This document shows, piece by piece, positions 1 to 46,317 of a DNA stretch of 46,317 nt (position 1 is its first letter; each line of letters begins with the position of its first letter). The stretch is taken from contig JALHNB010000024.1 of the NCBI GenBank assembly GCA_022843745.1, positions 56,013-102,329 of the forward strand, read 5' to 3'. Below the pieces are notes generated by a model. It made no database searches. It saw only the letters and a list, made by a program, of their open reading frames with translations, and was not told the DNA's origin. The position numbers and the translations under genes were made by a program. Source of the DNA: Anaerolineae bacterium (GTDB lineage Bacteria > Chloroflexota > Anaerolineae > Aggregatilineales > Phototrophicaceae).

Positions 1-1241
1 TGATTGCCACCGCTGAGGCTGCGCACAGGTACGCGCGGAGAGCCGACTTTGACCTGCATCTGCTCGATCATTTGCTGAACCGTACTGCGTTCTTTCGGGC
101 CATCCATCAGTCCGAAGCGATTCAAGAGGCGGTCAATCACCGAGAGAATCGCGTTATCCCCCACCGACATCGGCAGAATAAGCCCCTGCGTTTTGCGATC
201 TTCCGGGATAAGCGCCATGCGAATGTTGGGACTGGTCGCTACCGATGGGCTGAATACTCTGATCTCTCGTCCATCAACCCTTATTTTGCCCTGCACACCC
301 CGCAGCACACCAAACAGGGCAAACAGCAGTTCCGCCTGCCCTTGCCCATCCAATCCACCGAGGCCGACAATTTCGCCTTTGCCAACACTTAAGCTGATGC
401 TATGTAGTGTCGGCTCCCAGGATAAATTTTCGACTTCCAGTACGGGCGAACGCGCTTCAGCAGGCTCAGGCTTGGCCGGAAAAACCTGTTCCAGCTTGCG
501 ACCAATCATGAGCTGCACCATTTCCTCGTGGCTGACAGCGCCCATCGGAAATGAACCAACATCCTCCCCATCTCGAAAGATGGTCAACGTATCGGCAATT
601 TCCTCGACCTCACCCATCCGGTGAGAAATGAAAATGACCGAACGGCCCTGATCGCGCATTCGGCGGATCACGTCAAAAACGATTTTGACATCCTGTACAG
701 CGAGGGCAGATGTTCCCTCGTCCAGAATCAGCAGCCGGGGATTGTGTGAAAAAGCTTTGGCAATTTCGACAAGCTGACGCTGTGCCAACGGAATTTCGCT
801 GATGAGTGCGTTCGGGTTCAGATGGTCAAAACCGAGTTCAGCGCACAGTGCTTCAGCCGATTGTTTTAAGCGGCTGCGGCTGATAATCCCAAATTGATTT
901 TTAGGTGGGTTGGAAATAAAAATATTTTCGGCAATCGTGAGATCAGGCAATAAAGAGAGTTCCTGAAATACCGGCACAATGCCATGCTGGGCGGCCTGTT
1001 TGGGTGATTTGATCGTCGACTCGAGACCATCAATGTGAATAGTTCCTGAGTCGGGTGTGACCACACCAGCAATAATTTTGATAAGGGTGCTTTTCCCGGC
1101 TCCGTTCTCACCGACAAGCGCGTGGATACTACCCGGTTGGCAAAGGAAGGTCGCGTCATTGAGCGCAACCGTGTTGCCAAAACGTTTATTGACGAGGTGC
1201 GCGGCTAAAATAGGGGGCTTTTCGCTGGCCGATTGAATCAT
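1..1241 (-). CDS. Sugar ABC transporter ATP-binding protein, RbsA/MglA type (partial)
   Basis: Cytoplasmic ATPase that would power import of a monosaccharide delivered by the binding protein encoded just upstream. The frame is open from ATG at 1241 to the window edge, 413 codons, with no stop inside the window. The first nucleotide-binding domain shows Walker A GENGAGKST near residue 45, a Q-loop (VPVFQEL), a signature-like PLAQRQLVEIAKA and a Walker B ending LILDEGTSAL, where the usual Pro after Glu is Gly. A second, diverged domain follows (GLGGLDGQGQAELL), and the sequence is cut inside its signature RSLSGGN. Two fused ATPase domains are the hallmark of the ribose/galactose/xylose family, about 500 residues, so roughly 90 are missing. 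The permease expected next would lie off the window. The sugar cannot be told from sequence. Confidence 0.93.
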   Translation of the reverse strand, partial: MIQSASEKPPILAAHLVNKRFGNTVALNDATFLCQPGSIHALVGENGAGKSTLIKIIAGVVTPDSGTIHIDGLESTIKSPKQAAQHGIVPVFQELSLLPDLTIAENIFISNPPKNQFGIISRSRLKQSAEALCAELGFDHLNPNALISEIPLAQRQLVEIAKAFSHNPRLLILDEGTSALAVQDVKIVFDVIRRMRDQGRSVIFISHRMGEVEEIADTLTIFRDGEDVGSFPMGAVSHEEMVQLMIGRKLEQVFPAKPEPAEARSPVLEVENLSWEPTLHSISLSVGKGEIVGLGGLDGQGQAELLFALFGVLRGVQGKIRVDGREIRVFSPSVATSPNIRMALIPEDRKTQGLILPMSVGDNAILSVIDRLLNRFGLMDGPKERSTVQQMIEQMQVKVGSPRVPVRSLSGGN

Positions 1242-1300
1242 GTGGACTCCCGAAAAATGCCGAGCCGGAATTTCTCCGGCCCAGCCCTGTAAAATCTGCT

Positions 1301-2416
1301 TTATTCGATAACTACCGCGAGGATTTCGTCTGGGTCGAGATCTACACCACAGACCGGAATCTTGATCGCCGTGAAGAAATCAACCGGCAAGTCCGGGAAG
1401 TAGTGAACGCCTTCTTCAACGTCTTCGCTCGTCACCGACGGCAGCGGCATCGAGATGACACGTGGCAGTTCGCGCCCTTGCAGCAGTTCGAGCGCCGCCT
1501 GCATTGCCACCGCGATCATGCCTGGTGTCTGTGCAATCGAGAGGCCTTCAACTTCGCCATTGCCCATCGCCATACGGAAGCCATTCTCGCCTTCGCCAGC
1601 AATCGGGGGCAACTCTTCGTAACCCGCGTCAATAAACGCCTGCATGACACCTGGGGTTCCGCCCTGAACCCACACACCATCCACCTCTGGTTGTGTTGCC
1701 AGGAAATCAGCCATCACGGTTTGAGCCGTGCCGCTGCCCCAACGCCCTTCCAGTTCGGCGATGACGGTGATACCAGGATTTTCATCAAAGACCGATTTCG
1801 CGCCAGCAATCCGGTCAGAATCCACACTCGTGCCGGGGACACCATTCACCATGACGATGTTTCCCTCACCACCGAGGCGCTCGACCAGATCACGCGCCCA
1901 TGCCGCGCCCATTTCGACCTGATCTTCGTTCACGATGATGGCTTCTGGCGCATTGATGATGCCGTCGAACGCGATAACCGGAATGCCCGCATCTGCTGCA
2001 CGGCTCACCACAGCGTCAAAGCTGGTGGGGTTGATGGCGTTAATCACAATCGCATCGACACCCAGCGCGATCATATTGTCCAGCGCGGCGATCTGCGCTT
2101 CGACATCTTCACCCGTGCTGACGACGATCAGTTCTTCAATCAGCGGAGCAACAGCATCGGTTTCCGCGAAGGCGTGCGCCATCTGAAGCATCTGCGTGCG
2201 CCAGGCATTGCCGATAAACGAATTGCTGATGCCGATCACATAGGGGCCTTCTTTAGCGTCATACTGCACCATGCCATCGTTGTTCGTGGCGGCGGCGAAG
2301 CAGGCAGCGGGGTCATAGGCGACGGCGGGTTCTTCCGTAGCATCCTGGGCTATCGTGGGGACGATAGCAAGTAAAGCGACGACTGCCAATAAAAACAATA
2401 TAGCCAAACGTTTCAT
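1301..2416 (-). CDS. Sugar ABC transporter substrate-binding protein (Peripla_BP_4/RbsB-like)
   Basis: Extracytoplasmic binding protein of 371 aa that captures a sugar or sugar-like ligand for the ABC importer. The N-terminus has a classic signal peptide (MKRLAIL, hydrophobic core, cleavage probably after TIAQ), followed by an acidic linker DATEEPA common in Chloroflexota binding proteins. The body has the two-lobed family pattern: YVIGISNSFIGNAWR, then ALGVDAIVINAINPTSFDAVVSRA, DAGIPVIAFDG and GEGNIVMVNGVPGTSVD. AGGAGA lies 5 bases before the ATG. Its stop is about 60 bp from the start of the ATPase, so the two form an operon. It is transcribed divergently from the two-component pair beginning at 2756. 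Ligand unknown. Confidence 0.93.
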   Translation of the reverse strand: MKRLAILFLLAVVALLAIVPTIAQDATEEPAVAYDPAACFAAATNNDGMVQYDAKEGPYVIGISNSFIGNAWRTQMLQMAHAFAETDAVAPLIEELIVVSTGEDVEAQIAALDNMIALGVDAIVINAINPTSFDAVVSRAADAGIPVIAFDGIINAPEAIIVNEDQVEMGAAWARDLVERLGGEGNIVMVNGVPGTSVDSDRIAGAKSVFDENPGITVIAELEGRWGSGTAQTVMADFLATQPEVDGVWVQGGTPGVMQAFIDAGYEELPPIAGEGENGFRMAMGNGEVEGLSIAQTPGMIAVAMQAALELLQGRELPRVISMPLPSVTSEDVEEGVHYFPDLPVDFFTAIKIPVCGVDLDPDEILAVVIE

Positions 2417-2755
2417 ATAGGTTCTCCTAAAATATTAAAAAGTGCGACTTGCTTTGGAGTCCGGGACTCTCTAAACACACGATTGCGACCCATGTCCTCA
2501 TTTGGCACATCAACATGGCAAACGAACCCTGCGTGATTGCAGTGATGCACGATAGCCAATGATATTGATGCGTTTTAATTGAGGGTGATGTGAGGCAATC
2601 TTGACCCCCATATTAACCGAGGAGCATTCTCGCGATTGCCAATTTCATGCCAAAATGATGTCAAACTCTTTATCAGAAGTGACAATAATGATGTCAAACT
2701 CTTTGTTAGAAGTGACAATAGTGCAAAAATTATTCAAAATAGCAGGATTTATATC
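2417..2755. other. Divergent intergenic region between ABC transporter and two-component genes
   Basis: This 339-bp region separates the leftward sugar-binding gene from the rightward response regulator and should hold both promoters. The left two thirds show no gene I can support. The right end contains the tandem 33-bp repeat described separately. A longer reading of the response-regulator frame from TTG at 2636 would run through those repeats without a stop, but it gives low-complexity duplicated residues and lacks family support, so I treat it as non-coding. Confidence 0.6.
2654..2719. promoter_or_regulatory. Tandem 33-bp repeat, each with a 26-bp palindrome (operator-like)
   Basis: Two adjacent 33-bp copies (2654-2686 and 2687-2719) differ at only two bases. 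Each holds an imperfect palindrome with outer arms TGTCA and TGACA and inner arms TCT and AGA (2659-2684 and 2692-2717). The 33-bp period is close to three helical turns, which would put both sites on the same DNA face. They end 36 bp before the response-regulator ATG. Inferred to be binding sites for a dimeric regulator, perhaps the adjacent response regulator itself or the regulator of the divergent sugar transporter. Confidence 0.55.
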
Positions 2756-3925
2756 ATGTCAGACAATCAAGAGTTACCCGAAAATTTTATTGATCAGGTG
2801 AAAGAAGCTTTAGAAAAACTATATGATTTTCAGGCACTTCAGAAAAGCCTGCTGATCCAAAAGCTGGATTCCCAACAGTCTGACATCCAGACGCATGGCG
2901 CACGGCAACTCCGCAGTCTGCTTTTTGATGCCATCGAAACGCTCAATCCGGGGCAGAATGTCGCGACACATTCTCGAACAGTACGCATCTATAACCTGAT
3001 TTACATGCACTATGTCGGCAGGTTAACCATTCAACAAGCCGCTTGGGAATTGGGCTTGTCGCTCCGTCAGGCATACCGTGACATCCGGCGAGGCCAGGAA
3101 TTGGTTAGCGCGATCCTGTGGCACAAATTCCACAGCGAAGATGCCAGCCCTCGACAAGACACGTCGATCAACGCGGAATTAACACGCCTGGGCGATAACA
3201 CCACGATTGCCACGTTGCAGGACATCCTCGATAGCGCCATCCGCCCTATCCAGATACTCGCGGATAAATATGACATCCCCATCCAGATCGAGTCACCGAC
3301 CAGCCCTATCCTGCTGACGACCAATCTCACAATGGCGCAGCAGATTTTTACGCATATTCTCAGTCAGATTATCCAGCAAGTTCGACCTGCCAGCCTGAGT
3401 ATTCAGTTGACAGAAGACAGCAATTTGGTTCGCATGACCTATGCCAGTGATACGCAATTCGTCCTGCATATTAAGCCCATTATTCAGCAAATGATGGATC
3501 AGATCGCCTGGGAGATTCAATATAAAGCCGGGGAAGGCCTACAGGAAATATGCCTGAGATCGACGCAGCGCAGCGCACTCATTTTGCTGATTGACGACAA
3601 TGAAGGTTTGGCGCATCTGTTGCAGCGTTACCTGACCGATGAAGCCTATACGGTCATGTCCGTTCCCAACACCGAAGATGGCCTGGACATTATTCAGCAG
3701 TTGCAGCCGGACGCGGTTATTCTCGATGTCATGATGCCGGGTATCGACGGCTGGGAAATCTTGCAGCGGCTCAGAACTAAACGCGAAACCAAATTTATTC
3801 CCGTCATTATTTGCTCGGTAATCAATGACCCTGAGCTTGCTTTTGCATTAGGCGCATCGCGATATGTCTCCAAGCCCGTTACACGTGAAGCCCTGTTACT
3901 TGTATTAAACGATCTCCAGATTTAA
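2756..3925 (+). CDS. Response regulator with N-terminal HTH, middle kinase-like domain and C-terminal receiver
   Basis: A 389-aa cytoplasmic regulator. Residues 1-130 include a helix-turn-helix stretch (LTIQQAAWELGLSLRQAYRDI) like sigma-70 region 4 or Sigma-70-like activators. Residues about 150-270 look like a degenerate GHKL/histidine-kinase ATPase region, with a helix resembling the N-box (TMAQQIFTHILSQII), but without recognisable G-boxes. Residues 274-389 are a complete receiver: acidic pair IDDNE, phospho-acceptor D324 in VILDVMMPGIDGW, and K373 in SKPVT. Receiver-last order with an HTH at the front is unusual. The ATG at 2756 is chosen because AGGA lies about 9 bases upstream and conserved-looking sequence starts there. 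The sensor kinase begins 18 bp downstream, so the two are a cognate pair. Confidence 0.8.
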   Translation: MSDNQELPENFIDQVKEALEKLYDFQALQKSLLIQKLDSQQSDIQTHGARQLRSLLFDAIETLNPGQNVATHSRTVRIYNLIYMHYVGRLTIQQAAWELGLSLRQAYRDIRRGQELVSAILWHKFHSEDASPRQDTSINAELTRLGDNTTIATLQDILDSAIRPIQILADKYDIPIQIESPTSPILLTTNLTMAQQIFTHILSQIIQQVRPASLSIQLTEDSNLVRMTYASDTQFVLHIKPIIQQMMDQIAWEIQYKAGEGLQEICLRSTQRSALILLIDDNEGLAHLLQRYLTDEAYTVMSVPNTEDGLDIIQQLQPDAVILDVMMPGIDGWEILQRLRTKRETKFIPVIICSVINDPELAFALGASRYVSKPVTREALLLVLNDLQI

Positions 3926-3943
3926 AGATTACGATAAAGCAAA

Positions 3944-6070
3944 ATGCCTGAGTTAGAGGTTGTAGAGCCTATGCAAGAGCATACCTATCAGCAGGTACTG
4001 TTTGAATTCAGAACCGATATTTTTCAACGCCTGACGATCATTATCGCGATTTGCAGCCTGATTACGGGCTTTGCGCTCATATTTGTCGAGCCAATGCCGC
4101 ACCAATTCATCTTTGTCCTTCAGAGTTTTGCTGCCTTTGTGTTCTACACCCGTTATATTGCGCGTCAGCGTCCCAATCTTGCCCGCTACCTGTTCATGAG
4201 TTCGCTTTACGTCATTCTGGCAATCGGTATGTTGATCCTGCCTGTCAGTTGGCTGCCATTCATCGTGGCACCGCTCTTGTTTGTCTCCGAACTGCTGGCG
4301 GCGCAGGTCGCGATTATCGCCGGGATCGCCTTTCTCGGCTTCGCAGCTCTGCTCGTTCATGTCGGCTATGCGGATTACCCGCTTCCGGCGCTCATCCTGT
4401 TTATCATATTTGTATTTACGCTGTCCAACAGCAGCCTGCGCACTATCTGGATATTACTGCATTGGTATCGTTCGATGTTTGGCAGAAGCAGCGACCTATT
4501 AGAAGAAACACGCGCGCATCGGGCCGAACTGGTCAGGACACTCAAGTCACTGGAGATGGCGAGAGAGACTCAACAGCGCTTGCAGACCCAGCTTATTTAT
4601 GCCCGCCAGCAAGCCGAAGAAGCCCGCCGCTTAAAGGAGCGCTTTGCCTCCAATATCAGCCATGAACTGCGCACCCCGCTGAACGTGATTCTGGGATTTA
4701 CCGAGATCATGCACCTCACACCAGAGGTTTACGGCACACTCAATTTCCCGCCCAAATTGCAGCAGGATATTTATCAGATCCACCGTAACAGCCGCCACCT
4801 GCTCGATATGATTGACGACGTGCTTGACCTCTCGCACATCGAGTTATCACAATTTACACTGAATTTTGAGCGAACAAATCTCAATCAATTTTTGGAAGAT
4901 ACGGTTGGGCTGGTTGTGAATCTGTTTCAGGACAAGCCGATTGAATTCATCGTGACAATCGCCGATGATCTGCCCGAAATCGAGATTGATCGGACACGTA
5001 TCCGGCAGGTTTTAATCAATTTACTCAATAATGCCCAACGTTTCACATCGCAAGGCAGTGTGACATTCTGCGTAGAAATTCATGAGAATGACGTGATTTT
5101 CCAGGTAGCGGATACCGGAATCGGCATACCCCAGGATCAGCTTCACCTGATTTTCGACGAGTTTTTCCAGGTCGATTACTCCCTCAGCAGGGCGAACGGC
5201 GGCGCGGGTTTAGGATTAGCTATTTCGCGGCGTTTTATCGAAGCGCATAACGGGCATTTGCAGGTAAAAAGCGAGGAAGGCGTGGGTTCGGTTTTCACAT
5301 TTACCTTACCATGCCCCAAAAAATCGTCCAACCCCAGCCGACTCGCGTTGAAACCGGATGAGATTATGCGAAAAGCTGTGTGGGTGGTGGTGGATGCCGA
5401 CCCGCACGTCAGCAAGTTGATTCAGCGACATACACCCAACTGCTCAATTATTCAGGTTAACCATGTTAAACAACTTGAAGCTGCCATGCACCGCTATAAC
5501 CCTCAAGGAATTATCTATAATGGCTTGCAGGATGGCGGCCTGCCCATCGAACTGATCGACTTGCCAATCCCTGTCGTGACGTGTTCGCTGCCCAGCACGT
5601 CCCAGATGATCCAAAAATTAGGCGTGGATGCCTGCCTCTCAAAACCGATGCTCCCGCAGCAGCTTATTCAGGAATTAGAACCCTATCATGATGTCGAGAC
5701 TATTCTGGTCATTGACGATGACGTGGGCGTGGTGCAGTTGGTGCAGCGGTCACTTGAAAATCATTATCCGCATCTGGTCATCCGGCGGGCCTATAATGGG
5801 CATCAGGCCTGCGAAATCATGCGAACCACCCGCCCCGATCTCGTGCTGCTTGACCTGGCGATGCCAACCATGAGTGGCTTTGAGGTCATCGGTGTCATGA
5901 AGGATGACACTAGGCTTCAGGATATCCCCATCATCTTACTCACAGCGACCAAATATATTTATTCGGATGACGAAATGCGCAGCGACCTGCATATCTATCA
6001 ACACGGTGGCATGAAACCGATGGAGGTTCTTAAGCTGCTGAATACGATTACACAAACGGTCAACAGCTAG
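3944..6070 (+). CDS. Membrane hybrid sensor histidine kinase with two C-terminal receiver domains
   Basis: A 708-aa inner-membrane sensor. Residues about 28-190 contain five to six hydrophobic helices with short loops, so it lacks a large extracellular sensor domain and probably senses within the membrane or through a partner. A coiled coil leads into HisKA with phospho-acceptor H240 in ISHELRTPLN. The ATPase domain has the N-box INLLNNAQRF, G1 VADTGIGIP and G2 GGAGLGLAISRRF. A first receiver-like domain (about 470-575) has Asn526 (IIYNG) where the Asp should be, so it is probably not phosphorylated. The last receiver (about 585-705) is intact with D637 in LLDLAMP and a conserved Lys in MKPME. 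It is probably co-transcribed with the response regulator, and the divergent sugar transporter suggests a sugar-responsive system. Confidence 0.9.
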   Translation: MPELEVVEPMQEHTYQQVLFEFRTDIFQRLTIIIAICSLITGFALIFVEPMPHQFIFVLQSFAAFVFYTRYIARQRPNLARYLFMSSLYVILAIGMLILPVSWLPFIVAPLLFVSELLAAQVAIIAGIAFLGFAALLVHVGYADYPLPALILFIIFVFTLSNSSLRTIWILLHWYRSMFGRSSDLLEETRAHRAELVRTLKSLEMARETQQRLQTQLIYARQQAEEARRLKERFASNISHELRTPLNVILGFTEIMHLTPEVYGTLNFPPKLQQDIYQIHRNSRHLLDMIDDVLDLSHIELSQFTLNFERTNLNQFLEDTVGLVVNLFQDKPIEFIVTIADDLPEIEIDRTRIRQVLINLLNNAQRFTSQGSVTFCVEIHENDVIFQVADTGIGIPQDQLHLIFDEFFQVDYSLSRANGGAGLGLAISRRFIEAHNGHLQVKSEEGVGSVFTFTLPCPKKSSNPSRLALKPDEIMRKAVWVVVDADPHVSKLIQRHTPNCSIIQVNHVKQLEAAMHRYNPQGIIYNGLQDGGLPIELIDLPIPVVTCSLPSTSQMIQKLGVDACLSKPMLPQQLIQELEPYHDVETILVIDDDVGVVQLVQRSLENHYPHLVIRRAYNGHQACEIMRTTRPDLVLLDLAMPTMSGFEVIGVMKDDTRLQDIPIILLTATKYIYSDDEMRSDLHIYQHGGMKPMEVLKLLNTITQTVNS

Positions 6071-6123
6071 TCAATCCTATCCGTCCAATTGAGTGATGCC
6101 GATTTCTACTAGGGGAGAAGGCG

Positions 6124-6195
6124 GTGGAGTTTGTCAATCAGATGTTTGAACAACCCTTTGAAGATTGGACGGTTATTAAAGTCAATCATCATTAG
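6124..6195 (+). CDS. Possible 23-aa small protein or gene remnant
   Basis: GTG at 6124 is preceded by GGGGAG (6112-6117) at an ideal 6-base spacing, and 23 codons follow before TAG. The product is acidic to neutral, begins VEFVNQMFEQPFEDW and ends NHH. No family is recognised. It may be a real small protein, a leader peptide, or the remains of a longer gene. The only evidence is the start signal and the open frame. Confidence 0.2.
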   Translation: MEFVNQMFEQPFEDWTVIKVNHH

Positions 6196-6298
6196 TATTC
6201 ATCCAGGCCCCCTGACTATGCCCAATCCCGGCCTCGCGGAATGACGAGCTATATCGAGTAATAGTTTCGCGAGATAATAAACCCGATCGGCAAAAATC

Positions 6299-6312
6299 TG
6301 TAAACGATTACA
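6299..6312. promoter_or_regulatory. LacI-family operator upstream of the repressor gene
   Basis: TGTAAACGATTACA is a near-perfect palindrome around a central CG, the signature of LacI/GalR-family operators. It matches the site at 7430-7443 except at one position. It lies about 90 bp before the repressor ATG and about 30 bp before a TATAAT at 6342-6347, suggesting autoregulation. Confidence 0.75.
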
Positions 6313-6341
6313 ATCGACTACAGATAATTTCGATTCATTGC

Positions 6342-6347
6342 TATAAT
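6342..6347 (+). promoter_or_regulatory. Candidate -10 element for the LacI-family gene
   Basis: Perfect TATAAT 43 bases before the ATG at 6390. No good -35 is visible at 16-18 bp spacing, so activity is uncertain. The operator at 6299-6312 lies just upstream of where the -35 would be. Confidence 0.4.
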
Positions 6348-6389
6348 TCGTTATCTCGATAGTGAAGATCATTCAATTGAATATTTCAT

Positions 6390-7421
6390 ATGGCGATCAA
6401 AAACAATCATAAGCCTGCTGTTAAGAATATGAACGATGTCGCGCGTCTGGCGGGTGTTTCGAATGCGACAGTTTCCCGCGTGATGGCCGATAAGCCGCAT
6501 GTCCGCCCCGAAGTGCGCGAACGAGTCTGGAAAGCCGTGCAGGAACTGGGCTACCGCCCCAACCGCGTTGCCCGCAGCCTCCGCGCCCAAACATCGCGCA
6601 TTATCGGTTTGATTATTTCTGACATTCAAAATCCGTTTTTTACATCCGTTGTACGCGCTATCGAAGACGTGGCACATCAGCAGGGCTTTAGCATCATTCT
6701 GTGCAATTCCGACGAAGACCCCAGCAAAGAGCAGTTATACCTCGATCTGATGCACGACGAAAACGTCGCTGGCATCATCCTTTGCCCTACTCGCGAAGAT
6801 AATGCGAATCTCCAAAAATATCCTCTGGACAGCATTCCGCTTGTAACCCTGGATCGCCGCCTGATTAATATCGATACCGATGGGATCTTGCTCGATAACA
6901 TCGAATCAACTCGCGCGATGGTCAAACATCTTGTGACTAACGGATACCAGCGTATAGGCGCGGTCATCGGGACATCGGACTTCACAACAGGTCGCGAACG
7001 CCGCGAAGGTTATGTCATGGCATTAGCGACACATGGAATTCCCTTTCAGCCTGAACTGCTTATTCAGGTATCGCCCAAAGAAGCTGAGGGTTATCGGGCT
7101 ACTGAGCAGCTTTTGGGGTTATCCGAGCCGCCAACGGCGATCTTCGCAGGCAACAATTTACTCACACTTGGCGCTTTGAAAGCCATCCGCGCCCATCATC
7201 TTCGCATTCCGCAGGACGTGGCGCTGGCGGGATTCGATGAAATGCCTTGGAGTTCGCTGGTCGAGCCGGGGATTACCGTTGTCGAACAACCGACTTATGA
7301 ACTAGGACGCACGGCGGCGGAAGTCCTGCTGCGGCGGCTGGAAACACCTGCCCGCCCAACGCGCGAAGTCGTCTTAAAAGGGAAGCTGATTTTACGTGAA
7401 TCATCAAGGTCAATCGCTTGA
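6390..7421 (+). CDS. LacI-family transcriptional regulator
   Basis: A 343-aa DNA-binding repressor that senses a sugar or sugar derivative. The N-terminal HTH (residues about 14-60: MNDVARLAGVSNATVSRVM, then GYRPNRVARSLR with the hinge) is canonical, followed by a periplasmic-binding-like effector domain (IIGLIISDIQNPFFTSVV, VAGIILCPT, PLVTLDRRL, TAIFAGNNLLTLGALKAI, VALAGFDEMPW). No strong ribosome-binding site precedes ATG 6390. An alternative ATG at 6429 starts directly at the HTH. It is flanked by two matching LacI-type operators, one before its own gene and one in the promoter of the next gene, so it most likely represses itself and the GH172-like hydrolase. Confidence 0.93.
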   Translation: MAIKNNHKPAVKNMNDVARLAGVSNATVSRVMADKPHVRPEVRERVWKAVQELGYRPNRVARSLRAQTSRIIGLIISDIQNPFFTSVVRAIEDVAHQQGFSIILCNSDEDPSKEQLYLDLMHDENVAGIILCPTREDNANLQKYPLDSIPLVTLDRRLINIDTDGILLDNIESTRAMVKHLVTNGYQRIGAVIGTSDFTTGRERREGYVMALATHGIPFQPELLIQVSPKEAEGYRATEQLLGLSEPPTAIFAGNNLLTLGALKAIRAHHLRIPQDVALAGFDEMPWSSLVEPGITVVEQPTYELGRTAAEVLLRRLETPARPTREVVLKGKLILRESSRSIA

Positions 7422-7445
7422 CAAACACCTGTAAACGTTTACAAT
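7418..7445 (+). promoter_or_regulatory. Promoter with embedded LacI operator for the GH172-like gene
   Basis: A consensus -35 TTGACA (7418-7423) overlaps the TGA stop of the repressor gene. A -10-like TACAAT follows at 7440-7445, 16 bp away. The perfect palindrome TGTAAACGTTTACA (7430-7443) fills the spacer and overlaps the -10. Bound repressor would block RNA polymerase directly. The gene it controls starts at 7561 with AAGGAG upstream. Confidence 0.75.
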
Positions 7446-7560
7446 TCGAGGCGTTTATCCCACTTTCAAAGATCAAATAATTGATTATTTTACCAGAAAT
7501 CGTTCATCTATCCCCTGAAATACCTTCTGTTTTATCCAACACTCAAGGAGACACCGCAAA

Positions 7561-8661
7561 ATGAGTAACACGTTTAATGGCCTGGGGCTGCACCTGGGGA
7601 ATTTATCAACGCTTTCCAGCGCCCAGACGCGCTCGATCAGCGCTGAAAACTTTACGGGTGAAAAAGGCAAGGGCGGCATGGCAACCGAGGGAACGGGCGC
7701 AATCGCCGCACGCGAACTTGGCCGTCCCTGGAAAATATCGCCGAGCATCAACATCGCAGGCAACAGCACCGTCACCCTGGCTGAAATTGAAGGCCCCGGC
7801 GCGATCCAGCAAATCTGGCTCACGGTTCACCCAACCTTCTGGCGGCGGCTGGTGCTGCGTTTCTATTGGGATGGCGAAGAAACCCCGTCTGTCGAAGTTC
7901 CTGTCGGTGATTTCTTCTGCAATGGATGGGGTGTGCGCTGCAATGTCACGTCGCTGCCCGTTGCTGTCAATCCTGCTGGCGGCTTCAACTGCTACTGGGA
8001 GATGCCTTTCCGCAAAAGCGCACGTATCACCATTGAAAATATTGCACCGGATGAAGTACGCGGTTTTTATTACCAGATCAACTATACGCTCACGGATGTG
8101 CCAGAAGACCGCGCCTATTTCCATGCGCAGTGGCGGCGCAATAATCCCCTGCCCTATAAGACCGATCACACCCTGCTCGACGGCGTAAAAGGCCAGGGTC
8201 ATTTCATTGGCACATACATCGCCTGGGGTGTCAATAATAATGGCTGGTGGGGTGAGGGCGAAATCAAGTTTTTTATGGACGGCGACAAGGACTATCCCAC
8301 AATCTGCGGCACTGGGACAGAAGATTACTTTGGCGGCGCATGGAATTTTGAATTTCCGCAGGGACAGTACGGCGTATTCAGTTCGCCATTCTCCGGGATG
8401 CCGCAGGTGATTAAGCCGGATGGCCTCTATCAGAGTCAACAACGTTTCGGCCTCTATCGCTGGCACATTATGGATCCGGTTCGCTTCCAGGAAGACCTGC
8501 GCGTGACGATTCAGGCGATTGGCTGGCGCTCAAGGCACAACGATCAGGTGCGTTACCTGCCCATGCAGGATGACATCGCCTCGACTTCGTTCTGGTATCA
8601 GAGCGAACCCCATGCGCCCTTCCCGGCGCTGCCGGATCGCGATGGGTTAGAGGTTATTTAA
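7561..8661 (+). CDS. DUF2961 / GH172-family glycoside hydrolase-like protein
   Basis: A 366-aa cytoplasmic protein with no signal peptide. It matches the DUF2961 family, now grouped as GH172, whose characterised members cleave alpha-D-fructofuranosides or D-arabinofuranosides. Visible hallmarks are NFTGEKGKGG near the start, the IEGPGAIQQIW strand, PVGDFFCNGWG, and the signature GTGTEDYFGGAW, whose E254 is a candidate catalytic residue, then YRWHIMDPVRF near the end. The length is typical. AAGGAG precedes the ATG at a suitable distance. The gene sits directly behind a LacI regulator and its operator, which supports sugar-induced expression. Its 3' end overlaps the convergent fdhD by 8 bp. The exact glycan is unknown. 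Confidence 0.88.
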   Translation: MSNTFNGLGLHLGNLSTLSSAQTRSISAENFTGEKGKGGMATEGTGAIAARELGRPWKISPSINIAGNSTVTLAEIEGPGAIQQIWLTVHPTFWRRLVLRFYWDGEETPSVEVPVGDFFCNGWGVRCNVTSLPVAVNPAGGFNCYWEMPFRKSARITIENIAPDEVRGFYYQINYTLTDVPEDRAYFHAQWRRNNPLPYKTDHTLLDGVKGQGHFIGTYIAWGVNNNGWWGEGEIKFFMDGDKDYPTICGTGTEDYFGGAWNFEFPQGQYGVFSSPFSGMPQVIKPDGLYQSQQRFGLYRWHIMDPVRFQEDLRVTIQAIGWRSRHNDQVRYLPMQDDIASTSFWYQSEPHAPFPALPDRDGLEVI

Positions 8662-9532
8662 GCGGCTCATTGATTGGGGAGGGCGTGTCGATTTGAACAC
8701 GTTCTTCCCCACAATACAGGTTAAACTGATCGTCGCGCAGGAAGCCGATCAGAGTCATGCCAAATCGCCGCGCCATGCGAACCGCCAGACTTGACGGCGC
8801 AGAAATAGCGCAAAAAATCGCGATACCCGCGACAGCCGCTTTCTGAACAAGCTCAAAACTCGCACGTCCACTCACCAGCGCAATACAATTAGTCAGCGGA
8901 AGTTTATCCTGCATCAGCGCCCAACCGACCAGTTTGTCCATCGCATTATGCCGGCCCACATCCTCACGCATCGCCAGCATTTGCCCCTGCGAATCAAATA
9001 GCCCAACAGCATGAAGCCCGCCCGTGACATCGAAAAGGCGCTGCGCCTGTCGCAGTTGGTCGGATAGATTGGTAATAATTTCGATAGATACTGGATGATC
9101 GCCAACAGGTTTTGCAATGCCGCGCCGTTCAATTGCCTCGATGCTGGTTTTGCCACACACCCCACACGCACTGGAAACCACAAAATGACGATCCAGCGAA
9201 CGTAAGTCGGATGGCAACGCACTTCGCAGCTTCACGTTCACCACGTTATAAAGCTGTTCCTCATCCTCTACGTCAACACAATAACTGATGCTCTCAATAT
9301 CCTGGCGGCTGCGCATCAGGCCTTCGCCAAATAAAAAACCCGCCGCCAATTCGAAATCCGCGCCGGGGGTTCGCATGGTGACGGCAAGTTGGCGCGTCTC
9401 TCCGCCGCTGACGAGGCGGATTTCAAGCGGTTCTTCCGTGACGACATAATCGCGACGAGGGCGATTGCTCCCCTCGCCTCGACGAACGCGAATCACATTT
9501 GCGGCGGTTTTGCTGCTCGAACGATTCTCCAT
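8654..9532 (-). CDS. fdhD: Formate dehydrogenase accessory sulfurtransferase FdhD
   Basis: A 292-aa cytoplasmic protein that passes sulfur from a cysteine desulfurase to the molybdenum cofactor of formate-dehydrogenase-type enzymes, which need the sulfido ligand for activity. Family features are TEEPLEIRL, MRTPGADFELAAGFLFGEGL, the loop SSACGVCGKTS carrying C123 and C126, and MREDVGRHNAMDKLVG. It lies 41 bp downstream of the molybdopterin oxidoreductase and in the same operon as mobA, which fits its role. AAGG, 9 bases before the ATG, falls inside a short duplicated segment. Confidence 0.95.
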   Translation of the reverse strand: MENRSSSKTAANVIRVRRGEGSNRPRRDYVVTEEPLEIRLVSGGETRQLAVTMRTPGADFELAAGFLFGEGLMRSRQDIESISYCVDVEDEEQLYNVVNVKLRSALPSDLRSLDRHFVVSSACGVCGKTSIEAIERRGIAKPVGDHPVSIEIITNLSDQLRQAQRLFDVTGGLHAVGLFDSQGQMLAMREDVGRHNAMDKLVGWALMQDKLPLTNCIALVSGRASFELVQKAAVAGIAIFCAISAPSSLAVRMARRFGMTLIGFLRDDQFNLYCGEERVQIDTPSPINEPLK

Positions 9533-9540
9533 AACTTAGC

Positions 9541-9612
9541 CCTTGATAATCAGTGTCACGGACTTTGCGCTGCTCAAACCTTGATAATCGGTGTCACGGG
9601 CTTTGCGCTGGA
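9541..9612. repeat. 38-bp-period duplication of the 3' end of the oxidoreductase gene
   Basis: Two direct copies start at 9541 and 9579. One covers the last codons of the oxidoreductase. The other lies beyond its stop codon, between it and fdhD. They share about 32 aligned bases with only three or four differences. The extra copy is untranslated as part of the oxidoreductase because the stop at 9574-9576 precedes it, yet it still encodes a near copy of the C-terminal SAKPVTPIIK in another frame. It also supplies the AAGG before fdhD. Confidence 0.75.
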
Positions 9613-11859
9613 TATGCGTTCCAACCGGACGCCGACGGATTTATAAGCGGGGATTTTCGCCAGCGGTGAGCGTGCCTGGGGATCGAGCAGCACATTCGCT
9701 TCCGGCCAATAGACTTGAAGCGTACCTTCAGACACATCAGTAACGGCAATACGCCCTTGATACACGCCGAACTCATTAACTACCCGCACCTGCTCCCCAT
9801 CCCGGAAACCAAAATGTCCGGCATCGGCGGCATTGATAAACACTGCATCACGTCCAAGATGATTGGAACTCTCATGATCTTCATGCACCATGCTGTTAAA
9901 CTGCTTGCCCCGCCGAGTCACCAGCATGAGTTCGCCCTCTTTAAGCGCATTGATGGGAAGCTCAACGACCTGGAAATGTGCCTTGCCATCCGGCGTGTGA
10001 AATTCCCAATCCGCACAAAGCATCTCCCCACCATATTGGAATTGATCGCCTTCCTTGCGCAGGCGCTCGATTCCGGCGTACATCGGCACGACCCGCGCGA
10101 TTTCATTACGGATCGCGTCTGTAGAGTGAAAATGGACTTGCTCTGCCAATTCTGGCCGCACCCGCGCTGCCAGATCGCCCAAAACATCCCCTTCGCTGCG
10201 GGCTTCGCCAATACGCGGCCCTGGAATCTCCGGGCTGAAAATTATACGTCGTTCGGTTGAGGTTTCCGTAACGCCACCAGGTATTTCATAGCGGGTCATC
10301 GCGGGCAGCAAAATTACGGTGTCTGCCGGGTCAATAAACATCTGGCTGGAGAGCGCAATATCCATATGAACGCGCAGCTTAATCTGACCAAGAGCATCGC
10401 CTGCACCTTTGGGGTCGGGCATCACTTCGCGAAAATTGCCGCCAACCGCGAACAGGACATCCATTTCGCCCCTTCCAGCGGCATCCAGCATTTCCGGCGT
10501 GGTCAATCCGGGCTGAGGTGGTACTTCAAATCCATATTCCTCTGACAGATGCTTTGCGGCTTCTGGCGTTATTGTCTCCCCGCCGGGGAAAGCAGTAGCA
10601 TATGCGCCCATCTCCGCGCCACCCTGCACGCCCGAATGTCCGCGAATCGGCATCAGGCCACAGCCCGGACGACCCACAAAACCCTTGAGCAGCGCCAGAT
10701 TGATGATCGCATGGACATTATCCTCGCCTGACACATGCTGGGTAACGCCCATACCCCACACAAAAACTGCGCGTTCGGCTTTCGACACCATTTGCGCGTA
10801 TGCCTGAATTTGTACTACGGGGATACCGGATTCGCGCTCGATCTGTTCCCACGTCAGCGTCGCCAAATAGGATTTCAGCGCCTCAAAACCCTCGGTGTGC
10901 TCACTCACGAACGACGAATCATAGCCTTGATTTTCGATGATATATTTCGCCGCGCCATGCACAAATGCCATATCGCCGCCGACACGCACCTGATAAAAAT
11001 GATCGGTGAAGCGCGTGCCGAACATCGCGCTTTCCAGATCACTCGGGATCCAATATTTCTCCATACCGGGTTCGCGATAAGGATTGACCGAAACGATCTG
11101 CGTCCCGGCTTTTTTGGCATGATACAGATATTTCATCATCACAGGCTGGTTGCTGGCGACATTCGAGCCGAAGAATGTCACCAAATCCGTGCCAATGAGG
11201 TCGGCATAGGAGCAGGTTGTCGCCGCAACACCCACCGCCGACTTAAGACCAAACGTGCTGGGCGAATGGCAAATCCGCGCGGCATTATCCAGATTATTCG
11301 TCCCCATCGCACGTACTGCCTTCTGGAAAGCGTAGTAGGTTTCGTTGGGGATACCCCGGCTCGTCATGTAAAAATAAGTGCGATCCGGCGTAGTCTGGCG
11401 GATATGTGACGCAATCGTGTTCAGCGCTTCATCCCAGCTAATCCGGCGGAATCCTGCTTCTCCTTTTCGGCGAATCATCGGGACTGAGGGCCGCCCCATC
11501 GCGCGGAGATCACGGGCGCGTAGTTCACGCAGCGGCGCGACATCGGCCAGTACAGCCGGGTCAAATGCCGAAAGCGTGTTGAGACGCAGTAGCCGCAAGC
11601 GCACATTACACAGATGAACGCCGTCAATCGTCCAGTCTTTCAGCCCTGATGTGCCAAGCGCACAGCCATCGCAGACACCATGATTGAGAATACGCCAGGC
11701 AAAGCGAAAATTATCGCGATTCTCCCAAAGAGCGCGAAAAATCTCAACAAAATTTTCAGGATGTTTAAAGGGGATCCGCGAGGCCCACATACGGGGATCC
11801 CAGCCTTTTTTAGGTTCTCGAATATAACGTCTTGGGCGGCTGAAAAGCATTGATAACAT
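9574..11859 (-). CDS. FdhF/YdeP-family molybdopterin oxidoreductase
   Basis: A 761-aa cytoplasmic molybdo-bis-MGD enzyme of the formate-dehydrogenase-like YdeP branch (TIGR01701 type). N-terminal Cys motif CDGCALG with C63, C66 and a further C84 fits a modified or incomplete Fe-S site of that branch. The active-site segment NAARICHSPST has C195 where E. coli FdhF has selenocysteine. Cofactor-binding stretches include TFFGSNVASNQPVMMKYL, VWGMGVTQHVSGEDN, RGHSGVQGGAEMGA and the C-terminal MVTRRGKQFNSMVHEDHESSNHLGRD. There is no Tat signal and no partner Fe-S or diaphorase subunit beside it, so the electron acceptor is unknown. mobA ends 4 bp upstream and fdhD follows, so cofactor guanylation and sulfuration are co-expressed with it. 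True formate activity is not certain. Confidence 0.9.
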   Translation of the reverse strand: MLSMLFSRPRRYIREPKKGWDPRMWASRIPFKHPENFVEIFRALWENRDNFRFAWRILNHGVCDGCALGTSGLKDWTIDGVHLCNVRLRLLRLNTLSAFDPAVLADVAPLRELRARDLRAMGRPSVPMIRRKGEAGFRRISWDEALNTIASHIRQTTPDRTYFYMTSRGIPNETYYAFQKAVRAMGTNNLDNAARICHSPSTFGLKSAVGVAATTCSYADLIGTDLVTFFGSNVASNQPVMMKYLYHAKKAGTQIVSVNPYREPGMEKYWIPSDLESAMFGTRFTDHFYQVRVGGDMAFVHGAAKYIIENQGYDSSFVSEHTEGFEALKSYLATLTWEQIERESGIPVVQIQAYAQMVSKAERAVFVWGMGVTQHVSGEDNVHAIINLALLKGFVGRPGCGLMPIRGHSGVQGGAEMGAYATAFPGGETITPEAAKHLSEEYGFEVPPQPGLTTPEMLDAAGRGEMDVLFAVGGNFREVMPDPKGAGDALGQIKLRVHMDIALSSQMFIDPADTVILLPAMTRYEIPGGVTETSTERRIIFSPEIPGPRIGEARSEGDVLGDLAARVRPELAEQVHFHSTDAIRNEIARVVPMYAGIERLRKEGDQFQYGGEMLCADWEFHTPDGKAHFQVVELPINALKEGELMLVTRRGKQFNSMVHEDHESSNHLGRDAVFINAADAGHFGFRDGEQVRVVNEFGVYQGRIAVTDVSEGTLQVYWPEANVLLDPQARSPLAKIPAYKSVGVRLERISSAKPVTPIIKV

Positions 11860-11863
11860 TTAT

Positions 11864-12487
11864 TTATCTCATTTCGGTCAGATGTGAGGCCGCACGTTCA
11901 AGATCGACTGGGGCGTTCAGATTGGTAAACGCAAGTCCATCAACCTCAAGTGGCGTATATTCAGCTTCATCCATCCAGTGTGTGTGAAGCTGATCGAGTA
12001 AATCCTGCAACCGCCGTGTGCCTGCTGTCAATGCAGACTCAATTTTCGGCAAAGAATCACGATGATACACGGCGTGAAGGGGCTGAGATTTCCCGCGCCA
12101 GCGTGGAACCACAGCATCACATTGCGCCTCAAGTTGTGCCTCTTGTACCTTTTGTGCTTCAAGGAGCTTCATTATCAACATGGGATTTATGAAGGGCATG
12201 TCACAGCCCACAACAATCACTTGATCATGATTCGCCAATTTGAGCGCCGTGCAAAGACCGCCGATTGGGCCTAAATCAGAAATAATATCGGGATAGACGG
12301 GTATATCCAGCATGGGGTATTGATCGCGGTGTCGGGAAATAACGAATATCTGGTCACCAGGGAGCAACCGCAGACGTTCAATGACATGTGTCACCAGCGC
12401 CTTACCCTGAAACACCACTAAAGCCTTATCTGTTCCCATGCGACGACTTTGACCACCTGCCAATATCGCCGCTGTCAACCCGACCAT
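11864..12487 (-). CDS. mobA: Molybdenum cofactor guanylyltransferase MobA
   Basis: A 207-aa enzyme that transfers GMP from GTP to molybdopterin to give the MGD form used by DMSO-reductase-family enzymes. The N-terminus carries the nucleotidyltransferase loop AAILAGGQSRRMGTDKAL, followed by IGGLCTALK and the metal-binding VVGCDMPFINP. Length is typical. It is the first gene of a mobA, oxidoreductase, fdhD operon, with 4 bp to the oxidoreductase. About 180 bp upstream separate it from the next leftward gene and should hold the promoter, though no clear element was identified. Confidence 0.93.
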   Translation of the reverse strand: MVGLTAAILAGGQSRRMGTDKALVVFQGKALVTHVIERLRLLPGDQIFVISRHRDQYPMLDIPVYPDIISDLGPIGGLCTALKLANHDQVIVVGCDMPFINPMLIMKLLEAQKVQEAQLEAQCDAVVPRWRGKSQPLHAVYHRDSLPKIESALTAGTRRLQDLLDQLHTHWMDEAEYTPLEVDGLAFTNLNAPVDLERAASHLTEMR

Positions 12488-12668
12488 TGGAAATTAATCT
12501 TTTTGGGTATCATAGAAATCTCTTGTCTATCAATAAAACTTTTGCCAAATTGTAACGCATTCCGGGGCTAATGGTTAGAAGTGGACTCACGCTCGATCAA
12601 TGGAGTCGAAACGGATCATCGAAGACGTTGTGGCGTGTTGCTTATGAACAAGCTTTTAAAAACGCTGG

Positions 12669-13316
12669 TTATAGTATTTTGTCGATAAAATCTTCAATTT
12701 TTACTGACAGGTCATCGAGTGAGCCAGTGTTTTGAATATGCCAGTCAGACATCTCGATACATTTCGCGATGCTGTGGCCGTGTGCTGGCTCACCCTCTCC
12801 GGATTCTTTGATGAGCATCTCCCGGACAGCGGTTTCCTGATTCAGCATATCGGCAGACTCGTCAGAACGCCGCCGGACGATAATGCGAGTGACCAATAGG
12901 TCAAGGGGCGCTTCCAGCCCGACCATCACGAATTTGCCATCATAGCGTTTGCGCAGCGTCGTAATTTCGTCAGGCGCGCGAATCGAATCAATAATGAAAG
13001 CGACTTCTAACTCGTTTTCAAATGTGCGCAGCGTCTCGGCAATGGTATCCGCCACCATCGTCGCCAGAACGCCGGAGCCATGTTTCTCCCGCAGTTCATT
13101 GGCGATGCGATGCAGAACAGGCCGTTCAACAGGCAGTCCTTGTTGACGGACAAAAGTGCGCAGCACATCAGACAGGCTGTAATGATAGGCTGCTATGCCC
13201 TTCTCCTGCAAAACAGCCTGTAACCGCGCGACAAACTCTCCCTTGCCGACACCCGGAAGCCCGGTGACACCGACAAATCGTAAGACGTTGCGTTCTTCCA
13301 TATGCAATCGGGTCAC
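12669..13316 (-). CDS. P-loop nucleotide or dephospho-CoA kinase-like protein
   Basis: A 215-aa cytoplasmic P-loop protein. Walker A GLPGVGKGE (K25) is followed by a lid-like basic segment TRIIVRRRSDESADM and the strand IIDSIRAPDEI, a pattern shared by dephospho-CoA kinase-like and (d)NMP kinase-like proteins found in archaea and some bacteria. The likely reaction is phosphoryl transfer to a nucleotide or related small molecule, but the substrate cannot be read from sequence. A second ATG at codon 6 could be the true start. It begins 22 bp beyond the end of the dioxygenase gene on the same strand and may be co-transcribed with it, without an obvious functional link. Confidence 0.7.
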   Translation of the reverse strand: MTRLHMEERNVLRFVGVTGLPGVGKGEFVARLQAVLQEKGIAAYHYSLSDVLRTFVRQQGLPVERPVLHRIANELREKHGSGVLATMVADTIAETLRTFENELEVAFIIDSIRAPDEITTLRKRYDGKFVMVGLEAPLDLLVTRIIVRRRSDESADMLNQETAVREMLIKESGEGEPAHGHSIAKCIEMSDWHIQNTGSLDDLSVKIEDFIDKIL

Positions 13317-13338
13317 TCGTTTTTAGTGCAGACCATCA

Positions 13339-14106
13339 CTAGACCGCCAGAATCGATTCAGCCATTTTCTCAATTGCATCATCGGCGCTGACCGGACATG
13401 GTATCTGCCCAGAGGTTTTCTTTTCAGTAAATTGTGGATTTGCCAGCGCGTTATAACACATTATGAACGCCCGACGGTGATAATCGGCGTTATTCGGCCC
13501 GGAAGCGTGTAAAAGATTGCTGTGAAAAAAGAGAACTGATCCCGGCGACATTTCGCAGTAGACAAGCTCGAACATGGACTCAATTTGCTTAATACGGGTG
13601 GGGTCAGCGCCGGTCTGACCTGCGACTTTACCGTGATCGAGCCGTTCCAGTTTGTGCGAGCCGCGCAGCACTTGTAAGCAGCCATTTTCGCGCGTACAGG
13701 GGTCAAGCGCTGCAAATGCGCTCAACATACGGGGCGCAGCGAAGCCCTGGTCATACCAATAGCCGTAGTCCTGATGCCATTCCCAGCTACCGCCCGTTTT
13801 GGCTTCTTTAAGGATCACTTTGCCGTGAAAAAAGGCTGTTTCTTCGCCCATAAGAACGCGCACGTTGTTTACCACACGTGGGCAGGTCGAAGCTGCGCCC
13901 CATATGTCATCGCCAATTTCGTGCCAGATAGCAAGCCTGGCTCTTCTACCTCTCGTATCAGCCGCGTCATGTTGAGTAGTTGCCACACGATGCCCTTTTT
14001 CGACTTCCGACAGCATGGCGGCTACTTCGCGTTCATTAAACACATTTTCGATCAAGACGTAACCGTCGCGCCAATAATCCGCCACTTTTTCCTGTGTCAG
14101 GTACAT
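13339..14106 (-). CDS. Phytanoyl-CoA dioxygenase (PhyH) family protein
   Basis: A 255-aa predicted Fe(II)/2-oxoglutarate-dependent oxygenase. The metal triad is visible as H111 and D113 in EWHQDYGYWYDQG and H200 in FFHSNLLHASGPNNAD, with the 2-oxoglutarate-binding Arg just after at 211 or 212. Members hydroxylate varied small molecules, from phytanoyl-CoA to halogenated natural-product intermediates, and the substrate here is unknown. It is cytosolic, with no signal peptide. Two strong hairpins between it and pckA separate its transcription from the upstream operon. Confidence 0.88.
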   Translation of the reverse strand: MYLTQEKVADYWRDGYVLIENVFNEREVAAMLSEVEKGHRVATTQHDAADTRGRRARLAIWHEIGDDIWGAASTCPRVVNNVRVLMGEETAFFHGKVILKEAKTGGSWEWHQDYGYWYDQGFAAPRMLSAFAALDPCTRENGCLQVLRGSHKLERLDHGKVAGQTGADPTRIKQIESMFELVYCEMSPGSVLFFHSNLLHASGPNNADYHRRAFIMCYNALANPQFTEKKTSGQIPCPVSADDAIEKMAESILAV

Positions 14107-14185
14107 AATTCAATCTCCAAAATTTTTCAATTTCACACAATTATGACGGTAATATTGAGCTTTGTCATGTACCAATTCATGAAAA

Positions 14186-14206
14186 ACGCCTCTACAAATG
14201 AGGCGT
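14186..14206 (-). terminator. Rho-independent terminator (second of two) after pckA
   Basis: Perfect 7-bp stem ACGCCTC/GAGGCGT with a 7-base loop. Read leftward, it is followed by TTTTTC. It backs up the stronger hairpin at 14214-14239. Confidence 0.7.
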
Positions 14207-14213
14207 ATCATAA

Positions 14214-14239
14214 AAGGGACACAATGTACTGTGTCCCTT
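14214..14239 (-). terminator. Rho-independent terminator (first of two) after pckA
   Basis: Perfect 10-bp stem AAGGGACACA/TGTGTCCCTT with a 6-base loop, 13 bp past the pckA stop. Read leftward it is followed by TTTTA. This ends the ppsA-pckA transcript. Confidence 0.85.
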
Positions 14240-14252
14240 GATTCTTTGTTCA

Positions 14253-15854
14253 CTACATGGTTGACGGCTGTGCGACCAGCGTTTGTGGATCAACCTCGTT
14301 TTCGTACTGCGCGAAGTTAGCACTAAAGCGCCGAGTCAGGTCATTTGCTCGTTCGTCATATGCCTGTGGATTGTCCCAGGTATTGCGTGGATTCAGGATT
14401 TCATCAGGCACATCCGGGCAGTGTGTCGGGATATGCAGCCCAAAATATGGCTCTGTTTGAGTTTCAATCTGTTGCAATGAACCATCAAGAATGGCATGAA
14501 CCATTGCGCGGGTATATGACAGTTTAATACGCTGGCCTTCACCATATGGCCCACCTGTCCATCCGGTGTTCACCAACCAGACATTCGCCTGATGTTTCTT
14601 GATTTTATCACCTAACAACTGAGCATACTCACCGGGGTGCAGGGGCATGAACGGCGCGCCGAAACACGCACTAAAAGTAACCTGCGGGTCTTTGCTTAAT
14701 CCCTGCTCAGTTCCCGCGACTTTAGCCGTATAACCACTGAGGAAGTGATAACGTGCCTGTTCTGGCGTTAGCCGGCTGACGGGCGGCATGACACCAAACG
14801 CATCAGCAGTCAGGAAGATGATATTATCAGGATGCCCACCCATTCCTGCGCGTGTGCCGCTGGGAATATGGCTGATCGGATACGAGGCGCGCGTATTTTC
14901 GGTAAATGACGAGTTATCCAGGTCAAGCTGCCGATCATGTACATCAATCGCGACATTTTCCAGAATTGTTCCAAAGCGCCGCGTTGTCTCGTAAATTTCA
15001 GGCTCACCCGTTGGTGAAAGCCGGATAACTTTGGCGTAGCAGCCGCGTTCAATATTGAAAACGCCTTTATCGCTCCAACCATGTTCGTCATCACCGATCA
15101 GGGTACGGCTCGATTCTGACGCGAGGGTCGTCTTGCCAGTGCCGGAAAGCCCGAAGAACAGCGCGACATCATTTCGACTGCCGATATTGGCCGAGCAGTG
15201 CATCGAAAGAACACCCTGATGAGGCAGCAGATAATTCATGACGCTAAAGACCGATTTTTTGATTTCCCCGGCATAGCTTGTGCCGCCGATCAAAATCATC
15301 TTGCGGGCAAAGTTAATCAGCACGAACGAATCGGAGTGCGTGCCATCCAGCTCTGGAACCGCACGGAATCCCGGTGCATGGATGACCGTGTAGGTGGGCG
15401 TGAAGTTATCTTCCTCAGCCCGATCCAGCGGCAGGATGAACATATTACGTGCAAAAAGGCTGTGCCAGGCGGTCTGCGTAATCACACGAATCGACAAACG
15501 ATAGTCAGGATCAGCCCCGGCGTAGCAGTTCTGCACGAAAATATCAGAACCCTGGAGATAGGCCAGCATCTTTTGCAGCAGGCGATCAAATTTTTCGCCG
15601 TCAAACGGGCGGTTAATTTCCCCCCACGAGATGTCCGCTTGAGTGGACGACTCATGGACAATAAAACGATCTTTGGGCGAACGCCCGGTGTGCGTCCCGG
15701 TTCGGACGACCAGCGGCCCTAAATGCGCGACAAGGCCTTCATGCCGCTGCACCGCCTGTTCATAAAGCTGCGGCGTATGAAGCTGCCAATAGATCTGCTG
15801 CAAATGGCGCAGCCCTAGCGCTTCCAACTCAGGTTGGGTTTGTAGAATTCTCAT
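14253..15854 (-). CDS. pckA: Phosphoenolpyruvate carboxykinase (ATP)
   Basis: A 533-aa cytoplasmic enzyme converting oxaloacetate and ATP to PEP, CO2 and ADP, the entry to gluconeogenesis. Diagnostic motifs are RTGTHTGRSPKDRF, the PEPCK-specific IGGTSYAGEIKKSVF, the kinase loop GLSGTGKTTLA (K241), the metal-binding LIGDDEHGW and NTGWTGGPYGEG with the RI/LSYTRAMV segment after it. A longer frame starts at 15893, but that ATG lies inside a stable hairpin, while ATG 15854 has GGGAGAAG just upstream, so the shorter start is chosen. It lies 72 bp downstream of ppsA, and two terminators follow. Confidence 0.96.
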   Translation of the reverse strand: MRILQTQPELEALGLRHLQQIYWQLHTPQLYEQAVQRHEGLVAHLGPLVVRTGTHTGRSPKDRFIVHESSTQADISWGEINRPFDGEKFDRLLQKMLAYLQGSDIFVQNCYAGADPDYRLSIRVITQTAWHSLFARNMFILPLDRAEEDNFTPTYTVIHAPGFRAVPELDGTHSDSFVLINFARKMILIGGTSYAGEIKKSVFSVMNYLLPHQGVLSMHCSANIGSRNDVALFFGLSGTGKTTLASESSRTLIGDDEHGWSDKGVFNIERGCYAKVIRLSPTGEPEIYETTRRFGTILENVAIDVHDRQLDLDNSSFTENTRASYPISHIPSGTRAGMGGHPDNIIFLTADAFGVMPPVSRLTPEQARYHFLSGYTAKVAGTEQGLSKDPQVTFSACFGAPFMPLHPGEYAQLLGDKIKKHQANVWLVNTGWTGGPYGEGQRIKLSYTRAMVHAILDGSLQQIETQTEPYFGLHIPTHCPDVPDEILNPRNTWDNPQAYDERANDLTRRFSANFAQYENEVDPQTLVAQPSTM

Positions 15855-15875
15855 AATTACTTCTCCCATATCTAG

Positions 15876-15901
15876 GGCTGGCGATAAGGTCATCGCCAGC
15901 C
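15876..15901 (-). other. Stable hairpin between ppsA and pckA
   Basis: Perfect 10-bp stem GGCTGGCGAT/ATCGCCAGCC with a 6-base loop, without a T-run afterwards on the leftward strand. It is therefore more likely an RNA-processing, stability or attenuation element than a full terminator. It could uncouple the levels of PpsA and PckA from one transcript. Confidence 0.6.
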
Positions 15902-15926
15902 GACTTTGATTATCAACTTAGTGTGC

Positions 15927-18335
15927 CTACACAGGCACGGCTTCGCGCGCGTGTTCTTCCTGTGCAACGCGCTCTTTGACTTTAATCACGCTGTCTGGAT
16001 TGAGCGAAATGGAGTCAATGCCATTTTGAACCAGGAAAGCGGCAAAATCCGGGTAATCGCTGGGCGCCTGGCCGCAGATGCCGACCTTAGACCCGGCTTT
16101 GTGAGCCGACTCGATCAGATTTTGGATGACGATTTTTACAGCGTCATTACGCTCATCAAATAGCGGTGCAAGCACTGTCGAGTCACGGTCTACGCCCAAC
16201 ATAAGCTGTGTCAGGTCATTTGAGCCGATCGAGAAGCCGTCAAAGCGCTGCGCGAACTGCTCGGCCAGGATGATATTTGACGGAATTTCCGCCATCACAT
16301 AAACCTGCAAGCCCTTCTTGCCGCGCTTGAGGCCATGTTCTGCCAGAACGTTCAGCACATTGTCAGCTTCTTCCAGTGTGCGGCAGAATGGGATCATCAG
16401 GATGACGTTATCCAAGCCAATTTCTTCGCGAACACGCTTCATTGCCCGGCATTCGAGTGCAAAGCCTTCACGATACAGCGGACTGTAGTAACGCGATGCG
16501 CCCCGGAAACCGAGCATCGGATTCGATTCGTTCATTTCGAACAGATAACCGCCGATCAGATTGGCGTATTCGTTCGTCTTGAAATCGCTCATCCGCACGA
16601 TGACCGGATATGGATACTGAGACGCGGCAATCTTGGCGATCCCGCGTGCCAGATGATCGACGAAATATTCTGTTTTGTCGGCATAGCCGCGCGTCAGCTC
16701 ATCGATCTGTTTGCGCAGTTTTTCATCTTTCAATTCATCAAAATGTACCAGCGCCATCGGGTGAATCTTGATAATGTCGTTGATGATGAACTCCATACGC
16801 GCCAGGCCGATACCCTGGACAGGTAGCTGCCACCAGCGGAACGCGCCCGCAGGTTCGCCGATGTTCATCATGATCTGCGTCTGCGTCTCCGGGACTGATT
16901 CCATGCTCAATTCGATGGATTCATATTTCAGGATGCCATCATAAACATGGCCCTGATCGCCTTCAGCGCATGACAGCGTGACCGGCTGTTGATCCTTCAG
17001 AACTTCAGTCGCCTCGCCTGTGCCGACAATCGCCGGAACACCAAGCTCACGGCTGACAATCGCCGCGTGACAGGTGCGCCCACCGTAATCAGTGATTATT
17101 CCTGACGCGCGTTTCATGATCGGCACCCAGTCGGGATCGGTCATCCCTGTGACGAGAATCGCGCCATCTTCAAAGCGGTCAATCTCATCCGCACTCTTAA
17201 TCAGGCATACTTTCCCAGTGGTGATGGCCTGACCAATACTAATCCCTGTCAGCAGACGGTTGCCCTGCTCTTTCAGCGTGTAGTTTTTGAGCACACCGAG
17301 GTTGCGACGGGATTGGACGGTCTCAGGCCGTGCCTGGACGATATAAAGTTCGCCAGTTTCGCCATCTTTTGCCCATTCAATATCCATCGCCTTGCCGTAA
17401 TGTTTCTCGATGACCTGCGCCCAGCGGGCTAGCTGCAAGATTTCGGCATCGTTCAGCACAAATGCCCTGCGTTCGTCAATAGGCGTATCAATGTTTTTGG
17501 TCGCCTCCGTCCCGCCGAAGGCATAGATCATCTTTTTCTCTTTCGCGCCCAATGTTTTTTCAATGATCGGCTGTAATTTCGGGTTGTCGAGCAGCGGTTT
17601 AAAGACCGTGTATTGGTCAGGTGTAACCGCGCCCTGGACGACATTTTCGCCCAAGCCCCACGCGCCGTTAATAATTACGACATCAGGGAAGCCGGTTTCG
17701 GTGTCGATGGTAAAAATTACACCCGACCCGGCAAGATCGGAGCGCACCATTTTCTGCACACCAATCGACAGCGCGACTTTCATATGGTCAAAGCCCTGCG
17801 CCTCACGATAGCTGATGGCACGATCTGTAAACAACGAAGCGTAGCAGCGGCGGCAGGTGTCAATCAGTTCGCCATCGCCCGACACATTCAAAAATGTTTC
17901 CTGCTGTCCAGCAAAACTGGCTGTCGGCAGGTCTTCTGCTGTCGCACTGCTGCGCACAGCCACATCGACATGCTCTGTCCCGTAGCGCTCACACAGTTGA
18001 TGATAGGCTTCCAATACAGCTTGTAACAACTCCGGGGGGAACTCCGAGCCTAAAAACAGACGGCGGATTGCCCGACCTACCCAACTCAGCGATTTCTCAC
18101 CGCTTTTGAGCATTTCCAGATAGCGCGCAATCTCGTCAGCGTAGTCGTTCATACGGATAAATGACCAGTAGGCATCGGAAGTTGTAGCGAAACCGTCTGG
18201 TACGCGAATACCTTCTTCTTTGAGCGTGCTAATCATCTCGCCTAGCGACGCATTCTTACCGCCCACAATGGGTACGTCGCCCGAATTTAATGTTTCGAAC
18301 CAACGAATGTATTTATTTTTCTTGTTGTTGCTCAT
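15927..18335 (-). CDS. ppsA: Phosphoenolpyruvate synthase (pyruvate, water dikinase)
   Basis: An 802-aa cytoplasmic enzyme making PEP from pyruvate with ATP conversion to AMP and phosphate. The N-terminal ATP-grasp domain shows VGGKNASLGEMI, VAVRSSATAEDLPTASFAGQ and IEWAKDG. The phospho-histidine domain has GGRTCHAAIVSRELG, with H423 as the carrier residue. The C-terminal barrel has GFRGASRYYS, FSIGSNDLTQLMLGVDRD and the active-site Cys region GICGQAPSDYPDF. Length is typical. GGAGG stands before the ATG. Together with pckA downstream it makes a gluconeogenic PEP-forming operon, suggesting growth on organic acids, amino acids or fatty acids. Confidence 0.96.
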   Translation of the reverse strand: MSNNKKNKYIRWFETLNSGDVPIVGGKNASLGEMISTLKEEGIRVPDGFATTSDAYWSFIRMNDYADEIARYLEMLKSGEKSLSWVGRAIRRLFLGSEFPPELLQAVLEAYHQLCERYGTEHVDVAVRSSATAEDLPTASFAGQQETFLNVSGDGELIDTCRRCYASLFTDRAISYREAQGFDHMKVALSIGVQKMVRSDLAGSGVIFTIDTETGFPDVVIINGAWGLGENVVQGAVTPDQYTVFKPLLDNPKLQPIIEKTLGAKEKKMIYAFGGTEATKNIDTPIDERRAFVLNDAEILQLARWAQVIEKHYGKAMDIEWAKDGETGELYIVQARPETVQSRRNLGVLKNYTLKEQGNRLLTGISIGQAITTGKVCLIKSADEIDRFEDGAILVTGMTDPDWVPIMKRASGIITDYGGRTCHAAIVSRELGVPAIVGTGEATEVLKDQQPVTLSCAEGDQGHVYDGILKYESIELSMESVPETQTQIMMNIGEPAGAFRWWQLPVQGIGLARMEFIINDIIKIHPMALVHFDELKDEKLRKQIDELTRGYADKTEYFVDHLARGIAKIAASQYPYPVIVRMSDFKTNEYANLIGGYLFEMNESNPMLGFRGASRYYSPLYREGFALECRAMKRVREEIGLDNVILMIPFCRTLEEADNVLNVLAEHGLKRGKKGLQVYVMAEIPSNIILAEQFAQRFDGFSIGSNDLTQLMLGVDRDSTVLAPLFDERNDAVKIVIQNLIESAHKAGSKVGICGQAPSDYPDFAAFLVQNGIDSISLNPDSVIKVKERVAQEEHAREAVPV

Positions 18336-18538
18336 ATTCGTCCTCCGTTACAAGAGTCCGATATTTCCATGCCAAAAATGTACATGTCCCATCATTAACA
18401 GTTTCTATAACTATTGTGGCAGAGGTGAATCGCTAACAGTAGTGCATTTCTGCACCTGTTTCATGGCGTAAAATCAGTTCGAACGAAGCTCTGGTAAAAG
18501 CGGAGTGTTGCGTATAGAGGAAAAATACAGGGATATGG

Positions 18539-18564
18539 TGAGGGGCATGGCTTGATACCCCTCA
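18539..18564 (-). terminator. Possible terminator of the DyP peroxidase operon
   Basis: A 7-bp stem TGAGGGG/CCCCTCA with a 12-base loop, 18 bp past the peroxidase stop codon. Read leftward, a run of five T appears about 10 bases later, not directly after the stem, so termination is plausible but not strong. The rest of the 246-bp gap to ppsA should hold the ppsA promoter, which I could not define. Confidence 0.4.
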
Positions 18565-18581
18565 TCAGGCTTGAGCAGCTT

Positions 18582-20054
18582 TTAGCACTCGACCATGTAA
18601 CGCATCGCGGCTATACCCGGCATGAAGAAATATCCACCACCAATCACATCCACAAATCGGCTTAGACCGCTGACCTGACGACGAACTGGCACCTGCGGGA
18701 TCGTCATTACGCCATCACCGTTTTCATTATTGCCGACATAGGCATCTTTGTTGTCATAGAGGTTGTTAAAACCCGCGTTGTTGATCCAGATTTTCTGGAT
18801 AAACTCGAATTGGCGGTCTGTTTCGGCGTTGATGGCGAAAAAGTGAACCCCTCGTGATACGCCATCATCTTTCAGGCCGACGGGACGCATATCATTTTCA
18901 TCGCTGAAAGCGGACTGTGGGAACAGCGACTCGCCAAACAGACGGGCGCGGCGCAAAATCCGGCGTGTATTCGACGTGTGAATCGAATCACCCCAGCTAA
19001 TATTTTGCAGACTGTCGCGGGGGTTAGCGCGGCGCACATGCGAACCAATCGGGCAGCGGAAGCCTTCGGGATCATCACGTTCGTAGAGGAAATCATCCGC
19101 CCGCGCTAATGATGGATCATCATGATCGGGAGAAAGTACCAGCGGCGCACCACTCGGCCAGCGTCCCATCAACTTCGCAGCCAACCATAAAACCTCAGCT
19201 TTCTTGCCTTTTTCAGTTGGCGCAAATGTGTTGGCTTCCAGCGCTTGCCAGAAAGCTGCCACATCCTGCTTTAATTTGCGATACACGAGGAACATCCCAT
19301 TGCGGCCAAAATCACGATAACCTGGGTTTTGCGGATCAGGAAAACCTGGCAAAATATTCTTCGGGTCTGTCTCGATAGGCACGACCATCGTCGGCGAGTA
19401 AACGCCAAATTCGTTAAGATAGCCCAGCACGAACTCGCCGGTATTGACGATATTTCCGCTGACAACCGGCTTGGATGTGAATACCAGCCCCTTCACAATC
19501 GGCTGACCCACGCCATCGCTGAAGCCGAACGGTTCGCGCCCGCTGTCTTCGCGGAAAGCTTTTTCCTCGCGGATGACGACCACGCCGCCTTTGCTCTCCT
19601 TGAATAACTTTTGGTGCGCTTTATAGGCATCCGCAAAGGTGTCTTCTGTCGCGTTCAGCAGCATCATTGCATGAACAGGTTCATTGTTCGGGCCGCCAAC
19701 CTCCCAATTTTCCGGGTCACTCGCGCCTGTATCCCCCAGGATATGCTTACGATTCGCCATGCCGTCAATAAATTCTCTCGGTGCGGAATACAGCGCACTA
19801 TCCGGAAGCCCAAAAGCAGCAAGACCCGCATGGGTGAATCCGATATGCAGCACGACTTTGGGCGGCATCAAATGACCATTTTCGTCAACAGGCCAGCGCT
19901 CCGTCGTCGTGATTTTCGGGATGATTTTTTCCAGCCATTCCTTGCTTTTCTTCTGATCCTTGAACTGCAAGAAAAAATAAGTCGCCTTTGCAGCATAATC
20001 ATAGCCACTGGCTACAAAACCCTGGATGTCTTTTAATTGGCTATCTGGCAGCAT
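18582..20054 (-). CDS. DyP-type heme peroxidase
   Basis: A 490-aa heme peroxidase that uses H2O2 to oxidise dyes, phenols or other aromatic and lipid-like substrates. The family GxxDG motif is intact as GFSDGVGQP. The segment PIGSHVRRANPRD carries the predicted proximal heme His, and ILRRARLFGESL matches the distal Arg region. No Tat or Sec signal is seen, so it probably works in the cytoplasm or on the membrane face. It is the last gene of a three-gene leftward operon, 20 bp after the 448-aa unknown protein. That operon is divergent from the polyketide/prenyltransferase cluster, so phenolic or polyketide lipids are possible substrates (inference). Confidence 0.9.
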   Translation of the reverse strand: MLPDSQLKDIQGFVASGYDYAAKATYFFLQFKDQKKSKEWLEKIIPKITTTERWPVDENGHLMPPKVVLHIGFTHAGLAAFGLPDSALYSAPREFIDGMANRKHILGDTGASDPENWEVGGPNNEPVHAMMLLNATEDTFADAYKAHQKLFKESKGGVVVIREEKAFREDSGREPFGFSDGVGQPIVKGLVFTSKPVVSGNIVNTGEFVLGYLNEFGVYSPTMVVPIETDPKNILPGFPDPQNPGYRDFGRNGMFLVYRKLKQDVAAFWQALEANTFAPTEKGKKAEVLWLAAKLMGRWPSGAPLVLSPDHDDPSLARADDFLYERDDPEGFRCPIGSHVRRANPRDSLQNISWGDSIHTSNTRRILRRARLFGESLFPQSAFSDENDMRPVGLKDDGVSRGVHFFAINAETDRQFEFIQKIWINNAGFNNLYDNKDAYVGNNENGDGVMTIPQVPVRRQVSGLSRFVDVIGGGYFFMPGIAAMRYMVEC

Positions 20055-20074
20055 GTCGGTTTCTCGCTTTCGCT

Positions 20075-21421
20075 TTAAAGCAGTTCCAATAGACGCTCAA
20101 CGGAATCGTAGCCCATTTCCTGGCCTAGCGTTGCCGCAATCTCGCGATCTCGGATGATGTTGAGGACGGTTTCGTTAGGATAAGCGCTGTAATACAATGG
20201 ACAAATCAACTGTGCGCCGCGAATCCAGCTATTGAACAAATTCACCTGCCGCAAGCCGGATGGTGGATAACCCTTGACGTTATTAAAGAGCGCATCCAGC
20301 AGGGTTGCCAAACGCGCGAAATCGCCAAGATAGCTTGACCAGTTGCCGTCATAATTCGTACACAGTATGGCACGCTGTCCGCCATCCAAAATCACCCAAT
20401 AGAGGGAGTGAATGGTAAATACGCCGATCAGCGACCCCGGTGGATAGCCGTAATCGGTCAACAGAGCGCCGACCATCATTAGAAAGCGCAGCCGCAGGTA
20501 ACGCTCTGGCCGGATTTCAGCGACCAGCGTAAATTGATTTTGCGCGAATGGGGTTTCGTTGCGATCCAGTTCCAGCAAATGTTGAATGTGCTTCTTCTGT
20601 TCTTCTGGCGTACCGATGAGAGCATAAGGGGTAGCGACGTGGGGTTTCAGCCCCCAGTTGGCAAAGAAACGTGCCAGCACATCCCCAACCGAGTTCAAAA
20701 CGCCACGTCCACCTGCTAATGCCAGAGATGATAACCAACCGGTGATTTTCTCGACGGCTGTCCAGAAAGGAACTTTTGAAACGCGATGCAGGCTGTCGAG
20801 AAACGTTTTCACATCTTCAGGATTTGGATAATTTCCAGCAATCTTTTGCAGGCGGCTGCGGATGGCAATTTTATCTCGGATGGCTTGTGGCGACTCGTTG
20901 GGGAAGGCGAAGAAGCGATAAGCAGCGGGCATAAAGCTGCCACGCGCAAAGTCTAAAAAGTTGTCGCGTCCGGTGTATTCCGTACATTTACCCCAGATCG
21001 CATCCAGGCCGGGTGTCGCGTCGGCGATTTCCCGGATCACATCTTCAAATTCACCATTATAGGTGCAGGAAAAGACCAATCGATGCCCATTCAGATCGTC
21101 GTATATCACCAACCAGCGGCCAAAATGGATTGATTTTATTTTACTGAAGTTGATGTAAGGGTTATTTTCACGGTTATTGCTGATCGAAAAAAGCACATCG
21201 TTGAGCGCCTTTTCCTGTCCGGGCTTGACCGTTGCGACGAGTGTCAGAATTTTCTGATGTCCTGATGATGGTGGCATCGGCCTGCGGGGTTGGAAATTGC
21301 GCGTGGGTACCGCGTAAGAGGCACGCTTAACCCACTGGTTGATTAAGTATGAGCCAATCGCTATCGAAGAAATAGCGATCAGTTTTAGCGGCAGTTTGGG
21401 TTTATTGTCTCTTTGGCGCAT
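20075..21421 (-). CDS. Membrane-anchored protein of unknown function with internal duplication
   Basis: A 448-aa protein that I do not recognise. A basic N-terminus and one hydrophobic helix (residues about 11-28, LPLKLIAISSIAIGSYLI) suggest a membrane anchor. Two similar halves are visible. Around residues 60-150, KPGQEKALNDVLF leads to IHFGRWLVIYDD and LVFSCTYNGEFEDVIREIA, then GLDAIWGKC. Around 300-390, RPERYLRLRFLMM leads to IHSLYWVILDGGQ, ILCTNYDGNWSSYLGDFA and LLDALFNNV. Each repeat has the beta-alpha-beta rhythm of ferredoxin-like (dimeric alpha+beta barrel) domains, a fold also used by DyP peroxidases, but no heme ligand is evident. It lies between the catalase-like and DyP genes with short spacers. 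I infer a structural or accessory role in that oxidation system. Confidence 0.6.
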   Translation of the reverse strand: MRQRDNKPKLPLKLIAISSIAIGSYLINQWVKRASYAVPTRNFQPRRPMPPSSGHQKILTLVATVKPGQEKALNDVLFSISNNRENNPYINFSKIKSIHFGRWLVIYDDLNGHRLVFSCTYNGEFEDVIREIADATPGLDAIWGKCTEYTGRDNFLDFARGSFMPAAYRFFAFPNESPQAIRDKIAIRSRLQKIAGNYPNPEDVKTFLDSLHRVSKVPFWTAVEKITGWLSSLALAGGRGVLNSVGDVLARFFANWGLKPHVATPYALIGTPEEQKKHIQHLLELDRNETPFAQNQFTLVAEIRPERYLRLRFLMMVGALLTDYGYPPGSLIGVFTIHSLYWVILDGGQRAILCTNYDGNWSSYLGDFARLATLLDALFNNVKGYPPSGLRQVNLFNSWIRGAQLICPLYYSAYPNETVLNIIRDREIAATLGQEMGYDSVERLLELL

Positions 21422-21450
21422 GTCAGCCCCTTTATTTGGATATTAAAGGC

Positions 21451-22371
21451 TCAAGGTCGTCTTTTATGCACAAGCGTGCGGTGGCGTTGTGCAAAGACTC
21501 TATCCGCAAATTGAGAAGTAATCAGTTCGGACTCGGTTTGAATATAGCCCATATACACGCGCGGCGTGTCTTTCGTCGGCTTTATCATTACCTTCAGGAT
21601 CACAGTACCTGTCTGGATGCGACCAAGTTCCATGCGAAAATCTTCTTCCGAATCCGAGTGGATATGCGCCTCTGGTGTCGCTTCCAGAAATATCTGATAC
21701 GGCGCTTTATAGGGCGTGATTTCTTCGCCCTTCTGGTTCGTGATCGCCAGATTGTCCAGTTCATTTTCCAGCGGATGTGAAATTGGCCCCATCCACATAT
21801 CCGCCATGCCACTTCCCCAAACCGGGCCAAATGGGAGACGACGGGGCACAGGCATTCGATTGGTATGGGCATAGGCAAAATAATCGCGATTGGGATTTTG
21901 CGGGTCAAGCGAAGGGCCAAGCATCAGGCTTTCATTCGGCTTATGATCGACAAAGAACTTGATGCTCATACCCGGCATATACCAGCGTGTATCCATCACA
22001 ATCGTGAGGCGAGTGATCCCAATGCCGCCTGTCTCAAAAAACCCTGTAAATCCATGCGATTCTTCAACGACAAATTTGACTTTTCCAACCACTCCATAGG
22101 CGCTAAAACTCTTTGTGCGCGGTGGACGAACGTCATTAACCAACGTCGTATTATGGTCGCTGAAGGTGGCCTTGAGCCAGGGCTTCCACATCGTTTTTAT
22201 ATAACTGAACAGTATAGGGGCGTTGAACGTATTGGGGGGCAGCAAGTTATAGGGCGTGGCGACAATCGCCTGCCACATCATATCGCGCTTATGTTCTGCC
22301 GTTGCCTTACGATACTCCTCAGAATTGATGAAACGATAACTTTCCATCAGACTCATACGTTTCGTTTCCAA
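21451..22371 (-). CDS. Catalase-fold-like protein lacking the catalytic His (putative)
   Basis: A 306-aa soluble protein, first gene of the operon with the duplicated protein and DyP. Its order of motifs recalls the catalase core: SFSAYGVVGKVKFV stands where catalases have the His-containing RVVHARGAG strand, then PGMSIKFFVDHKPN is like RGFAIKFYT, and RDYFAYAHTNRMP is like the PDFIHTQKR stretch. The catalytic His is not present in the matching position, so if the likeness is real it would be a divergent member such as those acting on lipid peroxides or a non-catalytic one. The match was made by eye and is weak. Other folds cannot be excluded. Confidence 0.4.
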   Translation of the reverse strand: METKRMSLMESYRFINSEEYRKATAEHKRDMMWQAIVATPYNLLPPNTFNAPILFSYIKTMWKPWLKATFSDHNTTLVNDVRPPRTKSFSAYGVVGKVKFVVEESHGFTGFFETGGIGITRLTIVMDTRWYMPGMSIKFFVDHKPNESLMLGPSLDPQNPNRDYFAYAHTNRMPVPRRLPFGPVWGSGMADMWMGPISHPLENELDNLAITNQKGEEITPYKAPYQIFLEATPEAHIHSDSEEDFRMELGRIQTGTVILKVMIKPTKDTPRVYMGYIQTESELITSQFADRVFAQRHRTLVHKRRP

Positions 22372-22737
22372 CGCGAATAACCTTTCTCGATGGTAGGTAT
22401 CATTTAGAGGTAAAAATAGTTTTTACAAAAACAAGCTGGTTTTTTTGTTGCAGCGTATAACAAACTATTTTCATGATACTCTAAATCGTGATATGCCGCA
22501 AAATACGCTCGCGAACACCAATTTATTTTAATCTAGCCCAAATGATAAGCACCAATCCTTGAGATTTGAATGCCAGATAGTACCAAATTCTTAGTGTAAA
22601 AATAGTTTAAAAAATTGCTCAAACAGATAGCGCTGTATTGCTTTCTCTTGTAGAATGTTTTTTGTAAGTTTGCTAACATGATCGGCATAGCGGTGTGAAA
22701 CTCGGCTGAGAATCATCACAGAAAGGCAGAGTTGCCC
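22372..22737. promoter_or_regulatory. Divergent control region with repeated AAAATAGTTT motif
   Basis: About 360 bp between the leftward peroxidase operon and the rightward lipid cluster. AAAATAGTTT occurs three times: 22413-22422 (inside the palindrome GTAAAAATAGTTTTTAC, 22410-22426), inverted at 22462-22471, and at 22599-22608, where a 13-base match GTAAAAATAGTTT is shared with the first. The region is AT-rich, so chance is possible, but three copies near two divergent starts suggest a shared regulator. No confident -35/-10 pair and no coding sequence were found. Confidence 0.45.
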
Positions 22738-22956
22738 ATGAGTAACGAGAGTAAAGAGACTTTACTGACGACAAATCCGATTGTTATCGATCTGGGCAAA
22801 CGCGACTCCCGATTGATACGAGAACTTAAGAACGGCAAAGGCGACCTGCTGGAAGAAGTCAATGAAATTGTGGATGAGGTCTCCGAGCAAATAAAACCCG
22901 CCGCTACTGCTGTTGAACGCGTTTACATTCCTGTCATTGTTATCGTTGAACATTAG
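22738..22956 (+). CDS. Small conserved-looking protein (DUF6200-like)
   Basis: A 72-aa cytoplasmic protein. NPIVIDLGKRDSRLIRELK is followed by an acidic/basic helix GDLLEEVNEIVDEVSE and a hydrophobic end YIPVIVIVEH. This pattern recalls short DUF6200-type proteins of unknown function, from memory and not verified. There is no signal peptide. AAAGG at 22722-22726 is 11 bases from ATG 22738 but only 5 from an in-frame TTG at 22732, so the start could be two codons longer. It is the first gene on the rightward side and may be a small partner or regulator of the cluster. Confidence 0.6.
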   Translation: MSNESKETLLTTNPIVIDLGKRDSRLIRELKNGKGDLLEEVNEIVDEVSEQIKPAATAVERVYIPVIVIVEH

Positions 22957-23108
22957 CCATCTTCAGGCGTTCCATTTGGGCGTTTTGAACATTTTCCCTT
23001 AACAGAAAGCCAATGAGTTCACCAATTGCGCTGGTTGTCATTACGTGCTATTTTGGATGATGAGTTATAAACCAATAAACTCGTCACTTGGATAAGGAGA
23101 GATTGCAA

Positions 23109-23522
23109 ATGGCAGAAAAAGCAGCAGATAAAGAAAAAGTAGCAGAAGCTGGCCCGATTGTGGTCGAGCGCCAGAAATCCGAAAAGAAAGAACGCCGTAA
23201 TCGTTTAAAAGACGTTCAGGAATCCGAAAGCAACGTTTTGAAGGCTGTGAGCCGCGTATCGGGGGCGTTGGATACAGGTGTTAACGCCTATATTGACGCT
23301 CGTGACAAGTCGGTTGCTAAAAAGGGCGACGAAGCCTTTGCCGATATTCTTCCGAACCTGGCTAAGGGTATGCAGGCGGCTATCGAAGCCATCGCGCCAC
23401 TGCCAACTGACCTTGTAAACGCTTTTTATCCTAACCGTGCGCGTGACCTGGTCGGTGATGGCGTTCGCACCGTTGGCAGCGTTCTGAACCTGAACAGCGA
23501 CAGTGACGACGACGAAAAGTAA
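23109..23522 (+). CDS. Charged 137-aa protein of unknown function
   Basis: I do not recognise this protein. Residues 1-45 are rich in Lys and Glu (EKKERRNRLKDVQESE) and probably helical. The centre is amphipathic helix (LKAVSRVSGALDTGVNAYID), followed by ILPNLAKGMQAAIEAIAPLPTDLVNAFYP and a C-terminal acidic tail SDSDDDEK. This resembles phasin-like or membrane-surface scaffolding proteins in character only. ATG 23109 has AAGGAG at 23094-23099. A TTG at 23088 in frame lacks such a site. It follows the 72-aa gene by about 150 bp and is followed by a hairpin, then by the UbiB-like gene. Confidence 0.65.
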   Translation: MAEKAADKEKVAEAGPIVVERQKSEKKERRNRLKDVQESESNVLKAVSRVSGALDTGVNAYIDARDKSVAKKGDEAFADILPNLAKGMQAAIEAIAPLPTDLVNAFYPNRARDLVGDGVRTVGSVLNLNSDSDDDEK

Positions 23523-23535
23523 ATCCCCTGAAAAA

Positions 23536-23562
23536 GTGTCTGGGAAGTTAGTTCCCAGACAC
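23536..23562 (+). terminator. Hairpin after the 137-aa protein gene
   Basis: Perfect 11-bp stem GTGTCTGGGAA/TTCCCAGACAC with a 5-base loop, 13 bp after the stop. What follows is CTCTTA with no long T-run, so it may be a weak terminator or a partial barrier that lets the two small genes be expressed more than the large ones downstream. Confidence 0.6.
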
Positions 23563-23635
23563 CTCTTAAGCATAAATAAACTTTTCAAAAACATTCTCAT
23601 TCTATTACAATACTCATATCTCATATGGCAGTGTC

Positions 23636-25582
23636 ATGCAACGTAAGGTAGCACCAACGAGGGCGATTAAACCAACGAGAGCGCCAAAAGCCTCTTGGGA
23701 AAGTGTCGTAGGCCCTATTCAACGGCGACGGTCACTGGTTACAAAAGCCTATGAAGGCATCCCTGATCTTCCGCCGATCCACCATCGTGTTGATTTTCCT
23801 GCGCCGCCGCGTGTTGTCATCTCGCGCTTGTGGCGTTGGATACACGCTTTCTTTGCTTTTGTATTCGGTACACTCCGTGATCGCTTTCATCCGGGCTTCA
23901 AGGATACCTCCGAACGCCGCGCCCACCGTCTCTATTCCATTATCAAGGAAGCTGGCGGTTCGTTTTTGAAAATCGGTCAGCAGTTGGCGATCCGGGTTGA
24001 CCTGCTGCCTTACGAATATTACAGCGCATTATCAAAATTATTTGATGAAGTTGAGCCATTCGCGTTTGAAGAAGCCGTTAAGTTAATCGAAAAAGATATA
24101 AAACGTCCGCTGGATGAGGTATTTAGTCGGTTCGACCCGGTTCCGGTTGGGTCAGGCTCAATGGCCGTCATTTATCAGGCAATCCTGCGTGAAGATGACG
24201 TAAAAGTGGCTGTGAAGGTACGCCGACCTGACATTGGCGGAGTCGTCACTGCCGATTTCAATATTATGCGCGCCCTGTTCATCGTCTTAAAATTTATTAA
24301 TTTGTTACCGCCCAATTTTACGTTTGAAGCGCTCGACGAAATCTACGACATTTTAATCGAAGAACTCGATTTTTATTGGGAAGCACGACATACCGATGTC
24401 TTCCGCACGATGGCTGAAAATGCACCGCAGGATTATTTTTCTGCTCCAAAAATTTATTTCAAATACAGCAGTGAAAATATCGTTGTTCAGGAATTTATTA
24501 CTGGAATCCCCCTTAAAGATATGCTCCTCCTCGTCGAAGGCAAAGACGAGGAGGCCCTTAAAATCATGGCGGAGTACGATATTGATCCGCTTGAAGTCGG
24601 ACGGCGCTTGCTTTGGGTCAATTACTATACCCTCTGGCGCAGTCTGTTTTTCCATGCCGACCCGCATCCAGGCAATATTATCGTTTTGCCTCACAATCAA
24701 TTGGTTTTTGTCGATTTTGGTGCTATCGGTTCACTAAGTAATAGTCTGCGCTGGTCACTTCAGCAGGTTTACGAAATGGAGTTGAACGGCAATATCGAGG
24801 GCGCAGCTATGATCGCGCTTACGTTGATGGAACCGCTGCCTGCGCTCGATGTCAATAAGCTTCTGGAAGACGTAAAGCTCGAATTTCAACGGGCTGCCGT
24901 CGCCTTGCGGAGTCGGGGTGTTCCCTGGACAGAACGAACAACCGCGCAGCTATGGTTTGGGTTCTTTCGCGTGGCGCGTAAATATGATGTACCGCTGCCC
25001 TCGGCAGTCGTGCGTATGGTGCGCGGGACGATGCTTTATGACACATTGGCAGCCCGGCTAAACCCGGAACTCGATATCCTTCAGGAATACAAACATTTTC
25101 GCCAGGATGCAGGTACCGAAGCACGCGAGAATGTGAAAATGAGTTGGGCAGACCGGCTGCGACATGGTGGATTAACACCGGACGATTACCTGCGCCTCGA
25201 ACAGCTAATGAACGAAAGTGAGCAAATTGTCTTTCAGGCACGCCGAGCGTTGAATGATGTCAATTACAACATCGCGCCGCTAGTCACGCGCCTAGCCTCA
25301 GTATTCGGGCTTCTCTACAGCGTCGGTTTCCGAATGTTTATGGTGTGGGGACTGCCATTTGCAGTAGCATATGGTTACTACTATGTCACTTTCTTCATCT
25401 CGCTGCCACCGGAACAACGTATTGTGCCCTACGTTGCGCAGCTTGCGTGGCAATCCGGTACGCAAGTCATTCTGAATTCAAACCTCTACTGGACGGTAGC
25501 ATTTTCGATCACATTTGTAATCCTTATAGTTATGGGGCGGCGACTCATGTCACGCTTATATCAGCTAGGTAACGATAACTAA
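23636..25582 (+). CDS. ABC1/AarF/UbiB-family kinase-like membrane protein
   Basis: A 648-aa atypical kinase-like protein of the UbiB/COQ8 family, members of which support ubiquinone and other isoprenoid-lipid biosynthesis through ATPase activity at the membrane. The KxGQ motif is present (FLKIGQQ, K112), as are a Gly/Ala loop VGSGSMAVIYQA, VAVKVRRP, the catalytic loop FHADPHPGNI (H340) and VDFGAIG (D360). Two hydrophobic helices near residues 545-645 form the usual C-terminal anchor. It starts 73 bp after a hairpin, and the FAAL gene begins 28 bp downstream, so it probably heads the PKS transcript. Occurrence beside a UbiA enzyme and a polyketide synthase suggests it handles a prenylated lipid product, not ubiquinone itself. 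Confidence 0.9.
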   Translation: MQRKVAPTRAIKPTRAPKASWESVVGPIQRRRSLVTKAYEGIPDLPPIHHRVDFPAPPRVVISRLWRWIHAFFAFVFGTLRDRFHPGFKDTSERRAHRLYSIIKEAGGSFLKIGQQLAIRVDLLPYEYYSALSKLFDEVEPFAFEEAVKLIEKDIKRPLDEVFSRFDPVPVGSGSMAVIYQAILREDDVKVAVKVRRPDIGGVVTADFNIMRALFIVLKFINLLPPNFTFEALDEIYDILIEELDFYWEARHTDVFRTMAENAPQDYFSAPKIYFKYSSENIVVQEFITGIPLKDMLLLVEGKDEEALKIMAEYDIDPLEVGRRLLWVNYYTLWRSLFFHADPHPGNIIVLPHNQLVFVDFGAIGSLSNSLRWSLQQVYEMELNGNIEGAAMIALTLMEPLPALDVNKLLEDVKLEFQRAAVALRSRGVPWTERTTAQLWFGFFRVARKYDVPLPSAVVRMVRGTMLYDTLAARLNPELDILQEYKHFRQDAGTEARENVKMSWADRLRHGGLTPDDYLRLEQLMNESEQIVFQARRALNDVNYNIAPLVTRLASVFGLLYSVGFRMFMVWGLPFAVAYGYYYVTFFISLPPEQRIVPYVAQLAWQSGTQVILNSNLYWTVAFSITFVILIVMGRRLMSRLYQLGNDN

Positions 25583-25610
25583 ATCCACAGACTAAATAGG
25601 GGGGATGGTT

Positions 25611-27740
25611 ATGAGCAAATATAGTGCTAACCAATTTGGAAGTTTAGTGGAAGTTTTGCGCTGGCATAGTCATGAGCTTGCAGATGAGGTTTCTGTAAGC
25701 TTCCTGGTCGATGGCGAAGATGATGAACAATCGCTCACCTATCGCGAACTCGATCAACACGCCCGTGCGATTGGCGCATGGTTACAGGATCAGGGTGCGC
25801 AGGGTGAGCGCGTACTCCTGCTTTACCCACCCGGCCTCGAATACATCACGGCTTATTTAGGATGTCTCTACGCGGGAGCGATTGCCGTACCCGCGTACCC
25901 GCCGCGCCGCCGCGAACCCACCAAACGCCTCGAAAGCGTCGTGACGGATTGTGATGCCCGATTCATGTTTACCACGCAGGCCATCACCGATCTGATCCAT
26001 ACGCGGTTTGAAGAAAATTCGGCCTTCTCGCCGATGAGACGTCTGGTGACAGAAGATGTTCCGCTCGATGCAGCCAGCACATGGAAAATGCCGAGTATCA
26101 AGCCAGATGACATCGCATTTCTGCAATACACATCCGGCTCGACATCCGCACCCAAAGGCGTGATGGTCACACACGGAAATCTGATGAGCAACGAGCATGT
26201 GATCCAGGAAGCCTATGAGCATGTGCGCCCGGTTTTCGTGAGTTGGCTGCCGATGTATCACGATATGGGTCTGATCGGTAATCTTTTGCAACCGCTCTAT
26301 ACAGGCGGACGCACGGTTGTCATGTCCCCCACCGCGTTTGTGCAGCGCCCATATCGCTGGCTGAAAGCTGTCTCAAAATACCGCTGCGATACCACTGGCG
26401 GGCCGAACTTTGGTTACGAACTCTGCACCACCAAAATCACCGAAGAAGAAAAAGCCACACTCGATCTGAGCAGTTGGTCGATTGCTTACAACGGCGCTGA
26501 ACCGATTCGCGCCGACACCCTGCGCGAATTTACAAAAGCATTTGAACCCTATGGCTTCTCCCCTGAAGCCTTTTATCCCTGCTATGGCCTGGCCGAAGCA
26601 ACCTTGTTCGTGACAGGCGGGCCAAAAGGTCACTTGCCGACCTACGCAACGTTTGATTCCGCAGCTTTGGAGAAGAATCTCGTTCAACCCGTTACCGTTG
26701 CGAACAAAAATGCGCGTGAACTGGTTGGATGCGGTCCGGCCTGGGGTCAAACCGTGAAGGCTGTCAATCTCGACACGCTGACAGAAACGAACGGAGTTGG
26801 CGAAATCTGGATTCACGGCGGAAACGTCACTAAAGGTTATTGGGGAAACTCACAGACCACTGCCGACACATTTGAAGCCTATTTGCCCGACGGCGAAGGG
26901 CCATTTTTGCGCACGGGCGACCTGGGCTTTGTGAAGGACGGCAACCTTTTCGTGACAGGCCGTATCAAAGATTTGGTCATCATTCGTGGACGCAACCATT
27001 ACCCACAGGACATTGAGTTGACGGTTGAACGCAGCCATCCGGCGCTGCGTCCCGGCTGTGGCGCGGCGTTTTCGGTGGATGTGAATGGTGAAGAGCAGCT
27101 TGTCATTTTGCAGGAAATTGAGCGCGAACACCGCATGAATTTTGATGCCGACGCGATTTTCTCAGCCATTGTCGGCGCGGTCATGAAAGAACATCAGATT
27201 CAAATCCACGCCATCGCCCTGCTGAACACGCTGTCGATCATGAAAACATCCAGCGGCAAAATCCAACGTCGCGCGAATCGTCAAGCATTTTTGGAAAACA
27301 CGCTGGAAACCGTCGCCACATGGTCAGCGCCAAAAGAAACACCCGCACCCGCCAAAGCAAAAAGTCAGTTCAGCGCGGCACAGGTCGAACGTTGGATCAT
27401 GGACTGGATGGCGACCAATCTGCAAATTCCACGTGCCAGAATCACACGCAATAAAGCATTCGCGGAATACGGCATGGACTCGATCAAAGCCGTCGAGTTT
27501 GCCCAGGCGCTGGACACATGGCTCGAAGGCCGTGTGGTACTGGACGAAGTAACGGCGTGGGACTTCCCGACGATCAGCGAACTCACCGAATACATTGTCA
27601 GCAGTCTGTCGGGTGAACATCCAAACGGTAATGGCAACGGAGCGCATTCATCGTCGCCACAAAATCTCAATGAAGTTTCAGATGACGAAATCGCACGCCT
27701 GCTTTCAGAAGAGATCAAGGCACTAAGGAATCAGCCTTAA
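25611..27740 (+). CDS. Fatty-acyl-AMP ligase fused to acyl carrier protein (FAAL-ACP)
   Basis: A 709-aa loading enzyme. The FAAL domain (about 1-575) activates a fatty acid as acyl-AMP and passes it to a carrier protein. Motifs are LQYTSGSTSAPKGVMVTH, VSWLPMYHDMGLIGNLLQPL, YNGAEPIRADTL, FYPCYGLAEATLFV and GRIKDLVIIRGRNHYPQDIE. A C-terminal ACP (about 590-665) has the phosphopantetheine Ser624 in YGMDSIKAVEF. The tail DDEIARLLSEEIKAL looks like a docking element. ATG 25611 is preferred over 25605 because the G-rich ribosome-binding stretch then stands at a workable distance. Two bases separate it from PKS1. This places a fatty acid as the starter unit for the assembly line. Confidence 0.95.
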   Translation: MSKYSANQFGSLVEVLRWHSHELADEVSVSFLVDGEDDEQSLTYRELDQHARAIGAWLQDQGAQGERVLLLYPPGLEYITAYLGCLYAGAIAVPAYPPRRREPTKRLESVVTDCDARFMFTTQAITDLIHTRFEENSAFSPMRRLVTEDVPLDAASTWKMPSIKPDDIAFLQYTSGSTSAPKGVMVTHGNLMSNEHVIQEAYEHVRPVFVSWLPMYHDMGLIGNLLQPLYTGGRTVVMSPTAFVQRPYRWLKAVSKYRCDTTGGPNFGYELCTTKITEEEKATLDLSSWSIAYNGAEPIRADTLREFTKAFEPYGFSPEAFYPCYGLAEATLFVTGGPKGHLPTYATFDSAALEKNLVQPVTVANKNARELVGCGPAWGQTVKAVNLDTLTETNGVGEIWIHGGNVTKGYWGNSQTTADTFEAYLPDGEGPFLRTGDLGFVKDGNLFVTGRIKDLVIIRGRNHYPQDIELTVERSHPALRPGCGAAFSVDVNGEEQLVILQEIEREHRMNFDADAIFSAIVGAVMKEHQIQIHAIALLNTLSIMKTSSGKIQRRANRQAFLENTLETVATWSAPKETPAPAKAKSQFSAAQVERWIMDWMATNLQIPRARITRNKAFAEYGMDSIKAVEFAQALDTWLEGRVVLDEVTAWDFPTISELTEYIVSSLSGEHPNGNGNGAHSSSPQNLNEVSDDEIARLLSEEIKALRNQP

Positions 27741-27742
27741 AG

Positions 27743-30700
27743 ATGTCGATTGATTATCGTTCGCTTCTTAAAGATGCCTACATTGAACTCAAAGCGCTGC
27801 GTGAAAAACTCGCTGCTGCACCACACGCCGAACCGCTGGCGATCATCGGGCTTGGCTGCCGTTTTCCCGGCGCAGCCAATCCCGATGCTTTTTGGCGCTT
27901 GCTGCTCAACGGCGAATGGCACGCCCGCGAAATTCCCCCTGAACGCTGGGATATGGCGGCCTATTTTGACCCAGAGATCGGCAAAAGCGGCTCGATCAGC
28001 GTAAAACTGGCGTGTTTGCTGGATGAAGTCGATACTTTTGACGCGCCTTTTTTCGGGATTTCCCCGCGTGAAGCCCGCCGGATCGACCCACAGCAGCGCT
28101 TGATGCTGGAAATCGCCTGGGAAGCACTGGAATATGCCGGATATAACCCGCTGGCGCTCAATGGCAGCAAGACGGGCGTTTATATCGGTGTCAGCAACAG
28201 CGATTACAACGTTATGCAGATCGAGCCGAAAGATCAGATTGATGCTTATGTCGGAACGGGCAGTTCACGCAGCATCACGGCAAATCGTATCTCTTATACA
28301 TTAAATCTGCGCGGCCCCAGCCTGATTGTGGATACCGCTTGCTCGTCGTCGTTGGTGGCGCTGGACATGGCGGCGAAAAGTCTGCGCACGGGCGAGATCG
28401 ACATGGCGCTGGTCGGCGGCGTAAATCTGATTCTGTCGCCCGAATCGAGCATTACGTTTTCGCAAGCGCAAATGCTGGCGGCGGATGGGCGCTGCAAAAC
28501 TTTTGACGCGAAAGCCGATGGTTATGTGCGCGGCGAAGGTGCAGGCGCGGTGGTCGTCAAACGCCTGAGCGACGCGCTCAAAGCGGGCGACAATATTCTG
28601 GCTGTCGTTCGCGGCACGGCTGTGAATCAGGATGGACGCAGCAACGGCCTGACCGCCCCCAACGGCGGCGCACAGGAATCCGTCCTCCGGCAGGCGTTGG
28701 CAGAAGCGGAACTCACACCAGCCGACATAGATTATATTGAAGCACATGGCACAGGCACATCGCTCGGCGACCCGATTGAAATGTCCGCACTTGGGCGGGT
28801 TTACAGCAGTGGACATAGTGCCGAAAATCCACTTTTGGTCGGCTCCGTTAAAACCAATATCGGCCATCTGGAAGCGGCGGCGGGCATCGCGGGTCTGATT
28901 AAGGTCGTCCTCTCGCTGCATCATGGCATCATTCCGGCACATTTGCATTTCGAAACCCCTAGTCCTTATATCGCCTGGGATCGTTTGCCCATTCGAGTGC
29001 CAACCGAACAAACAAATTGGCCTCATCAGAATACTATCTATCGCGCGGGACTGAGCAGTTTCGGCTTTGGCGGGACAAATTCGCACGTCATCGTCGAAAG
29101 TGCGCCGCTTGTCGAGCCACGCCAAAATCTCGAACATTCGGAATATATTCTGAAGCTCTCCGCACTCGACAACATGGCGCTTCAGGACATGGCAGGCCGT
29201 TATGCGACGGCGCTGACCGAAAGCGATGCGTCGCTCAATGATATTGCCTATACTGCCAATGTCGGACGCGCGGATTTCGAGCAGCGTCTGGTCGTTGTAG
29301 GCATGGATAAAAACACGCTAGGTGAATCGCTGGCACTGTTTGCGCGAAACGAAACCAGTCACACAATATTCAGCGGTCAATTTGACCCGAATCGCTCGCC
29401 GGAAGTCGTCTTTTTATTTACTGGGCAAGGCGCTCAATATGTTGATATGGGGCGCAAACTTTACGAGGCCGAGCCAATTTTCCGCGAGTCTCTCGATCAG
29501 GCGGCGGCAATTCTTGACGAATATTTGCCTACGCCGCTGTTAGACGTTTTATTTTCAACTGATTCCAGTCTGATTGATGAGACACAGTACACGCAAACAG
29601 CATTGTTCGCATTCGAATACGCGCTGGCGCAGTTATGGCTGTCATGGGGCGTTCTCCCAGCAGCGATGACCGGACACAGCGTCGGTGAGCTGGTCGCGGC
29701 ATGTCTGGCAGGTGTATTCAGTCTCGAAGACGCGCTCAAATTGGTAGCGGCGCGGGGTAAATTAATGCAAGCGCTCCCGCGAAACGGTGGCATGGTCGCC
29801 GTTTTCGCCGACGAAGCGACAGTCAGGCCGCTGATCCAGCAATATGCGGAATCCGTTTCAATCGCGGCGGTCAATTCACCATCGGAAACGGTCATTTCCG
29901 GCGCACAAGAAGCGCTGTCAGCCATCACCGCGCAGCTCGATGTAAAAAATATTCGTCACCGTGCCCTCACAGTTTCACACGCTTTTCACTCACCGTTGAT
30001 GGACGCGATGCTCGAAGATTTCCGCAAGGTGGCGAAAACAATCACGTATCATGCTCCCGAAATCGCGCTCATTTCGAATTTAACGGGTAAATTTGTCGCG
30101 TCCGACATGGTGACAACGCCCGATTATTGGGTGCAGCATGTGCGTGGTACAGTGCGTTTCGCAGACGGCTTGCGGAGTTTATTCAACGCTGGGTATCGAC
30201 TATTTTTAGAAATCGGCCCAAGCCCTGTTCTGTCAGGAATGGGCCTGCGTACATTGTCGGACACTGATGCCGTTTGGATTCCTTCATTGCGTCCACCGCG
30301 ATTCGAACTGGTACAAATGCTGTCCTCACTGGCGACGCTTTACGTTAATGGCGCGTCCGTCGCTTGGGAAAACTTGTACGACGGATGTCCAACACCGCTG
30401 CCGACCTATCCCTTCCAGCGTGAGCGCTATTGGTGGCTGGATGGAATCGAAATGAGCGATGCGCCTGCCGAAACGCGCCACTACGAGCCGCGTATTTTGC
30501 CAGCGTCAGTCAATAGTCATGTCAATGGCAGTGCGCCGAAGCAGATAAGCGGCAGTGATTTCGTTCAGGCATTAGCCACTGCAACACCCAAAATGCGACA
30601 TGACCTGCTGATTGATTATTTGCGGACGCAAATCGCGCAGGTTTTGAGTATGCCCATCGGCAAGATCAGCCCACAGCACCGATTTTTTGACCTGGGTATG

Positions 30701-33700
30701 GACTCGCTGATGGCGGAGCAGATCAAAAATCGCCTGCAAATTGATCTCGGTCATACGCTCTCAGTGACGCTGGTCTTTGATTATCCGACGATTGGCAAAT
30801 TAGCCGATTATTTATTGCGCGACATCCTGAAACTGGATGATGCCGCACAGCGCACGAGGCGCACGAAAAGGCGCGACCTCACCGAACCGATTGCGATTAT
30901 CGGTATTGGCTGCCGATTTCCCGGCGGCGCGAATACCCCTGAAGGTTACTGGCAATTGCTCATCAACGGTGTGGATGCGATTCAGGATGTGCCAGCAAGC
31001 CGTTGGAATGCCAACGACTACTTTGATTCTGACCCTGCCGCACTGGGGAAAATGTACGTCAAAGCAGGCGGATTTTTGAGCCAGCCTGTAGACGAATTTG
31101 AGCCGCTGTTTTTCGGCATTTCTCCACGCGAAGCCGCCAGTATGGATCCGCAGCAGCGCCTTTTGCTGGAAGTCGCCTGGGAAGCGCTGGAAAATGCTGG
31201 GCAAGCACCGTCGCAGCTTGAAGGCAGCCGCACCGGGGTATTCGTCGGCATCAACACCAATGATTATCAGAATCTCATCACGGCGGCAGGGCTGGATACG
31301 ATTGACGCGACGATGGCGACTGGCAATACGTTTAGCGCGGCATCCGGGCGCATCTCGTATATTCTGGGCTTACAAGGCCCCAGTATGGCGATTGATACGG
31401 CCTGTTCGTCGTCGCTGGTGAGCATCCATCTGGCGGCGCAAAGTCTCCGCAGCGGCGAGTGCGATCTGGCATTGGCGGGTGGTGTCAATCTGATGCTGTC
31501 ACCGATGACGACGATTGCGCTTTCCAAACTTCGGGCGCTTTCACCGGATGGTCGCAGCAAAACTTTCTCTAACGAGGCTGACGGTTATGGGCGTGGCGAA
31601 GGCGCGGGCGTGATCGTCCTCAAGCGGCTTTCCGACGCACAGGCCAATGGCGACACAATTTTAGCGTTGGTACGTGGCTCGGCGGTCAATCAGGACGGCG
31701 CAAGCGGCGGTCTGACCGTCCCCAATGGCCCGGCGCAAGTAGCGGTGATTGAGTCCGCACTCGCCGACAGCAATCTCACGCCGGATGCAGTGGATTATAT
31801 TGAGGCGCATGGTACAGGCACGATTTTGGGCGACCCGATTGAAGTTAATTCGCTCGTGGCTGCGCTCAGTGAAGGCCGTTCACCGGATCGTCCGATTTTG
31901 ATCGGCTCGGTCAAAGCCAACATCGGTCATCTGGAAGCAGCAGCAGGCATCGCAGGTGTCATCAAATTAGTTTTAGCGATGCGCGAACACACGCTGCCAC
32001 CCCATCTGCATTTCGAGCAGCCGAACCAGAATATCAACTGGTCAGAACTGCCGTTGCAAGTGCTGACTGAAGCGCGAACATGGGAAGCAAACGGTAAAAC
32101 GCGCATCGCCGGGATTAGCTCTTTTGGCTTCAGCGGCACGAATGCGCACATCATTCTTGAAGAAGCGCTCACCGCGCCGGAAATTATCGCGAGGATGGAA
32201 CGTCCGGCGCATCTGCTCACACTTTCGGCACGCAGCGAAACCGCCTTGCAAACATTGGCGCAGCGCTACCGCGAATATTTGCTCAAAAATCCCAATGTTT
32301 CGCTGGCAGACGTAGCCTTTACAACGAATGCCGGACGCGATCATCTGAATTATCGCCGCGCATTTTTAGCCGATTCAGTTGACACGCTCGTCAAGCAGCT
32401 TGAAAACCCGAATCCATTTGCCCAGACACAACGGGAGCTGCCACCAATAACCTTCTTATTCACTGGACAGGGTGCGCAATCACCGAATATGCTGCGCGAA
32501 TTGTTCGAAACCAGCCCAACTTTCCGGCAAACCGTCGAAATCTGCGCAGGTATTTTGAACGATCATATGGACGCGCCACTTCTCAGTGTTCTGTTCCCTG
32601 ACGACGAAAACGACATGCGGATTCACCAGACGGCTTATACACAGCCCGCGCTGTTCGTCGTTGAATATGCGCTGGCGCAATTGTGGCTGGCGTGGGGAAT
32701 CGAGCCGGACGCGCTGATGGGTCACAGCATCGGCGAGTACGTGGCGGCGTGTCTGGCAGGCGTGTTCAGCCTGGACGATGCCCTCAAACTGGTCGCTGCG
32801 CGTGGGCGTTTGATGGGAGCATTGCCACAAAATGGCGGCATGGCGGCGCTGTTCATTTCAGAAGCTGATACCCAGGAAATTCTCGCGCTCTACGATAACA
32901 GTATCTCAATTGCGGGTGTGAATAGCCCAACCGAGACGGTGATTTCCGGCCTGCAAAGTACGCTGGACGAAGTATTAGCCGACTGCGATGCACTGGGGCT
33001 GCGCTACCAGCGTTTGCAGGTGTCACACGCCTTCCATTCCGCACTGATGGAGCCGATGCTGGCGGAATTTGAAGCAGTTGCCAGCACGATGACTTATAGC
33101 CCACCGCATACACGCATCATTTCGAATGTGACCGGGCAGTTCGCCACCGCCGAGCAAATCACGAACGCCGCTTATTGGGTGCAGCATACCCGCGCCGCCG
33201 TGCGCTTTGCCGATGGGCTTCAGGCGCTTTATGACAATGGCGCACGACTCTTTTTAGAGATCGGCCCGCGCCCGACTCTGACGAATATAGGACAGCGCGT
33301 CATTAGCGATCCGGCGGTAAGCTGGCTCTCATCGGCACACCCCCGCCGTTCAAATTGGGAATCCATGCTTACGAGTCTGGCGACCCTCTATGAAACAGGT
33401 TTTAACGTGAACTGGCGCGGCTTTAACGCAGATTACCCACGCCGCAAAATCGCGCTGCCCACCTATCCGTTCGAACGCCAGCGCTATTGGTTCGAAGCAC
33501 CGCGAAAAATCGCTAAAACTGCACAAGTTGAAATTTCGACCAGTGACAGCCTGCTCGGACGGCGTATTCGCACCCCGCTTAAACAGCAGCTTTACGAGAA
33601 TTTTGTCTCTGCTGACCAGGGGACAGTAACGATGTACGAGTCGCGTTGGCTGGAAATAGGCGCATATGCGCAGATGGCGCTAGAGGCCGTGCAACCAGGC

Positions 33701-36178
33701 CAAATGGTCACGAATCTGGTTTTACAGGATTGGCTGCGGCTGACCGATAACCATGCGCAAACGCTGCAAACCATTTTGACTCCTGATGTGGAAAACACTA
33801 CCGTCCTCGAAATCACGACTTTTGATTCTGTGGGCGATAACTGGCATTCACTGGCGACTGGGCAACTCGCCCCAGCAAGCAACTCAAGTGATATAACCAC
33901 ACTTGCCGGCTTACAAGCGCGTATCCAGCAGCCGATTGACGCGGCGCATCATCCCGATTTCCAATGGGAAAATGTCCGTGTAGACGCTTGTTTTGGCAAT
34001 GCAGGCGAAATTCTCGCTAAACTCAGCGGCGAAACGCAAATCGCAGCCCTGTTCAGCCGCTCACTGAGTCTGATCGGCAATGTATCGCTTATTCCCGTTG
34101 CGTTGGAAAGTATCACCCAATATAGTGCGCTGTCTGAAGTCGTATGGTGTCACGTAACTCGCGAAATCGGCGAACGTTTGACACTGACCATTTACGATGA
34201 GCAAGGCACGATCATTCTCGTTGCATATGGAATCGAACTTGCTCCGCTGCCCGCGCATATCTCGCAGCAAGCACAGTGGTCAACGCTCAATAACTGGTTC
34301 TACGACATCGAATGGCAGCAAAAGACACTCAATACCGCGAAAACCACAAATGCCCATTGGCTGATTTTCGCGACTGAAGCAGATCACGAGTGGATTTCAA
34401 TATTTGAGGCGCAGGGAATAATCGCTCAGATTATTTTGCCAGGTGATACTTACGAACGAATCGACTCACACCACTGGCAAATCAACCCCAGCAGCCGTGA
34501 AGATATACGCCGTGTGTTGACTGAAGCAGTGTTTGATGCCGTCGTTTATCTGTGGTCAGCCGCCGAAACTCAAACATCGCTGACCTTTAATCGCCTGATG
34601 GATTATCAACAATCAACGATGGCCGCCGCACTTAATCTGGCTGCCCTGCTGCCGGAAGTGACGACTGGTAAGCCGCATTTATGGCTGGTAACACGCGGGG
34701 TTGAGCCTGTCGCACAGCACCCTGTTGGCGAGATGGGCTTGTTGCAAGCGCCGTTGTGGGGATTAGGCCGCGTGATGATGCTCGAACATCCTGAAAATTG
34801 GGGCGGGCTGATTGACCTTGAAGCGATTCCCCAGGCAAACGAAGCAGAAATATTAATTCGCGAAATCAACGGCGGTGACGACGAAGACCAGATCGCCTAT
34901 CGCTCCGACAAGCGCTATGTCCCACGCCTGATACAGCGCGATCTGCACCAGCATACGTTGAAGTCGTACTATTTCCGCGATGATACCAGTTACCTGATTA
35001 CGGGCGGCCTGGGCAAACTCGGCCTGAATGTCGCCGCGTGGATGGTCGAGCAAGGCGCGCGCCATCTTACTCTCACCAGCCGTCAAGGGCTAACGCAAAG
35101 CGATGCAAAATGGGAAGCCATTCGTCAGCTCGAAGCACAGGGAGCAATCATCACTATCGCGGCGGTGGATGTGACTGGTACAGACCAGATGGAAGCGCTG
35201 TTCGCACAGTTTGGCGATACACTGCCGTCGCTGGCAGGTATCATCCACATGGCGGGTGTTATCCAGCCGCAGTACATCGCCGAAATGAGCGCTGAATCAC
35301 TCTATGCGGTGCTGCAATCCAAAGTTCAGGGGACGTGGGTGTTACACACCCTCAGCCAACACCTGAATCTCGATTTCTTTGCGCAGTTCTCGTCCGCAGC
35401 GGCGACCTGGGGTTCGGCGATGGCCGGACATTACGCGGCAGCGAATCATTTTCAGGATGTATTTGCGCACTACAGACGCGCTCGAAATTTGCCCGCACAG
35501 GCCATCAACTGGGGCTGGTGGGAAGGCGGCGGCATGGTCACAGCCGAAGAGCAAACCTATTTTGAGGCGATTGGCCTGAAAACCATGCCCGCGCAAACGG
35601 CTCTCAGCGCTTTGGGTCACCTACTCGAACAAAACACCGCACAGATGACCGTTGCGCCTGTCGATTGGATTCGCTACAAGCCTGTTTTCGAGGCCAGACA
35701 CACACGTCCATTTTTAGCCGAAATCCGCACCGAATCAGCCAATGAAAACAAGATCATCTCCACCGAGGGGGCGGATTTATTGGCGCAGCTTGCTCCCCTC
35801 TCCGCCGAGATGCGTTTGATGCGCATGGTCGAATATCTCGGCGCGATCATTGGCAAAATTTTACGCCTGCCCGCTGCTGCCAATATTGATCCCGGTCAGG
35901 GCTTCTTCGAGTTGGGCATGGACTCGCTCACCAGTGTCGAGCTTAAACAAACACTTGAACGGCAATTCGGGCTGCAACTGCCCGCGACAATTGCCTTCGA
36001 ATTCGCAACACCCGATGCGCTTGCAAGCCATTTGCTGACTCTGCTTCTGGACGATGCGCCAGTGAGCAGCACGATCAGCACACCCGCAGAAACCACCAGC
36101 GCGGATGACGATTTAGACGGCCTTTCCGACGACGAACTGCTGGCGCTGCTGGCAAGCGAACTCAATAATGGAATTTAG
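27743..36178 (+). CDS. Type I polyketide synthase, two modules: KS-AT-ACP-KS-AT-DH*-KR-ACP
   Basis: A 2811-aa cytoplasmic megasynthase that adds two malonyl units. After a coiled N-terminal docking segment, KS1 has C200, H335 and H375; AT1 has S646 (GHSVG) and HAFH at 746, the malonyl-specific signature; ACP1 carries S988. Module 2 has KS2 C1221, AT2 S1662 and HAFH at 1762. Residues about 1935-2190 sit where a DH belongs and begin LLGRRIRTP, but the HxxxGxxxxP motif is absent, so it is marked DH* as inactive. KR at about 2415-2590 has TGGLGKLGL, S2551, Y2564 and N2568. W2556 and lack of the LDD motif fit an A-type KR. ACP2 carries S2728. The C-terminal tail LSDDELLALLASEL resembles that of the FAAL. 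Confidence 0.95.
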   Translation: MSIDYRSLLKDAYIELKALREKLAAAPHAEPLAIIGLGCRFPGAANPDAFWRLLLNGEWHAREIPPERWDMAAYFDPEIGKSGSISVKLACLLDEVDTFDAPFFGISPREARRIDPQQRLMLEIAWEALEYAGYNPLALNGSKTGVYIGVSNSDYNVMQIEPKDQIDAYVGTGSSRSITANRISYTLNLRGPSLIVDTACSSSLVALDMAAKSLRTGEIDMALVGGVNLILSPESSITFSQAQMLAADGRCKTFDAKADGYVRGEGAGAVVVKRLSDALKAGDNILAVVRGTAVNQDGRSNGLTAPNGGAQESVLRQALAEAELTPADIDYIEAHGTGTSLGDPIEMSALGRVYSSGHSAENPLLVGSVKTNIGHLEAAAGIAGLIKVVLSLHHGIIPAHLHFETPSPYIAWDRLPIRVPTEQTNWPHQNTIYRAGLSSFGFGGTNSHVIVESAPLVEPRQNLEHSEYILKLSALDNMALQDMAGRYATALTESDASLNDIAYTANVGRADFEQRLVVVGMDKNTLGESLALFARNETSHTIFSGQFDPNRSPEVVFLFTGQGAQYVDMGRKLYEAEPIFRESLDQAAAILDEYLPTPLLDVLFSTDSSLIDETQYTQTALFAFEYALAQLWLSWGVLPAAMTGHSVGELVAACLAGVFSLEDALKLVAARGKLMQALPRNGGMVAVFADEATVRPLIQQYAESVSIAAVNSPSETVISGAQEALSAITAQLDVKNIRHRALTVSHAFHSPLMDAMLEDFRKVAKTITYHAPEIALISNLTGKFVASDMVTTPDYWVQHVRGTVRFADGLRSLFNAGYRLFLEIGPSPVLSGMGLRTLSDTDAVWIPSLRPPRFELVQMLSSLATLYVNGASVAWENLYDGCPTPLPTYPFQRERYWWLDGIEMSDAPAETRHYEPRILPASVNSHVNGSAPKQISGSDFVQALATATPKMRHDLLIDYLRTQIAQVLSMPIGKISPQHRFFDLGMDSLMAEQIKNRLQIDLGHTLSVTLVFDYPTIGKLADYLLRDILKLDDAAQRTRRTKRRDLTEPIAIIGIGCRFPGGANTPEGYWQLLINGVDAIQDVPASRWNANDYFDSDPAALGKMYVKAGGFLSQPVDEFEPLFFGISPREAASMDPQQRLLLEVAWEALENAGQAPSQLEGSRTGVFVGINTNDYQNLITAAGLDTIDATMATGNTFSAASGRISYILGLQGPSMAIDTACSSSLVSIHLAAQSLRSGECDLALAGGVNLMLSPMTTIALSKLRALSPDGRSKTFSNEADGYGRGEGAGVIVLKRLSDAQANGDTILALVRGSAVNQDGASGGLTVPNGPAQVAVIESALADSNLTPDAVDYIEAHGTGTILGDPIEVNSLVAALSEGRSPDRPILIGSVKANIGHLEAAAGIAGVIKLVLAMREHTLPPHLHFEQPNQNINWSELPLQVLTEARTWEANGKTRIAGISSFGFSGTNAHIILEEALTAPEIIARMERPAHLLTLSARSETALQTLAQRYREYLLKNPNVSLADVAFTTNAGRDHLNYRRAFLADSVDTLVKQLENPNPFAQTQRELPPITFLFTGQGAQSPNMLRELFETSPTFRQTVEICAGILNDHMDAPLLSVLFPDDENDMRIHQTAYTQPALFVVEYALAQLWLAWGIEPDALMGHSIGEYVAACLAGVFSLDDALKLVAARGRLMGALPQNGGMAALFISEADTQEILALYDNSISIAGVNSPTETVISGLQSTLDEVLADCDALGLRYQRLQVSHAFHSALMEPMLAEFEAVASTMTYSPPHTRIISNVTGQFATAEQITNAAYWVQHTRAAVRFADGLQALYDNGARLFLEIGPRPTLTNIGQRVISDPAVSWLSSAHPRRSNWESMLTSLATLYETGFNVNWRGFNADYPRRKIALPTYPFERQRYWFEAPRKIAKTAQVEISTSDSLLGRRIRTPLKQQLYENFVSADQGTVTMYESRWLEIGAYAQMALEAVQPGQMVTNLVLQDWLRLTDNHAQTLQTILTPDVENTTVLEITTFDSVGDNWHSLATGQLAPASNSSDITTLAGLQARIQQPIDAAHHPDFQWENVRVDACFGNAGEILAKLSGETQIAALFSRSLSLIGNVSLIPVALESITQYSALSEVVWCHVTREIGERLTLTIYDEQGTIILVAYGIELAPLPAHISQQAQWSTLNNWFYDIEWQQKTLNTAKTTNAHWLIFATEADHEWISIFEAQGIIAQIILPGDTYERIDSHHWQINPSSREDIRRVLTEAVFDAVVYLWSAAETQTSLTFNRLMDYQQSTMAAALNLAALLPEVTTGKPHLWLVTRGVEPVAQHPVGEMGLLQAPLWGLGRVMMLEHPENWGGLIDLEAIPQANEAEILIREINGGDDEDQIAYRSDKRYVPRLIQRDLHQHTLKSYYFRDDTSYLITGGLGKLGLNVAAWMVEQGARHLTLTSRQGLTQSDAKWEAIRQLEAQGAIITIAAVDVTGTDQMEALFAQFGDTLPSLAGIIHMAGVIQPQYIAEMSAESLYAVLQSKVQGTWVLHTLSQHLNLDFFAQFSSAAATWGSAMAGHYAAANHFQDVFAHYRRARNLPAQAINWGWWEGGGMVTAEEQTYFEAIGLKTMPAQTALSALGHLLEQNTAQMTVAPVDWIRYKPVFEARHTRPFLAEIRTESANENKIISTEGADLLAQLAPLSAEMRLMRMVEYLGAIIGKILRLPAAANIDPGQGFFELGMDSLTSVELKQTLERQFGLQLPATIAFEFATPDALASHLLTLLLDDAPVSSTISTPAETTSADDDLDGLSDDELLALLASELNNGI

Positions 36179-36180
36179 CG

Positions 36181-39100
36181 ATGAGTGAAGCGCAAAATAT
36201 TCTCAAGCGTTCGTTGGTCGAACTGCGCGACCTCCGCGCCCGTTTGCAGGAGGCCGAGCGCGTCCGCACCGAGCCAATCGCGATTATCGGCATCGGCTGT
36301 CGTCTGCCAGGGGGAGTGAATGACCCTGAAAGCTATTGGCAGCTATTAAACAGCGGTGTGGACGGTACTCGCGACATTCCCGCCGACCGCTGGGATGTAG
36401 ACGCTTTTTATGATCCCGACCCCAACGCCCCCGGCAAAATGTACGTGCGGCGCGGCGGATTCCTCGACGAAATCGCAAATTTTGATCCGCACTTTTTCAA
36501 TATCCCGCCGCGTGAAGCGCAGAGTATGGATCCGCAACATCGCTTGGCGCTGGAAGTGGCCTGGGAAGCACTGGAAAATGCCGGGATCGCGCCTGACCAG
36601 CTTGCGAATACGCCGACTGGTGTCTTTATCGGTATCACGAGTTATGACTACGCGCAACGCATCTTACAAACGATGGAATTGAGCGCCCTTGACGCTTATG
36701 TCAGCACGGGCAATCCGCTGAATTTTTCGGCGGGTCGCATTTCGTATCTGCTCGGCTTGCAGGGGCCAAGCATCGCGCTCGATACGGCCTGCTCGTCGTC
36801 GCTGGTTTCGGTACATCTGGCCTGCAACAGCCTGCGTCTGGGTGAATCTCAGGTGGCGCTGGCGGGTGGCGTAAACCTGATGATGATGCCCGAAACGATG
36901 GTCACATTGGCGAAAGCCAAGATGCTGGCGGCTGATGGACGCTGCAAAACATTTGATGCCAGCGCCGATGGTTACGGACGCGGCGAGGGCTGCGGGATGC
37001 TCGTCCTCAAGCGCCTGAGCGATGCCTTAGCCGATGGTGACAATATCTGGGCGGTGATTCGCGGCTCGGCGGTCAATCAGGATGGCCCCAGCAGCGGCCT
37101 GACCGTCCCCAATGGGCAGGCACAGCAGCAGTTGATTCAAACGGCGCTGAAAAATGCCCGAATCGACGCAAACGAGGTCGCTTATGTCGAGGCACACGGC
37201 ACAGGCACATCGCTCGGCGATCCTATTGAACTTCGCGCCCTGAACGCCGTGCTTGGGCGAGAACGCCGTACAGACCAGCCACTGATTGTCGGCTCGGTCA
37301 AAACCAATCTCGGTCATTTAGAGGCAGCGGCGGGTGTCGCGGGCATTATTAAAGTCGCGCTCTCGCTGCATCACAACCAGATTCCGCCGCATCTCAATTT
37401 GAAAACGCCCAATCCGAATGTGAATTGGGAGTCGCTCAATCTGCGTATCCCGCACATGCTCGAATCCTTCCCGCAGTATGGCGAAAAACGATATGCAGCG
37501 ATCAGCGGTTTTGGAGTCAGCGGCACGAACGCGCATATCATTCTCGAAGCCGCGCCGGAAATTATCACGCAGCCATCGGCGGTAGAACGCCCAACGCACA
37601 TTTTGACGATTTCCGCGCCCCATGCGGAATCGCTACCGGAATTGGCGCAAGCTTATGCGCAGCAGATCAACTTCGATTCGGAAAAGCTGGCTGATATGGC
37701 GTACAGCGCCAATATTGGCCGCGCACAATTTCCGCACCGATCAGCGTTCGTGGCAAATTCAGCGTCAAATTTACGCGATCAGCTAGGTGAATTTGCTGCC
37801 AGCGGGATAACCGCGCTCATGGGCGAAGTTCGCCCCGGTCAGCGTCCGAAATTGGCATGGTTATTTACGGGGCAAGGCGCACAGGTCAGCGGCATGGCGC
37901 ACAAGCTGTACGACACGCAGCCGATTTTCCGCACGGCACTCGACACCTGCGCCGAAATTTTGAAGCCTCAATTGGAACACAGCCTGCTCGATGTGCTGTT
38001 CAATACCGACTTAAGTGATGAACTCGATCAAACGATATACACGCAGCCCGCCCTGTTTGCCGTTGAATACGCGCTGGCGCAGTTGTGGATGTCGTGGGGT
38101 GTGCAGCCTGCCGCCGTCATCGGTCACAGCGTTGGGGAATATGTGGCGGCTTGTATCGCGGGCGTGTTCAGCCTGGAAGACGGCTTGAATCTGATCGCGA
38201 CGCGCGGACGACTCATGCAAAAGCTCCCATTAAATGGACGCATGGCAGCGGTTTTCGCGGACGCGGCAACGGTTGAAAATGCAATTCAGCCTTATGCCGC
38301 AACCGTCTCGATTGGCGCGTATAACGGCCCACAAATGACGGTCATTTCGGGTCTGGATACTGATATTCAGCGCCTGATTGACGATTTTGCAGCACAGGGT
38401 ATTACCGCACGGGATTTGCGCGTTTCCCACGCTTTTCACTCACCACTGATGCAGCCAATTCTGGATAAATTTACAACCGTTGCCCGCAAAATCCAATATC
38501 ACGCCCCGCGAATTCCAATTATTTCCAATGTCAGCGGCACAATAGCAAAAGAATTCAACACCGATTACTGGGTGCAGCATATTCGCCAGCCAGTACGCTT
38601 CCAACAGGGATTGCAGGCGATTTATGAGGCGGGCAGCCGCGTCTTTTTGGAGATCGGCCCCAGACCAACCCTGATAGGCATGGGCAAGCGCATTGTGACC
38701 GAGTCCGATGTACGCTGGTTGGCCTCGCTCGATGGCAGCGACGATTGGGAAAGGATGCTGCACAGCCTCGGTGCGCTATACACATTAGGCGTTCCGGCCA
38801 ATTGGAAAGCCTTTGATGCACCCTACACGCGACGAAAACAGCGTTTGCCGAATACACCCTACCAACGCCAGCGCTATTGGATTGGCGAGGGAAATAGCAT
38901 CACTTCCCGCCGCGCCGTGATGCAGGCTCAAACGAGCAGGCATCCTTTGCGGGGACAGCGCTTAAAATCGCCGCTCATCCAATACGAAACGGAACTTTCC
39001 CCCCAATCGACTACGCTGATAGACCAGCATATCATTTACGGCAGTCACGTCCTCCCCGGTATCATCTGGATTGAGATGGGCATGGCAGCACACGGCGGCA

Positions 39101-41286
39101 TGGACGAGGCTTTGACATTCAGCCTGGAAAAATTCACACTCCGCCAGCCGATTATTTTTAGCGACGATGCCCATTACACCGCACAAATCGTGGTGACGGC
39201 TGACCATGTGGATATTTACACCCAATATGGCGACGACTGGCATCTCAACGCCAGCATGGAACTACATGTGAATCCGGCGCTGCCCGCGCACACCGAAACC
39301 TATTCGGCAGGGTCGATTCAAAAACGCGCCACCGAAAATTACAGCGCCGAACATTTTTATGCGAACGTCTGGCATCCCGATTTCTACCTCGGCGAAAGTT
39401 TCCGCTGCGTCGAGCATATCTGGCGGCGTGACGGTGAGGCGCTGGCGCGGATGCACATGCCGCGCAACATCAAAGGCACGAACGTCCGCCCGGAACTGCT
39501 GCTTCTCGATGCCTGTGTGCAGGTGATTATCGCCGCGATGCCTCCGGAATTTGAAAAAGGCAACGTTTACATCGGATTTGGGCAGGAATACACGCGCATT
39601 TATCGTCCATTTGGCGAAAATGAGGCTGTCTGGTGTCAGGCGGTGCTGCAATCCGAAAACCTCGACAGCGGCACGATTACCGGATCACTCACTATTTTCG
39701 ATAATAATGGCGCATTGATCGGCGAATTGAGCAATGTCACCTATCGCCGCGTCAGCCGTGAGGCTCTGATTCAGTCGGCAAGAGTGATGCCACGCCGCGA
39801 AATCAAGGCCGTCAGCAAAATTTCGCGCACTGCGTTGATGGCACTGCCGATTACTCAGCGTCCAGCAGCTATCCGCGATTACCTTTGCGAACTGGTCGGG
39901 CAGGTGACAGGCATGGGCGCGGCCAAAATCGACCCCCAGCGTTCCTTGCTGGATATGGTCGATTCGCTGATGAGCGTCGAGCTTCGAACGAACATCGAAC
40001 GTGATTTACAGGTCAATATTCCGCTTTCCGAAATACTCGGTGGGCAGAGCATCAACGACATTGCGAATACCCTTCTGCTCCAGCTAGGCGATGCTGTACC
40101 AATAGCATCGGACGATGATGGCATGAGCATCGCTGAAATGCAGGCATTAGCCGTCCTGCCGTCGGATATTCAGCCGGAGCTTTCAGATTGGGAAAATCGG
40201 CAGCTAAAATCAATCTTCCTTACAGGCGCAACCGGATTCGTCGGTGCGTTCCTTCTGGCAGAACTTTTAAAGCAGTCCTCAGCCGACATTTACTGCCTCG
40301 TCCGTGCTGAAACCGAAGAAATCGCTCACCAACGTTTGCGCGAAAATCTCGATTTTTACCAGTTATGGAACGAGTCCTATCGCGAACGGATTAAGCCCAT
40401 CCCCGGCGATCTGACGCAGCCACACCTGGGATTGAGTAAAGAAGCTTTTGATTCACTAGCGCAAAATATTGACATGATCTGGCACTGCGGCGCGTCGGTA
40501 AAATGGACGTATCCTTATGCAGCCCTCGCCCCGGCAAATGTCGAGGGAACGATTGAAATTCTGCGGCTGGCGACGCAGGGCAAAACCAAGCCGCTGCATC
40601 ACGTCTCAACCGTCGGCGTTTTTTCGTCACGTGCATTCGATGGTCAAACGATCACCGAATCAACGCCGTTGGACGCAGGTGGCGCTCTTTATACGGGTTA
40701 TGCGCAAACCAAGTGGGTATCCGAAGCGCTCATGCGGGAAGCAGCGGAACGGGGATTGCCTGTCAATATTTATCGCATCAATACCGCCGGGGACAGCCGT
40801 ACTGGAATTTACAACCCCCACGATTATCTTCCACTGCTGTTGAGGGGCTGCATCGAACTCGGCAGTGCGCCGGATGATCTCGACCTCGTCGTTCAAGGTG
40901 CTCCCGTTGATTTCGCGGCGGCGGCGATGGTGTATCTGTCATCTCAACCGAACTTGATTAACCAGACTTACCATATCGTCAACCCACAAGGCATGACGTG
41001 GCAGGCAGTTGTTGCCGCCTTGCGCGAATCGGGGCAATTATCGCATACTATAAGTTATCAGGAGTGGCAAGCACTCGTTAAGGCTCAAAGCCAGCAGGAT
41101 AGCCAATTTGCGCTGGCAGGGCTTTCGGCGCTGTTTACGGGGGCATTTCCGAGCCAGACCCATCTGCCATTGTTTGATAACCATAATGTCATCGAGGCGT
41201 TAAAAGAAACCAACTTGGTCTGTCCACCATTCGATGCCGGGTTACTAGCGCGTTACCTGGCGCATTTTCAAGCAGTAACGCGATAA
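36181..41286 (+). CDS. Type I polyketide synthase, terminal module: KS-AT-DH-ACP-thioester reductase
   Basis: A 1701-aa megasynthase for the third extension and release. It starts 2 bp after PKS1, with a coiled N-terminus. KS has C204 in DTACSSS; AT has S650 and HAFH at 750, so malonyl-CoA. The DH looks active: H950, G954 and P959 in HIIYGSHVLP, and D1110 with Q1114 in LLDACVQ. No KR is present. The ACP has S1262, but its motif reads LLDMVDSLMSVEL, one residue short of the usual GxDSL. The C-terminal reductase (about 1340-1690) has LTGATGFVGAFLLAELL and Y1507/K1511 in GYAQTKWVSE, typical of NADPH-dependent thioester reductases that free the chain as an aldehyde or alcohol. Confidence 0.95.
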   Translation: MSEAQNILKRSLVELRDLRARLQEAERVRTEPIAIIGIGCRLPGGVNDPESYWQLLNSGVDGTRDIPADRWDVDAFYDPDPNAPGKMYVRRGGFLDEIANFDPHFFNIPPREAQSMDPQHRLALEVAWEALENAGIAPDQLANTPTGVFIGITSYDYAQRILQTMELSALDAYVSTGNPLNFSAGRISYLLGLQGPSIALDTACSSSLVSVHLACNSLRLGESQVALAGGVNLMMMPETMVTLAKAKMLAADGRCKTFDASADGYGRGEGCGMLVLKRLSDALADGDNIWAVIRGSAVNQDGPSSGLTVPNGQAQQQLIQTALKNARIDANEVAYVEAHGTGTSLGDPIELRALNAVLGRERRTDQPLIVGSVKTNLGHLEAAAGVAGIIKVALSLHHNQIPPHLNLKTPNPNVNWESLNLRIPHMLESFPQYGEKRYAAISGFGVSGTNAHIILEAAPEIITQPSAVERPTHILTISAPHAESLPELAQAYAQQINFDSEKLADMAYSANIGRAQFPHRSAFVANSASNLRDQLGEFAASGITALMGEVRPGQRPKLAWLFTGQGAQVSGMAHKLYDTQPIFRTALDTCAEILKPQLEHSLLDVLFNTDLSDELDQTIYTQPALFAVEYALAQLWMSWGVQPAAVIGHSVGEYVAACIAGVFSLEDGLNLIATRGRLMQKLPLNGRMAAVFADAATVENAIQPYAATVSIGAYNGPQMTVISGLDTDIQRLIDDFAAQGITARDLRVSHAFHSPLMQPILDKFTTVARKIQYHAPRIPIISNVSGTIAKEFNTDYWVQHIRQPVRFQQGLQAIYEAGSRVFLEIGPRPTLIGMGKRIVTESDVRWLASLDGSDDWERMLHSLGALYTLGVPANWKAFDAPYTRRKQRLPNTPYQRQRYWIGEGNSITSRRAVMQAQTSRHPLRGQRLKSPLIQYETELSPQSTTLIDQHIIYGSHVLPGIIWIEMGMAAHGGMDEALTFSLEKFTLRQPIIFSDDAHYTAQIVVTADHVDIYTQYGDDWHLNASMELHVNPALPAHTETYSAGSIQKRATENYSAEHFYANVWHPDFYLGESFRCVEHIWRRDGEALARMHMPRNIKGTNVRPELLLLDACVQVIIAAMPPEFEKGNVYIGFGQEYTRIYRPFGENEAVWCQAVLQSENLDSGTITGSLTIFDNNGALIGELSNVTYRRVSREALIQSARVMPRREIKAVSKISRTALMALPITQRPAAIRDYLCELVGQVTGMGAAKIDPQRSLLDMVDSLMSVELRTNIERDLQVNIPLSEILGGQSINDIANTLLLQLGDAVPIASDDDGMSIAEMQALAVLPSDIQPELSDWENRQLKSIFLTGATGFVGAFLLAELLKQSSADIYCLVRAETEEIAHQRLRENLDFYQLWNESYRERIKPIPGDLTQPHLGLSKEAFDSLAQNIDMIWHCGASVKWTYPYAALAPANVEGTIEILRLATQGKTKPLHHVSTVGVFSSRAFDGQTITESTPLDAGGALYTGYAQTKWVSEALMREAAERGLPVNIYRINTAGDSRTGIYNPHDYLPLLLRGCIELGSAPDDLDLVVQGAPVDFAAAAMVYLSSQPNLINQTYHIVNPQGMTWQAVVAALRESGQLSHTISYQEWQALVKAQSQQDSQFALAGLSALFTGAFPSQTHLPLFDNHNVIEALKETNLVCPPFDAGLLARYLAHFQAVTR

Positions 41287-41304
41287 AGTTCTTTTGGTTT
41301 AACG

Positions 41305-41330
41305 GCGTGGCCGCGTGAGACGCACCACGC
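41305..41330 (+). other. Nested hairpin between PKS2 and the UbiA gene
   Basis: Outer stem GCGTGG/CCACGC encloses inner stem GCGT/ACGC with a 3-base loop, a GC-rich structure directly followed by TTTA. It could act as an attenuator or partial terminator 19 bp after the PKS2 stop, lowering UbiA expression relative to the synthases. The UbiA gene has its own strong ribosome-binding site beyond it. Confidence 0.5.
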
Positions 41331-41368
41331 TTTAAGCAACAGGTCGGTTATTTAGGGAGGGGATTATC

Positions 41369-42262
41369 ATGCAGTCTGTCAATAATGCTGGTTTCATAAC
41401 CGAAGCCCAACGAGTATTGATTCATGGGCGTTGGCCGGTTCAATCTTATGTCGTTTTAGGCTTTTTATTCGGGGCAGTCGTCACTCGCCATCCACTTAAT
41501 CTTCAATACATCGTGGCATTCTTCGCCTGGCTGATGATCGTCGTCGGGCTGACGGTGCTGAATTCGTATTACGACAAGGACGAAGCACCCGTCGGTGGGA
41601 TGCAGAATCCGCCGAAAGTGAATGAATCGCTGCTTTACGGCTCATTGATCCTGATCGTAGCCGGTTTAGCGCTGTCAATCCCATTTGGGGCGACATTCCT
41701 AGGGCTGGCGGTGGCGGTTGTCGTCTTCTATTTCTTCTATTCATATGATGGCACACGCTGGAAATCCAACGGCTATGCGGCTGTCGCGATTAACGCACTG
41801 GTCGGCGCACTGTCCGTCATGGGCGCAGCATCTCTGCGCGGCAGCCTGACCTCGCCGGAAGTCATTGCGGCGACATTGTGTGCAGCGGCGTTCAAAGCCT
41901 CGGTCTATTCGATGATGCAGGTGCATCAGATCGAGGAAGACACCGCACGTGGTGATATTTCATTCGCGGTGATGCACGGGCGGCAGCGAACACTGCGTTT
42001 TTCGCAGGTTATGATGCTGATCGCGGGTATCTGCGCGACCCTTTCGACTTATCTGGTGGGCATCCATCCGATCCTGCCAATCCTCACAGGCGGCTATTTC
42101 CTCATGAGCGTCGTCTTCTTTGAGGTCTGGATTCGCAAAACCGGAGATGTCCGGCTGGATTCCCTGCGGATGCAGCGCATGATTTATTACACGGGTTATG
42201 TGGGCAGCATTTCGTTCTTTGTGATGTATGTCTTCATGGCAGCAACAGGCGTTTTCGGCTAG
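41369..42262 (+). CDS. UbiA-family prenyltransferase
   Basis: A 297-aa polytopic membrane protein with about eight hydrophobic segments. The two diphosphate/Mg-binding motifs of UbiA enzymes are visible: LNSYYDKDEAP (Asn and Asp residues of the first) and HQIEEDTARGD (second), though the first is somewhat diverged. Family members attach an isoprenoid from its diphosphate to an aromatic ring or other acceptor. AGGGAGGGG before ATG 41369 is a strong translation start. It is the last gene of the cluster, followed by a clear terminator. By context the acceptor is likely the PKS product, but chlorophyll, heme-O or quinone roles cannot be excluded from motifs alone. Confidence 0.88.
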   Translation: MQSVNNAGFITEAQRVLIHGRWPVQSYVVLGFLFGAVVTRHPLNLQYIVAFFAWLMIVVGLTVLNSYYDKDEAPVGGMQNPPKVNESLLYGSLILIVAGLALSIPFGATFLGLAVAVVVFYFFYSYDGTRWKSNGYAAVAINALVGALSVMGAASLRGSLTSPEVIAATLCAAAFKASVYSMMQVHQIEEDTARGDISFAVMHGRQRTLRFSQVMMLIAGICATLSTYLVGIHPILPILTGGYFLMSVVFFEVWIRKTGDVRLDSLRMQRMIYYTGYVGSISFFVMYVFMAATGVFG

Positions 42263-42273
42263 ACACAGCTCTC

Positions 42274-42304
42274 AAGGGGCAAGGTAGGCTTGCCCCTTTT
42301 ATTT
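42274..42304 (+). terminator. Rho-independent terminator ending the PKS/UbiA cluster
   Basis: Perfect 10-bp stem AAGGGGCAAG/CTTGCCCCTT with a 5-base loop, then TTATTT, 11 bp after the UbiA stop. It marks the right boundary of the cluster's transcript. Confidence 0.9.
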
Positions 42305-42384
42305 CCCTCTATGCTCATTCACCTGTAACGTTTTCTTCCCCGCAAAGACGATTAATTAGATATTGATTCAATGGAGATTTACTC

Positions 42385-43176
42385 ATGAAAAGAACTCTAT
42401 TATTCACTTGGTGCGCACTTCTTTTGTTACCACTCACCGTTTATTCCCAATCTGAGTATCCAGAAAATGAAGAGGTTCAGATCACAGCCGCAGATGGGCT
42501 GACATTAGTTGGCGACTTTTTCCCACCAACCTCTCCCCAAAGTGACGGTGCGCTCGCTATCCTGTTCCTGCACCAGCACGGTGGAAATCGCGTCGATGTA
42601 GCCTTTCTCGCGCCACTTCTCGTCGATCAGGGTTATGCCCTGTTATCTGTCGATTTGCGGGGGCATGGGGATAGTGGCGGGGAGGAAGATTGGGAAGCCG
42701 TAACGGGCGATTTACAGCTCTGGACGGAATGGCTGCAAAGCCAACCAGGTATCCGACCCAGTAATGGACTTGCAACAGTGGGTTTGGGAGTGGGCGGAAA
42801 CTACGCACTCATTGCTTGCGCCAACGATGCCAATTGTCAGACAGCAGTCGCTATTTCGCCTCTCGCCGCCGGTTGCGAGGTGGTCAGTTGTATCGAGGAA
42901 CTGGATGGGGTGCAGAGATCGACTGAAACAATAACCTACATTGACACAACGACAACCGCTGCCCTCACGGATGGCTTACTGCGACGCTCAGTTCTCCTGA
43001 TTTCGAGCCAACGGAATTTCACCGCTGACAGCGCCCAATATTTGGTGTCCATCTCACGCGGTGAGGTACAAGCTAACTTTTTTGGGAATTCAGCATTCGG
43101 CATGGAATTCTTCGCAGGGAGATTAAAGGATCGCGTTACGAATCTCGTAGTTGGATGGATGAACGAACACGTGTAA
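42385..43176 (+). CDS. Secreted alpha/beta-hydrolase-fold protein without catalytic Ser/His
   Basis: A 263-aa exported protein: the signal peptide is MKRTLLF plus a hydrophobic core to about VYSQS. The fold is recognisable from LAILFLHQHGGNR, YALLSVDLRGHGDS and LLISSQRNF. At the nucleophile elbow the sequence reads VGLGVGGN, so the expected Ser in GxSxG is Gly135. Near the C-terminus, NSAFGMEFF has Phe238 where the family normally has the catalytic His. Loss of both argues for a non-enzymatic binding role. Four Cys residues in the second half may form disulfides outside the cell. It is a single gene between the cluster terminator and the glycosidase. Confidence 0.8.
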   Translation: MKRTLLFTWCALLLLPLTVYSQSEYPENEEVQITAADGLTLVGDFFPPTSPQSDGALAILFLHQHGGNRVDVAFLAPLLVDQGYALLSVDLRGHGDSGGEEDWEAVTGDLQLWTEWLQSQPGIRPSNGLATVGLGVGGNYALIACANDANCQTAVAISPLAAGCEVVSCIEELDGVQRSTETITYIDTTTTAALTDGLLRRSVLLISSQRNFTADSAQYLVSISRGEVQANFFGNSAFGMEFFAGRLKDRVTNLVVGWMNEHV

Positions 43177-43335
43177 GCTTAGTCAATGTTGCGTATTCCG
43201 TGTTATAGCCGTTCAGAAGTCGTACAATAAATGAGGCCTTTCAACAGGCTGCGTTGTTATGCGACGTTTATACATCCACCCAACATTGAAACCTCGTATC
43301 CTGTTGTACTTCCAATGCACAAATCGGAGTGTCAC

Positions 43336-46002
43336 ATGAATCAGACTGCCGAACATCAACGCCTGGATGCCTATCGGGAACGGCTGACAAACTGGAAAAA
43401 ATGGGGGCCGTATCTCAGCGAACGCGCCTGGGGAACGGTGCGCGAAGACTACAGCGCGGGCGGCGATGCCTGGAATTATTTTCCACACGATCACGCGCGC
43501 AGCCGAGTGTATCGCTGGAATGAGGACGGGCTGGCGGGAATCTGTGACCGTAACCAATATCTTTGCTTCGCGCTGGCACTCTGGAATGGGCAGGACGCGA
43601 TTCTCAAGGAGCGCTTATTTGGCCTCACCGGGCCGGAAGGCAATCATGGCGAAGATGTCAAAGAGTATTATTTTTATCTCGATAGTACGCCGACTCACAG
43701 CTACATGAAAATGCTTTATAAATATCCCCAGACCACATTTCCTTATGCCGATCTTGTGAATGAAAATCGGCAGCGCGGCTATCAGGATTTTGAATATGAA
43801 CTGCTCGATACGGGCATTTTTAACGAGAATCGCTATTTTGACGTACTAATTGAATATGCGAAGGCGGCTGAAGACGATATTCTGATTCAAATCACGGTGA
43901 CAAATCGCGGCCCGGACACTGCACCATGTCATATCCTGCCAACGCTGTGGTTTCGCAACACCTGGAGTTGGGGCTACCCCACGGGCCCGATGCACGATGT
44001 CGATGGTAAGCCCATGATTCGGCGGCTCAACAGCACCTCGGCTGTCGAAGCCACTCACCCGGCTGCCGGGACACATTATCTATATGCTGACGGATCGCCC
44101 GATTTCATTTTTACCGAAAATGAGACGAACCGTTCCCGGCTTTATAACGTGCCAAACCCGACACCTTATGTCAAAGATTCCTTTCATCGCTATATTGTGA
44201 ACGGCGATACAGCAGCCATTAACCCCAACAATCAGGGGACAAAAGCTGCCGCCGTTTACAAAATGAACATCGCGCCGGGAGAATCGGTTACAGTGCGCCT
44301 GCGCCTATCGAAATCTGCTCGTTCTACTTCATTTCAAAATTTCGAATCGATATTTGCTTTGCGCCAGGTTGAAGCCGACGATTTTTATACTGCTGTTCAG
44401 AATCCGCATTTGAGCGAAGATGAACGGCGCGTCCAGCGGCAAGCATTCGCCGGGATGCTGTGGTCGAAGCAGCTTTATTATTACGACATTGAACAGTGGC
44501 TCAAGGGTGATCCCGGAGCGCCACCGCCACCTGCCAGCCGCTGGGAGGGGCGTAACAGCCAATGGGATCATCTCAACAATTTCGATGTGATTTCGATGCC
44601 GGATAAATGGGAATATCCCTGGTATGCAGGCTGGGATTTGGCGTTTCACTGTCTGCCGCTGGTGCTGGTGGACGGCGATTTCGCCAAGCGCCAATTGGAA
44701 CTGCTGACGCGCGAATGGTATATGCACCCCAACGGTCAGCTTCCGGCCTACGAATGGGCATTCAGCGACGCCAACCCGCCCGTTCACGCCTGGGCAACCT
44801 GGCGCACCTACAAGATTGATGCCAAGCAGTCAGGCGCATCAGATCGTTCGTTTCTCGAAGGCATTTTCCATAAGCTGCTACTCAATTTTACGTGGTGGGT
44901 AAACCGCAAGGATGTCGAAGGTAATGATGTTTTCCAGGGCGGATTCCTGGGGCTAGATAACATCAGCATTTTTGACCGCAGCTCGGCGCTGCCAACAGGC
45001 GGACGTATTGACCAATCCGATGGCACAGCGTGGATGGGATTTTACAGCCTGGAAATGATGAAAATGGCGCTCGAACTGGCGCGTGAAGACCCCATTTATC
45101 AGGACGTGGCGACGAAATTTTTCGAGCATTTTTTACGCATTGCCCGCGCCATGTCGGAAATGAGCCGTCGAGGTTACAGCCTGTGGGACGAGGAAGACGG
45201 ATTCTTCTACGATCTTCTCCACCTGCCAGATGATCGCGTTGTCCCCCTGAAGGTGCGCTCCTTAGTAGGCTTAATGCCGCTGCTGGCTGTCGAAACGATT
45301 GAGCCGGAACTGCTGGCCTCCATGCCTGTATTTAATCGCCGCCTGAACTGGTTTGTGAGCAACCGCGCCCATCTCAGCGGCAATATGGCAAGCGTCGAAG
45401 TACCTGGCGTGGGCAAGCGGCGTCTGATTTCGATTGTGACGCGCGAACGCCTGATGCGGGTTCTGGGCTATATGCTGGACGAAAACGAATTTCTCTCAGA
45501 ATATGGCATTCGCTCGGTTTCGCGCTATCACGAAGCCCATCCCTACACCTTTAACATTGACGGCGCTGCCTTCTCGTTGAGCTACCAACCTGCTGAATCC
45601 GAAAGCGGCTTGTTTGGCGGCAATTCTAACTGGCGTGGCCCTGTCTGGCTGCCGATCAATTACCTGCTTATCGAGGCTTTGCAGCGTTTTTATCATTACT
45701 ATGGCGACACTTTGCAGGTCGAGTTCCCCACTGGTTCTGGAAACCTGATGAATCTTTGGGACGTTTCCATCGAGCTTTCAAAACGACTAACCCGTTTATT
45801 CCTGCGCGATTCCGAGGGCAAAAGGCCGATTTACGGTGGCTTGCAGATGTTCCAAAACGATCCCCATTGGCGCGACCTGATCTTATTCAACGAATATTTT
45901 CACGGCGATAACGGCGCTGGCTTGGGCGCAAGCCATCAAACGGGTTGGACGGGACTGGTCTCAAAACTGATTCAGCAGTCCGGCGGCACGGATGGCGTTT
46001 AA
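43336..46002 (+). CDS. GH63 / MGH1-like glycoside hydrolase
   Basis: An 888-aa cytoplasmic glycosidase of the inverting (alpha/alpha)6-barrel type related to GH63 alpha-glucosidases and mannosylglycerate/glucosylglycerate hydrolases. The N-terminal half is a beta-rich domain ([34 protein letters not shown]). In the barrel, [15 protein letters not shown] holds D434, the likely general acid; [19 protein letters not shown] and the late [19 protein letters not shown] are family signatures, the latter probably carrying the base. ATG 43336 is used because GGAG lies 6 bases upstream. An extension to 43231 would add 35 unlikely residues. No signal peptide is present, so it would act on imported or internal glucosides. 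Confidence 0.9.
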
Positions 46003-46026
46003 GCCATAGAGACACAGAGAACACTG

Positions 46027-46107
46027 AGAAGTCTTAAAGTAGAAAGTGCTGAGTAAAAAACCCAAAGCAAATTTGCATTACTCAGCACTTTTAACTCAGA
46101 ACTTCTA
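46027..46107. repeat. Long imperfect inverted repeat downstream of the glycosidase
   Basis: A 14-bp perfect inverted pair (AAAGTGCTGAGTAA at 46043-46056 and its complement at 46078-46091) extends with gaps to arms of about 29-30 bp (46027-46056 and 46078-46107) around a 21-base loop. It is likely to fold as RNA and may terminate the glycosidase transcript. The arm length and surrounding ACACAGAGAACACTGAG-like sequence also suggest a dispersed intergenic repeat or small non-autonomous element. Confidence 0.6.
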
Positions 46108-46145
46108 ACTTTGCACTCAAACGATTAAAAGACAAGGAAAACATG

Positions 46146-46303
46146 ATGAAGGGTCTACAGGGTAAGAACGTTCTCGTCACAGGCGGGAGTTCAGGAATCG
46201 GTCAGGCCATCGCGATCCGCTTCGGGGCGGAAGGCGCAAACGTCGCGATCAATTATCGCAAAGGGCTGGAAGAAGCGCAGTACACCGAAAAAGTCATTCG
46301 GGA
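46146..46303 (+). CDS. Short-chain dehydrogenase/reductase (5' fragment)
   Basis: The first 52 or so codons of an NAD(P)-dependent SDR, cut by the contig end. NVLVTGGSSGIGQAIAIRFG is the Rossmann dinucleotide-binding motif (TGxxxGIG), and VAINYRK after the second strand recalls the glucose-1-dehydrogenase/3-oxoacyl-ACP-reductase-like group. AAGGA precedes two adjacent ATGs (46143 and 46146); the second has better spacing. Apparent residues after 46303 come from adapter sequence. Substrate unknown. Confidence 0.85.
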
Positions 46304-46317
46304 AGATCGGAAGAGCA
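46304..46317. other. Illumina adapter sequence at contig end (artefact)
   Basis: AGATCGGAAGAGCA is identical to the first 14 bases of the standard Illumina TruSeq read-through adapter. It lies at the extreme end of the window, where untrimmed adapter appears in assemblies. These bases should not be treated as genomic. Confidence 0.93.

Follow-up and report, generated by a model that had tools for sequence, protein, structure and literature searches.

A lineage-restricted Chloroflexota gene cluster predicted to make a prenylated polyketide lipid

The locus analyzed here places a polyketide assembly line, headed by a fatty-acid-AMP ligase (FAAL), between proteins of the UbiB and UbiA families, and raises the question of whether these genes form one pathway and what it makes. 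The original prediction was a dedicated system in which a fatty-acid-derived polyketide is prenylated in the membrane by UbiA while the UbiB-like protein handles the hydrophobic intermediate. The window, i.e., the whole stretch of 46,317 bp that was analyzed, covers positions 56013-102329 of contig 24 in a genome of 7.96 Mb, and its end is the end of the contig. We favor the reading that this is a biosynthetic cluster, restricted to one lineage, for a prenylated polyketide lipid; its domain content suggests a 6-alkylsalicylaldehyde prenylated by UbiA, and we give this reading a probability of roughly 0.4.

Gene content and predicted assembly line

Every gene named in the original prediction was recovered as an open frame on the forward strand between 22738 and 42262 (open frames and Pfam). 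The run starts with a DUF6200 protein of 72 aa (22738-22956; PF19702, 6.4e-13), which opens a trio that includes UbiB. It is followed by a second small protein of 137 aa, probably helical (23109-23522), whose only match is a sub-threshold one to DUF6277 (0.0083), and by the UbiB/ABC1 atypical kinase-like protein, which has a hydrophobic C-terminal segment (23636-25582; PF03109, 6.8e-51). Then come the FAAL-ACP, the starter loading protein (25605-27740; PF00501 at 1.7e-69, PF23024, and the PP-binding domain PF00550), two polyketide synthases, PKS1 (27743-36178) and PKS2 (36181-41286), and the UbiA-family membrane prenyltransferase (41369-42262; PF01040, 2.1e-18). The intergenic gaps are 22 bp between UbiB and FAAL, 2 bp between FAAL and PKS1, 2 bp between PKS1 and PKS2, and 82 bp between PKS2 and UbiA. 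An intrinsic terminator closes the run on the same strand (42274-42298; 10 pairs, 6 of them G-C, tail TTATTT). It had been called strong, and it has the most pairs among the 25 terminator-like sites listed, a count at the level of shuffled sequence (24.1). Divergent from the cluster, on the reverse strand (18582-22371), lie a DyP-type peroxidase (PF21105, 1.6e-11) and two proteins of 448 and 306 aa without Pfam or NCBIfam match at 0.001. We considered these three genes as possible members and left them out of the cluster because they have no counterparts on the three contigs of the related genome described below.

The two synthases hold three modules (Pfam and active-site motifs). PKS1 comprises module 1 (KS-AT-ACP) and module 2 (KS-AT-psiDH-KR-ACP), and PKS2 comprises module 3 and a reductive release domain (KS-AT-DH-ACP-TR). 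Active-site motifs are present in all three KSs and all three ATs, and every AT has HAFH, which we take to be a malonyl signature. The module 2 DH (psiDH, 33503-34312) lacks a DH family match and is 24.5% identical to the module 3 domain (8e-9). It had been marked with an asterisk, rightly so: the motif HxxxGxxxxP is absent from it, both in the window and in the PKS1 of the related genome, and present in the module 3 DH. The sole KR of the line is in module 2 (34988-35524; PF08659, 8.5e-59; S-Y-N residues and GGLGKLG). The DH-fold domain of module 3 (DH3, 38896-39825) carries H950xxxGxxxxP and D1110xxxQ in a module without KR. The C-terminal thioester reductase (TR, 40213-41274; Pfam, GATGFVG, and YxxxK) scores 318 bits with TIGR01746, for a cut-off of 213. 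As for the loading protein, its best named NCBIfam models are fatty-acid-AMP ligases, with up to 437 bits but below their cut-offs, and an apparently FAAL-kind AMP-binding domain stands beside an ACP and PKS genes. The same genome has further type I PKS gene sets on contig 57 (5 KS places) and contig 17 (2 strong KS places).

The order of the modules (unreduced; KR only; DH-fold without KR; reductive release) appears to be that of the 6-methylsalicylate synthase (6-MSAS) programme spread over three modules, and we predict a 6-alkylsalicylaldehyde. FAAL would load a fatty acid onto its own ACP. Module 1 would add a malonyl unit without reduction, module 2 would add another and reduce the new ketone to an alcohol, and module 3 would add a third without reduction, giving R-CO-CH2-CHOH-CH2-CO-CH2-CO-S-ACP. 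This is the oxidation pattern of the 6-methylsalicylate tetraketide. The DH-fold domain of module 3 might then assist water removal and ring closure, a C2-C7 aldol closure with loss of two waters leading to a 6-alkylsalicyl thioester. The TR would release the 6-alkylsalicylaldehyde (or the alcohol), and UbiA would add a prenyl chain in the membrane. The module content appears to fit a tetraketide programme of the 6-MSAS type, in which a single ketoreduction occurs on the triketide. It departs from a 6-MSAS-type PKS in that there is no single iterative KS-AT-DH-KR-ACP module, and the line has three modules in two proteins. We infer both the ring formation and the prenylation.

Conservation in a second genus and the place of UbiB

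Our searches found the PKS1-PKS2-UbiA linkage in two genera, and the cluster in two genomes. The second is G137, a metagenome-assembled genome of another genus in the family of the host. Its contig 342 carries first the end of a loading protein, which has an acyl-CoA dehydrogenase domain followed by an ACP, then PKS1 and PKS2, and, 71 bp after PKS2, a UbiA 57% identical to that of the window. Since a second genus shares this order, the linkage between PKS and UbiA is not a matter of chance. The PKSs of G137 have the same domain pattern as those of the window, and each KS is most similar to its positional counterpart on the contig (KS1 70%, KS2 66.5%, KS3 67.5% identity). AT2 breaks this positional pattern, with 48% identity to AT1 and 47% to AT2. 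The KR is 43% identical and DH3 41%, whereas most of psiDH could not be aligned (28% over 50 aa). Both DH3 motifs, H950xxxGxxxxP and D1110xxxQ, are kept. The acyl-CoA dehydrogenase domain lies before the ACP of the G137 loading protein (L028:14726-16924) and is lacking in the window copy; it would give an alkenyl side chain. A further contig of G137, 376, begins with a second, slightly different UbiA piece (L029:1-408) followed by a TilS gene, and this piece may represent a second gene copy or strain variation within the assembly.

Among 151 genomes of the order, eight have a UbiA match at E ≤1e-5, the host included, and apart from the host only G137 exceeds 50% identity. Among 346 genomes of the class, 11 have a match at E ≤1e-15, again with the host, and the others are 28-34% identical; G137 is missing from these matches and is therefore evidently outside that sample. 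A UbiA profile run over 400 genomes of the phylum retrieved only the host genome at E ≤1e-25, G137 being possibly outside this sample too. Two UbiA peptide patterns, which would miss diverged relatives, were searched across 84,980 species, each represented by a single genome: they matched 32 stretches, of which the two confirmed are both in G137. The plasmid search with UbiA gave nothing useful. As for the reductase end, 10 of the 346 class genomes, besides the host, have TR-ended PKSs matching at E ≤1e-40, with at most two candidates scored per genome. These were rejected as relatives: none of the seven contexts covered (17-20 kb each, 14 UbiA queries; G455, G028, and G061 were left out) has a UbiA. 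Four class members have single proteins of 3,209-3,432 aa with FAAL, KS, AT, ACP, and a C-terminal TR (L082, L083, L084, and L085); the weakly FAAL-like segments in between are probably adenylation domains, and the proteins resemble assembly lines for lipopeptide aldehydes.

The place of UbiB in the pathway is a different matter. The protein belongs to the UbiB/ABC1 superfamily (ABC1 domain, KIGQ for KxGQ, VAVKV, HADPHPGN, and DFG), and its nearest solved sequence is 5yjz. It falls short of the ubiquinone-synthesis equivalog, with 218.5 bits for a TIGR01982 cut-off of 487.55. The only sign of an anti-phage role for UbiB, weak matches to PADLOC PD-T4-6 (2e-5), likely reflects the shared kinase fold. 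At E ≤1e-50, this UbiB occurs in 3 of the 98 genomes of the family, i.e., the host, G137, and G099, a genome of a third genus, and each time the two small proteins precede it. In G137, contig 110 breaks off within a UbiB that shares 53% identity with that of the window and is preceded in the same order by a DUF6200 protein (40% over 67 aa) and a second small protein (53% identical). An adenylation domain searched in G137 with the window FAAL as query gave no match at E ≤1e-20, as expected if the FAAL, when present, falls in the gap between contigs. Contigs 110 and 342 are thus consistent with one broken cluster. In G099, the identities are 32% for the DUF6200 protein (57 aa), 32% for the second small protein (87 aa; matched by blastp and missed by tblastn with the default filter), and 40% for UbiB, whose kinase motifs are kept. 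No such PKS or UbiA was found in the trio region of G099, in 40 kb from the contig start, and this genome is absent among the UbiA matches of the search in the order. The neighbors of its trio resemble an acyl-CoA/AMP ligase (24% identical to the window FAAL), a thiolase, and a hydroxyacyl-CoA dehydrogenase, the latter two calls being made by eye from residues.

Because the G099 trio occurs without PKS or UbiA nearby, we regard UbiB as a separable module, and its role as a dedicated part of the pathway is weakened. UbiB and the small proteins might thus be functionally unrelated and merely adjacent, leaving a pathway of FAAL, PKS, and UbiA only. This is a serious contender, if short of even odds: to G099 one can add G478, another Chloroflexota genome, whose DUF6200 gene (L065:898-1173) lies on a 5.5 kb contig without UbiB match, while the 22 bp that separate UbiB from FAAL in the window, and a G137 trio that stops at a contig edge in the way a missing FAAL would fit, speak for a connection. 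An unrelated UbiB would still be compatible with the prenylated salicylaldehyde reading, where UbiB is the least secure element; in that reading, UbiB and the two small proteins would form a separable unit and might assist in handling a hydrophobic product. Hence, the original prediction stands in part. UbiA goes with the PKS genes, in the same order in two genera, and relatives in which UbiA and UbiB are never linked to the PKS genes, the pattern that would have told against the prediction, were not what was found; the dedicated handler, in contrast, is not supported as stated. A prenylated polyketide is a reasonable reading for FAAL-PKS-UbiA and a weak one for UbiB. Other searches on the trio added little. 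The AF2 model of the second small protein is weak (pLDDT 63), DUF6200 had no mention in the literature search, and in plasmids DUF6200 gave nothing useful and the second small protein a single match (E 0.7). UbiB matched 167 plasmid records, all below 60% identity and each over less than 80% of the protein.

Proposed ring closure and the acceptor of UbiA

The proposed cyclization would depend on what DH3 does. Its nearest solved relative by profile is the DH of CurJ (8.1e-28), and it does not group with the bacterial PT of AviM: 7VWK is not among its profile matches up to E 10, in a searched copy that may lack this entry. DH3 is closest to ordinary DHs and has no AviM PT match, and therefore it bears no sequence mark of a cyclase. 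Several features count for the salicylaldehyde: the ATs carry the malonyl-type HAFH, the sole KR is in module 2, the DH of this module is dead, and DH3 has an intact motif in a module without KR, a pattern that G137 shares. By analogy, AviM, where a DH-like domain closes a C2-C7 ring, and the fungal route to orsellinic aldehyde point the same way. Against the prenylated salicylaldehyde reading as a whole count the ordinary look of DH3, the distance of UbiA from enzymes of known acceptor, a linkage that rests on two genomes, and the position of UbiB and PKS on different contigs in G137. The loss of the module 2 DH motif and the retention of the DH3 motif in both genomes would fit the ring, and also a plain dehydration.

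The product could instead be linear, a polyketide aldehyde or alcohol built on a fatty acid (hydroxy-diketo or enone), with DH3 dehydrating the hydroxyl made by module 2 and UbiA prenylating an O or C of this chain, or a lipid head group. An ordinary-looking DH3 agrees with this, as does the presence, among the solved proteins closest to UbiA in profile and fold searches, of the archaeal digeranylgeranylglyceryl phosphate (DGGGP) synthase, an enzyme that prenylates the alcohol of a lipid precursor. Yet without a KR in module 3, DH3 has no beta-hydroxyl of its own, and an enone flanked by a 1,3-diketone would be prone to cyclization. We find the linear product rather doubtful.

The acceptor of the cluster UbiA cannot be read from its sequence. 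The protein is a member of the superfamily (PF01040 at 67 bits for a cut-off of 34.2, two Asp-rich motifs, and an all-helical membrane fold match), with subfamily motifs like NSYYDxDE and EDxARGD (here NSYYDKDE and EDTARGD). It does not score as a 4-hydroxybenzoate or DHNA prenyltransferase of the UbiA or MenA equivalogs, the best NCBIfam score being 35.2 bits for 269. It lies far below the cut-offs of all NCBIfam prenyltransferase models, and none of known acceptor is close. By profile, its nearest solved relatives are the DGGGP synthase (2.8e-6) and a UbiA homolog (2.3e-4); a model of modest quality (pLDDT 68) suggests a fold match to the DGGGP synthase 6m31 and to AfUbiA. The host genome has five other UbiA-family genes, two of which (L003 and L004) were scored as fragments from an internal start. 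They include a heme O synthase (CyoE/CtaB type), a MenA (108 bits for a cut-off of 102, scored on a fragment), and a decaprenyl-phosphate phosphoribosyltransferase type. We thus rejected the genome's quinone enzyme as the simplest reading of the cluster UbiA, which, given the MenA- and heme-O-synthase-type genes elsewhere, is an extra enzyme. This, together with the PKS1-PKS2-UbiA order kept in G137 and the polyprenyl diphosphate synthase genes found at two places in the host genome, counts for the UbiA step of the prenylated salicylaldehyde reading. That UbiA is instead a neighbor with a separate role, e.g., in quinone or membrane lipid synthesis, and the polyketide is never prenylated, is improbable: 12 distant UbiA loci in 11 genomes (7-20 kb each; the weaker matches L010-L014 and L016 left out) show no match to the window PKS, FAAL, or UbiB, and three methyltransferases with UbiE/COQ5 match, from two genomes, stand among the 10 neighbor proteins scanned from 8 of these 12 loci, but the 57% homolog also sits behind PKS2 in G137, and the two G137 pieces are the only homologs above 34% identity that we saw.

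Significance and known systems

If the reading is true, prenylated alkylsalicylaldehydes, which are quinol-like lipids with two tails, would have a bacterial route, and a UbiB protein would stand beside a defined non-ubiquinone pathway. A three-module system would also separate the role of the DH-fold in ring closure from iteration. The most complete version, in which a fatty-acid-primed and reductase-released line of the 6-methylsalicylate type, unrolled into three modules, feeds UbiA, with a UbiB-type lipid handler, to give long-chain prenylated salicylaldehydes as quinol-like membrane lipids with an origin separate from that of the fungal ones, is, taken whole, rather unlikely. A literature search on FAAL, UbiA, PKS, salicylate, and reductase, mainly in open-access titles and abstracts, found no description of such a cluster. 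It is apparently a new combination of known parts, seen in two genomes.

Both UbiA and UbiB share their superfamilies with the quinone enzymes, and differ from them in that UbiA is far below all equivalog cut-offs and UbiB has 218 bits where TIGR01982 asks for 488. In 6-MSAS chemistry, the reduction pattern is that of a C2-C7 tetraketide ring, and the module content of the cluster appears to provide the reduction pattern needed for it. FAAL-PKS systems of the micacocidin and massiliachelin type make an alkylsalicyl product with an iterative PKS. In fungi, ascochlorin is a prenylated benzaldehyde with its own pathway, in addition to that of the hericenones.

The closest bacterial precedent for the ring is AviM, described in the accessible text as a KS-AT-PT-ACP enzyme that has no KR in its module and closes a C2-C7 ring by means of a DH-like domain; a change at its H949 shifts the product to a pyrone or lactone (PMC9135731). 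Module 3 has the same layout, KS-AT-DH/PT-ACP without KR (PMC9135731). Unlike 6-MSAS and AviM, the line has three separate modules rather than one iterative module, a FAAL starter, and reductive release, and the sequence of DH3 is not close to the AviM PT. Micacocidin and massiliachelin synthesis also starts with FAAL-ACP followed by KS-AT-KR-ACP, but, in the available parts of the two reports, the PKS feeds an NRPS and has neither reductase release nor UbiA (PMC6604713, PMC10291242). Loading of PKS lines by FAAL-ACP is common to FAAL natural-product pathways, whose products, according to a FAAL review, include micacocidin and alkylresorcylic acid; the main text of this review contains none of prenyl, UbiA, thioester reductase, or Chloroflex (PMC11837247). 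The PKS clusters of heterocyst glycolipids likewise have a PKS with thioester reductase, there HglB, and differ by having no UbiA or FAAL in the portion of the source available (PMC8073705). Finally, in the hericenone pathway, a fungal PKS and a carboxylate reductase give orsellinic aldehyde, the core of a meroterpenoid, with a putative prenyltransferase (PMC11643632). That pathway differs in being fungal and in using a separate reductase enzyme, and FAAL and UbiB are unmentioned in the accessible text (PMC11643632). In its logic of polyketide synthesis, carboxyl reduction to an aromatic aldehyde, and prenylation, the route proposed here would resemble this known fungal one.
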